Of a DNA stretch of 64,000 nucleotides, positions 1-64,000 are shown piece after piece. The stretch is from the NCBI RefSeq assembly GCF_002849595.1, contig NZ_NRQR01000005.1:1-64000 (forward strand), written 5' to 3'. The notes under the pieces were generated by a model. The model saw only the letters and a list, made by a program, of their open reading frames with translations. It made no database searches and had not been told where the DNA came from. Numbering within the stretch: the stretch's first letter is position 1; each line of letters starts with the position of its first letter. The stretch comes from Luteimonas rhizosphaerae. Lineage in GTDB: Bacteria; Pseudomonadota; Gammaproteobacteria; Xanthomonadales; Xanthomonadaceae. The translations under genes were made by a program, and so were the position numbers.

Positions 1-63
1 TCGTTTTCGGTTTTCGAGGTGTTCCGAAGTGGGACGCTGGGGCCTTGGGCTGTGAGCGAAATG

Positions 64-110
64 CGCCCTCACCCCAGCCCCTCGGGGTAGAGGGGTTGGG
101 GGGAGGGCGC
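64..110. repeat. Intergenic palindromic repeat (REP-like, CCCTCACCCC family)
   Basis: GC-rich imperfect palindrome that opens with CGCCCTCACCCCAGCCCCTC and closes with GGGAGGGCG. The segment at 81-95 is the exact reverse complement of 561-575, and the opening is shared, with one mismatch, with the copy at 547. A related hairpin lies at 17025. Such elements are frequent between genes in xanthomonads. The function is unknown; some act as transcript ends. Confidence 0.6.
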
Positions 111-210
111 TCTCTGCGGCATTCGGTGACGGAAGCCAAGGACGTTCTCCGAGCGCATCCGCCCACAGACCTGCGCAAGCTCGGAAGCACGGCAGGACCG
201 GAGCGCACGG

Positions 211-630
211 ATGCGCAATCAGGCCAAGCAGCAGGTCGCGCGTGCATTGCGACAGGACATGACCGATGCCGAGCGCCTGCTCTGGTATCACTTGCGCAAC
301 AGACTGCCGGCCGAGGTGGAATTCCGGCGGCAGGCACCCGTGGGTCCGTTCGTCGTGGATTTCCTCAGCGTCGACGCGCGCCTGGTCATCGAGATCGACG
401 GCAGCCAGCACAGTGCGCAGCTCGACGCGGCCCGAACGCGCTTCCTGGAGCGCCGCGGCCTGCGCGTGTTGCGGGTCTGGAACCACGACGTACTGGTGCG
501 AACGGAGCAGGTGCTGGAGGTGATCCACGCGGCGCTTCAGGACGGGCGCCCTCACCGCAGCCCCTCTACCCCGAGAGCGCCCGGTTCCGCCTGCGGGAGA
601 GCGGCTTCCCAGGCCCCGCTGGATCTCTGA
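211..630 (+). CDS. DUF559 domain protein (Vsr/restriction-endonuclease-like fold)
   Basis: A 139-residue protein. Residues 1-105 match the DUF559 family: an N-terminal helix with RQDMTDAERLLWYHLRN, then FRRQAPVGPFVVDF, then VIEIDGSQH and a closing RVLRVWNHDVL. DUF559 proteins are predicted to adopt the very-short-patch-repair endonuclease fold. The E-x-D-G segment near residues 61-64 fits the usual catalytic region, but activity and substrate are not established. The last 27 or so residues are rich in Ser, Pro, Arg and Ala and do not look like the family. They are encoded by the palindromic repeat starting at 547, so the natural stop was probably lost or displaced by the repeat. The gene is alone, flanked by repeat copies. 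Confidence 0.75.
   Translation: MRNQAKQQVARALRQDMTDAERLLWYHLRNRLPAEVEFRRQAPVGPFVVDFLSVDARLVIEIDGSQHSAQLDAARTRFLERRGLRVLRVWNHDVLVRTEQVLEVIHAALQDGRPHRSPSTPRAPGSACGRAASQAPLDL
547..579. repeat. REP-like repeat copy inside the 3' end of the DUF559 gene
   Basis: Begins CGCCCTCACCGCAGCCCCTC, matching the copy at 64 with one mismatch. Bases 561-575 are the exact reverse complement of 81-95. The copy lies within the reading frame of the DUF559 gene and is translated into its atypical tail. Confidence 0.6.
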
Positions 631-817
631 CGAGGTGCGCGGCTCACGTCCTTCTCGCGCCTACGGGAGATGGGCTTGAGTGAGGGCGTTTTCCCAGTTT
701 TCGACCGCCGGCGCCAGCGGTGAAGTGGTCGATGGTGGCGGACAGATCGCGCGCGGGCGCTTCCACACGGCACCTTGGTATTGCGGGAGCAGCCCACCGC
801 TGCACCGCGCCCCGTTC

Positions 818-826
818 TGGAATAAT
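818..826 (+). promoter_or_regulatory. Candidate extended -10 upstream of nadE
   Basis: TGGAATAAT, an extended -10 form (TGn followed by an AT-rich hexamer), stands out in very GC-rich DNA 72 nt before the nadE start. No convincing -35 was seen. The remaining sequence from 631 to 898 holds no supported gene. Confidence 0.35.
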
Positions 827-898
827 GCAGGCGCACGCCCGGTCGCCTGGCGTCGGATGTGCGCCCCCACCGCATCCTGCAAGGAACCGGCGACGCCG

Positions 899-2563
899 AT
901 GACCGATCCCACACGTTCCCTTCGCATCGCGCTCGCGCAGTTCGATTTCCCGGTCGGCGCGGTCGACTCGAACGCCGAGCGCATCGCCGCGATGATCGTC
1001 GAGGCGCGCGACGAATACGCCGCCGATATCGTCGTCTTCCCGGAACTGGCCATCAGTGGCTACCCGCCGGAGGACCTGTTGATGCGGCCGGCCTTCCTCA
1101 TCGATTGTGAGACCGCGCTAATGCAGGTGGCCAAGGACGTGCGCGGCATCGTCGCGATCGTTGGCTGGCCGGAGTCCGCCGGCAGCGTGCTGTACAACTC
1201 GGCCAGCGTGCTGCGCGACGGCAAGGTCGAGCGCACCTACCGCAAGCGCGAGCTGCCGAACTACAACGTGTTCGACGAGCGCCGCTATTTCCATGTCGAT
1301 CCCGACGGCGGCTCGTGCGTCTTCGACGTCAAGGGCGTGCCGGTCGGCCTGGTGATCTGCGAGGACCTGTGGTTTCCCGAGCCGCTGCACGACACCGCCC
1401 GGGAAGGCGCCGAGCTCGTCCTCGTGCCCAACGCGTCGCCCTACGAGCGCGGCAAGCACCGCCAGCGCGACGCGCTGCTGGCCGAGCGCACCCGCGAGAA
1501 CAACGTCGCGCTGGCCTACGTCAACGTCGTCGGCGGGCAGGACGCGCTGGTGTTCGACGGCGCCTCGGTCGTCGCCGATGCCGACGGCACCGTGCACCCG
1601 GCCGCGGTCGCATTCGACGACCAGTGGCTGGTGGTCGACTACGACGTCGCGTCGCGCAGGTTCGCACCGCTGGTGTGGGTCGACGACGGCGACGAGAGCA
1701 TGGACGCGCTGGCATGGCGGGCGGTCGTGCGCGGCGTACGCGACTACTGCCGCAAGAACGGCTTCAGCAAGACCTGGGTCGGCCTGTCGGGCGGTATCGA
1801 CTCGTCCGTGGTACTGGCGATGGCGGTCGATGCGCTGGGCGCCGACAACGTCACCGCGGTGCGCATGCCTTCGCGCTACACCGCGGACCTCAGCAACGAT
1901 CTCGCCGCCGTCCAGTGCGAATCCCTCGGGGTGCGCATGCTGACGATCCCGATCGAAGCGCCGTTCCAGGGCTTTCTCGACACGCTGGCCGAGGCCTTCG
2001 CGGGCACGGCGTCCGACACCGCCGAAGAGAACCTGCAGTCGCGCACCCGCGGCGCGATCATGATGGCGCTGTCGAACAAGCACGGTGGCCTGCTGCTGAC
2101 GACCGGCAACAAGAGCGAGTACGCGGTCGGCTACGCGACGATCTACGGCGACATGTGCGGCGGCTACGCGCCGATCAAGGATCTCTACAAGACCGAGGTC
2201 TTCGGCCTGGCGAAGTGGCGCAACACCGTCGGCGGCGTGCCGCCGGGCGCCTCGGGCGGCGTGATCCCGCCGGCGGTCATCAGCCGACCGCCGTCGGCGG
2301 AACTGCGCGCGAACCAGCTCGACCAGGATTCGCTGCCGCCCTACGACGTGCTCGACGGCATCCTGCGGCGCTTCGTCGACCAGGAGGAATCGCGCGACGA
2401 GATCGTCGCGGCCGGATTCGATGCCCAGGTCGTCGACCGCATGCTGCGCCTGGTGCGGGTCAACGAATGGAAGCGCCACCAGGCCGCGCCCGGACCGAAG
2501 ATCTCGCGGCGCGCGTTCGGTCGCGAACGGCGTTATCCGATCAGCAACCGCTATCCCGGCTGA
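899..2563 (+). CDS. nadE: Glutamine-dependent NAD+ synthetase
   Basis: Converts nicotinic acid adenine dinucleotide to NAD+ using ATP and glutamine, in the cytoplasm, as the last step of NAD synthesis. The 554 residues form two domains. Residues 5-270 are a nitrilase-type glutaminase with the expected triad: Glu49 in FPELAISGYPPEDL, Lys116 in YRKRELPNYNVF and Cys154 in VICEDLWFP. Residues 275-540 are the synthetase domain, with the ATP-pyrophosphatase loop SGGIDSS at 297-303. The length is normal for this two-domain class. The frame stays open upstream, but the ATG at 899 is preferred because AAGGAA lies at 881-886 and homology begins there. The gene stands alone, with a gap of 137 nt to the next gene. 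Confidence 0.96.
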   Translation: MTDPTRSLRIALAQFDFPVGAVDSNAERIAAMIVEARDEYAADIVVFPELAISGYPPEDLLMRPAFLIDCETALMQVAKDVRGIVAIVGWPESAGSVLYNSASVLRDGKVERTYRKRELPNYNVFDERRYFHVDPDGGSCVFDVKGVPVGLVICEDLWFPEPLHDTAREGAELVLVPNASPYERGKHRQRDALLAERTRENNVALAYVNVVGGQDALVFDGASVVADADGTVHPAAVAFDDQWLVVDYDVASRRFAPLVWVDDGDESMDALAWRAVVRGVRDYCRKNGFSKTWVGLSGGIDSSVVLAMAVDALGADNVTAVRMPSRYTADLSNDLAAVQCESLGVRMLTIPIEAPFQGFLDTLAEAFAGTASDTAEENLQSRTRGAIMMALSNKHGGLLLTTGNKSEYAVGYATIYGDMCGGYAPIKDLYKTEVFGLAKWRNTVGGVPPGASGGVIPPAVISRPPSAELRANQLDQDSLPPYDVLDGILRRFVDQEESRDEIVAAGFDAQVVDRMLRLVRVNEWKRHQAAPGPKISRRAFGRERRYPISNRYPG

Positions 2564-2700
2564 CGCCCCGGGACGCGTGGCGTCGCGGATCCGCGGCGCC
2601 CCGCGCCGACGCCGCGTTGGCTCGCCGCCGGCGCGACGGGTGTGCATGGCAGCCGCTTTCGGCATGATGGCCGCCGGTTGCTCACGAGATCAGGTACGAC

Positions 2701-3609
2701 ATGGCACGCAAAGCGAAATCTTCCCGGCAGCGCGCGGCCGCGGCTGCCGCCGGTCCACGCGACGGGCAGCCTGCGGCGCGTCGGGCGCCGCGCAGGCGCG
2801 GCCCGGCTGCACGCGTGCCCTTCGTGCTCGCGGTGCTCGGCATGCTGGTCACCGGCTATCTGACGCTGCTCGCGGGCACCCGCGGCGAAGCGGCGTTCTG
2901 CAGCGCGGGCAGCGGCTGCGACGTGGTCCAGGACAGCGCGTGGTCGCTGTTCCTCGGCGTACCGGTCGCGCTGTGGGGATTCGGCCTCTACGCGGTGCTG
3001 GCGTTCACCGCGTGGCGCAGCGGCACTGCGCTCGCGGGCTGGCGGCGGATGTGGCGCCTGTCGCTGCTCGGCGTGGCGGTCAGCGTCTATCTCACCCTGG
3101 CCGGCGCGCTGGCCCTGCAGGCGTGGTGCATCTGGTGCGTCGCGTCGCTGCTCATCATCAGTGCGCTGTTCGTGCTGCTGAGCCTGCGCCGGCCGACCAA
3201 CGCGCCGGGCGTCGCGCGGCGGCCCTGGCACGTCGGCAACGCGCTGCTCGTCGTCGGCGTGGTCGCCGCGTTGCACGTCTCGGCCGCGGGCCTGCTGCAG
3301 CGGCCGGAGTCGCCGCGCGTCGTCGCTCTGGTCCAGCATCTCAACGACACCGGCGTGCAGTACTACGGCGCCTCGTGGTGCACCAACTGCCGGCGCCAGC
3401 TGCGTCTGTTCGGGCCGTCCGCCGACCGGCTGCCCTACATCGAATGCGCCCCGAACGGCCGCAACGGCGCGACCGCGTTCGAATGCTCCAGTGCCGGCAT
3501 CAACGCGTATCCGACGTGGGTCATCAACGGCGAGCATTTCAGCGAGGTGCTGGAACCCGAGCGGATCGCCGAGCTCAGCGGGTTCGATTGGGACGCCACG
3601 GCGCGGTGA
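2701..3609 (+). CDS. VKOR-family disulfide oxidoreductase fused to a thioredoxin-like domain
   Basis: Inner-membrane protein of 302 residues. After a basic, cytosolic N-terminus (1-38) come four or five membrane segments typical of vitamin K epoxide reductase homologues. They carry Cys67 and Cys73 in the first loop and the quinone-proximal pair Cys143/Cys146 in WCIWC. A periplasmic thioredoxin-like domain (about 205-302) follows, with the redox motif WCTNC (Cys227/Cys230). Bacterial VKOR homologues of this form re-oxidise disulfide-forming partners using quinone, taking the role of DsbB, and the fused domain is the expected natural partner. The specific substrates here are inferred only. The ATG at 2701 has a weak CAGG upstream. 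There is no operon partner. Confidence 0.88.
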   Translation: MARKAKSSRQRAAAAAAGPRDGQPAARRAPRRRGPAARVPFVLAVLGMLVTGYLTLLAGTRGEAAFCSAGSGCDVVQDSAWSLFLGVPVALWGFGLYAVLAFTAWRSGTALAGWRRMWRLSLLGVAVSVYLTLAGALALQAWCIWCVASLLIISALFVLLSLRRPTNAPGVARRPWHVGNALLVVGVVAALHVSAAGLLQRPESPRVVALVQHLNDTGVQYYGASWCTNCRRQLRLFGPSADRLPYIECAPNGRNGATAFECSSAGINAYPTWVINGEHFSEVLEPERIAELSGFDWDATAR

Positions 3610-3782
3610 GGCGGACGCGGGTTGCCGATTCGACGCCGGAGAGATTGCGCACGCCGAAGATCCGCGACGCCACTGCGGGATGACGCGTCTCCCGCGCGAG
3701 AGTGTCGTTACCGCAACAGCTGTTCGAGACGCCCGGTCTTTTGCAACGAATGGCGGCGTGACGCACGGCGCTTTGAGATCCC

Positions 3783-3807
3783 CTGCAGGAGTGCGCTCGC
3801 GCGCGAC
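3783..3807 (+). repeat. REP-like element, copy 1 (GGAGTGCGCTCGCGCGCGAC type)
   Basis: Reads CTGCAGGAGTGCGCTCGCGC and continues GCGAC. It matches the reverse complement of 4010-4034 at 21 of 25 positions and the reverse complement of 49288-49311 at about 20 of 24. The invariant core is CGCTCGCGCG or a close variant. Confidence 0.6.
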
Positions 3808-4009
3808 CGCGGTGCCAGCGCACCACGGCCGTGTATCGCGGTAAGCCGGGCCGCAGCGAAGTTCCCGGAGGATTCTGGTGCGGGCCTGCGCGGCCCGTCG
3901 CGAGCGTGGCGCGCGCAGCGCCGGCTGTCGATTGCCTCTGGCCTATCTCGCCAGCATGGCGCGAGCGAGCACCGCGGCGGCGCTCGCTTCGCGTGTGCCG
4001 GGACGTCCT

Positions 4010-4034
4010 GTCGCGCGCGAGCGTGCTACTGCAA
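4010..4034 (-). repeat. REP-like element, copy 2, inverted relative to copy 1
   Basis: On the minus strand it reads TTGCAGTAGCACGCTCGCGC and continues GCGAC. It pairs with the copy at 3783 as an inverted repeat and could fold into a long hairpin in transcripts crossing the region. Confidence 0.6.
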
Positions 4035-4110
4035 GGAAGTTTTTGCAGGCTGCCGGCGCGCAAGACGTGATCGCCTCCCACGTCGACGTTCTCCACGCAC
4101 GATGCCGCAA

Positions 4111-4139
4111 ACGAAAACGCCGCCCGGTGGGCGGCGTTT
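4111..4139 (-). terminator. Rho-independent terminator of bamD
   Basis: A perfect 11-bp stem (4115-4125 with 4129-4139) and a 3-nt loop. Read on the minus strand it ends in TTTTCGTTT, the U-rich tail expected after bamD. Confidence 0.85.
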
Positions 4140-4160
4140 CCAGACGATCCGGGCCTGCGA

Positions 4161-5021
4161 TCAGTCGGTATTGTCGATCGCGGTCCGCTCGGTCGCGAAC
4201 GGGTTCAGGCGACGGACCATCCAGGGTTCGTTCGGCCAGTCGCCGGCGAGATACGGATGGTCGGGCTCGTTCTGCGCCAGCACCCGGCGGGCGTCGGTCG
4301 CGAGGGTCTCGTTGCCGAGCGCGGTATACGCCGAAGCGAGCAGGGCGACGGCGTCGTTCTGGTATTCGCTCTGCGGATACGTCTCCAGCAGGTAGGTCGC
4401 GCGCTCGGCGGCGGCGACGTAGGCCTCGCGCCGCAGGTAGTACAGGCCGGTCTCGATCTCGTGGCGCGCGAACATGTTGCGCAGCGCGACCATGCGCTGG
4501 CGCGCCTCGGCGGCGTAGCGGCTGTTCGGATAGCGGTCGGTCACGGTGCGGAAGTCGGAGTACGCCTGGTTCGGCGACGCCAGGTCGCGGCGGCTCGCGT
4601 CCAGGCTCCATACGCGCTGCAGGAACACCGTGTCGCGGCTGGAATTGGTCAGGCCGCGCAGGTAGTACATGTAGGGGATGTTGGCGTGGGTCGGATAGGT
4701 GCGGATGAAGCGGTCGATGCCGGAGATCGCTTCCTCGTTGTTGCCCATCTTGTAGTTGGCGTACGCGGTTTCGATCAGCGCCTGCTCGGTGTACGGACCG
4801 TACGGGTACTGGGCGACCAGGCGACGGAACGTGTTCGCAGCGTTGCTCCAGTTGCCCATCCGCATCGAGTCGTGGCCCTTGTCGTAGAGCTCGACGGCGG
4901 GCACGCCCTCGTTGGCGTCGTCCTTCGTCGCACCGCGCATGCGCGCACAACCGGAGGTCACCAGGGCGACCAGCAACAGCACGAGCAGGACGCGGCGCGG
5001 CAAGGAATGGCGATGGGTCAT
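4161..5021 (-). CDS. bamD: Outer membrane assembly lipoprotein BamD
   Basis: Essential lipoprotein of the BAM complex, which folds beta-barrel proteins into the outer membrane. The protein has 286 residues, with a signal peptide and lipobox ending at Cys25 (VTSGC). Helical TPR-like repeats follow, opening with [18 protein letters not shown] and containing [20 protein letters not shown], which are characteristic of BamD/ComL. The minus-strand frame stays open far upstream, but that part is the antisense of rluD. The ATG at 5021, directly ahead of the basic and hydrophobic signal, is the only sensible start. The gene is divergent from rluD with a 90-nt shared upstream region and is followed by a strong terminator. 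Confidence 0.95.
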
Positions 5022-5052
5022 GGGGGCGGTGGGCGTTCTGGGCACGAAGGGC

Positions 5053-5062
5053 CGATAATACC
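5053..5062. promoter_or_regulatory. Candidate bidirectional -10 element between bamD and rluD
   Basis: CGATAATACC in otherwise GC-rich sequence. It gives GATAAT on the plus strand (toward rluD) and TATTAT on the minus strand (toward bamD, start 32 nt away). No clear -35 boxes were found. Its position in the divergent region is the main support. Confidence 0.35.
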
Positions 5063-5111
5063 AGTCCGGGCCAGCAACCCGCTTCCCACGCCTGAACCCG
5101 AGCCGTCCCGA

Positions 5112-6101
5112 ATGACCCATGACCTGCCAGACCTCGCCGACAACCGCGTCGCGACCGTTCCGGACGCCTCCGCCGGGCGTCGTTTCGACGTCGTGCTGGC
5201 GGAACTCTTCCCCCAGTTCTCGCGCTCCAAGCTGACGTCCTGGATCAAATCCGGCGAGGTCCTGCTCGACGGGCGCCAGCCGCGTCCGCGCGATGCCGTG
5301 GTCGGTGGCGAGACCATCCAGCTCAACGTGGTGCTCGACACCCAGACCAGCGCCGAGCCACAGGACATCCCGCTGTCGGTGCTGTACGAGGACGAGGCGG
5401 TGTTCGTCATCGACAAGCCCGCCGGGCTGGTCGTGCATCCCGGCGCCGGCAATCCGGACGGCACCCTGGTCAATGCGCTGCTGTTCCGCGATCCCTCGCT
5501 GTCGACCCTGCCGCGCGCGGGCATCGTGCACCGGCTGGACAAGGACACGTCCGGCGTCATGGTCGTGGCCCGCACGCTCGAAGCGCACACCTCGCTGGTC
5601 GCGCAGCTGTCGGCGCGCGACGTGCATCGCCAGTACGTCGCGGTGGTGCTCGGCGCGCTGGTGTCCGGCGGTACCGCCGATGCGCCGATCGACCGCCATC
5701 CCCGTGACCGCCTGCGCATGACCGTGCGCGAGGATGGCCGCGACGCGGTCACCCATTACCGCCTGCGCGAGCGCTTCCGTGCGCACACCGCGCTGGAGTG
5801 CCGGCTCGAGACCGGCCGCACGCACCAGATCCGCGTGCACATGATGCATCTGCGGCATCCGATCCTCGGCGATCCGATGTACGGCGGTGCGCTGAAGCTG
5901 CCCAAGGGCGCATCGGACGAACTGATCGCGACGCTGCGTGGCTTCAAGCGCCAGGCGCTGCACGCCGAGACGCTCGAGTTCCGCCATCCGGTCACCGGTG
6001 AGCCGGTCCGCTGCACCGCCCCGCTGCCCGCCGACATGCAGGCGCTGCTCGGCACGCTGCGTCGCGACAGCGCCGAGCACGCGGACCACGCGCGCCGGTG
6101 A
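5112..6101 (+). CDS. rluD: 23S rRNA pseudouridine synthase RluD
   Basis: Makes pseudouridines in helix 69 of 23S rRNA (positions 1911, 1915 and 1917 in E. coli). The protein has 329 residues: an S4 RNA-binding domain at about 22-70 ([20 protein letters not shown]) and the RluA-type catalytic domain, with the signature HRLDKDTSG containing the catalytic Asp143. Later blocks such as [13 protein letters not shown] and [11 protein letters not shown] are also intact. The start at 5112 precedes the family N-terminus [10 protein letters not shown]; the frame is open further upstream only as antisense of bamD. The stop overlaps the GTG of pgeF by 4 nt, so the two are translationally coupled, the same order as in E. 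coli. Confidence 0.95.
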
Positions 6102-6859
6102 GCGCGCTGCTGCACGCCGACTGGCCCGCGCCGCCGGGCGTGCATGCGCTGACGACCCTGCGACACGGCGCCGGCGTGTCGCCGCCGCCGTTCGATCGTT
6201 TCAACTTCGGCAATACCGGTCCCGATGGCGATGCACCGGCGAACGTCGTGGCCAACCGGGCGGCGCTGGTCGAGATCGCCGCGCTGCCGGCGCCGGCGCA
6301 CTGGCTCCGCCAGGTGCACGGCACCGGCGTACAGCGGTTCGCGGCGCCGGCACGGCCCGACGCCGTGCCGGTCGAAGCCGACGCGTCCGTGACCTCGGTG
6401 CCCGGCGTCGTGCTGGCGATCCTCACCGCGGACTGCCTGCCGGTCGTCTTCGCCGCGCGCGACGGGAGCGAGATCGCCGCCGCCCATGCAGGTTGGCGCG
6501 GCCTGGCCGCGGGCGTTCTGGAGCGCACGGTCGCGGGGATGACGGCGTCGAGCGATGCCCTGATCGCCTGGTTCGGTCCCGCGGCGGGGGCGCAGGCCTA
6601 CGAGATCGGGCGCGAGGTCTTCGACGCGTGCACGGCCGACGATCCCGATGCCGTCGCGGCCTTCGCACCAACGCGGCCCGGCCATTGGCGGGTGGATCTC
6701 TACGCGCTGGCGCGACGCCGCCTGGCGGCGGCGGGCATGGACCCGACGGCGATCCACGGCGGCGAGCGCTGCACGATCCGCGAGCCCGAGGCGTTCTTCT
6801 CCCATCGTCGCGACGCGAGGACCGGCCGGCTCGCGACGCTGGCATGGATCGAGCGCTAG
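6098..6859 (+). CDS. pgeF: Peptidoglycan editing factor PgeF (YfiH, laccase-domain family)
   Basis: Homologue of YfiH/PgeF, a cytosolic enzyme reported to hydrolyse wrongly built UDP-MurNAc-L-Ser and so keep L-Ala in the stem peptide. Members were earlier called polyphenol oxidases, and related proteins act on purine nucleosides. The protein has 253 residues. The conserved metal and active-site residues are present: His74 in RQVHGTGV, Cys113 in LTADCLPVV and His130 in AAHAGWRG. The C-terminal [17 protein letters not shown] block is also typical. It starts with GTG at 6098, overlapping the rluD stop (GTGA), and is convergent with the symporter gene 10 nt away. Confidence 0.93.
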
Positions 6860-6869
6860 CCGGTACCGG

Positions 6870-8429
6870 TCAGCGCAACACCACCAGGATGGTCGCGGTC
6901 AGCGTCAGCACCTGGGCGATGCCGACCACCACGTCGCGCGGCAGATGCGCCACGCCGGGCCGCGCGGTTTCGAGGATCACGGCCGCCTCGTGGCCGGGGG
7001 CATCGCGCGCGGCGAGGCGCCACATCCAGAACGTGGTGAACAGGGCGGTGGCGGCGAACAGCACGCCGCCGACGATGCTGAAGTGGATGCCCAGACCGAC
7101 GGTCTCGTAGAGCACGAACAGCAGCGCGCTCAGCCCGTGGCCGCAGGCCAGGCCGCGCAAAGCGGCCGAGGCGCCGAGGCGCGGCACCCACAGGCCCATC
7201 AGGAAGGTCGCGACCAGCGGCGAGGCCACGAACGCGAACACCTGCTGCAGATAGGCCCAGAGGCCGGAGAAGTGCTGGATCATCGGCGCCCACGCCGCGG
7301 CGAGCAGGGCGATGCAGACCGTGGCGACGCGCCCGGTCCAGGCCAGCTGTTGCGGCGTCCAGTGCGGGCGCGCGGGTTGCACGAAGTCGAGCGTCAGCAG
7401 CGTCGCCGAGGAATTGAGGGTCGAGGAGATCGTCGACATCAGCGCGGCGATCAGACCCGCGACGATCAGGCCGGCGAGGCCGATCGGCGCGAACGTGGTC
7501 ACCATCGCCGGGAACGCCTGGTCGGGATGCGCCAGGTCCGGGAGCAGCACGGTCGCCATCGCGCCGGGAATCGTCATCAGGAAGATCGGCAGCAGCTTCA
7601 GCATGGCCGCGATCACCGCGCCGCGACTCGCGGCGTCGATGTCGCGCGCCGCCAGCACGCGCTGGATCACGTACTGGTTCATGGTCCAGTAGTAGAAACC
7701 GACGATCGGCACGCCGGTGATCAGGCCCAGCCACGGCAGGCCGGGATCGTCGAGCGGGCGGATCAGCGACAACTTGGCCGGATCGACCTGGGCGACGACA
7801 TTGCCCCAGCTGTAGTCGAACTTGCCGAAGACGATGACCGTCAGCATCGCCGCGCCGGCGAGCAGCACGGCGGCCTGCAGCAGATCGGTGTAGACCGCGG
7901 CGCGCAGGCCGCCGCAGGCGGTGTAGAGCGCGGTGAACAGCGCGATGCCAAGGCACACCGACCACATTTCGAGGTCCGGCACGAAGGTCGTGACGATCAG
8001 GCCGCCGGCATAGAGCGTGCCCGCCGTGTCGAGCACCAGCGACAGGAACAGCGTGACGATCGACAGGTACTTGCGCATCCGCGAATCGAAGCGGCGCCCC
8101 ATCAGTTCGGGCATCGTCGACACGCGCGTGCGCAGCAGCACGGGCAGCACGAAGATCGCGGTGAAGACCAGCACCAGGCCGGCCATCCATTCGTAGTTCG
8201 CCGCCGAAATGCCGGTGCTGTAGGCCGCGCCGGGCAGTCCGATCAGCGTATCGGACGAGATGTTGGACGCGAACAGCGACACGCCGATCGCGATCGGGCC
8301 GAGCGAGCGGCCGGCCAGGAACAGCTCGTCCGAACTCGCGCGGCGCCGGGTCGCGGAGAAGCCGATGATGGCCGTCAGCACGAAATACGCCGCGATGACG
8401 GCGTAATCGATCGTCGTGAGTTGCCCCAT
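6870..8429 (-). CDS. Sodium:solute symporter family (SSS) transporter
   Basis: Inner-membrane Na+-coupled transporter of 519 residues with about 13-14 hydrophobic segments. SSS features include the N-terminal DYAVIAAYFVLTAIIGF helix, FLAGRSLGPIAIGVSLFASNIS near residue 40 and a GLIAALMSTISSTLNSSAT segment that fits the second Na+-binding helix region. The closest groups are sugar (SGLT) or sialic-acid type symporters, but the substrate cannot be told from the sequence. It lies 223 nt downstream of, and in the same direction as, a TonB-dependent receptor, so a shared substrate crossing both membranes is plausible. The 8430-8652 gap shows no gene or clear hairpin. Confidence 0.88.
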   Translation of the reverse strand: MGQLTTIDYAVIAAYFVLTAIIGFSATRRRASSDELFLAGRSLGPIAIGVSLFASNISSDTLIGLPGAAYSTGISAANYEWMAGLVLVFTAIFVLPVLLRTRVSTMPELMGRRFDSRMRKYLSIVTLFLSLVLDTAGTLYAGGLIVTTFVPDLEMWSVCLGIALFTALYTACGGLRAAVYTDLLQAAVLLAGAAMLTVIVFGKFDYSWGNVVAQVDPAKLSLIRPLDDPGLPWLGLITGVPIVGFYYWTMNQYVIQRVLAARDIDAASRGAVIAAMLKLLPIFLMTIPGAMATVLLPDLAHPDQAFPAMVTTFAPIGLAGLIVAGLIAALMSTISSTLNSSATLLTLDFVQPARPHWTPQQLAWTGRVATVCIALLAAAWAPMIQHFSGLWAYLQQVFAFVASPLVATFLMGLWVPRLGASAALRGLACGHGLSALLFVLYETVGLGIHFSIVGGVLFAATALFTTFWMWRLAARDAPGHEAAVILETARPGVAHLPRDVVVGIAQVLTLTATILVVLR

Positions 8430-8652
8430 TGCCCCGCAGTGCGTGTTCCGGACGAAGCGCTACACGGAAACACAGGCATGCACGGCGATGCAAACGCGCG
8501 GCGCGGCGGCGGCGCTGCGATCGCCCGCTCGCGGCGCGCGCGTCCCGCACGGGAACGACGCTGCGGCTGCGATCCCGCCGCGCCGCATGCGCTCGTGTCC
8601 TGCAACGCCGGCGGCCGCATCGTTGTCGTGCGGTGCCGGCGTGCGCGCCGGA

Positions 8653-10998
8653 TCAGAAGCGGTAACGCACCCGCGTGTAGTAGTACGCGCCGCTGCTGCC
8701 GATGCCCGACAGCACGTCGTAGGGCAGGTTGCCGTAGTAGTAGATGTCCTCGTTCGACAGGTCGGCGTATTCGTCGGTCAGGTTCAGTCCGCCGATCGCG
8801 AGCGACCACGCGGTACCCAGCTGCACTTCGGCTTCGGCGTCGAGCTGCCACTTCGCGCCATAGACCTGCTCGGGCTCGAAACCGCCGCCGAAGTTGAAGA
8901 CACGCCTGGTGCTGCCGTGGCGGGTCACGCGGGCCAGCAGGTTCCAGCGGTCGTCGTTCCAGTTGCCGGTGAACGCGGAGCGCGTGCGCGGCGCAGCGTC
9001 GGTCAGGGTGTTGCTCTCCTCGACGCCGAACAGCACCGCGTCCGGCACCACCGCCGACAGCGCGGCCGGCGTCGCGACGACGCGCGTGATCTCGGTGTCG
9101 GCGTAGCTCCAGGTGCCGGTGAGCCGCAGCTCGCCGCCTGCCAGCGGATGGCGCCAGTTGGCGACGGCCTCGGCGCCGCGCGTGCGCGTGTCGGCGGCGT
9201 TGGTGAAGAAGCTGACGCTCTGCACGCCCGGCACGCCGAATTCGGCGTCGATGAAGTCGGTCAGCGCATCGCTGGTGATCGCTTCCGACAGCGCGACGCG
9301 GTCGTCGATGTCGATCTGGAACAGGTCCAGCGAGAAATCGAAGTTTTCGCCGACGCGGCTGGTGAAACCGAGGCTGGCGTTGATCGACTGTTCGGGCGTG
9401 AGGTCGGTCGCGCCGAGCGCGAGGGCGATCGGATTGTTGACCGACAGCAGGCGGCTCTGGATCAGCTGGCCGGCGGCGTTGTAGCCGGTGCCGGTGGATT
9501 CAAAGCCGATCTGGCCGAGCGACGGCGCGCGGAAATTCTTCGACAGCGCGCCGCGCAGCGCGAACGCCGGCACGAATTCGTAGCGCGCGGCGAGCTTGCC
9601 GGTGACTTCGCCGCCGAAGTCGTCGTAGTGCTCGTAGCGCACCGCGGCGTCGGTGCTGAGCTTCTCGCCGAAGCTGCTCGACACGCTGGCGTAGACGCTG
9701 GCGACATCGCGGTCGAGGTCGGCTTCGTCCTGCGGCGTCAGGCCACCGCCGGCCTGCGAACCGGTCGGGCGATCGGTGAACGGACCGGCCGCGTAGCTCG
9801 CCGGATCACCGGCGCCGGTCTCGTAGTGCTCGACGCGGAATTCCACGCCTGTGGCGAAGGTGTGCAGGTTGTCGCCACGCGCGAACAGGCGGCTGACGTC
9901 GACGTTGGCCAGCGTCTGGTCGAATGCGTAGTCGCCGGTCTTGAAGCGCGTCGGGCTGGACGGGCCGAGCGAGGCATTGATCGAATCGCGCAGGCGATAG
10001 GTGAATGCGTTGCGGCCGTGGTTGAGGCTCGCGTCGATATCCCAGTCGCCCCACTGCGTGCGCACACCGGCGACGCCGGCGACATCGAGGTTCTCGCCGA
10101 TCGACACCGGACGGAACCCGTTCGGATACACCTCCAGCCAGTTCGCTTCCCCATCGGGATAGCGGAAGTAGTTCGCGCCTTCGGTGTCGCGCTGGTTGTA
10201 CGTGCCCTGCCCCTGCAGTTCGAGATTGCGCGGGGTCTGGTCCCACGGCGGAATCCGGTCGAAGCCGGCGCGGTTGGTCGGCGACAGCGCCTTGTATTCC
10301 AGGCCGACGCGCAGGAAACCGTCGTCGCCGAGCGCGGTGCCGACCTTGGCTGCGAGCGACGCGCTCTGGCCGTCGGTGAGGGTGCGATCGATCGGCTCGA
10401 GTGTCGTGTGGTGCGCGCCGTAGCTCGCCTCGATCGCGCCGCCGTCGCCTTCGCTGTCGAGGATGATGTTGATGACGCCTGCCACCGCATCGGCGCCGTA
10501 CTGCGCGCCCGCGCCGTCGCGCAGCACTTCGATGCGCTGGATCGCGCTGAGCGGGATCGCGTTGAAGTCGACCGGCGTCGTGCCGCGGCCGACCTTCGAG
10601 CCCGTGGTCACCAGCGACGACACGTGCCGGCGCTTGCCGTTGACCAGCACCAGCACCTGGTCCGGCGACAGGCCGCGCAGCTGCGCGGCACGGATGTGAT
10701 CGGCGCCGCCGGAGTTCGACTGGCGCGGGAGATTGAACGAGGGCAGCAGCGCCTGCAGCGCACTGCCGAGTTCGCCGTTGACCGCGCCGGCCTTGCGCAG
10801 GTCGTCCTGGCTCAGCACGTCGATCGGCGACGTCGATTCGAGCACCGTGCGGTCGGTCGCGCGGGTCCCGGTGACGATCACCGCATCGAGACGGGTGGCG
10901 CCGTCGTCCGGCGCGGACTGCGCGAAGGCGGGCGCCCCCAGGGCGAGGGCGATGGCCGCGGCGAGCGGCGCGGTCGAATGGCGGAGTGCGGGCGGCAT
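8653..10998 (-). CDS. TonB-dependent outer membrane receptor
   Basis: Energy-coupled outer membrane transporter of 781 residues. A cleavable signal peptide (about 1-26, ending APAFAQ) is followed by the plug domain (LDAVIVTGTRATDRTV, then QVLVLVNGKRR and IQRIEVLRDGAGAQYGADAVAGVINI). A beta-barrel follows and ends in aromatic YYTRVRYRF, as expected for an outer membrane C-terminus. The ATG at 10998 is preferred because AGGAA lies just before it. The ligand is unknown; the plug type is common in xanthomonads for large organic ligands as well as siderophores. An SSS symporter follows on the same strand. The 240-nt region to the DUF3574 gene is the likely promoter zone for both directions. Confidence 0.93.
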   Translation of the reverse strand: MPPALRHSTAPLAAAIALALGAPAFAQSAPDDGATRLDAVIVTGTRATDRTVLESTSPIDVLSQDDLRKAGAVNGELGSALQALLPSFNLPRQSNSGGADHIRAAQLRGLSPDQVLVLVNGKRRHVSSLVTTGSKVGRGTTPVDFNAIPLSAIQRIEVLRDGAGAQYGADAVAGVINIILDSEGDGGAIEASYGAHHTTLEPIDRTLTDGQSASLAAKVGTALGDDGFLRVGLEYKALSPTNRAGFDRIPPWDQTPRNLELQGQGTYNQRDTEGANYFRYPDGEANWLEVYPNGFRPVSIGENLDVAGVAGVRTQWGDWDIDASLNHGRNAFTYRLRDSINASLGPSSPTRFKTGDYAFDQTLANVDVSRLFARGDNLHTFATGVEFRVEHYETGAGDPASYAAGPFTDRPTGSQAGGGLTPQDEADLDRDVASVYASVSSSFGEKLSTDAAVRYEHYDDFGGEVTGKLAARYEFVPAFALRGALSKNFRAPSLGQIGFESTGTGYNAAGQLIQSRLLSVNNPIALALGATDLTPEQSINASLGFTSRVGENFDFSLDLFQIDIDDRVALSEAITSDALTDFIDAEFGVPGVQSVSFFTNAADTRTRGAEAVANWRHPLAGGELRLTGTWSYADTEITRVVATPAALSAVVPDAVLFGVEESNTLTDAAPRTRSAFTGNWNDDRWNLLARVTRHGSTRRVFNFGGGFEPEQVYGAKWQLDAEAEVQLGTAWSLAIGGLNLTDEYADLSNEDIYYYGNLPYDVLSGIGSSGAYYYTRVRYRF

Positions 10999-11238
10999 GG
11001 GGGTTCCTGTGCGGACGGAGAGTCGTCGCACGGCATCGGACTCCGCCGGCGGAACCGGGGGGAGGTGCGTGCGGAGTCCGATGCCGGCGACGCCCGGCCG
11101 CGCGGGCCGGCCGGCATTAGTCGCAGAACGTGATCGATGCGTCCATCCGCATAAAGCGATACAGTGTTGCGGCAGCGCAACAATTTCCGGCCCTGCGGCT
11201 CCCTACGATGGCGGGCCGATGTACTCCAGGAAGTCCCG

Positions 11239-11730
11239 ATGGCCCTTCGTGTCGCCGATGTCCGCCTCCTGCCGCCGTTGCTGGCGACGCTGTGCCTGGC
11301 CGCGTGCGCGGGCACTCCGGTGGCGGGGGTGACGCCGACCGCGCCGGCCGCCACCGCCGCCTATCACGGCGATGCCGGACGCCCGGCCGAGGGCAAGGGC
11401 TGGGTGCGGACCGAGCTGTATTTCGCGACCGGCCAGTGGGACGCCTCGCCCGAAGACGCCGCCGCCGCCGAGCGACGCTGGCTCGACTTCCTCGACCGCG
11501 AGGTCACGCCGCGGTTTCCGGACGGCCTGAGCGTGCTCGATGTCTACGGCCAGTGGCTGCCGCCGGGCGCCACGGTGCCGTCACGGCTGCGCTCCAAGGA
11601 ACTGGTGGTGCATCATCCCGATACGCCCGCGCAGGCCGCGGCGATCGAGGCGATCCGCGTCGCCTGGAAGCAGGAAACCGGGCATCTGTCGGTGCTGCGC
11701 TCGCAGTTGCACGCCGACGTGTCGTTCTGA
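11239..11730 (+). CDS. DUF3574 lipoprotein
   Basis: Small predicted lipoprotein of 163 residues: a signal with lipobox CLAAC ending at about residue 22, then a DUF3574 domain (WVRTELYFATGQ, WLDFLDREVTPRFPDGLSVLDVYGQW, SKELVVHH, and a C-terminus ending ADVSF). The family has no known function. The start at 11239 has AGGAAG upstream at 11229. Oddly, the stop TGA (11728-11730) is followed in the same reading frame, with no further stop, by the second TonB receptor, which lacks its own start. The 3' flank therefore looks like a deletion junction, although the protein itself appears complete. Confidence 0.85.
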   Translation: MALRVADVRLLPPLLATLCLAACAGTPVAGVTPTAPAATAAYHGDAGRPAEGKGWVRTELYFATGQWDASPEDAAAAERRWLDFLDREVTPRFPDGLSVLDVYGQWLPPGATVPSRLRSKELVVHHPDTPAQAAAIEAIRVAWKQETGHLSVLRSQLHADVSF

Positions 11731-11760
11731 ACCAGCGCTCTTTCCCTTCTCCAGCCGTCG

Positions 11761-13905
11761 AGGGCCCGGCTGGATGCGGTCGAAGTCACCGCGCAGCGCC
11801 GGGTCGAGAACATCCAGGACGTGCCGGTGTCGATCACGGCGCTCGATGCCGAGAAGCTCGGCGTGCTCGGCAGCGGCGGCACCGACATCCGCTTCCTGTC
11901 GGCGCGCGTGCCCAGCCTCAACATCGAATCGAGCTACGGCCGCGCGTTCCCGCGGTTCTACATCCGCGGCCTCGGCAATACCGATTTCGATCTCAACGCC
12001 TCGCAGCCGGTGTCGCTGATCTATGACGACGTGGTGCTGGAGAACCCGCTGCTGAAGGGCTTCCCGGTGTTCGACATCGCCCGTGTCGAAGTGCTGCGCG
12101 GCCCGCAGGGCACGCTGTTCGGCCGCAATACGCCGGCGGGCGTGGTGAAGTTCGATTCGGTGCGCCCGAGCCAGGACTTCGAGGGCTACGGCCGGCTGGC
12201 CTACGGCAGCGACAACATGTGGAACTTCGAGGGCGCGGTCGGCGGCGCGCTCAGCGAACGCTGGTCGGCGCGCGTGTCGGCGCTGTACCAGCGTCGCGAC
12301 GACTGGGTGCGCAACACCCTGGCCGATGCGCCCAACGACGGCTTCGAGGGCTACGACGAATCCGCCGCGCGCGTGCAGTTCCTCTACGAGGGCGACGCAT
12401 TCGAAGGCCTGTTCAACCTGCACCGGCGCGACCTCAACGGCACCGCACGCCTGTTCCGCGCCAACATCGTCGAGCCGGGCAGCAACCGCTTCACGCCCGG
12501 GTTCGATCGCGACGCGGTGTCGCTCGACGGCGTCAACTTCTCCGACCTCGAAACCTGGGGCGGCAGCGCCCGCCTGCGCTGGGATTTCGGCGATCTCAGC
12601 CTGTACTCGATCACCGGCTACGAGACGCTGGAATCGTTGAACCGCGGCGACATCGACGGCGGCTACGGCGCGGTATTCCTGCCCGATTCCGGGCCGGGCC
12701 TGATCCCGTTCGCGTCCGAATCCGCCGACGGTATTCCCGAGCACAAGCAGATCACCCAGGAGCTGCGCCTGGAGTCGAACCTCGACGGCCCCTTCAACTG
12801 GCAGGCCGGCGCGTTCTGGTTCAAGGAAGACCTGACCGTCGACAGCCTCAACTACGACTCCCTCGCGCCCGGCAATCCGCAGACCGGCCACGCCGTGCAG
12901 CAGCAGCGCAACACCGCGTGGGCGGTGTTCGCCTCGGGCGAATACGACGTCGGTGATAGGCTCACGCTGCGCGGCGGCCTGCGCTACACCCAGGACGAGA
13001 AGGACTTCAGCGCCAGCGTGCTGCAGGCGGTGCCGTTCGGCACGCCGGTCGGCGGCCCGTTCTTCGAGACCACCGACGTCAACGACGTCAGCTGGGACGC
13101 GAGCGCGGTGTACGCGGTCAGCGACGACGTCAACGTCTACGGTCGCGTCGCCAAGGGCTTCCGCGCGCCGTCGATCCAGGGGCGCCTCGCCTTCGGCGGC
13201 ATCTCGGTCGCGGATTCGGAAGAAGTGATTTCCTATGAGATCGGCGTCAAGGCCGACCTGTGGGACCGTCGCGCGCGCGTCGGCTTCAACGTGTTCCGCT
13301 ACGACGTCGACGGCCAGCAGCTGATCGCCGTGGGCGGCGCGACCAACCAGGCGATCCTGCTCAATGCCGACGAATCCTTCGGCCAGGGCGCCGAGCTCGA
13401 CCTGCAGGCCTGGGTCACGGATTCGCTGCTGGTGACGGTCGGTTCGAGCTACAACGACACCGAGATCCGCGATCCGAACCTCGCCGTCGCGATCTGCGGC
13501 GGCGGCTGCACGGTCACCGATCCGACGACGGTCATCAACGGCCAGACCTTCGCCCTGGTCGACGGCAATTCGCTGCCGCAGGCGCCGAAGTGGATCCACA
13601 ACCTCACCGCGCGCTGGGGCGTGCCGGTCGGCGACGACGCCGAGTTCTACGTCTACACCGACTGGGCGTACCGCGGCCAGGTCAATTTCTTCCTGTACGA
13701 ATCGCCTGAATTCCGCGGGCGCGCGTCGACCGAAGGCGGCCTGCGCATCGGCACCAACTGGAACCAGGGCAACTACGACCTCGCCGTGTTCGGCCGCAAC
13801 ATCACCGATTCCACGCGCATCGTCGGCGGCATCGACTTCAACAACCTGACCGGCTTCATCAACGAGCCGCGGACCTGGGGCGTGGAGTTCACCGCGAAGT
13901 TCTGA
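11761..13905 (+). pseudogene. TonB-dependent receptor lacking start codon and signal peptide (5'-truncated)
   Basis: The frame encodes about 715 residues of a TonB receptor, starting abruptly at the mature plug (LDAVEVTAQRRVENIQDVPV). The DIARVEVLRGPQGTLFGRNT plug motif and a full barrel ending GVEFTAKF are present. Upstream the frame is open only to the DUF3574 stop at 11730. No ATG, ribosome-binding site or signal peptide exists in that 90-nt interval. The first possible start is GTG at 11821, inside the plug, which would give an unexported protein. The promoter, start and signal were therefore deleted, or the assembly is wrong here. The plug type (VEVTAQRR, QDVPVSITA) is common in receptors for complex organic ligands. 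An NCS2 permease lies 265 nt downstream. Confidence 0.8.
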
Positions 13906-14170
13906 GGGGCATGCGCCGGTCGGCGTGATGGGGTCGCGGGAATGAGGCCGCGTCCTCCGCGCGGCGGCGCCCGCGGTCGCGGGGCCTTCGACACCAGGCC
14001 GTTCCGTTCCGGCGTAGACCGGAGGCAGGCGTCGACGGCACGGAGTGCCGGTCGTGCCGCGATGTCCGCACGCTCCCGCGGCGTGCCGTCGCATCGCGCT
14101 ATCAGGGGCACCGGCGTCCGGCCTTGGCCGGCGTGACGGGCCAGGGTTCAACACGGTTCCAAGGATTCCG

Positions 14171-15793
14171 ATGGCTTCGTCCCCGCAGCAGACCGTCAAC
14201 GCCTCGCCCCGCTGGTTCGTCGCCGGCGACCTCAACGGCTTCTTCGGCCTCGTCGTCGACAACCTGTCGATTCTCGGCTTCATCGCCGCGGCGTTGATCG
14301 GCATCTTCGGTGTGCCGGCCGACATCGTCTTCGGGCGGATGTTCCCGGGCACCGCGTTCGGCGTGCTGCTCGGCAACCTCGCGTATACGGCGATGGCGCG
14401 GCGCCTGGCGCAGCGCACCGGCCGCGACGACGTCACCGCGATGCCGCTCGGCCTCGACGCGCCGACCAGCATCGGCATGGCGCTGCTGGTGCTGGGACCC
14501 GCGTTCGCGGGGTTCCGCCAGCAGGGCCTGGATCCGCAGGCGGCGGGCCTGGCGGTGTGGCAGCTGGGCATGGCCTCGCTGGTGGTCATGGGCCTGCTGA
14601 AGCTGGTGCTGTCCTTCGCCGGCGACTGGATCACGCGCGTGGTGCCGCGCGCGGCGCTGCTCGGCTCGATCGGCGGCGCGGCGCTGCTGCTGCTCGGCTT
14701 CCTGCCGCTGATCGAAACGCTGCGCTCGCCGGTCGTCGGCCTGGTGACGCTGGGCCTGCTGCTGTACGTGCTGGTCGCACGTGGCCGCGTGCCGTTCGGC
14801 CTGCCGGGCGTGCTGTTCGCGCTGCTGGTCGGCATCGCGCTGTATTACGGCCTCGGCCTGTCGGGCGCGCTGACCGGCTTCGCACTGCCGGTCGCCACGT
14901 GGCCGGCCCCGGCGTTCCCGTGGCCGACGCTGGGCTTCATCGACGGCCTGCCGGCCACGCTGCCGTACCTGTCGCTGCTGCTGCCGTTCGGCCTGTTGAT
15001 GGTCGTGGGCGGCATCAACGTCAGCGAAAGCGCGCGCGCCGCGGGCGACGACTACCGCACGCGCGACGTGCTGCTGGTCGAGGCGGCATCGACGCTGGTG
15101 GCCGGCGTCTGCGGCGGCGTCGCCCAGACCACGCCCTATATCGGCCAGCCCGCGTACAAGCACATGGGCGCGCGCAGCGGTTACACGCTGCTGACGGGGG
15201 TGTTCATCGGCATCGGCGGCATGCTCGGCCTGGTCTCGGGGCTGGTGCAGTGGCTGCCGGTCGCGGTGCTGGCGCCGATCATCGTCTTCGTCGGTATCGA
15301 CATCGCCGTACAGGCCTTCCACAGCACGAAGCGCGAGCATGCGATCGCGGTGGCGCTGGCGTTCCTGCCGGCGATCGCCTATCTGCTCAACATCAAGTTC
15401 GGCAATCCGGCGTGGATCGATCCGGCGCGTTTCGCGGCGCTCTACGCGCAGGTCGACGGCCGCGGCCTGCCGGAACTCGCGGCGATCGTCGTGCTCGGCA
15501 ACGGCTTCATCATCACCGCGATGCTGTGGTCGACGGCGCTGGTCGCGCTGGTCGACCAGCAGCCGCGCAAGGCGGTGGCGACGCTGGTCATCGCCGCGGT
15601 GCTGACCCTGTTCGGCGTCATCCATTCGGTGCATCCGACCGGTGCGTTGCTCGTGCCCTGGCAGCTCGACGGATTGCGGCAGGCGATCGCGTTCCAGTTC
15701 GCCGGCGCCTACGCCGTGCTCGCGCTGGTGCTGGGCCTGCTGTCGCTGCAGCGCGACGCCTTCGGCGGACCGCCGTCGCACACGCCCGGATGA
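14171..15793 (+). CDS. NCS2-type permease (nucleobase/xanthine-uracil family)
   Basis: Inner-membrane protein of 540 residues with about 12-14 membrane segments, resembling the NCS2/AzgA-type permeases that import purines or related compounds with protons or Na+. Visible landmarks are the N-terminal GDLNGFFGLVVDNLSILGFI, TAMPLGLDAPTSIGMALL, a half-helix GGINVSESARAAGDDYRTRD and GGVAQTTPYIGQPAYKHMGARSGYT in short consecutive blocks. The substrate cannot be fixed; the match to characterised AzgA or UraA is partial. The start at 14171 is a clean ATG with AAGGA at 14161. It sits downstream of a broken TonB receptor and 46 nt before the DUF4166 gene, suggesting a common transcript with the latter. 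Confidence 0.75.
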   Translation: MASSPQQTVNASPRWFVAGDLNGFFGLVVDNLSILGFIAAALIGIFGVPADIVFGRMFPGTAFGVLLGNLAYTAMARRLAQRTGRDDVTAMPLGLDAPTSIGMALLVLGPAFAGFRQQGLDPQAAGLAVWQLGMASLVVMGLLKLVLSFAGDWITRVVPRAALLGSIGGAALLLLGFLPLIETLRSPVVGLVTLGLLLYVLVARGRVPFGLPGVLFALLVGIALYYGLGLSGALTGFALPVATWPAPAFPWPTLGFIDGLPATLPYLSLLLPFGLLMVVGGINVSESARAAGDDYRTRDVLLVEAASTLVAGVCGGVAQTTPYIGQPAYKHMGARSGYTLLTGVFIGIGGMLGLVSGLVQWLPVAVLAPIIVFVGIDIAVQAFHSTKREHAIAVALAFLPAIAYLLNIKFGNPAWIDPARFAALYAQVDGRGLPELAAIVVLGNGFIITAMLWSTALVALVDQQPRKAVATLVIAAVLTLFGVIHSVHPTGALLVPWQLDGLRQAIAFQFAGAYAVLALVLGLLSLQRDAFGGPPSHTPG

Positions 15794-15839
15794 CGAAGCG
15801 CTATGCTGCGCGCCGCTCCAGCGCGCTGCCGAAGTCCCG

Positions 15840-16370
15840 ATGACGCCGACCCTGTTCCAGACCCTGCTGGGCGCCCCGTTCTTCCGGCTGCCCGATGCCG
15901 TGCGCGCCCTGCATTCGACCCGTGGCGAGGCCCGCTACGCCGGCCGCGTCACCGTCGTGCGCGGCACCGGCCTGCTGTCGCGGCTGTGCGGCCGGGTCGC
16001 CGGCCTGCCGCGTGCGATGGCGGACGCGCCGATCACTGTCGACATCGTCAGCGGCGCGACCGGCGAGGTCTGGTTGCGGACGTTCGGCACGCAGAAGATG
16101 CGCTCGCGCCTGCGCCATCACGACGGCGAGCTGCGCGAGCGCCTCGGGCCACTGCAGTTGCGCTTCGTGCTGCACACCTGGGACGGGCAGATCTTCTGGA
16201 ACGTGGTCGGCGCGCGGCTGCTGGGCGTCGTGCCGCTGCCGAACGCGCTGTTCGCGCGGGTGCGCTGCCGCGAGCGCGAACACGACGAACGCTACGAGTT
16301 CCAGGTCGAGGCCGCGTTGCCGCTGATCGGTCCGCTGGTCCGCTACGAAGGCTGGCTGCGGCCCGGGTGA
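15840..16370 (+). CDS. DUF4166 domain protein
   Basis: A 176-residue soluble protein matching the DUF4166 family: a N-terminal LFQTLLGAPFFRLPDAVRALH block, GRVTVVRGTGLLSRL, then VWLRTFGTQKMRSRLRHHDG and a C-terminal ALPLIGPLVRYEGWL. The function is unknown. The domain often occurs alone or behind saccharopine-dehydrogenase-like proteins in other bacteria (family knowledge). The start is the ATG at 15840, 46 nt after the permease stop; GAAG at 15831 serves as a weak ribosome-binding site. The next gene, gloA, has its own promoter-like element. Confidence 0.8.
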   Translation: MTPTLFQTLLGAPFFRLPDAVRALHSTRGEARYAGRVTVVRGTGLLSRLCGRVAGLPRAMADAPITVDIVSGATGEVWLRTFGTQKMRSRLRHHDGELRERLGPLQLRFVLHTWDGQIFWNVVGARLLGVVPLPNALFARVRCREREHDERYEFQVEAALPLIGPLVRYEGWLRPG

Positions 16371-16425
16371 TCTCCGCCGCGAGGCGGCGCATGCGCACGC
16401 ATCACGCGGTCGGTCCGGCGGCGCC

Positions 16426-16434
16426 TGCGATAAT
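16426..16434 (+). promoter_or_regulatory. Candidate extended -10 of gloA
   Basis: TGCGATAAT, an extended -10, 30 nt before the gloA ATG and surrounded by GC-rich sequence. No clear -35. Confidence 0.45.
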
Positions 16435-16464
16435 CGCCGGCCCCCACATCTGCTGGAGTCTCCG

Positions 16465-16995
16465 ATGACTGCATTGACCCGCGCCGAACTCGCTTCGGTC
16501 CCCGGGGTCGCCGCGCGCGACGCCGCGACCCGCGATTTCGTCTTCAACCACACGATGCTGCGGGTCAAGGATCCGACCGCGTCGCTGGACTTCTACACCC
16601 GCGTGCTCGGCTTCACCCTGGTGCGCAAGGTCGATTTCGAGCAGGCGAAGTTCTCGCTGCTGTTCCTCGTGCTGGTCGACGACGATGCCGTCATCCCGGA
16701 CGACGATGCGACGCGCAAGGCGTGGCTGGCGCGCCAGCGCGGCGTGCTGGAGCTGACCCACAACCACGGCACCGAAACCGAGTCCGGCCCGGTCTATCAC
16801 GACGGCAACAGCGATCCGCGCGGCTTCGGCCATCTGTGTGTCAGCGTGCCGGACGTGCAGGCCGCCTGCGCCCGGTTCGAAGCACTGGGCGTGCCGTTCC
16901 AGAAGCGCCTCAGCGAAGGCACGATGAAGTCGATCGCCTTCATCAAGGATCCGGACGGCTACTGGGTCGAGATCATCCAGCCCACGCCGTTGTGA
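16465..16995 (+). CDS. gloA: Lactoylglutathione lyase (glyoxalase I)
   Basis: Isomerises the hemithioacetal of methylglyoxal and glutathione to S-lactoylglutathione, detoxifying a by-product of glycolysis. The 176 residues match the longer form found in Pseudomonas and eukaryotes rather than the 135-residue E. coli type. The four metal ligands are present: His29 (FNHTMLRV), Glu96 (VLELTHNHG), His123 (GFGHLCV) and Glu169 (YWVEI). The long form is generally zinc-dependent (family knowledge). The ATG at 16465 has TGGAG at 16453. It is monocistronic and followed by a hairpin-forming repeat. Confidence 0.94.
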   Translation: MTALTRAELASVPGVAARDAATRDFVFNHTMLRVKDPTASLDFYTRVLGFTLVRKVDFEQAKFSLLFLVLVDDDAVIPDDDATRKAWLARQRGVLELTHNHGTETESGPVYHDGNSDPRGFGHLCVSVPDVQAACARFEALGVPFQKRLSEGTMKSIAFIKDPDGYWVEIIQPTPL

Positions 16996-17024
16996 CGTCT
17001 ACGGCCGGCGGCGAACGCCTGCGT

Positions 17025-17084
17025 CCCTCTCCCGCTCGCGGGAGAGGGGAGGCCCGCCTGCGGAGCAGATGATGGGGTGAGGGC
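17025..17084. repeat. REP-like hairpin element after gloA
   Basis: A perfect 11-bp stem (CCCTCTCCCGC at 17025-17035 with 17038-17048) followed by GGGGTGAGGGCG. This is the typical xanthomonad intergenic repeat, related to the copies at 64 and 547. Lying between the convergent gloA and otsA genes, it may also end their transcripts, though there is no T-run. Confidence 0.65.
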
Positions 17085-17174
17085 GTCGCGCGCGGCCGCC
17101 TCAGGCGCCAGAAGTGATGCCTTCCGGGTTGTTCGCGAGGGAACGCGCGCCGGTGCGTGCCGCCCGGCTGTTCT

Positions 17175-18560
17175 TCAGTCCGCCTCGCGCCGCGGCACCG
17201 CACCCAGCTGGTCGAGGAAGTCGCGCCGCCAGGCATGGATGTCGTAGTCACGCAGCCGCGTGATCATCGACTGCCAGCGTTCGCGGCGCTCTTCGACCGG
17301 CATCTTCACCGCGGCCGCGATCGCATCGGCGACGCCGTCCCGGTCGAAGGGATTGATCAGCAGGGCCCCGTCGAGTTCGCGCGCCGCGCCGGCGAAGATC
17401 GACAGCACCAGCGCGCCCGGATCGTCGGGATCCTGCGCGGCCACGTATTCCTTGGCGACGAGGTTCATGCCGTCGCGCAACGGCGTCACCAGGCCGATGC
17501 GCGCCAGCCGGTAGAGCCCGGTCAGCGTCGCGTGCGGATACGTGCGGTTGACGTAGCGCACCGGGGTCCAGTCGGGATGCGCGTGGCCGCCGTTGATGTG
17601 GCCGGCGAACTGTTCGAGTTCGCGGCGCAACGCGCGGTAGCTGGCGACGCCGCCGCGCGACACCGGCGCGATCTGCAGGTAGGTCACCTTGTCCTGCAGG
17701 TCGGTGTGTTTTTCGAGAAAGCGCTCGAATCCGCGGAACCGCTCGGGCAGGCCTTTCGAGTAGTCCAGGCGGTCGACGCCGATCGCCAGCATGCGACCGT
17801 TGAGGCTCGCCTGCATGCGCTTGATCGACGGGATGCGCACCGCGCTCTGCGCCAGCGATTCCATCGATGCGGCATCGATACCGATCGGGAACGCCTCGGC
17901 GCGGACCTGGCGTCCGTCGTGGCTGCGCACTTCGCCGCGGCCCTTGACCTGGCCCCCGCCGAACAGGCGCATGTAGTCCTGGAACCGCTCGAGGTCGCGC
18001 TCGGTCTGGAAGCCGACGAGATCGTAGGCCGCCAGCGCGCCGAAGGTCTTCTCGTGGTTCGGCAGGCCGGCGACGATGTCCGCTGACGGAAACGGCACGT
18101 GCAGGAAGAAGCCGATGCGGGCGCGGACGCCGCGCTTGCGCAGCTCCTGCGCCAGCGGCAGCAGGTGGTAGTCGTGGACCCAGACGATGTCGTCGTCGCG
18201 CAGCCGCTTCGCCAGCTTCTCGGCGAACAGCGTGTTGACCCCGCGGTAGGCCGCCTGCGTGCCGGCGTTGTAGTCGACGAGGTCCAGGCGGAAGTGCAGC
18301 AGCGGCCACAGCGTGCGGTTGGAGAAGCCGTTGTAATAGCCCTCGTAGTCCTCGCGCGACAGGTCGACGGTGACGTAGTCGATGCCGTCGTGGTGCTGCT
18401 CGTGCACTTCGCCCGAGTGCGCGCGCGCGACCTTGCCGCTCCAGCCGAACCACAGGCCGCCGCTGTCGCGCAGCGCCGCATCGAGCGCGACCGCGAGGCC
18501 ACCGTTCTGGTTCGAACCCGGCAGCGCGACCCGGTTCGAGACGACGACGAGCCGGCTCAT
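17175..18560 (-). CDS. otsA: Alpha,alpha-trehalose-phosphate synthase (UDP-forming)
   Basis: GT20 enzyme joining UDP-glucose and glucose 6-phosphate into trehalose 6-phosphate, for osmotic and stress protection. The 461 residues include VVSNRVALP at the N-terminus, WFGWSG, VWVHDYHLLPL, FFLHVPFPS, GVDRLDYSKGLPER and the nucleotide-binding RDGMNLVAKEY. All key blocks are intact. The ATG at 18560 overlaps the TGA of the upstream GH15 gene by 4 nt (ATGA), so the start is secure and coupling is likely. It is the last gene of the otsB-GH15-otsA operon on the minus strand. Confidence 0.95.
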   Translation of the reverse strand: MSRLVVVSNRVALPGSNQNGGLAVALDAALRDSGGLWFGWSGKVARAHSGEVHEQHHDGIDYVTVDLSREDYEGYYNGFSNRTLWPLLHFRLDLVDYNAGTQAAYRGVNTLFAEKLAKRLRDDDIVWVHDYHLLPLAQELRKRGVRARIGFFLHVPFPSADIVAGLPNHEKTFGALAAYDLVGFQTERDLERFQDYMRLFGGGQVKGRGEVRSHDGRQVRAEAFPIGIDAASMESLAQSAVRIPSIKRMQASLNGRMLAIGVDRLDYSKGLPERFRGFERFLEKHTDLQDKVTYLQIAPVSRGGVASYRALRRELEQFAGHINGGHAHPDWTPVRYVNRTYPHATLTGLYRLARIGLVTPLRDGMNLVAKEYVAAQDPDDPGALVLSIFAGAARELDGALLINPFDRDGVADAIAAAVKMPVEERRERWQSMITRLRDYDIHAWRRDFLDQLGAVPRREAD

Positions 18561-20312
18561 CCGGCGTCCTGCCACGGACGCGACAGCCGCATCGCCGCCA
18601 TGATCAGGCCGACGTGCGAATACGTCTGCGGGAAATTGCCCCAGGGCTCGCCGTCCTCGAAGGCGAGGTCTTCCGACAGCAGGCCCAGGTGGTTGCGGCG
18701 CGAGAGCAAGGTCTCGAACAGCTGGCGCGCTTCGTCGCCGCGGCCGATCGACGCCAGCGCGTCGATGTACCAGAACGTGCAGATCGTGAAGCTGGTCTCG
18801 GGCGTGCCGAAGTCATCCGGCGTGACGTAGCGGAACAGGCCGTCGCCATGCCGCAGCGCCTTGCCGATCGCCTCGACGGTGCCGACGAAGCGCGGGTCGT
18901 CCGGCGCCACGAAGCCGAGGTCGGCGAGCAGCAGCAGCGACGCATCGAGGCGGTCGCCGCCGAAGGCATCGGCGAAGGTGCCGAGTTCGTCGTTCCAGGC
19001 CTCGTCCATGATCCGCGCACGGATCGCGGTCGCGCGGTCGCGCCAGTAGGACGCGCGCGCCTCGAGGTCCAGTTGGGTGGCGATCTTGCCGAGCCGGTCG
19101 CAGGCCGCCCAGCACATCACGGCCGAATAGGTGTGCACGTGCGCCTTGCCGCGGAATTCCCACAGGCCCGCATCGGGCTGGTCGTGGAGCTTCCAGGCGA
19201 GTTCGCCCAGCGGTTCGAGCTTGGCGAATGTCGCGCGGTCGCCACGGTGCTCCAGGCGCCGGTCGAAGAACAGCTGCGTGGACGCGAGCACGACGCTGCC
19301 GTAGGTGTCGTGCTGGCGCTGCACCCAGGCGAGGTTGCCGCGACGCACCGGGCCCATGCCGCGATAGCCGTCGAGGGCGGGCATCGTTTCCTCGGTCAGT
19401 TCGTGCTCGAAGCCGATGCCGTACAGCGGCTGCATGTCGCCGTCGTCGCTGACCGTCAGGTTGAAGATGTAGCGGATGTATTCCTCCATCGTGCGCGTCG
19501 CGCCGAGGCGGTTGAGCGCGCGCACGACGAACGCGGAATCGCGCATCCAGCAGTAGCGGTAATCCCAGTTGCGCTCGGTGTCGGCGGCTTCCGGGATCGA
19601 TGTCGTCATCGCGGCGATGATGCCGCCGCTCTCCTCGTACTGGCACAGCTTCAGCGTGATCGCGCTGCGGATCACCGCCTCCTGGAAGTCCAGCGGGATC
19701 GACAGGTAGCGCACCCATTCGCGCCAGTAACCCGTGGTCTGGTGCAGCGCCTCGCGGACGAAGGTGTCGATCGGCTGGGTCAGGGTTTCATCGGGGCCGA
19801 GGATGAAATGCAGGTCGCGATCCAGCACGAACGACAGGCCTTCGCGCAGTGCGCGCACCGGCATGTCGGTGGTCGTGGTTGCTGCCCCAGGTGGTCTCGG
19901 GCGCGCGTGCGCCCCAGTCGGCCAACGGGCGCAGCAGTACGCGGATGCGCGGGCTGCCCGACAGCAGCCGCACGCGGCGGGCCAGCATCACCGGCCGGTA
20001 GAAGCGGCCGTGCTGGCGCCAGCGCGGCGCGAAGTCGGTGATCTCGATCGCGCCGCCGTGGCGGTCGTGCAGCACGGTGCGCAGGATCGCGGTGTTCTCG
20101 AGGTAGTGCTGCTCGCTGCGGTCGAGGTCGTCGAGTTCGATCGCCCAGTCGCCGTGGCCTTGCTTCGGCGACAGCAGGGCGCAGAACGCGGGATCGCCGT
20201 CGAATGCCGGCAGGCAGGACCAAACCAGACGCGCCTGGGCATCGAACAGCGCACCGAAACTGCCGTTGCCGACGAGGCCGAGGTTCAGGCTGGGGGCGAG
20301 CGGCTGGGACAT
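18557..20312 (-). pseudogene. GH15 family glucoamylase/trehalase-like gene, frameshifted by a small internal deletion
   Basis: Encodes a GH15 (alpha/alpha)6-barrel hydrolase of the kind often found beside otsA and otsB; such members have been reported to act as trehalases or maltodextrin hydrolases. The first part starts at ATG 20312 (RBS AAGGAG at 20321-20326) and runs MSQPLAPSLNLGLVGNGSFG to TTWGSNH. The frame then changes near 19870-19880, and the rest continues from MPVRALREGLSFVLDRDLHF through NWDYRYCWMRDS to the stop. Comparison with the family suggests that about 12 residues (roughly 35 nt, such as the IRY...LRL stretch) are missing between SNH and TTDMPV, flanked by ACCAC repeats. An internal ATG at 19864 could yield the catalytic domain alone. 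The gene lies between otsB (5-nt gap) and otsA (4-nt overlap). It is either a real mutation or a sequencing or assembly fault. Confidence 0.85.
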
Positions 20313-20317
20313 GCGGA

Positions 20318-21094
20318 TCAGTCTCCTTGGGAAGTGGCGAGCCAGCGGCGCACCGCGGCGGGATCTCGCAGGCCGAAGCGGGCGGCGCTGCCGCCGCGGT
20401 CGCCGACGAGGATGCTCAGGCCGCCGTGGGCGTGGACGGCGGCGAAGCCGTGCTCGTCGGTGAGGTCGTCGCCGGCGAACACGGGCAGGCGACCCGCGAA
20501 CGGGGCCTCGTCGAGGAAGGCGAGGATTGCCGTGCCCTTGTCGGCGTGGTGTGGACGCAGTTCGACGACGTGGTCGCCGGGCTGCAGCTGGTAACCCGGC
20601 AACTGCGGCAACGCCTGTTCGGCGAAAGCGCGCAGCGCGGTCTCGGCTGCGGGCGCGCTGCGCCAGTGCAGGCCCAGCGCCGCGCCCTTGTCCTCGACGA
20701 CCGCGCCCGGGTAGCCGGCCGCCAGCCGCACGGCCTGCTCGCGCAGCGTGCCGAGCGCCGCCGGCGCGGCAGCGTCGTCGACCCGGCCACGCCGGCCGCG
20801 ACGTTCGACGCCGTGCAGGCCGGCCGCGAGGAAGCGCTCCGGTGCGAACAAGGTGTCGAGCGTCGCGATGCCGCGACCGCTGACCAGCGCCAGGGCACCA
20901 TCGAGGCGGTCGCGCTGGGCGCACAGCGTGGCGAGCAGGCCGTCGGGCACGACGACGGCATCGGGGCGGGCGGCGAATTCCAGCAGGCAGCCGTCGACGT
21001 CGAGGAACAGGGCCCAGTCGTCGGCCGGCGGGGGCGGCGCGGGGCGCGGCGACAGCGGCGGCGTGGCGGAAGATGCGTCGTGGGAATGGTGCAT
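20318..21094 (-). CDS. otsB: Trehalose-6-phosphate phosphatase
   Basis: HAD-superfamily phosphatase that releases trehalose from trehalose 6-phosphate made by OtsA. The 258 residues carry the nucleophile motif FLDVDGCLLEF (Asp32, acid/base Asp34), ALVSGRG, GLHGVERRG, VEDKGAALGLHW, a DKGTAI motif and the metal-binding VFAGDDLTDEHGF. The start is taken at 21094; upstream in-frame ATGs run into the divergent DCC gene region. The N-terminal 20 residues are Pro/Ser/Ala-rich and variable. It is first in the operon, 5 nt before the GH15 gene, and divergent from the DCC gene with 50 nt between starts. Confidence 0.93.
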   Translation of the reverse strand: MHHSHDASSATPPLSPRPAPPPPADDWALFLDVDGCLLEFAARPDAVVVPDGLLATLCAQRDRLDGALALVSGRGIATLDTLFAPERFLAAGLHGVERRGRRGRVDDAAAPAALGTLREQAVRLAAGYPGAVVEDKGAALGLHWRSAPAAETALRAFAEQALPQLPGYQLQPGDHVVELRPHHADKGTAILAFLDEAPFAGRLPVFAGDDLTDEHGFAAVHAHGGLSILVGDRGGSAARFGLRDPAAVRRWLATSQGD

Positions 21095-21144
21095 TGCAAC
21101 GTATCCTGTCGACGGCCGACGTAAATCGACGTGAATCCGATCCC

Positions 21145-21567
21145 ATGTCCAATGCCCTGCACACGCCACCTGCCGGACATGCCGTCATCGTCTTCGATGG
21201 CGTCTGCGTGCTGTGCAACGGCTGGGTGCGCTTCCTGCTGCGTCACGACGGCCGGCAGCAGTACCGCTTCGCCGCGATGCAGGACGCGCCCGGGCGCGCG
21301 CTGCTGGTCGCGCACGGGCTCGATCCGGACGATCCGGTCTCGTTCCTGATGGTGGACGGCGATGCGGCCTGGCACGACAGCGACGGCGTCATCGAGGTGC
21401 TGCGCCGGCTCGGTGGCCTCTGGCGCCTGGCCGTCGTGCTGCGCGTGCTGCCGCGTGGCCTGCGCGATGCGGGCTATCGCCTGCTCGCGCGCAGCCGCTA
21501 TCGCCTGTTCGGACGCCGCGCGAGCTGCATGCTGCCGCCGCCTGCGGCGCGCGACCGGTTTCTCTGA
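21145..21567 (+). CDS. DCC-family (DUF393) thiol-disulfide oxidoreductase-like protein
   Basis: A 140-residue protein with the DUF393 signature FDGVCVLCNGWV (Asp18, Cys21, Cys24), from which the family takes its DCC name. It also has the RFAAMQDAPGRALL and DSDGVIEVLRRLGG blocks expected further on. A thioredoxin-like redox role is predicted for the family but not proven. The ATG at 21145 is used. It is divergent from the trehalose operon; no functional link is evident. From 21568 to 21817 there is no supported gene. Confidence 0.85.
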   Translation: MSNALHTPPAGHAVIVFDGVCVLCNGWVRFLLRHDGRQQYRFAAMQDAPGRALLVAHGLDPDDPVSFLMVDGDAAWHDSDGVIEVLRRLGGLWRLAVVLRVLPRGLRDAGYRLLARSRYRLFGRRASCMLPPPAARDRFL

Positions 21568-21817
21568 CGTCGCACGCCGGCACGCGCGTGCCGGTCGCAT
21601 GCCGGGGGCGTTCGCATCCCGACGCGCCGACGGGACCCGCACCACGGCAGTGCGGTTTCGGTCGTCGTGTGTCCGGTTTGCAGGGGGCAGGATCGCCCGG
21701 CAGCCGTGCCCCTGACGCAGGCCGATCAGGCCGCGATCGCCGGCCCCGATGTCGCATCGCGGACCCGGGCGCCTTTTGGGAGAATGACGCTCCAACCGTC
21801 GCCACCGCGAGACTGCC

Positions 21818-24613
21818 TTGACCCTTCCCGCCCCGACCGACGCCCACGCCGAGCGCGATACCGAGCGCGTCAAACTGGCGCTGGCCGCCGGGGCGATCGT
21901 CGGCACGTGGTTCTGGGATGTGGCGCAGGACCGCGTGACGGTCGACGAAGCGCTCGCCCACGCGTTCGGCCTCGATCCCGCCGCGCCCCGGGACGGCTTG
22001 CCGCTGGACCGGATCCTGGCATCCGTCCACCCGGACGATGCGCCCGGCCTGACGGCGGCGATCGCCGACGCGGTCCAGCGCGGCGGTCGCTACGCGCACC
22101 AGTACCGCACCCGCGACGCCGACGGCCGCTATCGCTGGATCGAAGCGATCGGCCGCGTCGACCTGGACGCGCAGGGACATGCGGTCGACTTCGCCGGCGT
22201 GCTGATCGATGTCGACGACCGGCGACGGATCGAAGCGGAGCGCGACCAGGCGCAGACCCTGCTGCAGTCATTCGTGGATGCGGCGCCGGGCGTGGTCTAC
22301 GCCAAGGACCGGCAGGGCCGGTTCCTGATCGGCAATCGCGGCACCAGCGAGCTGATCGGCCGGCCGCCGGAGGCCTACATCGGACGCACCGACGCCGACG
22401 TGCTCGGCGATGCCGCGCAGGCCGCCGCGGTGATGGCGACCGACGAACGCGTCATGGCCAGCGACCGGTCGGAGCAGGTCGAGGAGGCAGTGGATTTCCC
22501 CGACGGACGGCGCGCCTGGTGGCTGTCGACCAAGGCGCCGCTGCGCGATGCCGCGGGCACGGTCGTCGGCGTCGTCGGCACCTCGCTCGACATCACCGAC
22601 CGCAAGGCGGCCGAAGCGCGGCATCTGGAGATCGAGGAGCGCTACAGGCTCGCGGCGAGCGCCACCAACGACGCGATCTGGGACTGGCGCATCGCCGACG
22701 GCCACGTCGTCTGGAACGAGGCGCTGGGCACGCTGTTCGGTCACGGCGAGACCGAGACCGATGCGGACTGGTGGCTCCAGCACATCCATCCCGACGACCG
22801 CGGCCGGATCGACGCCCGGATCCACGCGGTCATCGAGGGCGCGGGTTCGGTGTGGACCGGCGAATACCGCTTCCGTCGCGCCGACGGCAGTTACGCATCG
22901 GTGCTCGACCGCGGCACGGTGCTGCGCGACGCCGCCGGCGCACCGATCCGCATGATCGGCGCGATGCTCGACCTGTCGGCCAGCAAGGCCGCCGAGGCGG
23001 CGCTGGCGCAGAGCGAGGAGCGCCTGCGTCTGGCGACCGATGCCGGCGACATGGGCTTCTGGGACGTCGATCTGGTGCACGACGCGCTGATCTGGCCGCC
23101 GCGCACCAAGGCGATGTTCGGCATCTCGCCCGATGTCGAGGTGACGCTGCGTGATTTCTACGAGGGCCTGCACCCCGAGGATCGCGACGCCACCAGCGCC
23201 GCGTTCGCGGCGGCCGCCGATCCCATGCGCCGCGCGCTCTACGACGTGGAATACCGGACCATCGGCCGGGAAGACGGCGTGGTGCGCTGGGTCGCGGCCA
23301 AGGGCCGCGGCCTGTTCGAGGGCGACCGCTGCCTGCGCGTCGTCGGCGTGGTCGTCGACGTGACCGCGCGCAAGGCCGCCGATGCGCGGCTGCAGGAACT
23401 CAACGAGCAGCTGGAAAGCCGCGTGCTGGCCGAAGTCGCGGAGCGCACGCGGGTCGAGGACGCGCTGCGGCAGAGCCAGAAGATGGAAGCGGTGGGCCAG
23501 CTGACCGGCGGGATCGCCCACGACTTCAACAACATGCTGGCGGCGGTGATCGGCCCGCTGGACCTGCTGGCCTCGCGCCTCGGCGACAGCGCCGATCCGC
23601 GCACCCGGCGCTACATCGACACGGCGATCGACGGCGCCAGCCGGGCCGCCCAGCTCACCCAGCGCCTGCTCGCATTCTCGCGGCAGCAGCCGCTGCAGCC
23701 GGTCGCCGTGGATGCGAACCGGCTTGTCGCCGGCATGTCCGACCTGCTAGTGCATTCGCTCGGCGCCAGCGTGCGCCTGGACACGACGCTCGACCCGGCG
23801 CTGTGGTGCACGCACGTCGACGCCAACCAACTGGAAAACGTGATCCTCAACCTGGCGGTCAATGCGCGCGACGCGATGCCGGGCGGCGGCCGGCTGACCA
23901 TCGCGACCGCCAACCGCGCGATCGGTCCGGAGGCTGTCGCGGCGGCGGGCGTGCCGGCCGGGGAGTACGTGCGGATCACGGTGTCCGATACCGGCTGCGG
24001 CATGTCGGCGGACGTCATGGCGCGGGCCTTCGATCCGTTTTTCACCACCAAGACCGTCGGCAAGGGCACCGGGCTCGGCCTGTCGCAGGTCTACGGGTTC
24101 GTCCGCCAGTCCACCGGCCACGTGCGGCTGCAGTCGGTGGAAGGGCAGGGCACGACGGTGCAGCTCTACCTGCCACGACTCGCCGCCGGCCTCGAGGTGC
24201 CTGCGCCAACGGAGGCCGCAGCGGCGCCACCGGTCCGCGGCGCGCAGCAGCTGGTGCTCGTCGTCGATGACGATCCGGCGGTGCGCCAGTTCTCCGGCGA
24301 CGCGTTGGCCGAGCTCGGCTACCGGGTGCTGTCGGCCGATGGCGCGGCGACCGCCCTGCCGCTGCTGGACGCGCATCCGGAGACCGCGCTGCTGTTCACC
24401 GATGTCGTGATGCCCGACGTCAACGGCCGCCAGCTCGCCGACGAAGCACTGAAACGGCGCCCGGCACTGAAGGTGCTGTTCGCGACCGGCAACAGCCGCA
24501 ATGCCCTGGTCCGCGACGGCGTGCTCGATCCCAGCGTCCAGCTGATTGGCAAGCCGTTCACCGTCGACGAACTGGCAGCGCGGGTCGGCGCGGTGCTGGC
24601 CGAGCCGCGCTGA
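21818..24613 (+). CDS. Multi-PAS hybrid sensor histidine kinase with C-terminal receiver
   Basis: Cytosolic hybrid kinase of 931 residues with no membrane segment. Four PAS/PAC units lie in order at roughly 15-135, 145-265, 280-395 and 405-520 (HPDD or HPED followed by EYRxRxxDGxxxW patterns). A short coiled-coil linker leads to a HisKA domain with phospho-acceptor His568 in [11 protein letters not shown]. The ATPase domain has [17 protein letters not shown] and GKGTGLGLS. The receiver (about 812-930) has its phospho-acceptor Asp862 in FTDVVMPDV and the conserved Lys in GKPF. The likely start is TTG at 21818, because no in-frame ATG exists before PAS1. There is no partner regulator nearby, so it is an orphan. 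The PAS ligands are unknown. Confidence 0.88.
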
Positions 24614-24640
24614 TCGCGCTACCGGGTGGCGTGCGGCGCA

Positions 24641-25354
24641 TCAGGTGCTGTCGTCGCCGTCGAGTTCCGGGTAGTGACGGAAGATACCGTTGGTGTTGAA
24701 CGCCAGTCGCCGTGGCGACGCCAGGTAGGCGGCGATGTTGGGGCGCGCCGCAATCCGGGTCTCCAGGGCGCGCAGGGCCGGCAGTTGCGGTGACAGCGCG
24801 GCCATTGCCCGCGGATACGCATAGTCGAGTCCGCGCACCAGCTGGAACAGCGACAGGTCGACGTACGAATGCCGGCCGAGCGCATGGCCCTCGCCGCCCG
24901 CGACGACCTGTTCGAAATAGCCGAGGAATTTCGGCAGCCGGTGCCGGCGCAGATCGGCCGCGCGCCGGCGCGCCGCGTCCTTCTGGTCCTCGTAGTACTC
25001 GGCGCTGGCGATCGGATGGTGGCTGTCGTGGATCTCGGTCACCAGGTCGGCGATGGTCAGCTGCAGCTGCAAGGCCTGCAGGCGCGCCGGTTCGTCGCCC
25101 GGCACGAGCTCCAGGGCCGGGCCCAGGAAGTGCAGGATGTTGGCGACCTGGGCGAGGACCAGATCGCCGGCCTGGAGGAACGGCGGCGCGAAGGGGCGGA
25201 CGCCGTTCCGGTCGCCGTCGAGGAAGGGCTGCAGCACGTCGTCGCCGTCCTCGCGGGCCACGTCGACGTAGTCGGCGCCCGCGTCCTCGAGCGCCAGCCG
25301 CACGAATTCACCGCGCCCCTGGATGCCGGTCCAGTAGTACAGCTGGTAGGTCAT
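24641..25354 (-). CDS. Glutathione S-transferase family protein
   Basis: A 237-residue cytosolic protein. The N-terminal thioredoxin-like domain begins [20 protein letters not shown]; the Tyr and Gly-Arg-Gly-Glu arrangement fits the Tyr-type GSTs. An all-helical C-terminal domain follows, with [16 protein letters not shown] and [19 protein letters not shown]. The substrate is not predictable. The ATG at 25354 has CGGAG on the minus strand just upstream. The minus-strand frame stays open for much longer, but that part is antisense of clpB. It is convergent with the hybrid kinase and divergent from clpB. Confidence 0.88.
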
Positions 25355-25445
25355 GTGCCACTCCGGGAAGGGAAAGGCGCACCCTAGGCCGGCCCGTGCA
25401 AGCGACGGGTGACGGGCACGGCAGGATCCCGTCAAGGCGGCGCCG

Positions 25446-25473
25446 CTTGCAACACACCGCTTCGACCGCATCT
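25446..25473 (+). promoter_or_regulatory. Candidate sigma-32 heat-shock promoter of clpB
   Basis: CTTGCAA, 14 nt, then CGCATCT. This resembles the sigma-32 consensus (CTTGAAA and CCCCAT-like boxes) at proper spacing, 51 nt before the clpB start. The gene's known heat-shock control elsewhere supports it; the match is partial. Confidence 0.4.
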
Positions 25474-25523
25474 GGAAGACATGGCCGGCGACGCCGGCCC
25501 CCAATTTCCCGAGGATTTTCCCG

Positions 25524-28109
25524 ATGCGGATGGACAAGCTCACGTCGCGGTTCCAGCAGGCGCTGGCCGACGCGCAGTCGCTGGCCGTGGGCCGCGACCA
25601 CAACATGATCGAACCGGTGCACCTGCTGCTGGCGCTCGTCGACCAGCAGGGCGGGGGCACGCGGCCGTTGCTGGCCCAGGCCGGCGTCAACGTGCCGGTG
25701 CTGCGCGAGCGTCTGACCGAAGCGCTGGACCGGCTGCCGAAGGTGTCCGGCCAGGCCGGCCAGCTGTCGATCGGCAACGACCTCTCGCGCCTGCTCAACG
25801 TCACCGACAAGCTGGCCCAGCAGAGGGGCGACGCGTTCATCGCGTCCGAGCTGTTCGTGCTGGCCGCGCTCGACGACACCGGCGATGCGGGCAAGGCATT
25901 GCAGGCGGCCGGGGCGCAGAAGACGCGTCTGGACGCGGCGATCGAGAAGATGCGCGGCGGTGAAAGCGTCAAGGACGAGAATGCCGAAGAAGCGCGCCAG
26001 GCGCTGGAGAAGTACACGATCGATCTGACCGCGCGTGCCGAGAGCGGCAAGCTCGATCCGGTGGTCGGCCGCGACGAGGAAATCCGCCGCACGATCCAGG
26101 TGCTGCAGCGCCGGACCAAGAACAATCCCGTGCTGATCGGCGAGCCGGGCGTCGGCAAGACCGCGATCGTCGAAGGCCTGGCCCAGCGCATCATCAACAA
26201 CGAAGTGCCCGAGGGCCTGCGCGGCAAGCGCGTGCTGTCGCTCGACATGGGCGCGCTGATCGCCGGCGCGAAGTTCCGCGGCGAATTCGAGGAGCGGCTC
26301 AAGGCGGTGCTCAACGACCTGTCGAAGAACGAGGGCCAGATCATCCTCTTCATCGACGAGCTGCACACGATGGTCGGCGCCGGCAAGGCCGAAGGGTCGA
26401 TGGACGCGGGCAACATGCTCAAGCCCGCGCTCGCCCGCGGCGAATTGCACTGCATCGGCGCGACCACGCTCGACGAGTACCGCAAGTACGTCGAGAAGGA
26501 CGCCGCGCTGGAGCGCCGCTTCCAGAAGGTGTTCGTCGGCGAGCCGAGCGTCGAGGACACGATCGCGATCCTGCGCGGGCTGAAGGAACGCTACGCGGTG
26601 CACCACGGCGTCGAAATCACCGACCCGGCGATCGTCGCCGCGGCCACGCTGTCGCACCGCTACATCGCCGACCGCCAGTTGCCGGACAAGGCCATCGACC
26701 TGATGGACGAGGCCGCGTCGCGCATCCGCATGGAGATCGACTCCAAGCCCGAGGAGCTCGACCGCAAGGAGCGCCGGCTGATCCAGCTCAAGATCCAGCG
26801 CGAGGCGCTGAAGAAGGAGAAGGACGCGGAGTCGAAGCAGCGCCTGGCGGATCTCGAAGCCGAGATCGCGACGCTCGAACGCGACTACAACGATCTGGAA
26901 GAAGTCTGGAAGGCGGAGAAGGCGACGCTGCAGGGCGCGACGAAGATCAAGGAGCAGATCGAGGCCGCGAAGCTCGATCTCGAAGCCGCGCAGCGCACCC
27001 AGGATTACGCGCGCATGAGCGAGATCCAGTACGGCACCCTGCCGGCGCTGGAGAAGCAGCTGCACGCCGCGCAGGAGGCCGAGACCCAGGGCTTCACCCT
27101 GCTGCAGGACAAGGTCACCGCCGAGGAGATCGCCCAGGTCGTCGCGCGCTGGACCGGCATTCCGGTCAGCAAGATGCTGGAAGGCGAGCGCGAGAAGCTG
27201 CTGGCGATGGAATCGCAGCTGCACACGCGCGTCGTCGGCCAGGAAGAAGCGATCAAGGTCGTGTCGGATTCCGTGCGGCGTTCGCGCGCCGGGCTCAGCG
27301 ATCCCGGTCGTCCGACCGGCTCGTTCCTGTTCCTCGGCCCGACCGGCGTCGGCAAGACCGAGCTGTGCAAGGCACTCGCCGAATTCCTGTTCGACAGCAG
27401 TGAAGCGATGGTGCGCATCGACATGAGCGAGTTCATGGAGAAGCACTCGGTCGCGCGCCTGATCGGCGCGCCCCCCGGCTATGTGGGCTATGAGGAAGGC
27501 GGGTATCTGACCGAGGCCGTGCGGCGTCGTCCGTACAGCGTGATCCTCCTCGACGAGGTCGAGAAGGCCCATCCGGACGTCTTCAACATCCTGCTGCAGG
27601 TGCTCGACGACGGCCGCCTGACCGATGGCCAAGGGCGTACGGTCGATTTCCGCAATGCGGTGATCGTCATGACCTCGAACCTCGGCTCGCACCAGATCCA
27701 GGCGCTCGACGGCGACGATTCGCCCGAGGCCTACACCCAGATGAAGGCGGCGGTGATGGGGGTGGTGCAGGCGCATTTCCGGCCGGAGTTCATCAACCGG
27801 CTCGACGACATCGTCGTGTTCCATCCGCTCGACAAGGCCCAGATCCGCGAAATCGCACGTATCCAGATGCGGGGTCTCGAGAAGCGCCTGGCCGAGCGCG
27901 GCATGAAGATCGTGGTCTCGGACGAGGCGTTCGCGCTGCTCGGCAACGTCGGCTTCGATCCCGTCTACGGCGCGCGCCCGCTGAAGCGCGCGATCCAGCA
28001 GCAGCTGGAGAATCCGCTGGCTTCGAAGATCCTGTCGAACGTCTTCGTCAGCGGCGATACGGTCCGCGTCGACGCGGCGGGCGGCGCGCTGGTGTTCGCC
28101 AAGGACTGA
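25524..28109 (+). CDS. clpB: ATP-dependent chaperone ClpB
   Basis: Hexameric AAA+ disaggregase that works with DnaK to rescue aggregated proteins after heat stress. The 861 residues are a normal length. The N-domain begins [16 protein letters not shown]. The first ATPase has Walker A GEPGVGKT and Walker [10 protein letters not shown] long coiled-coil middle domain (about 410-530) is rich in Glu, Lys and Arg. The second ATPase has GPTGVGKTE and [12 protein letters not shown]. The C-terminal [20 protein letters not shown] is also typical. ATG 25524 has GAGG at 25514; ATG 25530 is an alternative. In E. coli clpB follows pgeF; here it lies about 19 kb away. Confidence 0.97.
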
Positions 28110-28381
28110 GTCCTGCAGCGCCGCGTCGGGTCCGATTCCCGATCGGCGACGCGGCGGTTTCCGATGGACACCGCCCGGGTCGCATGGCTAGGGTGGTTTC
28201 ACGTCGCGCGGGGATACGGGCGCGACGTCTTGCAGGACAGGGAAGCCATCTGCAGCGGACGCGTCGAGGCGTCCGCACCGTGTGACGCCGTGCCCGGCGT
28301 CCCTGTCCCGGAAGCAACTCATCGTCGTCGCCTGTGCGGCGGTGTCTCCGTGTCGCCCGGATCAACGAAAAGGACGTCGCA

Positions 28382-28831
28382 ATGAACAAGCTCGTGGTGG
28401 GTGGGGTAATGGCGTTGGTGTTTGCCGCGGCATCGGCCGGCGCCGACGCGCAGGAAATGCAGCTGCGCAGTGGCGTGGTCACGGCGATCACCGCGATCCA
28501 GCAGGCCGTGGCCGCGCAGCCCAGGCCTGCGTCCAATGGGGGCGGGGCGCTGGGACGTGCGTTCGGACGCGTCGCGGGTCGCGCCGTCGGCCGCATGACC
28601 AACGACGGAGTTCTCGCCAACGATGCATATCAGATCAGCAGCGGGCTGGGACAGGACCTGACGGCGGGACAGGGCGGTGCGCAGGCCACGGGGACGGCGT
28701 ACCTGGTACTGGTCCGCTTCAACGACGGGACCGAGTCCGCGATCCAGACCGCATCCGCCAGCAACCTGGCCATCGGCCACCGGGTCCGCGTCATCGGCAC
28801 CGGCAACAGCGCGCAGGTCGTCCCGGAATAA
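28382..28831 (+). CDS. Exported SlyB-like protein without lipobox
   Basis: A 149-residue protein with a signal peptide (1 to about 23, ending AGADAQ) and no lipobox cysteine. The mature part is RSGVVTAITAIQQ, a Gly/Ala/Arg segment (GGGALGRAFGRVAGRAVGR) that resembles a short glycine zipper, and a C-terminal beta-rich unit (TAYLVLVRFNDGTESAIQ, IGHRVRVIGTG). The order and the last block resemble the SlyB/Pcp outer membrane lipoproteins, where a related R-V-x-x-G-D-R-V-R-V ending occurs. This relationship is inferred from pattern only. ATG 28382 has AAAAGGA at 28368. It is convergent with the next gene, 5 nt away. From 28110 to 28381 nothing else was seen. Confidence 0.6.
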   Translation: MNKLVVGGVMALVFAAASAGADAQEMQLRSGVVTAITAIQQAVAAQPRPASNGGGALGRAFGRVAGRAVGRMTNDGVLANDAYQISSGLGQDLTAGQGGAQATGTAYLVLVRFNDGTESAIQTASASNLAIGHRVRVIGTGNSAQVVPE

Positions 28832-28836
28832 GCGCG

Positions 28837-29514
28837 TTACGCCCCCGTCGGTGAGGGGGCGGGTCGACCTGATCCGGCAGCCGGGGCGTCTTCGTCGGGC
28901 GCCGCCAGCAGCGCGCGCAGCTGCGTCGCGGAGGCGCGACGCATCGGTTTCTCATCGATGCTCGAAAGCGGTGCCTGCCGCAATGCGTCGTGCGGCAGCA
29001 CCGTCAGGTCGAACACCAGACCATCGGCGCTGAACAGCCAGACGGGCGCGTCGGCGCTGCGCTCGCGATCCAGCCGCAACTGGCGGTCCCGAAGCTCTGC
29101 CGGGATGTCGTGATCGTCGAGGAAACGCGCGACCGCGTCCGCATCGTCGGAGTACACCTGCAACTGGATCGGCGCATTGGCGTCGGCGGTGCCGTCGAGG
29201 ACGCTGCCGACGAGTCGCGGCGAGAACGGGGCGAAGAACGCCAGCGCCTGCAGCGCCGATTCCCGGCGCAGGCGCAGCGCAGCGCGCTGCGAGTCGCCCT
29301 GGAACAGCCGCTGGTATTCGCGCAGGGCGGCCTCGATCTCGCTGTTGCGCGGCAACGAGGCATCGTCGTGGATCCCCAGCCGGCTGGCCGCCTTCAACTT
29401 GGCCTGCTGGAAATCGCGGAAGCCGCCCTCGGCCATCAGCCGCGCGGCCTCGGTCGCGAGGCGCTGGCGACGTTCGCGGATGCGCGTGTCCGCGTGCTGG
29501 CGGGCGTGGTGCAT
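28837..29514 (-). CDS. Uncharacterised proteobacterial protein (possible nucleotidyltransferase-like fold)
   Basis: A 225-residue soluble protein that I do not recognise with certainty. The N-terminal half is helical and charged (QRLATEAARLMAEGGFRDFQ, AALREYQRLFQGD). The central part contains PRLVGSVLDGTAD followed by IQLQVYSDDADAV and later FDLTVLP. This order recalls the GS-x-x-x-G and acidic strands of minimal nucleotidyltransferases, but no confident catalytic set is visible. The C-terminus is Ala/Pro-rich. The start at 29514 is supported by GGGGGAG just upstream on the minus strand. It lies between a SlyB-like gene (convergent) and mrcA (same strand, 77 nt upstream), so co-transcription with mrcA is possible. 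Confidence 0.6.
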   Translation of the reverse strand: MHHARQHADTRIRERRQRLATEAARLMAEGGFRDFQQAKLKAASRLGIHDDASLPRNSEIEAALREYQRLFQGDSQRAALRLRRESALQALAFFAPFSPRLVGSVLDGTADANAPIQLQVYSDDADAVARFLDDHDIPAELRDRQLRLDRERSADAPVWLFSADGLVFDLTVLPHDALRQAPLSSIDEKPMRRASATQLRALLAAPDEDAPAAGSGRPAPSPTGA

Positions 29515-29591
29515 GCCGCTCCCCCTGTGGGCCTGTCGCCGAGCTTACCGGCGCGGCGTGACGGCTCGACGCGACACCGCCACGCCGGTGA

Positions 29592-32114
29592 TCAGAAGAT
29601 GTCGAACGCTTCCTCGGCCGGCACGTCGTCGATGCGCAGGTCGATTTCCGACTCCATGCGCTCCAGATCCTCGGCCTTGACGTACTCGATGATGCCGCCG
29701 TCGGCGTCGGTCGGCAGCAGCCGCCCCCCCGCCGTCACCGCGACGCGCACCATGCCGTCGGGCGGCTCGTTCGCGGCGATCGGGACGTCCTGCAGCGCGA
29801 TGCGCATGAAGTCGATCCAGATCGGCAATGCCGCCCGCCCGCCGTATTCGCGGCGACCCAGCGAACGGTTGTCGTCGCGCCCCACCCAGACCGAGGTCAC
29901 GAGATTGCCGCCGACGCCGGAGAACCAGGCATCGCGATAATCGTTGGTCGAGCCCGTCTTGCCGCCGATGTCCTCGCGCTCCAGCACCCGGGCCGCGGTG
30001 CCCGTACCGCGCAGGACGACGTCGCGCATCATCGAAACGACCTGGTAGGCGACGCGCTCGTCGATCGCGCGCGGTGCCATCACCGGTGCGGCGCCGTCTT
30101 CGCGCGGTGCGGGCGGTTCGGGTTCCGGCGCGGGGGCGGTCGCTTCCGTGACGTCGGCGACCGGCGCGGCCGGGCCCAGATTGAAGCCGTCGACGACGTT
30201 CGCCCGCGGCGCCGGCTGGCCCGGCGCGCCACCGGTGCCGCAGCCGCGACACGCGGTCGCCGGGTTCTCCTTGAACACCAGCTGGCCCTCGCGGTCGCGC
30301 ACTTCGTCGATGAACCACGGGGTGATACGGAAACCGCCGTTGGCGAACACCGCATAGCCGCGGGTCACGTCGAGCGGCGTCAGCGACGGCGTGCCCAGCG
30401 CGATCGACAGGTTCGGCGGCAGCTGCGCTTCGTCGAAGCCGAAGTGGCTGATGTAGCGCCGCGCGTAATCGACGCCGATCGCATCGAGCAGGCGCACGGC
30501 GACCAGATTGCGCGATTGCACCAGCGCTTCGCGCAGGCGCATCGGGCCGCGGAACTTGCCGTCGGAGTTCTGCGGACGCCAGTCCTGGCCGCGCCGCATG
30601 CGGAACAGCACCGGCGCATCGAGCACGATCGACGCGGGGTTGAAGCCTTTCTCGAACGAGGCCGCGAAAATGAAGGGCTTGAAGCTGGAACCGGGCTGGC
30701 GGCGCGACTGGGTCGCGCGGTTGAAGTTGCTGCCGGCGAAGCTGAAGCCGCCGATCAGGGCGCGTAGCGCGCCGTTGTCCGGTTCCATCGACACCAGGGT
30801 CGCCTGGCCGCGCGGCAGCTGGTCCAGCTGCCAGGTCACGGCCGGCGGCGGCGCGTCCGCACTGTCGGACGTCGCGGCGGTGGTCCCGGCTTCCGCCTCG
30901 ACCCGACGCACGCGGGTCAGCTGGCCACGCGACAGGAGCGCACCGGGATTGCGGCCGGTCCAGCGGCTCGACGCCGCATCGAGCGTCACCGTCGTGCCGT
31001 CCGCCAGCACCACGTCGGCCGTGCCGTCGCCGGCGCGCACGACGATCGCCGGCAGCAGGCCGCCCTGGGCGGGAATCCCGCGCAGGCGCGCTGCGGTCGT
31101 GGCCGCGTCCTCGTCGCTGGCCAGCTCGAAACTCTGCTCGGGCTCGACCCAGCCGTAGCGATGGTCGTAGGCGGCCAGGCCGCTGCGCACCGACAGCTCG
31201 GCGGCGGCCTGCATCGTCGGGTCGATGGTCGTGGTGACGTGGTAGCCCTTGGTCAGGACGTCGCCGCCATACCGTGCGAGCATCTCCTGGCGGACCATCT
31301 CGGCGATGTAGGGCGCGTAGACCTCGATCTCGCGCTCGTGCGGGGTGGCGTGCATCTCCGTCGCGCGCGCGGCATCGGCCTCGCTGGCGGTGATGAAGCC
31401 CAGCTCCTGCATGCGGGCGAGCACGTAGATGTCACGGCGCTCCTTGGCCCGCTCGGGATTGCTGATCGGGTTGCCGCTGGACGGGAACTTCGGGATCGCG
31501 GCCAGCGACGCCATCTCGTCGAGCGCCAGTGCATCGAGCGGTTTGCCGTAGTAGAACTCGGCCGCGGCGGCGACGCCGTAGGCGCGGTTGCCGAAGAAAC
31601 TCTTGTTGAGATAGAGCTCGAGGATCTCGTCCTTCGACAGGTTCTGCTCCATCTTGCGCGCCAGCAGCATCTCGGCGAACTTGCGCGTGAAGCTGTACTC
31701 GGAGCTGAGGAAGAACTGCCGCGCGACCTGCTGGGTGATCGTCGAGCCGCCGGGGACGCGCTTGTCGTTGGTCGTCGCCAGCAGCCACAGTGCACGGCCG
31801 ACGCCGCGGTAGTCGATGCCGCCGTGCTCGTAGAAGCGGGCGTCCTCGGTCGCGATGAAGGCCTGCTTGAGGCGTTCGGGGACGTTCTCGATCTCGACAG
31901 GGTAGCGCCGGGTCTCGCCGAACAGGGCGATCAGCCGGCCGTCGCGCGCATAGACGTACATCGGCTCCTGCATCTCGACATCGCGCAGCGAGGCGACGTC
32001 GGGCAGCTTGGACGCGACCGCGGTGTACAGAATGCCGGCGGCGACGGCGCCCAGGATGGCGAGCACGAGCGCGGCGATCAGGCCCCAGCGCAGCACACGG
32101 CGGAATCGGGACAT
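29592..32114 (-). CDS. mrcA: Penicillin-binding protein 1A (bifunctional peptidoglycan synthase)
   Basis: Class A PBP that polymerises lipid II and cross-links stem peptides in the periplasm. The 840 residues comprise a short cytosolic tail, one membrane anchor (about 8-32) and a GT51 glycosyltransferase with catalytic Glu90 in [12 protein letters not shown]. An OB-like insert and the transpeptidase follow, with the active serine in GSSFK (Ser476), the SRN motif ([13 protein letters not shown]) and KTGSTN. Near residues 660-710 there is a Pro/Ala/Glu-rich insert preceded by CRGCG. The ATG at 32114 is chosen because AGGAAGG lies 8 nt before it; an ATG at 32153 is possible but has no RBS. It is divergent from pilMNOPQ, the usual arrangement in gammaproteobacteria. 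Confidence 0.95.
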
Positions 32115-32168
32115 GCGGGGCGGCCTTCCTGCGTCGTTGGAGTCGGTTCTCATCGCCGCGCAGTATAG

Positions 32169-33433
<1,265 letters not shown>

Positions 33434-33434
<1 letters not shown>

Positions 33435-34111
33435 TGGCAAGGATCAATCTCCTCCCCTGGCGCGTCGAACGGCGCAAGCAGCGGCAGAAGGAATTCGGAA
33501 TCATGCTGGGCCTGGCGGCGCTCGCCGGGCTGGTGCTGTGGTTCCTCGTCAACATGTATTACAACGGCCAGATCAGCGGCCAGCAGGAACGCAACGCGTA
33601 CCTGACGCAGCAGATCGCCGAGGTCGACAAGCAGATCGCCGAGATCGACGAGCTCGACCGCCAGAAGGCGCGCCTGCTCGCACGCAAGGGCGTCATCGAA
33701 CAGCTGCAGGGCAACCGCTCGCAGATGGTGCACCTGTTCGACTCGCTGGTACGTACGATTCCCGACGGCGTGCTGCTGACCTCGCTGAAGCAGGAAGGGC
33801 AGACGCTGACGCTCGAAGGCCGTTCGCAGTCGAACGCGCGCGTCAGTACCTACATGCGCAACCTGGAGAGCTCGGGCTGGATGACCAGTCCGCGGCTGTC
33901 GATCATCGAGGCGCGCGACGGCGTCGTCGGACTGCCCTACGCGTTCCAGCTCAGCGTGACGCTGGCGACACCGAACGCGCCGGTGGATGCGGACGGCGAC
34001 GGCATTCCCGATCCGGTGACCCCGGACGATGCCGCTGGCGCCGCCGATGCGGCCGCGCCCGCCGCCACCGCGCCGACCCCGGCCGCGACCGTTGAAGGAG
34101 CCACGCCGTGA
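33434..34111 (+). CDS. pilN: Type IV pilus inner-membrane protein PilN
   Basis: Bitopic inner-membrane protein of the pilus alignment subcomplex. The 225 residues begin with MARINLLPWR, the conserved INLLPWR motif that docks into PilM. One membrane helix (about 25-43), a coiled coil (about 50-95) and a periplasmic ferredoxin-like domain follow (SLVRTIPDGVLLTSLKQEGQ). The C-terminal 40 residues are an Ala/Pro/Asp-rich tail (DADGDGIPDPVTPDDA) that looks disordered and carries a calcium-loop-like DxDxDG pattern, probably without function. It overlaps pilM by 1 nt and pilO by 4 nt. Confidence 0.94.
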
Positions 34112-34794
34112 GCAAGAAGAAGGTGTCGCTGCGCGAGCTCGACTTCAACAACACCGGCGGCTGGCCGCGCGAGTACAAGATCGGGTTCTGCGTGCTGGTC
34201 GGGGCGCTGATCTTCGGCCTGCTGTGGTACGTGATCACCCGCGACAAGGGCACCGAACTCGAAGGCCTGGAGGCGCAGGAAGCCACGCTGCGCCAGGACT
34301 TCGAGACCAAGCAGGGCCGTGCCGCGAATCTGGAGCCGCTGAAGCAGCAGCTCGCGCAGATGGAGCAGCAGCTGCAGCAGATGCTGCGCCAGCTGCCCAG
34401 CAAGACCGAGATGCCGGACCTGATCGTCGACATCTCGCAGACGGCGATCGCGACGGGTATCCAGAACGACCTGTTCCAGCCTGGCGAGGAGACCCCGCGG
34501 GAGTTCTACGCCGAGCAGCCGATCGCGTTGCGCATGGTCGGGACCTATCACCAGTTCGGCGCCTTCGTCAGCGGCGTTGCGTCGCTGCCGCGCGTGGTCA
34601 TCATGACGATGCACGACATCTCGCTGAAGCCGCGCGGCAGTGGCAGCGGCGACGACGCGCTCGCCGCGATCGGCCCGAACTCGAGCTTGGAGCTGGTCGG
34701 CACCGTGAAGACGTACCGTTACCTCGACGAGGAAGAGACCGCAGCGCAGGAACAGGCGGCGGCGACGGCCGATGCCACGGGAGGCGCGCGCTGA
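34108..34794 (+). CDS. pilO: Type IV pilus inner-membrane protein PilO
   Basis: Partner of PilN in the periplasmic alignment complex that joins the motor to the secretin. The 228 residues comprise a short cytosolic tail with LRELDFNNTGGWP, one membrane helix (about 24-43), a coiled coil with LKQQLAQMEQQLQQMLRQLP, and a ferredoxin-like domain with the typical FYAEQPIALRMVGTYHQFG. The GTG start at 34108 overlaps the pilN stop (GTGA). The stop overlaps the pilP ATG by one base. The C-terminal tail is rich in Ala and Gln. Confidence 0.94.
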   Translation: MSKKKVSLRELDFNNTGGWPREYKIGFCVLVGALIFGLLWYVITRDKGTELEGLEAQEATLRQDFETKQGRAANLEPLKQQLAQMEQQLQQMLRQLPSKTEMPDLIVDISQTAIATGIQNDLFQPGEETPREFYAEQPIALRMVGTYHQFGAFVSGVASLPRVVIMTMHDISLKPRGSGSGDDALAAIGPNSSLELVGTVKTYRYLDEEETAAQEQAAATADATGGAR

Positions 34795-35333
34795 TGACGA
34801 CGATGTCCAAGACGGCAGGCGCCCTGTCGCTCGCCATGTCCGTCCTGCTGGTCGCCGGCTGCGGCCGTGGCGTGACCAGCGAACCGGGCGATGCCCCGAA
34901 TCTCGAGGAATGGGTCGACGAGGTGCGCCAGCGCCCCGCGCCGCCGCTCGATCCGCTGCCGGTCATGCAGCAGTTCGAGACGTTCGAATATTCGGCGCAG
35001 GGAATCCGCGACCCCTTCAGCGACGCGTTCACCGACGCCGACAGCGGGAGCGGCCCGCGTCCCGATTCCAACCGTCGCAAGCAGACCCTCGAGCAGTACC
35101 CGCTCGACAGTCTCGACATGGTCGGCACGCTCAACACCGGATCGCGCATGGTCGCGCTGGTGCTGGCGCCGGACAAGGTGACGCATCGCGTCGGGCCCGG
35201 CCAGTACCTGGGACAGAATGATGGCCGGGTCACGTCGGTCAACGAAGGCCGGATCGAGTTGGTGGAACTCGTTCCCGACGGTGCCGGTGGCTGGCTCGAA
35301 AGGCCCGCTTCGATCGCGCTCGAAGACAAATGA
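34794..35333 (+). CDS. pilP: Type IV pilus lipoprotein PilP
   Basis: Lipoprotein that bridges PilNO to the secretin PilQ. The 179 residues carry a signal with lipobox LLVAGC (Cys about 23), an unstructured linker that begins NLEEWVDEVRQRPAPPLDPL and contains the conserved FEYSAQGIRDPF, and a small beta-sandwich (YPLDSLDMVGTL, HRVGPGQYLGQNDGRV, then ELVPDGAGGWLERP). This order is characteristic of PilP. The start at 34794 shares one base with the pilO stop. Confidence 0.94.
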   Translation: MTTMSKTAGALSLAMSVLLVAGCGRGVTSEPGDAPNLEEWVDEVRQRPAPPLDPLPVMQQFETFEYSAQGIRDPFSDAFTDADSGSGPRPDSNRRKQTLEQYPLDSLDMVGTLNTGSRMVALVLAPDKVTHRVGPGQYLGQNDGRVTSVNEGRIELVELVPDGAGGWLERPASIALEDK

Positions 35334-35344
35334 TTAGGGGAAGG

Positions 35345-37249
35345 ATGATGATCGTTAGCAACGCGCGACGCCTGACGCCGTACCGCACCAAACTCCCGAT
35401 GCGGGCCAGCCTGCTCGGGCTCGCCATCGGTTCGTTCGCTGCCTTCAGTGGCGTGCACGCGGCGCCGGCACCGATGTCGTCGGCCGGTTACGCGGCCACG
35501 ATGCTGCAGGCGGGCTCGACCGCCGCGATGCCCGCGGTGTCGGTCACCGACATCGATTTCAAGCGTGGCGACGGCGGCTCCGGCAAGCTGATCCTGCGCT
35601 TCGACGGTGACGGCGCCGCGCCCGACCTGCGCACGCAGGGCGGCAACATCGTCGTCAATCTCGGCAGTGCGACCTTGCCCGCGTCGCTGCAGCGTCCGCT
35701 CAACGTGACCGATTTCGCCACGCCGGTGCAGCGCATCGATGCCCGCCAGGGCAACGCGGGTGCGCAGGTCGTGCTCAGCGCCCAGGGCGATTTCGAACCG
35801 CTGGCGTACCAGACCGGTCGCGACTACATCGTCGAGATCGTGCCGCGCGCCGCGGCACCCGCTCGCGCCGTGGGTGCGACGACCACAGCCGCGACGATGG
35901 GCCAGGTCGGCACGGCGGACATCGCGGGCGCGCGTGCCTACACCGGCAGCCCCGTTACGTTCAATTTCCAGGACATCCCGGTCCGGACGGTGCTGCAGCT
36001 GATCGCCGACGAGTCCGACCTCAACATCGTCGCCAGCGACAGCGTGCAAGGCAGCGCCACCCTGCGCCTGACCAATGTGCCGTGGGACCAGGCGCTCGAC
36101 ATCGTCTTGCAGGCCAAGGGCCTCGACAAGCGTCGCAGCGGCAACGTCATCTGGGTCGCGCCGCAGACCGAGATCGCCTCGTTCGAGCAGGCCAAGGAAG
36201 ATGCCCGCATCGCGATCGAAGAGCGGACCGAAATGGTCACGCGCTACATCCCGATCAGCTACGGCAACGCCGAGGATGTCGCCAAGTTGCTGACCGATGA
36301 GAGCAAAACCGGCAGCGGCGGCGGTGGCGGTGGTGGCGCATCCCAGAATCGCGGCTTCCTGTCGTCGCGCGGCAGCCTGAGCTTCGATCGCCGCACCAAT
36401 ACCCTGCTGGTGATCGACATCGCGCCGCGTGTGGAGGAGATCGAGAAGCTGGTCACGCAGCTCGACAAGCCGGTCGACCAGGTCGTCATCGAAGCGCGCA
36501 TCGTCATCGCCAACGAGTCGTTCGCGCGGGATCTCGGCGCGCGGTTCGGCGTCAGCAGCCGGGCGGACCGCAACATCGACGACCGTGTCGATCTGGGCGG
36601 CGGTTTTGTCTCCACCCAGAACAACACGCTCGGCCGTCCCGGGGCACTGAACGTCAACCTGCCGGCCCTCGGCGCGCCCGCACTGGGCTTCACGATTCTC
36701 GGCAACACCATCAACTGGGCCGTCGAACTGTCGGCGCTACAGCAGGAAGGGCGGGGCGAGGTGATCTCGAACCCGCGCATCGTCACCAGCAACCAGCGCG
36801 AAGCCACGATCAGCCAGGGCCAGGAGATCGGCTACATCACGGTGACCGGCGGTCAGAGCAACAGTGTGCCGACCGTGGAATTCAAGGATGTGCTGCTGGA
36901 GCTGAAGGTCACGCCGACGATCACCAACGACGGCCGCGTGTTCCTCGCGATGGACATCAAGAAGGACGAGGTCGAAGGTGAGATCGAGTACGAAGGGATC
37001 GGTTCGGTGCCGCTCATCAGCAAGCGCAGCGTCACGACAGCGGTGCTGATCGACGATGGCCAGACGGTCGCGATCGGCGGTGTCTACGAGTTCACGGATC
37101 GTGCGTCGCTGTCGAAGGTGCCTTTCCTTGGCGACCTGCCGATCCTCGGCAATCTGTTCAAGAGCCGTGGTCGCACCAAGGAAAAAGCGGAGTTGCTGAT
37201 CTTCGTCACACCGAAGGTCATGCGGGTCGCGCAGCGCCCGATCGGCTGA
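35345..37249 (+). CDS. pilQ: Type IV pilus secretin PilQ
   Basis: Outer membrane ring through which the pilus passes. The 634 residues have a signal peptide (about 20-41, ending GVHA) and one AMIN domain (about 65-165) that binds peptidoglycan. A secretin N-terminal part (FNFQDIPVRTVLQLIADESDLN) is followed by an N1-type domain with a Gly-rich loop (SGGGGGGGA) near 325, and then the secretin core (VVIEARIVIANESF, VISNPRIVTSNQREATI, VPLISKRSVTTAVLIDDGQT, VPFLGDLPILGNLF). Three starts are close together: ATG 35330 overlaps the pilP stop, while 35345 and 35348 follow AGGGGAAGG. I use 35345. It is last in the operon and followed by a terminator. Confidence 0.95.
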   Translation: MMIVSNARRLTPYRTKLPMRASLLGLAIGSFAAFSGVHAAPAPMSSAGYAATMLQAGSTAAMPAVSVTDIDFKRGDGGSGKLILRFDGDGAAPDLRTQGGNIVVNLGSATLPASLQRPLNVTDFATPVQRIDARQGNAGAQVVLSAQGDFEPLAYQTGRDYIVEIVPRAAAPARAVGATTTAATMGQVGTADIAGARAYTGSPVTFNFQDIPVRTVLQLIADESDLNIVASDSVQGSATLRLTNVPWDQALDIVLQAKGLDKRRSGNVIWVAPQTEIASFEQAKEDARIAIEERTEMVTRYIPISYGNAEDVAKLLTDESKTGSGGGGGGGASQNRGFLSSRGSLSFDRRTNTLLVIDIAPRVEEIEKLVTQLDKPVDQVVIEARIVIANESFARDLGARFGVSSRADRNIDDRVDLGGGFVSTQNNTLGRPGALNVNLPALGAPALGFTILGNTINWAVELSALQQEGRGEVISNPRIVTSNQREATISQGQEIGYITVTGGQSNSVPTVEFKDVLLELKVTPTITNDGRVFLAMDIKKDEVEGEIEYEGIGSVPLISKRSVTTAVLIDDGQTVAIGGVYEFTDRASLSKVPFLGDLPILGNLFKSRGRTKEKAELLIFVTPKVMRVAQRPIG

Positions 37250-37265
37250 TCGGCGCGACGTCACG

Positions 37266-37295
37266 AAACGGGGCCTGCGGGCCCCGTTTTCGTTT
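37266..37295 (+). terminator. Rho-independent terminator of the pil operon
   Basis: A 10-bp perfect stem (37266-37275 with 37280-37289), a 4-nt loop, then TTTTCGTTT. It lies 17 nt after the pilQ stop. Confidence 0.9.
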
Positions 37296-37398
37296 GGCAC
37301 TTTCTGGAATTCACCCCGCATTTGCCTGCGGTTGAACCAAGCCGGGCCAGACCGGTCAAACTGGCCCTGGCGCGACTGGCGCCGACGACGGGCCCACC

Positions 37399-38391
<993 letters not shown>

Positions 38392-38398
38392 GTGGCGC

Positions 38399-39224
38399 GT
38401 GGTGGCGACGGTCGCGACCTCGCATGCGCATGGCGTGCCCAGCACCGCGGGCGGGCCGGTCGAGGTGAACGACGCGGCGCCCACATCCGGACTCGTGCCG
38501 ACGCTCGCCGAACTGGTGGGGCTGCGCGCCCTGGCGCGTGGTCGCTCCGGCGCGCGTCGCGCGACCGGCGGCGTACGCCAGCAGGCGCGGGCCCCGCAGC
38601 GCGGACACGGCATGGAATATGCCGAGTCGCGCGATTACGTCGCCGGCGACGACGCCCGCCACATCGACTGGCGCGTCACCGCGCGGACCGGACGCGCGCA
38701 CACCAAGACGTTCCAGGCCGAGCGCGAGCGGCTGAGTCTGATCGTCGCCGATACCGCGCCGGCCCTGTATTTCGGCACGCGGCAGCGGTTCAAGTCGGTG
38801 CAGGCGGCGCGCGCCGGTGCGATCGCGGCGTGGTCGGCGATCGGGGAGGGCGACCGGATCGCCGCGCTGCGCGGCACGATCGCCGAGCCGCCGGTGCCGC
38901 CCGGCAGCGGCCCGCGCGGCGCGCTGCGCGTGCTCGATGCGCTGGTCCGCTGGTACACCGTGCCGCCGCGCGATGATGCGGGCCTCGATGTCGCACTGGA
39001 TCACGCCAGGCGGCTGCTGCGTCCGGGCTCGCGCCTGCTGGTGCTGGCCGACGCGGCGTCTCGGTGACGCCGTGCAGCGGGCGCGTTGGCGGCAGGCGTT
39101 CGGCGCGCCCGTCGAGCAGGCGCTCGCGTTGTTGCAGGCGCGCGGGGTGCGCGCCGCGATGCTGTCGACCGACACGCCCGGCGACGACTGGCTGCCGTTG
39201 TTCGGCCGGCCGAAGGTGCGCTGA
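38399..39224 (+). pseudogene. DUF58 domain protein gene, frame interrupted by an internal deletion
   Basis: DUF58 proteins (vWA-like) are the usual partners of MoxR. The first part contains VPTLAELVGLRALARG, GMEYAESRDYVAGDDARHID, WRVTARTGRAHTKTFQAERE and ends at LLVLADAAS, where the frame meets TGA at 39065. The C-terminal part (LGDAVQRARWRQAFGAPVEQ, ALALLQARGVRAAML, WLPLFGRP) continues one frame over to the TGA at 39222. Family members have roughly 40 more residues between these blocks, so a deletion of about 130 nt at 39058-39061 is more likely than a simple 2-nt loss. The start is uncertain: GTG 38399, just after the moxR stop, or GTG 38465. Confidence 0.8.
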
Positions 39225-39225
39225 C

Positions 39226-39687
39226 ATGCAGGCCCCGGATCTCGTGCTGCGCGACATCCACCAGCCACCGCCGCCGGACTGGTGGCCGCCGGCGCCCGGC
39301 TGGTGGCTGGTGTTCGGCGGCATGCTGCTCGCGGCGATCGTTGCAGCGGTCGTCCTGCGCCGACGTCGTGCCGTGCGCCTGCGCTACATGCGCCTGTTCG
39401 ACGACGAGGTCGCGGCGGCCACGACGCCGGTCGCGCGACTCGCCGCGATGTCGGCCCTGTTGCGGCGCGCCGCGCGCCGTATCGACCCGCACGCCGATCG
39501 CCTGACGGGCGACGACTGGATGCGCTTTCTCGACCGCGGTGCGCGGACGCCGGCGTTCTCCGGTGACGGCGTCGGCGCGCTGTTGCGCGATGGCGGGTTC
39601 CGGCGTGATCTGGCCGCAGCGGATGTCGACGCGGTGCAGACCCTGGCCCGGCAGCGGTTCGCGCGACTGATGGCGGCGCGTCGATGA
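39226..39687 (+). CDS. DUF4381 membrane protein
   Basis: A 153-residue protein of the MoxR/Bat operon. The N-terminus carries the family motif LRDIHQPPPPDWWPPAPGWW, followed by one membrane helix (about 27-46) and a basic cytosolic helical domain (RYMRLFDDEVAAATTPVARL, LTGDDWMRFLDRG). DUF4381 proteins are found almost only in this operon type; their role is unknown. ATG 39226 follows the DUF58 stop by 1 nt, and its TGA overlaps the batA ATG. Confidence 0.88.
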   Translation: MQAPDLVLRDIHQPPPPDWWPPAPGWWLVFGGMLLAAIVAAVVLRRRRAVRLRYMRLFDDEVAAATTPVARLAAMSALLRRAARRIDPHADRLTGDDWMRFLDRGARTPAFSGDGVGALLRDGGFRRDLAAADVDAVQTLARQRFARLMAARR

Positions 39688-40730
39688 TGGATGCCTGGCC
39701 CGTGTCGCTCGGGGCATTGCCCGGGCTGTTCGCCTGGCCCTGGCTGCTGCTGGCGATCCCGCTGCCGTGGCTGGTCTGGCGCTTCGCGACGCCGGTGCCC
39801 CGCGGCGGGGCCGCATTGCGCATGCCGGACGACGCACGGCTCGCCGCGCTGGCGGCGCCGTCGCGTCGCGGCGGCGCGGCGCGCATGCCCTGGCTGCTGT
39901 GGCTGGCGTGGGCGTTGCTGTGCGTCGCCGCGGCGCGTCCGCAGACGCTGGGCGAGCCGGTCGCGCCGCCGCAGGCGGGGCGCGACCTGATGCTGGCGGT
40001 CGACCTGTCGGCGAGCATGGGCGAGGAAGACATGGTCATCGGGCGCCGGGTCGTCGACCGCCTGACCGCGGCCAAGGCCGTGATCGCCGATTTCCTCGAT
40101 CGCCGCGCCGGCGATCGCATCGGCCTGATCGTGTTCGGCCAGCGCGCCTACGCGATGACGCCGATGACCCGCGACCGCGACAGCGTGCGCCAGCAGCTCG
40201 ACGACACGGTGGTCGGCCTGGTCGGCCGCGAGACCGCGATCGGCGATGCGGTCGGCCTCGCGGTCAAGCGGCTGCAGGCGCAGCCGGCGGGGCAGCGCGT
40301 ATTGATCCTGCTGACCGACGGGGTCAACAACGCCGGGCTGCTGTCGCCGCAGAAAGCGGCCGAGCTCGCGCGCGATGCCGACGTGCGCGTGCACACCATC
40401 GCCTTCGGCAGCGACGAGGGTGCGCTGTCGGTGTTCGGTTTCCGCATGCCGACCGGCGGCGAGCCGGCGATCGACGAAGCGGCGCTGCAGGACATCGCCG
40501 ACACCACCGGCGGGCGTGCGTTCCGCGCACGCGACAGCGAAGCGCTGGCCGGCATCTATGGCGAGATCGACCGGCTCGAACCCATCGACGTGCCCGGCCC
40601 GCAACTGCGGCCGCGGATCGAGCGCTATCCGGCGCCGCTCGCACTGGCGCTCCTGGTCGCATTGCTGGCGCTGCTGCCGTGGCGGCGCGGCTGGCACCGG
40701 TTGCACGATACCCGGGCGTCCTCCGCATGA
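39684..40730 (+). CDS. batA: BatA-like von Willebrand factor A protein
   Basis: Inner-membrane protein of 348 residues: two N-terminal membrane helices (about 12-35 and 70-88), a periplasmic or cytosolic vWA domain with an intact MIDAS (DLSAS at about 108-112, later TRETAIGDAV-like and LTDGVNN), and a C-terminal helix (about 313-333). BatA is a component of the aerotolerance (Bat) operons known from Bacteroides and Leptospira and also found in proteobacteria; the molecular function is unsettled. The ATG overlaps the DUF4381 stop, and the stop overlaps the batB ATG (ATGA), so the genes are tightly coupled. Confidence 0.88.
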   Translation: MMDAWPVSLGALPGLFAWPWLLLAIPLPWLVWRFATPVPRGGAALRMPDDARLAALAAPSRRGGAARMPWLLWLAWALLCVAAARPQTLGEPVAPPQAGRDLMLAVDLSASMGEEDMVIGRRVVDRLTAAKAVIADFLDRRAGDRIGLIVFGQRAYAMTPMTRDRDSVRQQLDDTVVGLVGRETAIGDAVGLAVKRLQAQPAGQRVLILLTDGVNNAGLLSPQKAAELARDADVRVHTIAFGSDEGALSVFGFRMPTGGEPAIDEAALQDIADTTGGRAFRARDSEALAGIYGEIDRLEPIDVPGPQLRPRIERYPAPLALALLVALLALLPWRRGWHRLHDTRASSA

Positions 40731-42520
40731 CCCTGTTCGACACCGTGCATTTCCTGCGACCGCAGTGGCTGTGGCTGCTGCTGGCCTTGCCCCTGCTGGC
40801 CTGGGGCTGGCTGGCGCGTCGCCGCGCCGACGAGGCCTGGCGCGCGCACGTCGATGCGCACCTGCTGCCGCATCTGCTCGAGCGCGGGCCGGCGCGGCGT
40901 GCGGTCGTCGCGCCGCTCGCATGGGCGCTGGCGGTCGCGCTGGCGGTGCTGGCACTGGCGGGGCCCGCGTGGCGGCATGCCGAACAGCCGCTGCAGACTT
41001 CAAGCGCGCCGCTGGTGGTCGCGCTGGACCTGTCTTCGTCGATCCTCGCGCGCGATCTGCCGCCATCGCGCCTGCTGCAGGTGCGCGCCAAGCTGGCCGC
41101 GCTGCTGGCCCAGCGCGACGGGGGACAGGTCGCGCTGCTGGCCTACGCCGACGATGCGTTCACCGTCGCACCGCTGACCGAGGACGTCGGCAACGTGGCG
41201 CTGTATCTCGATGCGCTCTCGCCCGACATCATGCCGGTCGACGGCAGCCGCGCGGAGCGTGCGATCGCGCAGGCGCTGCGTCTGCTGACCCAGGCGGGCG
41301 CGGCGCGCGGCGACATCCTCGTCGTCAGCGACCACGTCGACGACGACGCGGTGCGCGCCGCCGCATCGGCATCCGTCGCGGGGTATCGGGTGTCGGCGCT
41401 GGGCCTCGGCACGCCGGTCGGCGTCACCGTGCCGGACCGCGATGGCGGCAGCGCCGTCGCGCGTCTGGACGCGGCGTCGCTGGGCGCGCTGGCAGCCGCG
41501 GGCGGCGGCGCGTTCGAGACGATGACGACCGGCCCCGGCGACCTGCAGGCGCTGGGCCTGCTGACACCCGACGCCGTCGCGCAGGACGCGCGCGCGTCCG
41601 CGTCCGGCACGACCGCCACGCGGGTCTGGCGCGACGAAGGCTACTGGCTGCTGCTGCCCCTGCTGCTGCTGTGCCTGGCGGCGTTCCGTCGCGGTGCCAC
41701 GACGGCGGTGCTCGTGCTGGCCGTCGCTTGCTCGCTGCCGCCGGCGCATGCGCAGACGCCGGCGGACGCGTCGCCGCCGGGCACGCTGTGGAAGCGCGCG
41801 GACCAGGCCGAGCACGAGCGCGTCGAGGCAGGCGCTGCCGCCTATCGCGCCGAGCGCTACGAGGACGCGCTGCGGCGCTGGCAGGGCGTGCGCGGCGCGG
41901 ACGCCGCCTACAACCGCGGCAACGCGCTGGCGAAGGCAGGCCGCTACGACGAAGCGATCCGCGCCTACGACGAAGCGCTGGCCGCGCAACCGGGCATGGC
42001 CGACGCCGAAGCGAACCGCCAGGCCGTGCTGGCCGCGCAGCAGCGCAAGCCGCCACCCGGCCCGGGCGATGATTCGCGCGGGCAGCCGCAGCCGCGCGAT
42101 GACGCCTCGGCAGGTTCGCCGGGCGATGCCGGGCAGCCCTCGCCGTCGCAGGGCGGCCAAGCCGCACCGCCGGATCCCGGTTCCGATGGCGCGCCGCCGT
42201 CGGGCGACCCGACGCCGGGCGAGGGCGACATGCCGGAGCCGGCCGGGGATGCCGGCACGCCGGCCGACCAGCAGGCCGCCGACGCGGCGATGCGCGATGC
42301 GCTGCAACGTGCGCTCGACGCCGAACGCTCGGACCAGGGCGATGCCGACGCCGACGGCACCGCGGCCGAGCAGCAGGAGGCCGACACCCCGGCCGAGCGC
42401 GAGCGCCGCCAGGCCAACGACGCCTGGCTGCGGCGCCTGCCGGACGATCCCGGCGGTCTGCTGCGGGCCAAGTTCCTGCTCGAGCACGAGCGCCGGCAGG
42501 GCGGGGCGGCGACCCGATGA
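40727..42520 (+). CDS. batB: BatB/BatC fusion: vWA domain plus TPR and proline-rich tail
   Basis: A 597-residue protein combining two Bat components. N-terminal membrane helices (about 12-29 and 62-85) lead into a vWA domain with MIDAS DLSSS (about 104-108) and VSDHVDDD. A membrane helix follows (about 305-345, double hydrophobic stretch ending CSLPPAHAQ). A TPR unit lies at about 360-425 (YRAERYEDALRRWQGV, YNRGNALAKAGRYDEAIRAY), as in BatC. A low-complexity tail rich in Pro, Gly, Asp and Gln (about 435-560) precedes a conserved end, WLRRLPDDPGGLLRAKFLLE. It overlaps both neighbours by 4 nt. The fusion form is common in gammaproteobacteria. Confidence 0.86.
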   Translation: MTLFDTVHFLRPQWLWLLLALPLLAWGWLARRRADEAWRAHVDAHLLPHLLERGPARRAVVAPLAWALAVALAVLALAGPAWRHAEQPLQTSSAPLVVALDLSSSILARDLPPSRLLQVRAKLAALLAQRDGGQVALLAYADDAFTVAPLTEDVGNVALYLDALSPDIMPVDGSRAERAIAQALRLLTQAGAARGDILVVSDHVDDDAVRAAASASVAGYRVSALGLGTPVGVTVPDRDGGSAVARLDAASLGALAAAGGGAFETMTTGPGDLQALGLLTPDAVAQDARASASGTTATRVWRDEGYWLLLPLLLLCLAAFRRGATTAVLVLAVACSLPPAHAQTPADASPPGTLWKRADQAEHERVEAGAAAYRAERYEDALRRWQGVRGADAAYNRGNALAKAGRYDEAIRAYDEALAAQPGMADAEANRQAVLAAQQRKPPPGPGDDSRGQPQPRDDASAGSPGDAGQPSPSQGGQAAPPDPGSDGAPPSGDPTPGEGDMPEPAGDAGTPADQQAADAAMRDALQRALDAERSDQGDADADGTAAEQQEADTPAERERRQANDAWLRRLPDDPGGLLRAKFLLEHERRQGGAATR

Positions 42521-44166
42521 CGCGCCGACTCGCCCGTCTCCTCGGCCTCGTCGTCGCGTTGTCGCTGTGCGGCCTCGTCTCCGCGCAGGACACGACGCGC
42601 GCCTGGCTCGATCGCGATCGCATCGCCCTCGGCGAGACGACGACGCTGAACATCGAGACGCAGCAGCCCGGCGTCGACGCGCCGGACTGGTCCGTGCTCG
42701 ATCGCGAGTTCGAGGCGACGGGCCACACCAGCCGGCGTCAGGTGGAACTGCGCGACGGCCGCCGCGTCGACCGCACCCTGTTCGCCGTCGCGCTGCGTCC
42801 GCGCCGCGAGGGCGTGCTGACCGTGCCGGCGCTGCGCATCGGTGCGGAGACGACCGCGCCGCTCCCGCTCAGCGTCGGCCCGGCACGGATCGCGGGCTCG
42901 CGCGACGGCGCGCCCGCCTTCATCGAAGCCGAGGTCGACGTGCAGTCGCCCTACGTCCAGCAGTCGGTCGGCTACACGCTGCGGCTGTATTACGCGACGC
43001 AGCTGGTGTCCGGGCAGCTCGACCAGCCCGCACCCGACGGCGCCGCGCTGCAGCGGGTCGGCGACGATGTGCAGTACGCGCGCGAGATCGACGGGCGGCG
43101 CTACGCGGTCGTCGAGCGACGCTTCCAGATCGTCCCCGAGCGCAGCGGCACGCTGACGATTCCCGGCGCGCATTTCGAAGGGCGCGGCGTCGGCGGCAGC
43201 GGCATGTTCGACGACATCTTCAACCGCGGACCGCGTCTGCTGCAGGCCAACGGGCCGCCGAGCGTACTGACGGTGCGCCCGGTGCCCGCTGGCGCGCCGC
43301 AGCCGTGGCTGCCGTTGTACGCGGTCGAGGCGCGCTGGCTGGACGCGCCGCGCGATGCGCGCGCTGGCGAGGCGACGACGCTGGTGGCCGAGGTGCGCTA
43401 CGACGGCAGCGTCGCCGCGCAGCTCCCCGAGTTGCGGGCGCCGGCCGTTCCGGGCGCGCAGGTCTTCGCCGAGCCGCCGCAGATCGAGGAACACTTCGAC
43501 GGCGGCCGTCCGCAGGTCGTGCTGGTGCGGCGGTTCTCGATCGTGCCCGATGCGCCCGGCACGCTGCAGGTGCCGGGACCGGGGATCGCCTGGTGGGACG
43601 CGCGCGCCGGTACCGCGCGCACGACCGCGCTGCCGCCGGTCACCCTGCAGGTGGCGCCGGGCAGCGGTCCCGCGGTGTCGGCGCCGTCGAACGAGGCGCG
43701 GACGCCCTCGACCGGTTCCGCACCCGATGCACCCGTGTGGCGCTGGCCCGTTCTTGCCGGCCTCGCGGGTGCCGCATTGCTGCTCGCGGCGCTGGCGTGG
43801 CGTCGCCGGCGCATCACCGGCCAGGTCCCACCCGCCATGTCCGCGGCCGTCGCCGCGCCGCGCACGACGCCGCTGCAGCTGCGGCAGCTGTTGCAGAGCG
43901 GCGGCCAGGACGACGTCTCCGCCGCGCTGTGCGCGCTGGTGACGCCGCCGGCCGCCTCGCTGGATGCGTTGCGGACGCGACTGCGCGATCCGGCGCAGCG
44001 CGACGCGCTCGACCAGTGGCAACGCGCGCGCTGGGCGCAGGGCGATGTGGCCGCGGCGCGTGCCGCGTTGCAGGCGGCATTCCGCGATGGTGCCGATACG
44101 ATCGTGGATCCCGGTCCGGCCCCCGCGACCCGCGACACGCTGCCGCCCCTGTACCCGCCGCGCTGA
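42517..44166 (+). CDS. batD: BatD-like protein
   Basis: Membrane-anchored, exported protein of 549 residues: a signal peptide (1 to about 23, ending GLVSAQ), several beta-sandwich repeats in the periplasm (LGETTTLNIETQ, SVGYTLRLYYATQLVSGQLD, RRFQIVPERSGTLTIPG), one membrane helix (about 410-428) and a cytosolic C-terminal domain. It closes the MoxR/Bat operon. The ATG at 42517 overlaps the batB stop. A D-x-F-N-R stretch (DDIFNRGP) is typical of the family. The complex is thought to act at the inner membrane; its client is unknown. Confidence 0.86.
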   Translation: MTRRLARLLGLVVALSLCGLVSAQDTTRAWLDRDRIALGETTTLNIETQQPGVDAPDWSVLDREFEATGHTSRRQVELRDGRRVDRTLFAVALRPRREGVLTVPALRIGAETTAPLPLSVGPARIAGSRDGAPAFIEAEVDVQSPYVQQSVGYTLRLYYATQLVSGQLDQPAPDGAALQRVGDDVQYAREIDGRRYAVVERRFQIVPERSGTLTIPGAHFEGRGVGGSGMFDDIFNRGPRLLQANGPPSVLTVRPVPAGAPQPWLPLYAVEARWLDAPRDARAGEATTLVAEVRYDGSVAAQLPELRAPAVPGAQVFAEPPQIEEHFDGGRPQVVLVRRFSIVPDAPGTLQVPGPGIAWWDARAGTARTTALPPVTLQVAPGSGPAVSAPSNEARTPSTGSAPDAPVWRWPVLAGLAGAALLLAALAWRRRRITGQVPPAMSAAVAAPRTTPLQLRQLLQSGGQDDVSAALCALVTPPAASLDALRTRLRDPAQRDALDQWQRARWAQGDVAAARAALQAAFRDGADTIVDPGPAPATRDTLPPLYPPR

Positions 44167-44203
44167 GGCGACGCGCGGGTGCGTTCCCGGCGCGCCGGCG
44201 TCC

Positions 44204-44212
44204 TGCTAGCCT
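44204..44212 (+). promoter_or_regulatory. Candidate extended -10 upstream of the first DAACS gene
   Basis: TGCTAGCCT, 27 nt before the ATG at 44239. The same TGCTAnnnT pattern precedes the second transporter (45743) and gapA (57131). Confidence 0.3.
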
Positions 44213-44238
44213 CGCGCGATTCCCTCCGAGCCCGCACG

Positions 44239-45642
44239 ATGGCCGCATCGCCCGCACGTCCCCGCCTGCCGCTGCACTGGAAGATCGCCATCGGCTTCAT
44301 CGCCGGCCTGCTGCTCGGTCTGATCGCGCACTACAGCGGCCTGACCGCGTGGACGCTGGCCGATCCCGGCAGTGCCGCGTGCCTCGGCGATGCGCCCGGC
44401 TGGCGCTGTCGCCCGGTCATCGAGAGCGTCGTCGCCTACGTCACCGAGCCGGCCGGCACCCTGTTCCTCAGCCTGATCTTCATGCTGATCGTGCCGCTGC
44501 TGTTCTCGGCGCTGGTCGTGGGCGTGTCGGAAATGGGCGACGTCGCCTCGCTCGGCCGCATCGGCTGGCGCACGCTGGGCTGGACCGTCGTGCTCTCCGG
44601 CGCCGCCGTGGTGCTGGGCCTGGTGATGGTCAACCTGTTCCGGCCCGGCGACGGCGTCGATCCGGCGCTCGCGCAGCAGTTGCTGGCCGAGGGCGCGCAG
44701 CGGACCGAAGCGATCGTCCGCGACAGCGAGGGCAGCGCGACCGGCATGGAGATGCTGCTGTCGATCGTGCCGCAGAACGTGGTCGGCGCCGCCGCGGACA
44801 ACGCCAACATCCTCGCGCTGATGTTCTTCGCGCTGATGTTCGGCATCGGCCTGGTGCTGACGAAATCCGAGTCGACCGCCGTCCTCAAGCGCGGCATCGA
44901 GGGTCTGTTCGAAGTCTCGATGACGCTGATCGGCCTGGTGATCCGGCTCGCGCCGATCGCGGTGTTCTGCTTCATGTTCAATCTCGCGGTGCTGTTCGGC
45001 TGGGACCTGCTGCTGCGGCTCGGCGCCTACGTGCTGGTCGTCGTCGGCGCGCTGGCGCTGCACATGCTGGTGACGTATTCGATCGCGCTGCGCCTGGTCG
45101 CCGGCCGCTCGCCGCTGCAGTTCTTCGGCAGCGTGCAGGAAGCGATGCTGATGGCGTTCTCGACCGCGTCGAGCAACGCTACGCTGCCGACCGCGCTGCG
45201 CATCGCCGACGAGAAACTCGGGCTGCCGCGCAAGGTCTCGCGCTTCGTGCTGACCATCGGGGCGACCGCGAACCAGAACGGCACCGCCCTGTTCGAAGGC
45301 GTCACGGTGCTGTTCCTCGCGCAGTTCTTCGGCGTGGAACTCGGCATCGGCCAGCAGATCCTGGTGATGCTGGTCTGCATCCTCGGCGGCATCGGCACGG
45401 CCGGCGTCCCGTCCGGTTCGCTGCCCGTGGTCGCGCTGATCTGCACGATGGTCGGCGTGCCGGCCGAGGGCATCGGCCTGGTGCTCGGCGTCAACCATTT
45501 CCTCGACATGTGCCGCACGACGGTCAACGTCACCGGCGATCTGGGCATCGCCGCGCTGGTGGCCACGGGCGAGGACGCACCGGCCGGCGAGATCGGCGGC
45601 GATGGCGACGAGGCGGCGACGGCGCGCAGCGCGCCCGGCTGA
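44239..45642 (+). CDS. Dicarboxylate/amino acid:cation symporter (DAACS family), copy 1
   Basis: Inner-membrane symporter of 467 residues of the DctA/GltP/GltT family. Conserved blocks are FLSLIFMLIVPLLFSALVVG in the first half, AFSTASSNATLPTALR (re-entrant hairpin HP1 with its serine-rich motif), [17 protein letters not shown] (TM7, the NMNGT-type motif but here NQNGT) and GVPSGSLPVVAL with DMCRTTVNVTGD near the end (HP2 and TM8). Dicarboxylates or acidic or neutral amino acids are the likely substrates. A gap of 139 nt separates it from a paralogue in the same direction. The C-terminal tail is acidic and Gly/Ala-rich. Confidence 0.9.
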   Translation: MAASPARPRLPLHWKIAIGFIAGLLLGLIAHYSGLTAWTLADPGSAACLGDAPGWRCRPVIESVVAYVTEPAGTLFLSLIFMLIVPLLFSALVVGVSEMGDVASLGRIGWRTLGWTVVLSGAAVVLGLVMVNLFRPGDGVDPALAQQLLAEGAQRTEAIVRDSEGSATGMEMLLSIVPQNVVGAAADNANILALMFFALMFGIGLVLTKSESTAVLKRGIEGLFEVSMTLIGLVIRLAPIAVFCFMFNLAVLFGWDLLLRLGAYVLVVVGALALHMLVTYSIALRLVAGRSPLQFFGSVQEAMLMAFSTASSNATLPTALRIADEKLGLPRKVSRFVLTIGATANQNGTALFEGVTVLFLAQFFGVELGIGQQILVMLVCILGGIGTAGVPSGSLPVVALICTMVGVPAEGIGLVLGVNHFLDMCRTTVNVTGDLGIAALVATGEDAPAGEIGGDGDEAATARSAPG

Positions 45643-45742
45643 CGCCCGGCGGCACGCACGTCGCTGCGCATCGCAGGAATGTCCGCGTGTGCCGTCGCCC
45701 GCGCGACGCGGCCGCCCATGCGGCGGGTGCCATGGCGCGCTT

Positions 45743-45751
45743 TGCTAAGCT
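45743..45751 (+). promoter_or_regulatory. Candidate extended -10 upstream of the second DAACS gene
   Basis: TGCTAAGCT, 30 nt before the ATG at 45782, in a GC-rich intergenic stretch; no clear -35. Confidence 0.35.
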
Positions 45752-45781
45752 GCGGGCGATCTGGACGGACGACCCCTGCGC

Positions 45782-47116
45782 ATGACTGAAGCGAATTCCG
45801 GTGGCGGCATGCCGCTGCACACCAAGATGCTGATCGGCTTTTCGATCGGCACCCTCGCCGGCATCGCGGCCAACATGTTCATCGGGGACGCGGGCTGGCT
45901 GGACCTGCTGATCACCTACGTGACGGATCCGGTCGGCCAGATCTTCCTGCGGCTGCTGTTCATGCTGGTGATCCCGCTGGTGTTCTCGGCGCTGATCCTC
46001 GGCGTCGTCGAGATCGGCGATCCCGCATCGCTGGGCCGCATCGGCATCAAGACGCTGCTGTGGGTGCTGCTGGTCACCTCGCTCGCGGTGACCATCGGGC
46101 TGGTCATGGTCAACGTGCTGCGCCCGGGCATCGGTCTCGATCCGGGACTCGTCGCCGGGTTGATGGCGGAGTCGTCGGCGCGTGCGACGGAAATCTCGGC
46201 CGCGCGCGAAGGCGTCTCCGGTCTCGACGTGCTGCTCAACATCGTGCCGCGCAACCCGGTGCAGGCCGCGGCCAATGGCGACCTGATCGCGGTGATGTTC
46301 TTTGCGCTGATGTTCGGCATCGCCGCGACCGTGCTGCGCAACGACGCCACCCGCAGCTTCGTCTCGACGGTGCAGGGCGTGTACGACATCTGCCTGAAGC
46401 TGATCGGCTGGATCATCGCGCTGGCACCCTACGCGGTCGCCGCGCTGCTTTTCTCGATCACCGCCAAGCTCGGCCTGCCGATGCTGTGGATGCTGGCCAA
46501 GTTCGTCGGCACCGCGCTGGGTGCGCTGGGCATCCATTTCTTCATCGTGTTCCCGGTCCTGCTGTGGACGCTGGGGCGGATGTCGCCGCTGGCGTTCTTC
46601 CGCGGCGCGCAGCCGGCGCTGTTGACCGCCTTCTCGACCTCGTCGTCGAGCGCGTCGCTGCCGACCACGCTCAAGGTCACCGAGGAGAACCTCGGCGTAC
46701 CGCGCCGGGTCGCGCGCTTCGTGTGCACGCTCGGCGCTACCGCCAACATGAACGGCACCGCGCTGTTCGAGGGCGTGGTGGTGCTGTTCCTGGCGCAGCT
46801 GTTCGGCGTGGACCTCACGCTCGGCCAGCAGGTGATGATCCTGGTGCTGTGCATCTTCGGCTCGATCGGCGCCGCCGGCGTGCCCGGCGGCTCGCTGCCG
46901 GTGATCGCGATGATCCTGGCGATGTTCGGCATCCCGCCCGAGGGCATCGGCATCATCCTCGGCGTCGACCGCCTGCTCGACATGTGCCGCACCGTGGTCA
47001 ACGTCGGCGGCGACATGGTCGGTTCGGTCGTGATCGGGCGCAGCGAGCAACGGCGCGACGAGGCGGCGCCGGTGATCGAGGGCGGCCCCGTGGCGTCCGG
47101 CGACGCCTCCACCTGA
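45782..47116 (+). CDS. Dicarboxylate/amino acid:cation symporter (DAACS family), copy 2
   Basis: A 444-residue paralogue of the upstream gene with the same architecture: [36 protein letters not shown] (HP1), [17 protein letters not shown] (TM7, with the standard NMNGT) and [12 protein letters not shown] followed by [17 protein letters not shown]. In this copy an Asp precedes RLLDMCRT where the first copy has Asn-His, and HP2 has PGG in place of PSG. The two may therefore differ in substrate or cation use. Each copy seems to have its own promoter element. tkt follows 77 nt later. Confidence 0.9.
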
Positions 47117-47145
47117 GTCCGGCTGCGGCAGCGATCCGGCGGGCA

Positions 47146-47154
47146 TGGGACAAT
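47146..47154 (+). promoter_or_regulatory. Candidate extended -10 of tkt
   Basis: TGGGACAAT, 39 nt before the tkt ATG; no clear -35. Confidence 0.3.
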
Positions 47155-47193
47155 GCGCGACTCCCGCCATCGCCGCCGACTCCAGTCCAGTCC

Positions 47194-49135
47194 ATGACCC
47201 AGCCGACCCGTCGCGAACTCGCCAACGCCATCCGTTTCCTCGCCATCGACGCCGTCGATGCCGCCAACTCCGGCCATCCGGGCATGCCGATGGGCATGGC
47301 CGACATCGCCGAGGTGCTGTGGAACGACCACCACAGCCACAACCCGGGCAATCCGCACTGGATCAACCGCGACCGCTTCGTGCTGTCGAACGGCCACGGC
47401 TCGATGCTGCAGTACGCGCTGCTGCACCTGTCGGGCTACGACCTGCCGCTCGACGAGCTGAAGAACTTCCGCCAGCTGCACAGCCGTACCGCCGGCCATC
47501 CCGAACGGCACGAAACGCCCGGCGTCGAGACCACGACCGGCCCGCTGGGCCAGGGCTTCGCCAACGCCGTCGGCTTCGCGCTGGCCGAGAAGCTGCTCGC
47601 GCAGCGCTTCAACCGCCCCGGCTTCGATGTCGTCGATCACCACACCTGGGTGTTCCTCGGCGACGGCTGCCTGATGGAAGGCGTCTCGCATGAGGCCGCG
47701 TCGCTGGCGGGCACGCTGGGCCTGGGCAAGCTCGTCGCGTTCTGGGACGACAACCGCATCCCGATCGACGGCAACACCGCCGGCTGGTTCACCGACGACA
47801 CCCCGGCGCGCTTCGAGGCCTACGGCTGGCGCGTGATCCGCGACGTCGACGGCCACGACGCCGATGCGATCTCTCGCGCGATCGACGCCGCCAAGGCCCA
47901 CGACGGCCGGCCGGTGCTGGTCTGCTGCCGCACGACGATCGGCTTCGGCTCGCCGAACCGCGCCGGCAAGGAATCCGCGCACGGCGCCGCGCTGGGCCAG
48001 GCCGAATCCGACGCGACCCGCGTGGCGCTCGCTTGGCCGCACGGCCGCTTCGAGGTCCCGCAGCCGATCCGCGACGCGTGGCTGGCCACCGATGCCGGCG
48101 CCAGGCGCGAGGCGACGTGGCAGGCGCTGTTCGACGCCTACGCCGCGGCGCACCCGGAACTCTCGGCCGAACTGCTGCGCCGCACGCGCGGCGAACTGCC
48201 GGCCGACTTCGCGCAGGACGCCGATGCGTTCATCGCCAAGCTGCAGGCGGAAGGCCCGACGATCGCGTCGCGCAAGGCCTCGCAGCTGTCGATCGAAGCC
48301 TTCGCGCCGTTGCTGCCGGAGCTGATCGGCGGCTCGGCCGACCTCGCGCATTCCAACCTGACCCTGTGGAAGGGCAGCACGTCGGCCGCGACCACGGACC
48401 GCGATCGCCAACGGCCTTGCGCTGCACGGCGGCTTCATCCCGTTCGATGCGACCTTCGTGGTCTTCAGCGACTACGCGCGCAACGCCGTGCGCATGGGCG
48501 CGCTGATCCCCGCGCACGCGATCCACGTCTACACCCACGATTCGATCGGCCTCGGCGAAGACGGCCCGACCCACCAGCCGGTCGAGCATCTCGCATCGCT
48601 GCGCTACATCCCGAACAACGACGTGTGGCGTCCCTGCGATGCGGTCGAGTCGGCGGTCGCGTGGAAGTCGGCGATCACCCGCCAGGACGGCCCGAGCTGC
48701 CTGGTGTTCTCGCGCCAGAACCTCGCGCACCAGGCCCGCGACACGGCCCAGGTCGCCGACATCGCGCGCGGCGGTTACGTGTTGAAGGACTCGGCAGGCA
48801 CGCCCGAAATCATCCTGATTGCGACCGGCTCGGAAGTCGGGCTGGCGATGCAGGCGGCCGAGCAGCTCGGCGACACCGTGCGCGTGGTGTCGATGCCGTC
48901 GACGGACGTGTTCGACCGCCAGGACGCGGCCTATCGCGAGTCCGTGCTGCCGGACGGCGTGCGCAAGCGCGTTGCAATCGAAGCCGGCGTTACCCCGTTC
49001 TGGCGTGCGTACGTCGGCCTGGACGGCGCCGTCATCGGCATCGACAGCTTCGGTGCGTCGGCGCCGGCGGACAAGCTGTATGCCCATTTCGGCATCACCG
49101 TCGACAAGGTCGTCGAGGCAGGGAAGGCACTCTGA
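47194..49135 (+). pseudogene. tkt: Transketolase gene with an internal deletion and frameshift
   Basis: Transketolase moves two-carbon units between sugar phosphates in the pentose phosphate pathway with thiamine diphosphate. The first part (about 400 residues) is intact: [26 protein letters not shown], the diphosphate motif [20 protein letters not shown] and [17 protein letters not shown]. At about 48396-48402 the sequence jumps to [18 protein letters not shown] in another frame and then runs normally to the stop ([34 protein letters not shown]). About 60 nt are missing, estimated from normal family length. The lost piece is the GNY...GVREFGM block, which holds the glutamate that activates the cofactor. 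As written the gene cannot make an active enzyme. ATG 47194 is used. Confidence 0.92.
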
Positions 49136-49169
49136 TCGCCGCGCGCGTTTCGCGTTCCGATCAAGCAGG

Positions 49170-49197
49170 AGGCCCGCGCAAGCGGGCCTTCTGTCTT
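49170..49197 (+). terminator. Rho-independent terminator after tkt
   Basis: An 8-bp stem AGGCCCGC/GCGGGCCT (49170-49177 with 49182-49189), a GCAA tetraloop, then TTCTGTCTT. It lies 34 nt after the tkt stop. Confidence 0.8.
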
Positions 49198-49287
49198 GTG
49201 CTGCTCGTGACCGCGTCTCTGCCGATTGCGGCGGTCCGATCCTGCAACGGCATGCCTGCGCGCGAGAAGTTTTCCTGATCACCCGTC

Positions 49288-49311
49288 GTCCCGCGCAAGC
49301 GCGCTCCTACA
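49288..49311 (-). repeat. REP-like element, third copy
   Basis: On the minus strand it reads TGTAGGAGCGCGCTTGCGCG and continues GGAC, matching the element at 3783 at about 20 of 24 positions. It lies between the tkt terminator and bolA; the rest of 49198-49411 shows no gene. Confidence 0.6.
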
Positions 49312-49411
49312 TTCGACGGAATTCTCTCGACACCGGCCATGAAGCGTTTCGCTGCGCTCGGATCGCGGGGGTCATGGCCGGCGCGACGGCGACCAGACCG
49401 GTACTCGCCGA

Positions 49412-49726
49412 TCAGTGCGCAGGATCGTGCTTGCTGCCACCGCGGCAATGCGGGGAATCGGGCACCAGGACTTCGGCGGCCCACTCGTCCGGCGTGAACG
49501 TGTGCAGCGCCAGCGCGTGGATCTGCTGCATCTGCGTGCCGAGCGCGCGGTACACCGCCTGGTGTCGCTGCAGGGCACGCTTGCCGTCGAATGCCGCACT
49601 GACGACGACCGCCTTGTAATGCGTTTCCAGGCCGCGGCTGTGCAGATGGCTCTCGTCCTGCACGTCGAGATGGCTGGGCTGCAGCGCGGCCAGCGCGTCG
49701 CGGATCTGGTCGGCTCGGGTGGACAT
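49412..49726 (-). CDS. BolA family protein
   Basis: A 104-residue protein of the BolA/IbaG class, which pairs with monothiol glutaredoxins through a shared [2Fe-2S] cluster and has roles in iron and stress responses. Visible features are an N-terminal helix RADQIRDALAALQPSHLDVQ, the central SHLHSRGLETHYKAVVVS, and the signature RHQAVYRALGTQMQQIHALA followed by LHTFTPDEW. The conserved cluster-ligand His near the C-terminus of the domain is present (IHALALHTF). ATG 49726 has GGAG seven nt upstream on the minus strand. A short His/Gly/Lys tail follows. Confidence 0.9.
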   Translation of the reverse strand: MSTRADQIRDALAALQPSHLDVQDESHLHSRGLETHYKAVVVSAAFDGKRALQRHQAVYRALGTQMQQIHALALHTFTPDEWAAEVLVPDSPHCRGGSKHDPAH

Positions 49727-49909
49727 CGGTGGCTCCGGAAAACGGCAACGGATGGCAGGCAGATGGCGGCAGCACACGGGGATTGCAAGTTCCGGCGCCG
49801 GGCACCAAGCGGGACGCGTGCGGATCCGCGCAAGTCTCCGCCGTGCTGCGCGTGCGCTCCCATGTTGCGCCGATTGCGTGCTCACGAGGGCGACGACGCG
49901 GTTGCGGCG

Positions 49910-51880
49910 TCAGCCCGCAGGGGGCGGAACCGTGGCCGGCGCCGTGCGCCGCAGCCCCAGCGCGAGCAACCGCGCCAGCAGATGCTCGCCCGGTCCGGTC
50001 GGCGCGTCGAGCGCCATCCGCTGCAACGCGGCGGTGTCGTCGCTGCTGCCCTCGCGCAATGCGGCGACTACCGTGCGCAGCTTGTCGCCGCGCGTGGCGG
50101 TGTGGGACTTCAGCCAGGTCAGCGCCTTGAGCACGCGCTGCTCGACGGCGTCGAAATCGCTGCCGAGCGGATAGTCGGGCAGGGTACCGTCGCGCCGCAG
50201 CGGCGCCAGCGCCTCGCGCAGTCGCGTCGCGGTGTTGCGGGCCCAGGCCTGCGGCGCGACGAAGTGCGGATCGAGCTTGCGCGCCGCGCGCGCCTGTTCG
50301 AGCAGCCGCAGCTGGTGGGCCGCGTCGGCGATTCGCGTCATCGCGACCACGCAGTCCTCGTCGGTCGCGCCGCGCACGTCGGCGATGCCGTATTCGGTGA
50401 TGTAGAGATCGCGCAGGTGCCGGGGAATCGTCGTGTGGCCGTAGTTCCAGCGGATATTGGCCTCGTGCCGGCCGCCCGACTCGCGGGTCGCGCGCAGCAG
50501 CAGCGCCGAGCGCGCATCCGGTAGCGCATGCGCCATCGCGACGAAGTTGTACTGGCCGCCGACGCCCGACACCACGCGGCCGTCGTCGAGACCGTCGGAG
50601 ACCGCCGCGCCGAGCGCGGTCGCCATCATGCAGCTGTTGAAGAAGCGCGCATCGCGGCGCTGCAGGCGCTTCAGTCCCTCGTCGAGCCCGTAGAGTTCGT
50701 TGACCTCGCCGACCCGTTTCATGCCGATGCCGCGCCGGGTCGCGTCGTCGAGGCCGTGCAGCCAGGCGTAGAAATCCGGCGAGCCGAGGTAGAACGCGCC
50801 GTGCAGGAATTCGCCGTCGCGTTCGATCAGCTCCTGGTCGAGCGCGCTGAGGCTGCCGTCGTTGGCGCGGCGCATCAGCGCGGCCTTGTCGACGACCTTG
50901 CGGCGGATCACGCCGACCTCGACCAATCGCTTGAAGCCCTCGTTGAGCATTTCGCTGCAGCCGTAGAGGCCGATCTCGAACGGCCCGAGCCCGCCGCTGG
51001 CGACCACGGCGGGATGCGTCGCCAGCCCGGGATCGAGCGCATGCAGCACGCGCCGGTAGGCCGCATTGTCGGTCTGGCGCAGCGCCAGCGCATGGCTCAG
51101 CGCATCGGCCAGCGCGCCGATGCCGATCTGCAGCGTGCCGCCGTCGCGGACCAGTGCGCTGGCATGGAAGCCGATCGCATAGTCGGCGTCGGAAACCGGC
51201 TGCCGCGGCAGGCCGAACAGCGCGGGATAGGGTGGTGGCGGCGCGACGACGAGGTCGAAGAACGCGGCATCGACGGCCGCGGTGCCGTCGAGCCACGGCA
51301 GGTGCGGATCGATCTCGCCGACGACCAGGGGCCGTGGCTGTCCGGCGGCGACGATCGCGTCGATCGCGTCGAAGGTCAGGTCGGTGTTCGACGACAGCGA
51401 AAAGCGGCTGCCGTCCTCGTTCGCCGCGACCTTCTGCACCAGCACGTTCACCCCGCGGTCGGCGAGCGCGCGCGCGACGTGCGTGTAGTTGAGGCTGGCG
51501 TAGCGGCGCTGCGCCTGCGACGAGCCCAGCATCGCGCCGGACTGCATGTAGAACTCCTCGACCGCGATGTGCGGCGGCAGCGCATCGCGGCGCAACGCGT
51601 CGACATACTTGAGGCGGACGAAATCCTCGCCGAAATGGCGCGCCGCGAACGGGCCGATGAACCGGCCTTCGAGATCGCGGCCGGCGACCGGCGGATCCAG
51701 CGACAGTGCGGTGTAGAGGGTGACGGGGCGCGTCGGATCGGCGGCCGCGCGGTCGTACAGCGCATTGAGCAGCCGGTGCGGTTTGCCGAGCCCGAGCGGC
51801 GCGCCGACATGCAGCGGGCCGTCCACGTGCGCGAGGATGCGGTCGGTCGCATCTTCCAGTGAATCGACGTAATCGGTCAT
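49910..51880 (-). CDS. Acetyl-CoA hydrolase/transferase family protein
   Basis: A 656-residue CoA-transferase family I protein. Landmarks are IGIGALADALSHALAL, SGGLGPFEIGLYGCSEMLNE, VVSGVGGQYNFVAMAHAL (the GxGGQ motif of the class), TTIPRHLRDLYITEYGIADV and a C-terminal DFDAVEQRVLKALTWLK. The family converts acyl-CoA to acid, often by moving CoA to acetate, succinate or propionate. The exact substrate is not determined; it is longer than the roughly 500-residue Ach1 type. The ATG at 51880 is the only start with a normal N-terminus. Upstream (51881-52112) no gene is seen. Downstream are 183 nt to bolA. Confidence 0.86.
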   Translation of the reverse strand: MTDYVDSLEDATDRILAHVDGPLHVGAPLGLGKPHRLLNALYDRAAADPTRPVTLYTALSLDPPVAGRDLEGRFIGPFAARHFGEDFVRLKYVDALRRDALPPHIAVEEFYMQSGAMLGSSQAQRRYASLNYTHVARALADRGVNVLVQKVAANEDGSRFSLSSNTDLTFDAIDAIVAAGQPRPLVVGEIDPHLPWLDGTAAVDAAFFDLVVAPPPPYPALFGLPRQPVSDADYAIGFHASALVRDGGTLQIGIGALADALSHALALRQTDNAAYRRVLHALDPGLATHPAVVASGGLGPFEIGLYGCSEMLNEGFKRLVEVGVIRRKVVDKAALMRRANDGSLSALDQELIERDGEFLHGAFYLGSPDFYAWLHGLDDATRRGIGMKRVGEVNELYGLDEGLKRLQRRDARFFNSCMMATALGAAVSDGLDDGRVVSGVGGQYNFVAMAHALPDARSALLLRATRESGGRHEANIRWNYGHTTIPRHLRDLYITEYGIADVRGATDEDCVVAMTRIADAAHQLRLLEQARAARKLDPHFVAPQAWARNTATRLREALAPLRRDGTLPDYPLGSDFDAVEQRVLKALTWLKSHTATRGDKLRTVVAALREGSSDDTAALQRMALDAPTGPGEHLLARLLALGLRRTAPATVPPPAG

Positions 51881-52112
51881 GCGCGGAGCATACGCACGAC
51901 GACGTGAATAGGCGCGAGCGTGCGCGTCGCCACGGGCGTGCGCGTCGCCACGGCCGGCGATGGCAGCGCGTGCGGCCGGACACGGCATCGCCGCTGCGTC
52001 TGTTCCTGGCGCGACGGCCGGAGTGCGGGCCTTCGGGTCACTCCGGGACGGGGTGCATTGCATCACGGCTGCACGCGCGTGCTCGACGCCCGTCCGGTCA
52101 TGGCGCCCGGAC

Positions 52113-52664
52113 TCAGGCCTCGAGCATCTCCGGCGTGAACAGCGCCCGCCGCGAGCGCTCGTCGCCACTGACCATGAACCGGCCATCGCCGCGGTAGTGC
52201 AGGGTGCGCGGCCATTTCGGTCGCGTCGCCGCGTGCGCCGCGACCACGCGCCAGACGAACAGCGGGTAATCGGCGGTGATCCGGGTCTCCTGCAGGCGGC
52301 ACTCGAAACGCGCATGGCATTCGCCGATGCCGGGCGCCGCGACCGCGTGACTTTCGAGGGCGGTGAGGCCGAAGCGGTCGAACTTGTCGCCCTCGGCGCT
52401 GCTGCAGTTGCCGATGCGCACCACGGTGTCGAGCAGGTCCGCCGTCGGCAGGTTGATGACACATTCGCGGCCGGCGCGCGCCAGTGCGTGGCTGCGGTTG
52501 CCGGGATCGATGTAGGTGCCGACGAGGTCGTAGCCCAGCATCATGTGCCAGCCCAGCGTCATGATGCCGCGCTCGCCCTTCGCTGCGGTCGACAGCAGCA
52601 CCACCGGGCCGGGTTCGAGAAAACGGCGGGTCTGGTCGGGCGGAATCGCGCGGGTGCGTGGCAT
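52113..52664 (-). CDS. Flavin reductase-like (FMN-binding split-barrel) protein
   Basis: A 183-residue soluble protein with the flavin reductase-like fold: FLEPGPVVLLSTAAKGERGI near the N-terminus, MTLGWHMMLGYDL, then GTYIDPGNRSHALARAGREC and VINLPTADLLDTVVRIG. These match FMN-binding DIM6/NTAB-type proteins, which reduce FMN or act as small oxidoreductase subunits. The substrate is unknown. The gene lies 63 nt downstream of modC on the same strand and could be the tail of the mod operon, or independent. ATG 52664 has no clear RBS. Confidence 0.78.
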   Translation of the reverse strand: MPRTRAIPPDQTRRFLEPGPVVLLSTAAKGERGIMTLGWHMMLGYDLVGTYIDPGNRSHALARAGRECVINLPTADLLDTVVRIGNCSSAEGDKFDRFGLTALESHAVAAPGIGECHARFECRLQETRITADYPLFVWRVVAAHAATRPKWPRTLHYRGDGRFMVSGDERSRRALFTPEMLEA

Positions 52665-52727
52665 GCGGATGACCGGAGGACGGGGCTGCGATTGCCGCAG
52701 GTCGGCGGTGAACGTCGCGTCGCGCGC

Positions 52728-53354
52728 TCAGTCCAGCGTGTGCACCGCATCCGCGATGCGGCGCACGTCGTCGGCGGTGTGGCTGACGTAGAGCATCGGC
52801 AGCGTGGTCTCGTCGCGCACGCGCTGCAGGTAGGGAATCAGCTCTTCGCGCCGGGCCTGGTCGAGCGACGACAAGGGTTCGTCGAGCAGCAGCAGCGCGG
52901 GCCGCGCGAGCAGGGCGCGGCCGATCGCGACGCGTTGCGCCTCGCCGCCCGACAGGTTGGCCGGACGCCGTGCCAGCAATGCCTCGATGCCGAGCAGCGC
53001 GATCACGTGGTCGAACGCGAACGCGCCATCATCATCGTCGGACGCGCCCACGTGGCGGCCGTAGCGCAGGTTGCGGCGCACGTCGAGATGCGGGAACAGC
53101 CGCGCATCCTGGAACACGTAGCCGACGCGCCGCCGGTGCGCGGGCACGTCGATGCGCGCGGCACTGTCGAACAGCACGCGGCCGTCGATCTCGATACGCC
53201 CCGCCCGCGGCCGCGTCAGCCCGGCGATCGCATGCAGCACGCTGGTCTTGCCGGCGCCCGACGGCCCGGTCAACGCGAGCACGCGTTGCGGCGCGTCGAT
53301 GCGGACGGTTCGCCGGCATCTGCCGCGCTGCAGGGTGATGTCGATCACCAGCAT
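52728..53354 (-). CDS. modC: Molybdate ABC transporter ATP-binding protein (short form)
   Basis: ATPase that drives molybdate import with ModB. The 208 residues have Walker A GPSGAGKT (about 30-37), a Q-loop [10 protein letters not shown], the signature [15 protein letters not shown] and Walker [13 protein letters not shown], then the switch His in VSHTADD. The C-terminal TOBE/MOP domain of the classic 350-residue ModC, which binds molybdate for feedback, is absent. The stop is at the end of the ATPase core, so this looks like a natural short form and not a break. ATG 53354 shares one base with the modB stop (TGATG). Confidence 0.9.
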
Positions 53355-54070
53355 CAGTCGTGCGCCTCGGGCCGGGTGCGCCGCACCAGCCATTCGGACG
53401 CCAGCAGCGCCGCCAGCGAGATCGCCACTGCGACCGCGGCCAGCCGCCAGATGCCGGCATCGCCGCCGGGCACCTGCATCAGCCCGTAGATCGCCGACGA
53501 CACGGTCTGGGTTTCGCCGGGAATGTTGGAGACGAAGGTGATCGTCGCGCCGAATTCGCCCAGTGCCTTGGCGAATGCGAGCACCGCGCCGGCGACGAGG
53601 CCCGGCCACGCCAGTGGCAGGGTGATCGTGCAGAACACCCGCAGCGGACTGGCGCCGAGCGTCGCCGCGGCCTGCTCCAGGCGCCGGTCGACATTCTCGA
53701 TCGACAGGCGGATCGTCCGCACCATCAGCGGGAAGCCCATGATCGCGCTCGCCAGCGCGGCGCCGGTCCAGCGGAAGGCGACGGAGATGCCGAAGGTCGT
53801 GTCCAGCCATGCGCCGATCGTGCCGTTGCCGCCCAGCAGCACCAGCAGCGCATAGCCGACGACGACCGGCGGCAGCACCAGGGGCAGGTGGACCAGGGCG
53901 TCGAGCAGCGACTTGCCGACGAAGCGCCTGCGCGCCAGCAGCCAGGCGATGGCGACGCCGAACGGCAGGCTGGCGAGCGCGGCGACGGCGGCGACCCGCA
54001 GGCTCAGGCGGATCGCGACGAGCTCGTCGTGCGTGAACGCGGACAGCAGGGGCAGCGCGGACGCGGACAT
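53354..54070 (-). CDS. modB: Molybdate ABC transporter permease
   Basis: Inner-membrane permease of 238 residues with about five or six helices. The binding-protein-dependent transport motif that contacts ModC is [14 protein letters not shown] (EAA-type loop, residues about 165-180). [19 protein letters not shown] near 65 is typical of ModB. The spacing to modA is 6 nt and it overlaps modC by one base, so this is one operon. All expected blocks are intact, in contrast to modA. Confidence 0.94.
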
Positions 54071-54076
54071 GCGCGG

Positions 54077-54861
54077 TCAGCGGATCGTGAAGCCGTGCGC
54101 GCGGAAGATCGCCGAGGCGGCATCGCCATCGAGCCAGCGCACGAAGGCGGCGGCCTGCGGATGCCGGCTCGCGGCGACCCGCGCGACCGGATAGACGATC
54201 GCCGGGTGGCTGTCTTCCGGGAACGTCGCCAGCACCTTGACCCGCGGCTCGGCGCGCGCATCGCTGCCGTAGACCACGCCCAGCGGCGCTTCGCCGCGCG
54301 CGACCAGCACCAGCGCCGAACGCACGCTGTCGGATTCGGCGATGCGCGGCTGCAGGGCGGTCCAGCTGCCGAACGACACGAAGGCCGCCTTCGCGTACTT
54401 GCCTGCCGGCACGCTGGCCGTCAGTGCCAGCGACAGGCGCCCGCGCGGACCGAGCAGCGGCAACAGGTCGCTGCGTGCATCGAGCCGGAACGGCTGCGCG
54501 CGACTGCGCGCCGGGGCGACCAGCACCAGGGTGTTGCCGAGCAGATCGCGGCGCGACGCCGGATCGATGAGCCGGCGCTGCTGCAGCCAGTCCATCCAGT
54601 CTGCCGGGCCAGCGCGGAACTCGCCGCGTACGACACCCGCAACGGCTGGCCGGTGTCCTGGCGGTAGCGCGCGGCGGCCGCGTCCATCGATTCCTTGAGG
54701 CTGGCGGCGGCGAACACGGTCAGCGGGGCGGCGGCGTCGGCGGCGCGGACGGGCAGAACGCGCGCCGTCGCCACCAGCAGCGCGGCCAACGCCAGCAGGC
54801 GCAGCGCGGCGCGCGTGAGCGCGCGGGCTCGCGGCGTCGGCATGACGGTCGGGCTGCGCAT
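54077..54861 (-). pseudogene. modA: Molybdate-binding protein gene with an internal deletion and frameshift
   Basis: Periplasmic substrate-binding protein of the molybdate importer. The signal peptide (ending PVRAA) and the start [16 protein letters not shown] run on to [12 protein letters not shown]. At about 54598-54604 the sequence jumps to [20 protein letters not shown] in another frame, then continues normally ([24 protein letters not shown]) to the stop. The family has an IEQGAPADVFISAD-type segment at the gap, which carries ligand-binding residues. About 50 nt are missing. The rest of the operon is intact, so this is either recent damage or an assembly error. ATG 54861 lies 3 nt after the preceding gene. 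Confidence 0.88.
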
Positions 54862-54864
54862 GCG

Positions 54865-55428
54865 TCAGGGCGCCACGATGACGGTGATGGCGACGACCTG
54901 GGACACGCCGCGTGCGGCGCGGCTGTCGTCCGCGACCACCAGGCGCGGCGCGCCGGCTGCGGCGTCCGAGGGCCCCCCCTCGCAGCGGTCGACCAGATAC
55001 ACGCGGCGGTGGCCGAGCGTGGGATCGAGTTCGCCCAGCGAGAACACCACGCGGTCGCCGTCGCGTCCCGTGACCAGCACGTAGCGCGTCAAGTGCGCGC
55101 CGGCCAGCGGCGCCCCCGGCACGACGCCGCTGGCGCGCAGCAGGGCGAACAGCGACGTGCCGGCGCAGTCGAGCGTCGCGCCGCGCACCGTCGCCTGCAC
55201 CGGCTCGCGCGAAAGGCGCGCCCGCGTGTCCGGATCCAGCGGCACGACGACAGGCGATGCGAGCACCGGTGCGCGCGGCGCCGATGCGCGCAGTGTCGGG
55301 TCGCGGTCGAGCGTCGATGCCACCGGCGCGGGAGCGGGTGCCGGCACCGGCACGGTCGCGCAGCCGGCCAGCGCCAGCAGCAGCGCGAGGGCCGGCACGC
55401 GAGCGGGCGCGTGGCAATGGATTGGCAT
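54865..55428 (-). CDS. Lipoprotein with a molybdopterin-oxidoreductase-like domain (SUOX-type fold, inferred)
   Basis: A 187-residue predicted lipoprotein: signal and lipobox LALAGC (Cys about 23), a Pro/Ala/Val linker to about residue 65, then a domain with VQATVRGATLDCAGTSLFAL, VVPGAPLAGAHLTRYVLVTG, VVFSLGELDPTLGHRRVYLV, and PRLVVADDSRAARGVSQVVA. The order (G-D-x-x-V, S-x-x-E-x-D-P, L-V-x-x-D-x-x-x-A-R) resembles the sulfite-oxidase-type molybdopterin-binding domain, although the usual cofactor cysteine is uncertain (Cys in LDCAG is a candidate). It is the first gene of the modABC operon, 3 nt before modA, which supports a molybdenum link. The function is inferred, not known. Confidence 0.6.
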   Translation of the reverse strand: MPIHCHAPARVPALALLLALAGCATVPVPAPAPAPVASTLDRDPTLRASAPRAPVLASPVVVPLDPDTRARLSREPVQATVRGATLDCAGTSLFALLRASGVVPGAPLAGAHLTRYVLVTGRDGDRVVFSLGELDPTLGHRRVYLVDRCEGGPSDAAAGAPRLVVADDSRAARGVSQVVAITVIVAP

Positions 55429-55525
55429 CAGGGGACGCGGATCGCAGGCATGCGACGCAGCCTAAACGCGCGCCGCGCACGACGCACGTGAACCGCGGCC
55501 GGTCCGGCGCAGGATCGGGGCTGCG

Positions 55526-56335
55526 TCAGGGGACGGCCGGCGGATCGAGCGTCGCGTTCAACAGCTGCGCCAGGCGCGCACCGGCGTCGCGCAACTGCTG
55601 TTCGGCCAGCGGCAGATGGGTGTCGACATAGTCGTCGCCGATGCGGGCGCGGCGCGGATAGACGCCCGGCCGCACCGCGATCGCGCAGGCGGCTTCCGCC
55701 CAGGCGCCCGCCTGCGGCGGCAGTGGTCCGGCAACGGCGGGCGCCGGCGTCAACGCCTGCAGCCGCGTCACCCAGGCCGATTCCGGCAGCGACTGCGTAT
55801 TGAGCATGCCGCTGTCCCAGAACGCGTGCAGGTTGGTGCCGCGCTTGCGGTAGTTGATCTGGCGATCGTTGCCGCCCTTGTCGTGGCCGTAGCCCGCGTG
55901 CATCGGCTGGTGCACGTCGCCGACGAAGTGCACGACGAATTTCAGCGCCTGCAGGCGATCGGCCTTCGAGCGCGTGCGGTCGCCGAGGATCGCGCTCTGG
56001 GTGCGGATCGCCTCGACCACGCAGTCGCCGCCGGGGCAGTCGCGTGCGGCGTCGTAACGGCACGCGGGCGCGATGTTGACGTAGTGCCACGGCGCCGAGC
56101 GTCGGCCGAGGTCGGGATCGTTGGCGCGCAGCGCGTCCGCCCAGGTCGCGATGCCGGTCAGCGTCGGCTCGGGTTCGCCGGCCAGCAGCGCATCGACCTG
56201 CGCGCGGGTCGACGGCGTGAGGTCGGGCGTCGCCAGCCCGGCGACGAGCCGGTGGCCCATGCCGCCCCACGCGGCGGCGGAGGTGGAGACGGCGGCGGAA
56301 ACGAACAGGACGGTGACACACAGGAATCGGCGCAT
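55526..56335 (-). CDS. S1/P1 nuclease family protein
   Basis: Secreted or periplasmic zinc-dependent nuclease of 269 residues, preferring single-stranded nucleic acids in the characterised members. A signal peptide (1 to about 21) is followed by WGGMGHRLVAGLA; the mature N-terminal Trp and the His supply zinc ligands. Further ligand blocks are IATWADALR, PWHYVNIAP, FVVHFVGDVHQPMHAGY and NLHAFWDSGML. The trinuclear zinc set therefore appears complete. ATG 56335 gives a clean signal. It lies between ompW and the mod operon on the same strand, with gaps of 48 and 97 nt. Confidence 0.9.
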   Translation of the reverse strand: MRRFLCVTVLFVSAAVSTSAAAWGGMGHRLVAGLATPDLTPSTRAQVDALLAGEPEPTLTGIATWADALRANDPDLGRRSAPWHYVNIAPACRYDAARDCPGGDCVVEAIRTQSAILGDRTRSKADRLQALKFVVHFVGDVHQPMHAGYGHDKGGNDRQINYRKRGTNLHAFWDSGMLNTQSLPESAWVTRLQALTPAPAVAGPLPPQAGAWAEAACAIAVRPGVYPRRARIGDDYVDTHLPLAEQQLRDAGARLAQLLNATLDPPAVP

Positions 56336-56383
56336 GCGGCGATTCTACCGGCCGCCTGTGCCGGGCCGTGATGCACGCTGTGC

Positions 56384-57004
56384 TCAGAACGTCCGGACGT
56401 AGGCCGCGCCGTACACCAGCGGATCGAGGTGCGCGGTGCCGAGAGGGACGCCATCGACGCGCACGTCGGTGTCGATGTCGATCCAGCGGGCATCGAGGCG
56501 GAGCCGGCTGCCGGCGCCGAGCCGGATGTCGAGGCCGGCATGCGCGGCCAGGCCCCAGGCATCGCGGAGCTGCAGTCGCGTCCCGGCGAGCGCGCCGGTC
56601 GTGTCTTCGCCGAAGAACGTCGTGGAGTTCACGCCGATGCCGAACAGTGGCGACACCGTACCGCCGCGGTGGCCGTGGTACTGCAGCGACAGGGTCGGCG
56701 GCAGGTGCCGCGTGCTGCCGACCCTGCCGAGCCCGTCGACGGCGATGTCGTGCCGGAACGGCAGCGCCGCGAGCAGCTCGAGGCCCAGACCGTCGCGGAC
56801 GAAGTATTCCGCTGCGATCGTCGGCCGGGTGCTGCCGCCGATCGACAGCGGCAGGCTGCCGCCGGCGAGGCGCCCGTTGCCCGACCTGGGATCGACATGG
56901 TGGGCGCCGACGGCGAGGGTCCAGTCGCCGGCGGACTGGGCGTGGACCGGCAGGCAGGCGCCGGTGGTCGTGGCGGCGAGAAACGCGAGGGACAGCAGGC
57001 GCAT
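56384..57004 (-). CDS. ompW: OmpW family outer membrane protein
   Basis: Small eight-stranded beta-barrel outer membrane protein of 206 residues. It has a signal peptide (1-22, ending PVHAQ), WTLAVGAHHVDPRSGNGRLA near the N-terminus, PLFGIGVNSTTFFGED in the middle, and LDARWIDIDTDVRVDGV near the C-terminus, ending in YGAAYVRTF with a terminal Phe, as needed for barrel assembly. OmpW proteins form hydrophobic channels and are often linked to stress or metal response. The ATG at 57004 is chosen from the signal peptide; the RBS is weak. It is divergent from gapA, with 245 nt between starts. Confidence 0.9.
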   Translation of the reverse strand: MRLLSLAFLAATTTGACLPVHAQSAGDWTLAVGAHHVDPRSGNGRLAGGSLPLSIGGSTRPTIAAEYFVRDGLGLELLAALPFRHDIAVDGLGRVGSTRHLPPTLSLQYHGHRGGTVSPLFGIGVNSTTFFGEDTTGALAGTRLQLRDAWGLAAHAGLDIRLGAGSRLRLDARWIDIDTDVRVDGVPLGTAHLDPLVYGAAYVRTF

Positions 57005-57130
57005 GGAGAGGATCCGTCGGAGAGTGGCCGCAGTGTCGGCATCCCGGCGCGCGGGCGCCTTGATCGGAATCAATGCGCGCCGGCCGCCGTGCGCGCCTGC
57101 GGCCAGCGTCGGGCGCCGTCAGGACGCGCC

Positions 57131-57139
57131 TGCTAAAAT
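57131..57139 (+). promoter_or_regulatory. Extended -10 promoter element of gapA
   Basis: TGCTAAAAT, a good extended -10 (TGn plus TAAAAT), 110 nt before the gapA ATG. No clear -35, which is usual for the extended form. Confidence 0.5.
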
Positions 57140-57183
57140 GCGCGGGTTGCCGGGACCGGCGCCGCGCGTCGAGCCTGGCGTGA

Positions 57184-58140
<957 letters not shown>

Positions 58141-58149
58141 TGAGACCGG

Positions 58150-58177
58150 AGCCCCGCGCAAGCGGGGCTTCTTTTTT
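58150..58177 (+). terminator. Rho-independent terminator after gapA
   Basis: An 8-bp stem AGCCCCGC/GCGGGGCT (58150-58157 with 58162-58169), a GCAA loop, then TCTTTTTT. It separates gapA transcription from pgk. Confidence 0.92.
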
Positions 58178-58324
58178 GGCCCGGGCGACACCGGCGCCGG
58201 GGTTGCTGGCATCGCGTTGTCGGAGCGCGCGCCTGCAGACGTTTGCCTGCCTGCGGGCGCAGCGCGGACAATGGGCGACGGACGCACACGCGTTCTCCTT
58301 CCGACTCCAGCGAGCCCAGTGCCC

Positions 58325-58399
58325 ATGACCATCGTCCGCATGACCGACCTCGACCTCTCCGGCAAGCGCGTGCTGATCCGGCAGGGCGAGCCGGTCTGA
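58325..58399 (+). CDS. Mini-ORF copying the N-terminus of phosphoglycerate kinase (pgk fragment)
   Basis: A 24-residue [23 protein letters not shown] then GEPV and a stop. The first 20 residues equal the PGK start at 58536 except Ser for Ala at position 12. The DNA differs mainly at silent positions (ACC/ACT, ATC/ATT, GAC/GAT, CGC/CGT, CTG/TTG), so it is an old partial duplication or a leader, not a recent copy. After GGCAG the similarity stops. It could be a remnant or a translated leader; there is no evidence of a product. Two hairpins follow before pgk. Confidence 0.6.
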
Positions 58400-58404
58400 G
58401 CGGA

Positions 58405-58454
58405 CTGCCGTCAGGCAGACCGCGCGGCGAGCGCCCGGCCATGGATGGCCGGGC
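58405..58454 (+). promoter_or_regulatory. Two hairpins between the pgk-like mini-ORF and pgk
   Basis: CTGCC-GTCA-GGCAG (58405-58418) and a perfect 10-bp palindrome GCCCGGCCAT-GG-ATGGCCGGGC (58433-58454). There is no T-run after either, so neither is a standard terminator. Position after a short ORF and before pgk resembles a leader region; regulation is only inferred. Confidence 0.4.
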
Positions 58455-58535
58455 AGGTGTCTGCGACTGCAGTCATGTCACGCCAGGGATGGCATGGCGC
58501 ACATCATTCCGATCATTCAAGAGAGTCCAGAGCCC

Positions 58536-59711
58536 ATGACTATTGTCCGCATGACCGATCTCGACCTGGCCGGCAAACGTGTGTTGATCCGGCAGGACCT
58601 CAACGTTCCCGTCGACGGCGGCAAGGTCACCTCCGACCAGCGCATCACCGCATCGCTGCCGACGTTGAAATACGCGCTGGAGAAGGGTGCGGCGGTCATG
58701 GTGACCTCGCACCTCGGCCGGCCGAAGGAAGGCAGCTGGAGCGAGGCCGATTCGCTCGCCCCCGTAGCCGCGCGGCTGTCCGAACTGCTCGGCATCGACG
58801 TGCCGCTGGTGCGCGACTGGGTCGACGGCGTCGAGGTCGCGCCGGGACAGCTGGTGCTGCTCGAGAACTGCCGCATGAACATCGGCGAGAAGGACGACGA
58901 CGAGGCGTTGTCGAAGAAATACGCCGCCTTGTGCGACGTGTTCGTCATGGATGCCTTCGGCACCGCGCACCGCGCGCAGGCGTCGACGCATGGCGTGATC
59001 CGCCATGCTGCGACCGCCGCGGGCGGCCCGCTGCTGATGGCCGAACTCGATGCGCTGGCCAAGGCGCTCGACGCGCCGGCGCGGCCGTTGCTGGCGATCG
59101 TCGCGGGCAGCAAGGTGTCGACCAAGCTCGAACTGCTGTCGTCGCTGGTCGGCAAGGTCGACCAGCTGATCGTCGGCGGCGGCATCGCCAACACCTTCAT
59201 CGCCGCGCTGGGCCACGGCGTCGGCAAGTCGCTGGTCGAGACCGACCTGCTCGATACCGCGACGCAGATCATGGCCGACGCCAGGGCACGCGGCGCCGAG
59301 ATTCCGGTGCCGACCGACGTCGTCGTCGCATCTGCGTTCGCCGCCGATGCGCCGGCCACCGTCAAGGCAGTGGATGCGGTCGACGCCGACGACATGATCC
59401 TCGACATCGGCCCGGACACCGCCAGGCGCTACGCCGCGATGATCAAGGAGGCCGGCACCGTGGTCTGGAACGGTCCGGTCGGCGTGTTCGAGTTCGACGC
59501 GTTCGGCAAGGGCACGGAGGCGCTGGCGCGCGCGATCGCGTCGTCGAAGGCGTTCTCGATCGCCGGTGGCGGCGACACGCTGGCGGCCGTCGACAAGTAC
59601 GGCATCGCCGATGACGTGTCCTACATCTCCACCGGCGGCGGCGCGTTCCTCGAATTCCTCGAAGGCAAGACGCTGCCGGCGGTCGCGGCGCTCGACGCCC
59701 GCGGCGCGTGA
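58536..59711 (+). CDS. pgk: Phosphoglycerate kinase
   Basis: Transfers phosphate from 1,3-bisphosphoglycerate to ADP in glycolysis. The 391 residues are a normal length. [15 protein letters not shown] (substrate-binding Arg/Asp/Asn), [55 protein letters not shown], and the nucleotide site [13 protein letters not shown] with [13 protein letters not shown] are all intact. ATG 58536 is the family start; the upstream in-frame ATG at 58494 gives a non-family extension. The stop overlaps the next gene's GTG by 4 nt. It is preceded by a diverged copy of its own 5' end. Confidence 0.96.
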
Positions 59712-60349
59712 CCCAGGCGCTGTTCTTCGATCTCGACGGCACGCTGATCGATTCGGAGCCGGGCATCCTCGGCGGTATCGCGTATACGCTCGAGGCGCTG
59801 GGGCATCCGCCGTTGCCCCGCGAGACGTTGCTGCCGTGGATCGGCCCGCCACTGCGCGACAGCTTCGATGCGCTGTTCGATGGCGATCGTGCCCGCGCCG
59901 AACGGGCGGTCGCGCTGTATCGCGAACGTTACGACGCGCGTGGCTGGCGCGAGCATTCGGTCTACACCGGCATGCCCGAGGCGATCGCCACGCTGCAGGC
60001 CGCCGGCCACCGGTTGGCGGTCGTCACGTCGAAGAACGAGGGCGCCGCGCGGCGCATCGTCGAGGCGCTGCCGTTCGGCGCGGCCTTCGAGACCGTGGTC
60101 GGCGCCAGCGACGACGGCACGCGCCGCTACAAGCGCGAACTGATCGCCGAGGCGCTGTCGCGGCTCGCGCTCGACGCGACGGGCGCGGTGATGATCGGCG
60201 ACCGGCGTTACGACATGGAAGGCGCGCGCCAGCACGGCATGCGCGCCGTGGGCGTGCTTTGGGGCTTCGGCGCCGAAGCGGAGTTGCGCGAGGCGGGCGC
60301 CGCGGAAACCGTCGCGTCGCCAGCGGCGCTGGCGGCGGCGCTCGCCTGA
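59708..60349 (+). CDS. HAD-superfamily phosphatase (phosphoglycolate phosphatase-like)
   Basis: A 213-residue HAD hydrolase: nucleophile motif [14 protein letters not shown] (residues 6-19, Asp8 and Asp10), a helical cap (about 20-85), AVVTSKNEG (Thr/Ser and Lys of motifs II and III region), [10 protein letters not shown] and the metal-binding [17 protein letters not shown]. It resembles Gph and PpaX-type enzymes. The GTG at 59708 overlaps the pgk stop (GTGA), so it is co-translated with pgk. Phosphoglycolate phosphatases can also remove 4-phosphoerythronate and 2-phospholactate, by-products of GAPDH and pyruvate kinase. The location between pgk and pyk fits such a repair role, but the substrate is unproven. 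Confidence 0.88.
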
Positions 60350-60734
60350 ACGCGGCAGGACGCTGTGCGCGCCTGAACGTCGCAGGCGTCGGGGTCGGCG
60401 GGCGCGCGTGTCGGTGCGATCGCTGACATGGAGCGCAATGCCGATGCCGCAAACCGGCGCGGCCTCTGCTTCCCGCACGCGGCATTGCTGCCGCGAATGC
60501 GCGTGCCGGCATCGACTCCTGGCCTCTGGTCGTGAGGGATGGCCGGCGATGCACTGCCGCCCGAGTCGCCCGGAGCATCGCTTCGCGTGCCTCGACCGCG
60601 CGTGGCCCGCGGCATTGCGCCGCGCGCGGAATTTCGCAGTAAGCTTCGGACACGGCGCGCCGGGGGATCGGGGCGCCGTTTCCATGTTGCCCTGCAACGT
60701 GCGCATGACTACCGGTGGACAATAAGATCTGGGG
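60350..60734. other. Intergenic region upstream of pyk
   Basis: About 385 nt with no supported gene. The last 60 nt before pyk are less GC-rich and include TTGCCC at 60691 and GACAATAAGA near 60717, which may hold the pyk promoter. No clear terminator or repeat was found. Confidence 0.4.
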
Positions 60735-60740
60735 ATGACC

Positions 60741-62225
60741 ATGAACGAACTCACGACCGTTGCGCCGCATCGTCGCCGCACCCGCATTCTCGCCACGCTG
60801 GGCCCCGCGACCGACGCGCCCGGCGTGCTCGACGCCCTGATCGCCGCCGGCGTCAACGCGGTCCGCCTGAACTTTTCCCACGGCGACCCGGAATCGCAGC
60901 GCGTGCGCGCCGAGGCGGTCCGCGATGCCGCGCAGCGCGCGGGCGTCGAGGTCGGCATCCTCGCCGACCTGCCGGGCCCGAAGATCCGCATCGAGAAGTT
61001 CGCCGACGGCAAGGTCCAGCTGGCAGCCGGCGCGCGTTTCGACCTGCTGGCCGATCCAGCGGCGCCTCCGGGCACCGTGGACCAGGTCGGCGTCAGCTAT
61101 CTCGGCCTGCCGCACGACGTGGCGCCCGGCGACGTGCTGCTGCTCGACGACGGCCTGGTGCAGCTGCAGGTGGCGGCGGTCGACGGCGCGCGCATCGTCA
61201 CGACGGTGCTCAACGACGGAGTGCTGTCCAACCGCAAGGGCCTGAACAAACAGGGTGGCGGCCTGTCGCTGGGCGCGCTGACCGATCACGATCGCGACCT
61301 GATCAAGGTCGCGGCCGACATCGGCGTGGATTTCATCGCCGTGTCGTTCTGCCGCAACGCGGCCGACATGGAGGAGGCCCGCTCGATCGCCCGCGCGCAC
61401 GGCTGCGACGCCGCGCTGGTGTCGAAGATCGAGCGCACCGAGGCGATTGACAACCTGGCCGAGATCATCGACGCCAGCGACGTGGTGATGGTCGCGCGTG
61501 GCGACCTGGGCGTGGAGATCGGCGATGCCGAGCTGCCGGGCCTGCAGAAGAAGATCATCCGCGAGTCGCTGGCGCGCAACAAAGTGGTCATCACCGCGAC
61601 GCAGATGCTGCAGTCGATGGTCGAAAGCCCGATGCCGACGCGCGCCGAGGTGCTCGACGTCGCCAACTCGGTCATCGACGGCACCGACGCGGTGATGCTG
61701 TCGGCCGAGACCGCGGCCGGCGCCTACCCGGTGCGCGCCGTCGAGGCGATGGCGCGGATCTGCGTCGGCGCCGAGCGCCAGTTCGCCCACGACACCGATT
61801 TCAGCAAGGCCCAGCGCAACCTCGAGCGCGCCGACCAGGCGATCGCGATGGCGGCGATGTTCCTGTCCGAGCACATCGGCGTCGGCGCGATCGTGGCGAT
61901 GACCGAATCCGGCGGTACCGCGCGCTATCTGTCGCGCTTCCGCGGCGGTGCGCTGATCTATGCGTTCTCGCGCCACGACGGCGCCCGCCGGCGCATGACG
62001 CTGATGCGCGACGTGTTCCCGTTCGACTACGACAGCCGCGGCCAGACCCCGCGCGAAGCGGCGCGCGGCAGCGTGCGTCTGCTGGTCGAGGGCGGCTTCC
62101 TCGGCTCCGGCGAGCGCGTGGTGTTCACCAGCGGCGAGCACATGGAAACCCACGGCGCGACCAATACCCTGCGCCTGCTGCAGGTCGGCGAAGACGGGCG
62201 CGCCGAAGGCCTCGGCGAGCTGTAA
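60741..62225 (+). CDS. pyk: Pyruvate kinase
   Basis: Last step of glycolysis: phosphoenolpyruvate and ADP to pyruvate and ATP. The 494 residues are a normal length. Conserved blocks are RTRILATLGPATDAPG, VRLNFSHGDPE, ILADLPGPKIRIEKF, the Mg/substrate site LTDHDRDL followed by VDFIAVSFCRNAADM, VSKIERTEAIDN, VMVARGDLGVEI and TQMLQSMVESPMPTRAEV with DAVMLSAETAAG. The C-terminal domain is complete, with SGGTARYLSRFR. ATG 60741 has GGGGA five nt ahead; ATG 60735 is an alternative. It is downstream of pgk and HAD, likely with its own promoter. Confidence 0.95.
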   Translation: MNELTTVAPHRRRTRILATLGPATDAPGVLDALIAAGVNAVRLNFSHGDPESQRVRAEAVRDAAQRAGVEVGILADLPGPKIRIEKFADGKVQLAAGARFDLLADPAAPPGTVDQVGVSYLGLPHDVAPGDVLLLDDGLVQLQVAAVDGARIVTTVLNDGVLSNRKGLNKQGGGLSLGALTDHDRDLIKVAADIGVDFIAVSFCRNAADMEEARSIARAHGCDAALVSKIERTEAIDNLAEIIDASDVVMVARGDLGVEIGDAELPGLQKKIIRESLARNKVVITATQMLQSMVESPMPTRAEVLDVANSVIDGTDAVMLSAETAAGAYPVRAVEAMARICVGAERQFAHDTDFSKAQRNLERADQAIAMAAMFLSEHIGVGAIVAMTESGGTARYLSRFRGGALIYAFSRHDGARRRMTLMRDVFPFDYDSRGQTPREAARGSVRLLVEGGFLGSGERVVFTSGEHMETHGATNTLRLLQVGEDGRAEGLGEL

Positions 62226-62277
62226 GCGGTTTCCCGCGGACGGGTCGTCCGCGCCGGGGCAGGGTGGGAGCGCGGGC

Positions 62278-62283
62278 TATAAT
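62278..62283 (+). promoter_or_regulatory. Consensus -10 (TATAAT) of fba
   Basis: A perfect TATAAT 33 nt before the fba ATG, in GC-rich DNA. The -35 region is GC-rich and unlike the consensus. Confidence 0.55.
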
Positions 62284-62315
62284 CGCGCTCCTTTCCCGCA
62301 GCCGAATCCCCCGAC

Positions 62316-63326
62316 ATGAGCATCGAACAGCTTGCCGAAACCGCCCAGGCCCTGGTCGCCGCGGGCAAGGGCATCATCGCGATCGACGAATCGACGGGCA
62401 CGCTCGCCAAGCGTTTCGAAGGCGTGGGAATCCCGAATAACGAAGAAAACCGTCGCGCCTATCGCGAGCTGCTGCTGACCACGCCGAACCTCTCGGACTA
62501 CGTCAGCGGCGCGATCCTGTTCGACGAGACCATCCGCCAGTCGACGAAGGCCGGCAAGCCGTTCGCCAAGTACATGGCCGAGCAGGGCATCCTGCCGGGC
62601 ATCAAGGTCGACAAGGGCGCGCAGGCGCTGGCCGGCTTCCCGGGCGAGACCGTGACCGAAGGCCTCGACGGCCTGCGCGCGCGCCTCGAGGAGTACTACA
62701 AGCTGGGCGCGCGTTTCGCCAAGTGGCGCGCGGTCATCCGCATCGGCGAGGACACCCCGTCGGGCACCTGCATCGAGACCAACGCGCACGCGCTCGCACG
62801 CTATGCCGCGCTGTGCCAGGAGCAGGGCCTGGTGCCGATCGTCGAGCCGGAAGTGCTGATGGACGGCAGCCACGACATCGAGACCTGCTACGAGGTCACC
62901 GAGGTCACGCTGCGGGCCGTGTTCGATGCGCTGTACAACCAGAACGTCGCGCTGGAAGGCACGATACTCAAGGCCTCGATGGTGCTGCCGGGCCAGGACA
63001 GCGGCGAATCGGCGGACATCGACGAGGTCGCCGAAGCCACGCTGATGTGCCTGAAGTCGGCCGTGCCGGCGATCCTGCCGGGCATCGTGTTCCTGTCGGG
63101 CGGCCAGAGCGATGAAGCCTCGACCGCGCATCTCGATGCGATGAACCGCATGGGGCCGAACCCCTGGCCGCTGTCGTTCTCCTACGGACGTGCGATGCAG
63201 TCGGCGGCGCTGAAGCTGTGGTCGCAGGACCTGGCCAACAACGTCGGCAAGGCGCAGGCGACGGTGTTCGCCCGCGCCCGCGACAACGGCCTCGCCGCGC
63301 AGGGCAAGTGGCAGAAGGGCGGCTGA
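62316..63326 (+). CDS. fba: Class I fructose-bisphosphate aldolase
   Basis: Splits fructose 1,6-bisphosphate into the two triose phosphates; Schiff-base (metal-free) class. The 336 residues include GKGIIAIDESTGTLAKRF, the substrate-binding FAKWRAVIRIGEDTPSG, IVEPEVLMDGSHDIETC, the Schiff-base lysine in GTILKASMVLPGQD, and FLSGGQSDEASTAHLDAM, then PWPLSFSYGRAMQSAALKLW. It is complete and of normal length. ATG 62316 is the family start. This closes the glycolytic block. A 10-bp hairpin follows at 63350. Confidence 0.96.
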   Translation: MSIEQLAETAQALVAAGKGIIAIDESTGTLAKRFEGVGIPNNEENRRAYRELLLTTPNLSDYVSGAILFDETIRQSTKAGKPFAKYMAEQGILPGIKVDKGAQALAGFPGETVTEGLDGLRARLEEYYKLGARFAKWRAVIRIGEDTPSGTCIETNAHALARYAALCQEQGLVPIVEPEVLMDGSHDIETCYEVTEVTLRAVFDALYNQNVALEGTILKASMVLPGQDSGESADIDEVAEATLMCLKSAVPAILPGIVFLSGGQSDEASTAHLDAMNRMGPNPWPLSFSYGRAMQSAALKLWSQDLANNVGKAQATVFARARDNGLAAQGKWQKGG

Positions 63327-63349
63327 GGTCCAGGCCCGCTGCGTGATCG

Positions 63350-63374
63350 GAACGCCGGCCCCGTGCCGGCGTTC
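63350..63374 (+). terminator. Hairpin after fba (probable transcript end)
   Basis: A 10-bp stem GAACGCCGGC/GCCGGCGTTC (63350-63359 with 63365-63374) and a 5-nt loop. There is no T-run, so termination is only probable. It lies between the convergent fba and macro-domain genes. Confidence 0.5.
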
Positions 63375-63413
63375 TGCCGCGTGGAGCCGCGATCCGGCGC
63401 GTCCGGCCGTGCG

Positions 63414-63932
63414 TCAGTCGGTGGACAGCGCCTCGCGATAGCGCGCGAGCATCGCCGCGTCGTGGCAGCAGAACAGCACCGACGCCGGCGCATGCGGGAA
63501 GGCGCGGACTTCCGCGACCGCGATCGCCACGGCCTGGTCCGGCGGAAAGCCGTAGACGCCGCAGCTGATCGCCGGAAACGCGATCGACGCGATCCCGTGC
63601 GCGGCCGCCAGCGCCAGGCTGTGGCGATAGCACGCCGCCAGCAAGGCCGTTTCGCCTGCCTCGCCGCCCCGCCAGACGGGGCCGACGGTGTGGATCACGT
63701 GACGCGCGGGCAGGGCGAAGCCCGGCGTGATACGGGCCTCGCCGGTCGGGCAACGCACGCCGGCACGCACCGGCGGCAGCGCGCGGCAGGCGGCCAGCAG
63801 GGCCGGCCCGGCAGCGCGCTGGATCGCCCCGTCCACGCCCCCACCACCGGCCAGGGCCTCGTTCGCGGCATTGACGATGGCGTCGACGTCGCAACGGGTG
63901 ATGTCCTGGAGGCGTGCGTCGATCAGCGTCAT
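63414..63932 (-). CDS. Macro-domain protein (O-acetyl-ADP-ribose deacetylase type)
   Basis: A 172-residue macro domain that binds and probably hydrolyses ADP-ribose derivatives. [20 protein letters not shown], with the Asn and Gly-rich loop that places the ribose, is followed by [34 protein letters not shown] and [19 protein letters not shown]. These match the MacroD/YmdB subgroup. ATG 63932 is used; ATG 63953 adds seven residues. Neither has a clear RBS. It is convergent with fba, and the window ends shortly upstream of it without a further gene. Confidence 0.9.
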
Positions 63933-64000
63933 CGGCGCAGTCTGGCAGTGCATGCGTGAGCGGTGGATGCCGGGCGCGCTGACCGGTGCCTCACTCCGCG

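Follow-up and report, generated by a model that had tools for sequence, protein, structure and literature searches.

Six genes in the window, that is, bases 1-64,000 of contig C34 (181,410 nt, in a genome of 3.64 Mb and 34 contigs), have lost short internal stretches of sequence, and breaks of the same kind recur over the sampled third of the genome. These breaks are almost certainly errors of the deposited short-read assembly and not real gene loss. Their junctions coincide far more often than expected with matches to the Illumina P5 oligo, and since nothing would make a living genome break at the sequence of a synthetic oligo, this coincidence points to an assembly artefact. The likeness to P5 is very probably involved in their origin, and the oligo itself suggests that the platform was Illumina.

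Results

Six lesions in the window

The window was compared with sequences of five relatives of the same genus: G031, the closest in synteny, and G008, G007, G010 and G009, whose stretches are syntenic with it only in patches. Gene splits were sized by tblastn of the relatives' open frames against the window, using two to five relatives per gene. An earlier note on this DNA had described five genes with short frame-shifting deletions, and all five lesions are present at the places it gave: each gene consists of two pieces in differing frames with bases absent between them, whereas two to five relatives have the orthologue intact (Table 1). In the DNA alignments listed, every one of these genes has one single loss, with ordinary similarity on either flank. 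The losses had been estimated at 35-135 nt, which is nearly right, that of DUF58 alone being longer. No second copy of gapA was found in the genome at E 0.001, copy number having been checked for gapA alone. Among named matches for this gene, Luteimonas sp. XNQY3 ranked first (96% identity), ahead of Xanthomonas and others, which makes Luteimonas the probable genus.

A sixth lesion, in a TonB-dependent receptor gene, came from an indel scan of 107,459 aligned bases in the window and parts of five of the seven other stretches tried. The scan is not exhaustive, as it required two relatives; gapA escaped it, and so did the lesions already known on contigs C4 and C15. The five losses first described are indeed not multiples of three, but the sixth is in frame, and the claim that the frame is never kept owes something to ascertainment. 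Exact matches to P5 at junctions of the window are listed in Table 1; none of at least 7 nt was found at the modA junction, and a P5 match is likewise absent from the TonB-receptor junction.

Table 1. Broken genes and P5 matches at their junctions. Positions refer to the window, except for the M13 peptidase gene.
Feature	Position	Strand	Loss and basis
TonB-dependent receptor gene	8653..11031	-	96 nt, in frame, at about 10206
GH15 (glucoamylase-like), broken, 5' limit approximate	18557..20321	-	35 nt, junction 19874/19875 (G031, G008 alignments); PF00723 on C-terminal piece
TCGGTGGTCG on + strand, reverse complement of P5, 10 nt exact, GH15 junction	19866..19875	-	
DUF58 gene, broken	38389..39222	+	146 nt (block ends of both G031 and G008), junction near 39060, give or take about 10 nt; PF01882 on N-terminal piece
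TCTCGGTG, P5 match, 8 nt exact, DUF58 junction	39059..39066	.	
tkt (transketolase), broken	47145..49135	+	47 nt (four relatives; one reading 50), junction near 48398; PF00456 on N-terminal piece
GCGACCAC, P5 match, 8 nt exact, immediately left of tkt junction	48388..48395	+	
modA (molybdate-binding protein), broken	54080..54823	-	46 nt (four relatives), junction near 54600; PF13531 on both pieces
gapA, broken	57250..58121	+	133 nt, junction 57978/57979 (G031, G008, G009, G010), 142 by the G007 alignment; PF00044, PF02800
TCGGTGGTCGC on + strand, P5 match, 11 nt exact, gapA junction	57970..57980	-	
M13 peptidase gene, two losses	C15:32.1k and 32.5k (stretch L243, about 12079 and 12532)		17 nt and, relative to G008, 124 nt

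Breaks in the genome and in its relatives

The frequency of such breaks was estimated with a seven-state, three-periodic frame model trained jointly on the genome itself and its relatives. An event was counted when the frame switched on the same strand and the upstream frame remained open for more than 40 nt beyond the switch. The minimum piece was first set at 150 nt, which caught three of the five lesions, and was cut to 100 nt so that gapA was admitted, the relatives still yielding none. With these settings we detected 26 breaks in 1,156,603 nt, or 32% of the genome (6,000 nt of contig C31 are counted twice and contain no break), which amounts to about one per 44 kb, or about 22 detectable breaks per Mb of the sampled sequence. 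The same detector returned no break in 600,000 nt of the five relatives (193 switches) and none in a further 320,000 nt of G031 and G008, for 920 kb of five relatives overall. Breaks are spread over 58 bins in a manner that fits a random distribution (variance/mean 1.19, p = 0.14) and the window holds four of the 26. The 40-kb stretch that the earlier note had set apart is accordingly not special, and the sixth loss lies outside it. As to the choice of sequence, 19 of the 20 stretches of one set and eight of the nine stretches outside C34 in another were picked around sites of the motif TCSGTGGTCG; a further 20 were picked without regard to it and contain eight of the 26 breaks. The detector misses DUF58, which was added by hand to give 27 lesions, and addition of the in-frame loss at 10206 gave the set of 28 used in several tests below.

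Fourteen losses could be sized against relatives, three of them approximately (C15:7.1k, C15:11.2k and C4:478.7k). Thirteen are not multiples of three and one is in frame, as seen through a detector biased to frame breaks; an in-frame loss is to be expected of random lengths. The missing stretches measure some 17-146 nt. Pfam naming of 30 pieces, seven of which have no family, placed htpG, ahcY, maeB, an SBF transporter, PhoR, an M13 peptidase, TonB receptors, molybdopterin enzymes and others among the broken genes, so that central and dispensable genes are affected alike. The M13 peptidase gene has two losses about 450 nt apart.

P5-like sequence at the junctions

The earlier note had mentioned TCSGTGGTCG as a weak common feature of some junctions. 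The motif is there, but it proved to be the strongest clue of all and not a weak one: it is the core of the Illumina P5 oligo, to which TCGGTGGTCG belongs. The count that had been proposed as a check gave 35 occurrences of the motif genome-wide, and 26 of the pattern written backwards. Five of the 35 sites lie on a lesion, two of these lesions being new (C10:75936-75945 and C4:486726-486735); no break was detected at the remaining 30, one of which falls where the frame model finds no coding sequence.

We then scored exact P5 matches at the 28 junctions. With five junctions repositioned by hand beforehand, and those without an aligned relative placed by the frame model with an error of up to 10-20 nt, a match of at least 8 nt lies within 13 nt of 12 junctions, where 0.82 are expected (p = 8e-12), and a match of at least 9 nt is found at nine (0.21 expected). 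None of 500 dinucleotide shuffles of P5 equalled the 9-nt count, and reversed P5, taken as a control, gave 0 of 28. The excess is also found in the stretches picked without regard to the motif (5 of 8 junctions, 0.23 expected) and outside contig C34 (8 of 22, 0.65 expected). Various segments of the oligo are seen (TCGGTGGTCG, GATCTCGGT, ACGGCGACC and TCTCGGTG), and lesions without GTGGTC have P5 8-mers at 4 of 20 (0.50 expected, p = 0.0014). At the remaining 16 junctions no P5 match reaches 8 nt. A de novo k-mer test on 27 junctions, for which P5 was not consulted and two of the five repositionings were already in place, ranked GTGGTCG as top 7-mer (8 of 27 against 0.32 expected, Bonferroni 6e-6) and GGTGGTCG, which is the same 8-mer as CGACCACC, as top 8-mer (6 of 27 against 0.09 expected). 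These two repositionings likewise underlie the scoring of P5 with mismatches and the GGWC and TGGTC counts given below.

Among control oligos, those of Nextera, Ion Torrent and MGI each matched at none of the 28 junctions at 9 nt or more; at 8 nt they matched at 2, 0 and 2, against 1.25, 0.41 and 0.63 expected. Among the remaining Illumina oligos, P7 matched at 0, read-1 at 0 and read-2 at 1 of 28, both at 8 nt or more and at 9 nt. At 7 nt, P7 was found at 4 (1.01 expected) and read-2 at 3 (0.97 expected), and the three together at 8 of 28 against 2.96; sites resembling P7, read-1 and read-2 are scarce in a genome so GC-rich. Other Illumina adapters are thus weakly enriched at 7 nt.

Several other candidates were set aside. 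A GGWC edge motif was weaker than GTGGTCG. The string ATGCGGAC, not a recognised oligo, is present at 3 of 27 junctions (C15:11161, C4:478744 and C4:448922; 0.04 expected) but fails correction as a second junction motif (Bonferroni 0.2). Scoring 61-nt windows by local alignment to Illumina oligos was uninformative, since four of five attained a score that 7.5% of random windows attain as well.

Intact P5-like sites and contig ends

The proportion of sites that are broken increases with the length of the P5 match from 7 to 11 nt: 0 of 4801 at 7 nt, 3 of 1309 at 8, 5 of 357 at 9, 2 of 70 at 10 and 2 of 12 at 11. Only 9 of the 439 sites with a match of 9-11 nt are broken, all 11 sampled sites with at least 12 nt are intact, and 73 sites with a P5 score of 12-16 including mismatches carry no lesion. 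Likeness to P5 is neither sufficient for a break nor cleanly graded in its effect.

A P5 match of at least 8 nt occurs in none of the outer 30 nt of 25 contig starts (two of which are N) and 18 ends among the 34 contigs. Many contig ends are in DNA that is repeated or of extreme GC. Six pairs of them have a 25-mer in common, for example the end of C15 and the start of C16, or the end of C14 and the start of C19; a seventh pair is N against N. Breaks between contigs thus look ordinary in origin, which the internal lesions do not.

Anatomy of the joins

The left edge of a join and the relatives' sequence before the right edge have mostly 0-1 base in common, with a maximum of 3 at C15:32.1k, the relatives' sequence standing in for the isolate's own missing bases. 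The 200-nt flanks of 27 lesions have a GC fraction of 0.696, against a background of 0.697. The P5-like string is retained at the junctions. Eight lesions have both a match of at least 8 nt and an aligned relative, and in seven of them the string precedes the loss when the contig is read from left to right, the exception being DUF58, whose junction is uncertain; read by the oligo's own direction the count is five of eight. This left bias (one-sided binomial p = 0.035, computed by hand on junctions that the author placed within the freedom of the alignments) is suggestive only, and hints at a repair step running from left to right along the contig.

Discussion

Several observations together argue for false joins and against pseudogenisation, as the earlier note had proposed: the breaks recur, they affect central genes, 920 kb of relatives contain none and their junctions are linked to a synthetic oligo. 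We propose that reads over P5-like genomic sites would be under-represented or mishandled, leaving thin places in the coverage; candidate causes are the filtering of adapters and a cross-reaction with P5 while libraries or clusters were amplified. A gap-closing or scaffold-merging step might then join the flanks without the missing bases and with little or no overlap. We put forward any particular step by which the likeness acts as plausible but tentative.

One version of this chain is over-zealous adapter trimming, in which reads resembling P5 would be cut, coverage would vanish and the gap would be misclosed. It accounts for P5 being the sole enriched oligo at 8 nt or more among those tested, and for a rate of breakage that climbs from 8 to 11 nt. 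Against it stand the 11 intact sites of at least 12 nt, the 73 lesion-free sites that score 12-16 with mismatches, the 30 of 35 TCSGTGGTCG sites without detected break, and the survival of the P5-like string itself, which trimming alone should remove. Plain over-trimming does not fit well, and we regard this explanation as possible but doubtful.

Alternatively, Illumina reads could fail at GGTGGTC in the manner known for GGCNGG-type motifs, the likeness to P5 being accidental. Illumina coverage is indeed reported to drop at CCNGCC/GGCNGG motifs, immediately downstream of GGCNGG, the reads being lost by quality trimming (PMC4872057). The resemblance is that a short GC-rich motif marks a sharp, directional loss of reads; the difference is that the motif described there is another one, whereas here the assembly itself lacks the bases and the motif is part of P5. 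TGGTC does lie within 8 nt of 8 of 27 junctions (1.05 expected), and among close variants of GTGGTCG the less P5-like CTGGTCG is broken at 2 of 1216 sites (0.41 expected). However, GCGGTCG and GTGGTCA are broken at 0 of 1590 and 0 of 175 sites, and lesions lacking GTGGTC are nevertheless enriched in P5 8-mers that lack it too, which makes a failure peculiar to this motif unlikely.

The earlier note had attributed the lesions to contig ends falsely joined over a few bases that they have in common in GC-rich DNA; on this reading TCSGTGGTCG would be a coincidence. Such joins would explain losses that ignore the frame in unrelated genes, the sampled sequence has 69.8% G+C and one join does have 3 bases in common. 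Yet the overlap of 0-1 base at most joins, judged on the relatives' sequence, does not support shared bases as the driver, the average GC of the flanks does not support local GC richness as the trigger, and the P5 enrichment persists in stretches picked without regard to the motif. We consider this mechanism very improbable.

True short deletions accumulated in the strain and inactivating its genes deserve hardly any credence: the bases are absent from a deposited sequence rated 100% complete with 0.06% contamination, but the losses strike central genes including gapA without a second copy, are spread in a way compatible with chance, have no counterpart in the relatives and follow a synthetic oligo. 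Pseudogene decay would involve tolerable losses followed by further decay; here the flanks align normally in the alignments listed, and gapA is among the broken genes.

An origin in the assembly has further parallels in published work on short-read processing. Rigorous read filtering may lower coverage in short regions (PMC3334598), though in the accessible part of that paper the statement concerns low-quality read tails and adapter-containing reads, not genomic likeness to adapters. The A5 pipeline combines an adapter screen, scaffolding and repair of misassemblies, and broken coding sequences served there as a measure of quality (PMC3441570). It is similar in that adapter-like reads are screened before scaffolding and repair; it differs in that its description, as far as the excerpt available extends, makes no claim on P5-like genomic sites. 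Among the matches listed in a literature search, none reported P5-like genomic sites as a cause of deletions or misassembly.

Taken at face value, the deposited sequence would lead its users to infer falsely that genes of glycolysis, the pentose phosphate pathway, the methyl cycle and chaperones have been lost. Extrapolation to the whole genome gives some 80 falsely broken genes, and since the assembly is rated 100% complete all the same, completeness scores are blind to such errors. None of the five sampled relatives has breaks of this kind. It is conceivable, though we would not wager on it, that genomic sequence resembling P5 systematically weakens short-read assemblies and seeds small blunt deletions in GC-rich genomes, in which the P5 core is frequent. 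If P5-like sites did err elsewhere, false pseudogenes would stand in public records, and a P5 k-mer test would flag the assemblies concerned.

A minor observation concerns pgk, which is intact at 58494-59711 of the window (PF00162) and is preceded by a partial copy of its own start at 58305-58399. This copy is not among the assembly lesions. It has a frame of 24 codons with a pgk-like beginning that ends in a stop. G008 has the start of pgk once, aligning to both copies; the alignments of G007 and G010 follow the duplicated layout. The partial copy could have arisen by local duplication long ago, or it could be a leader.
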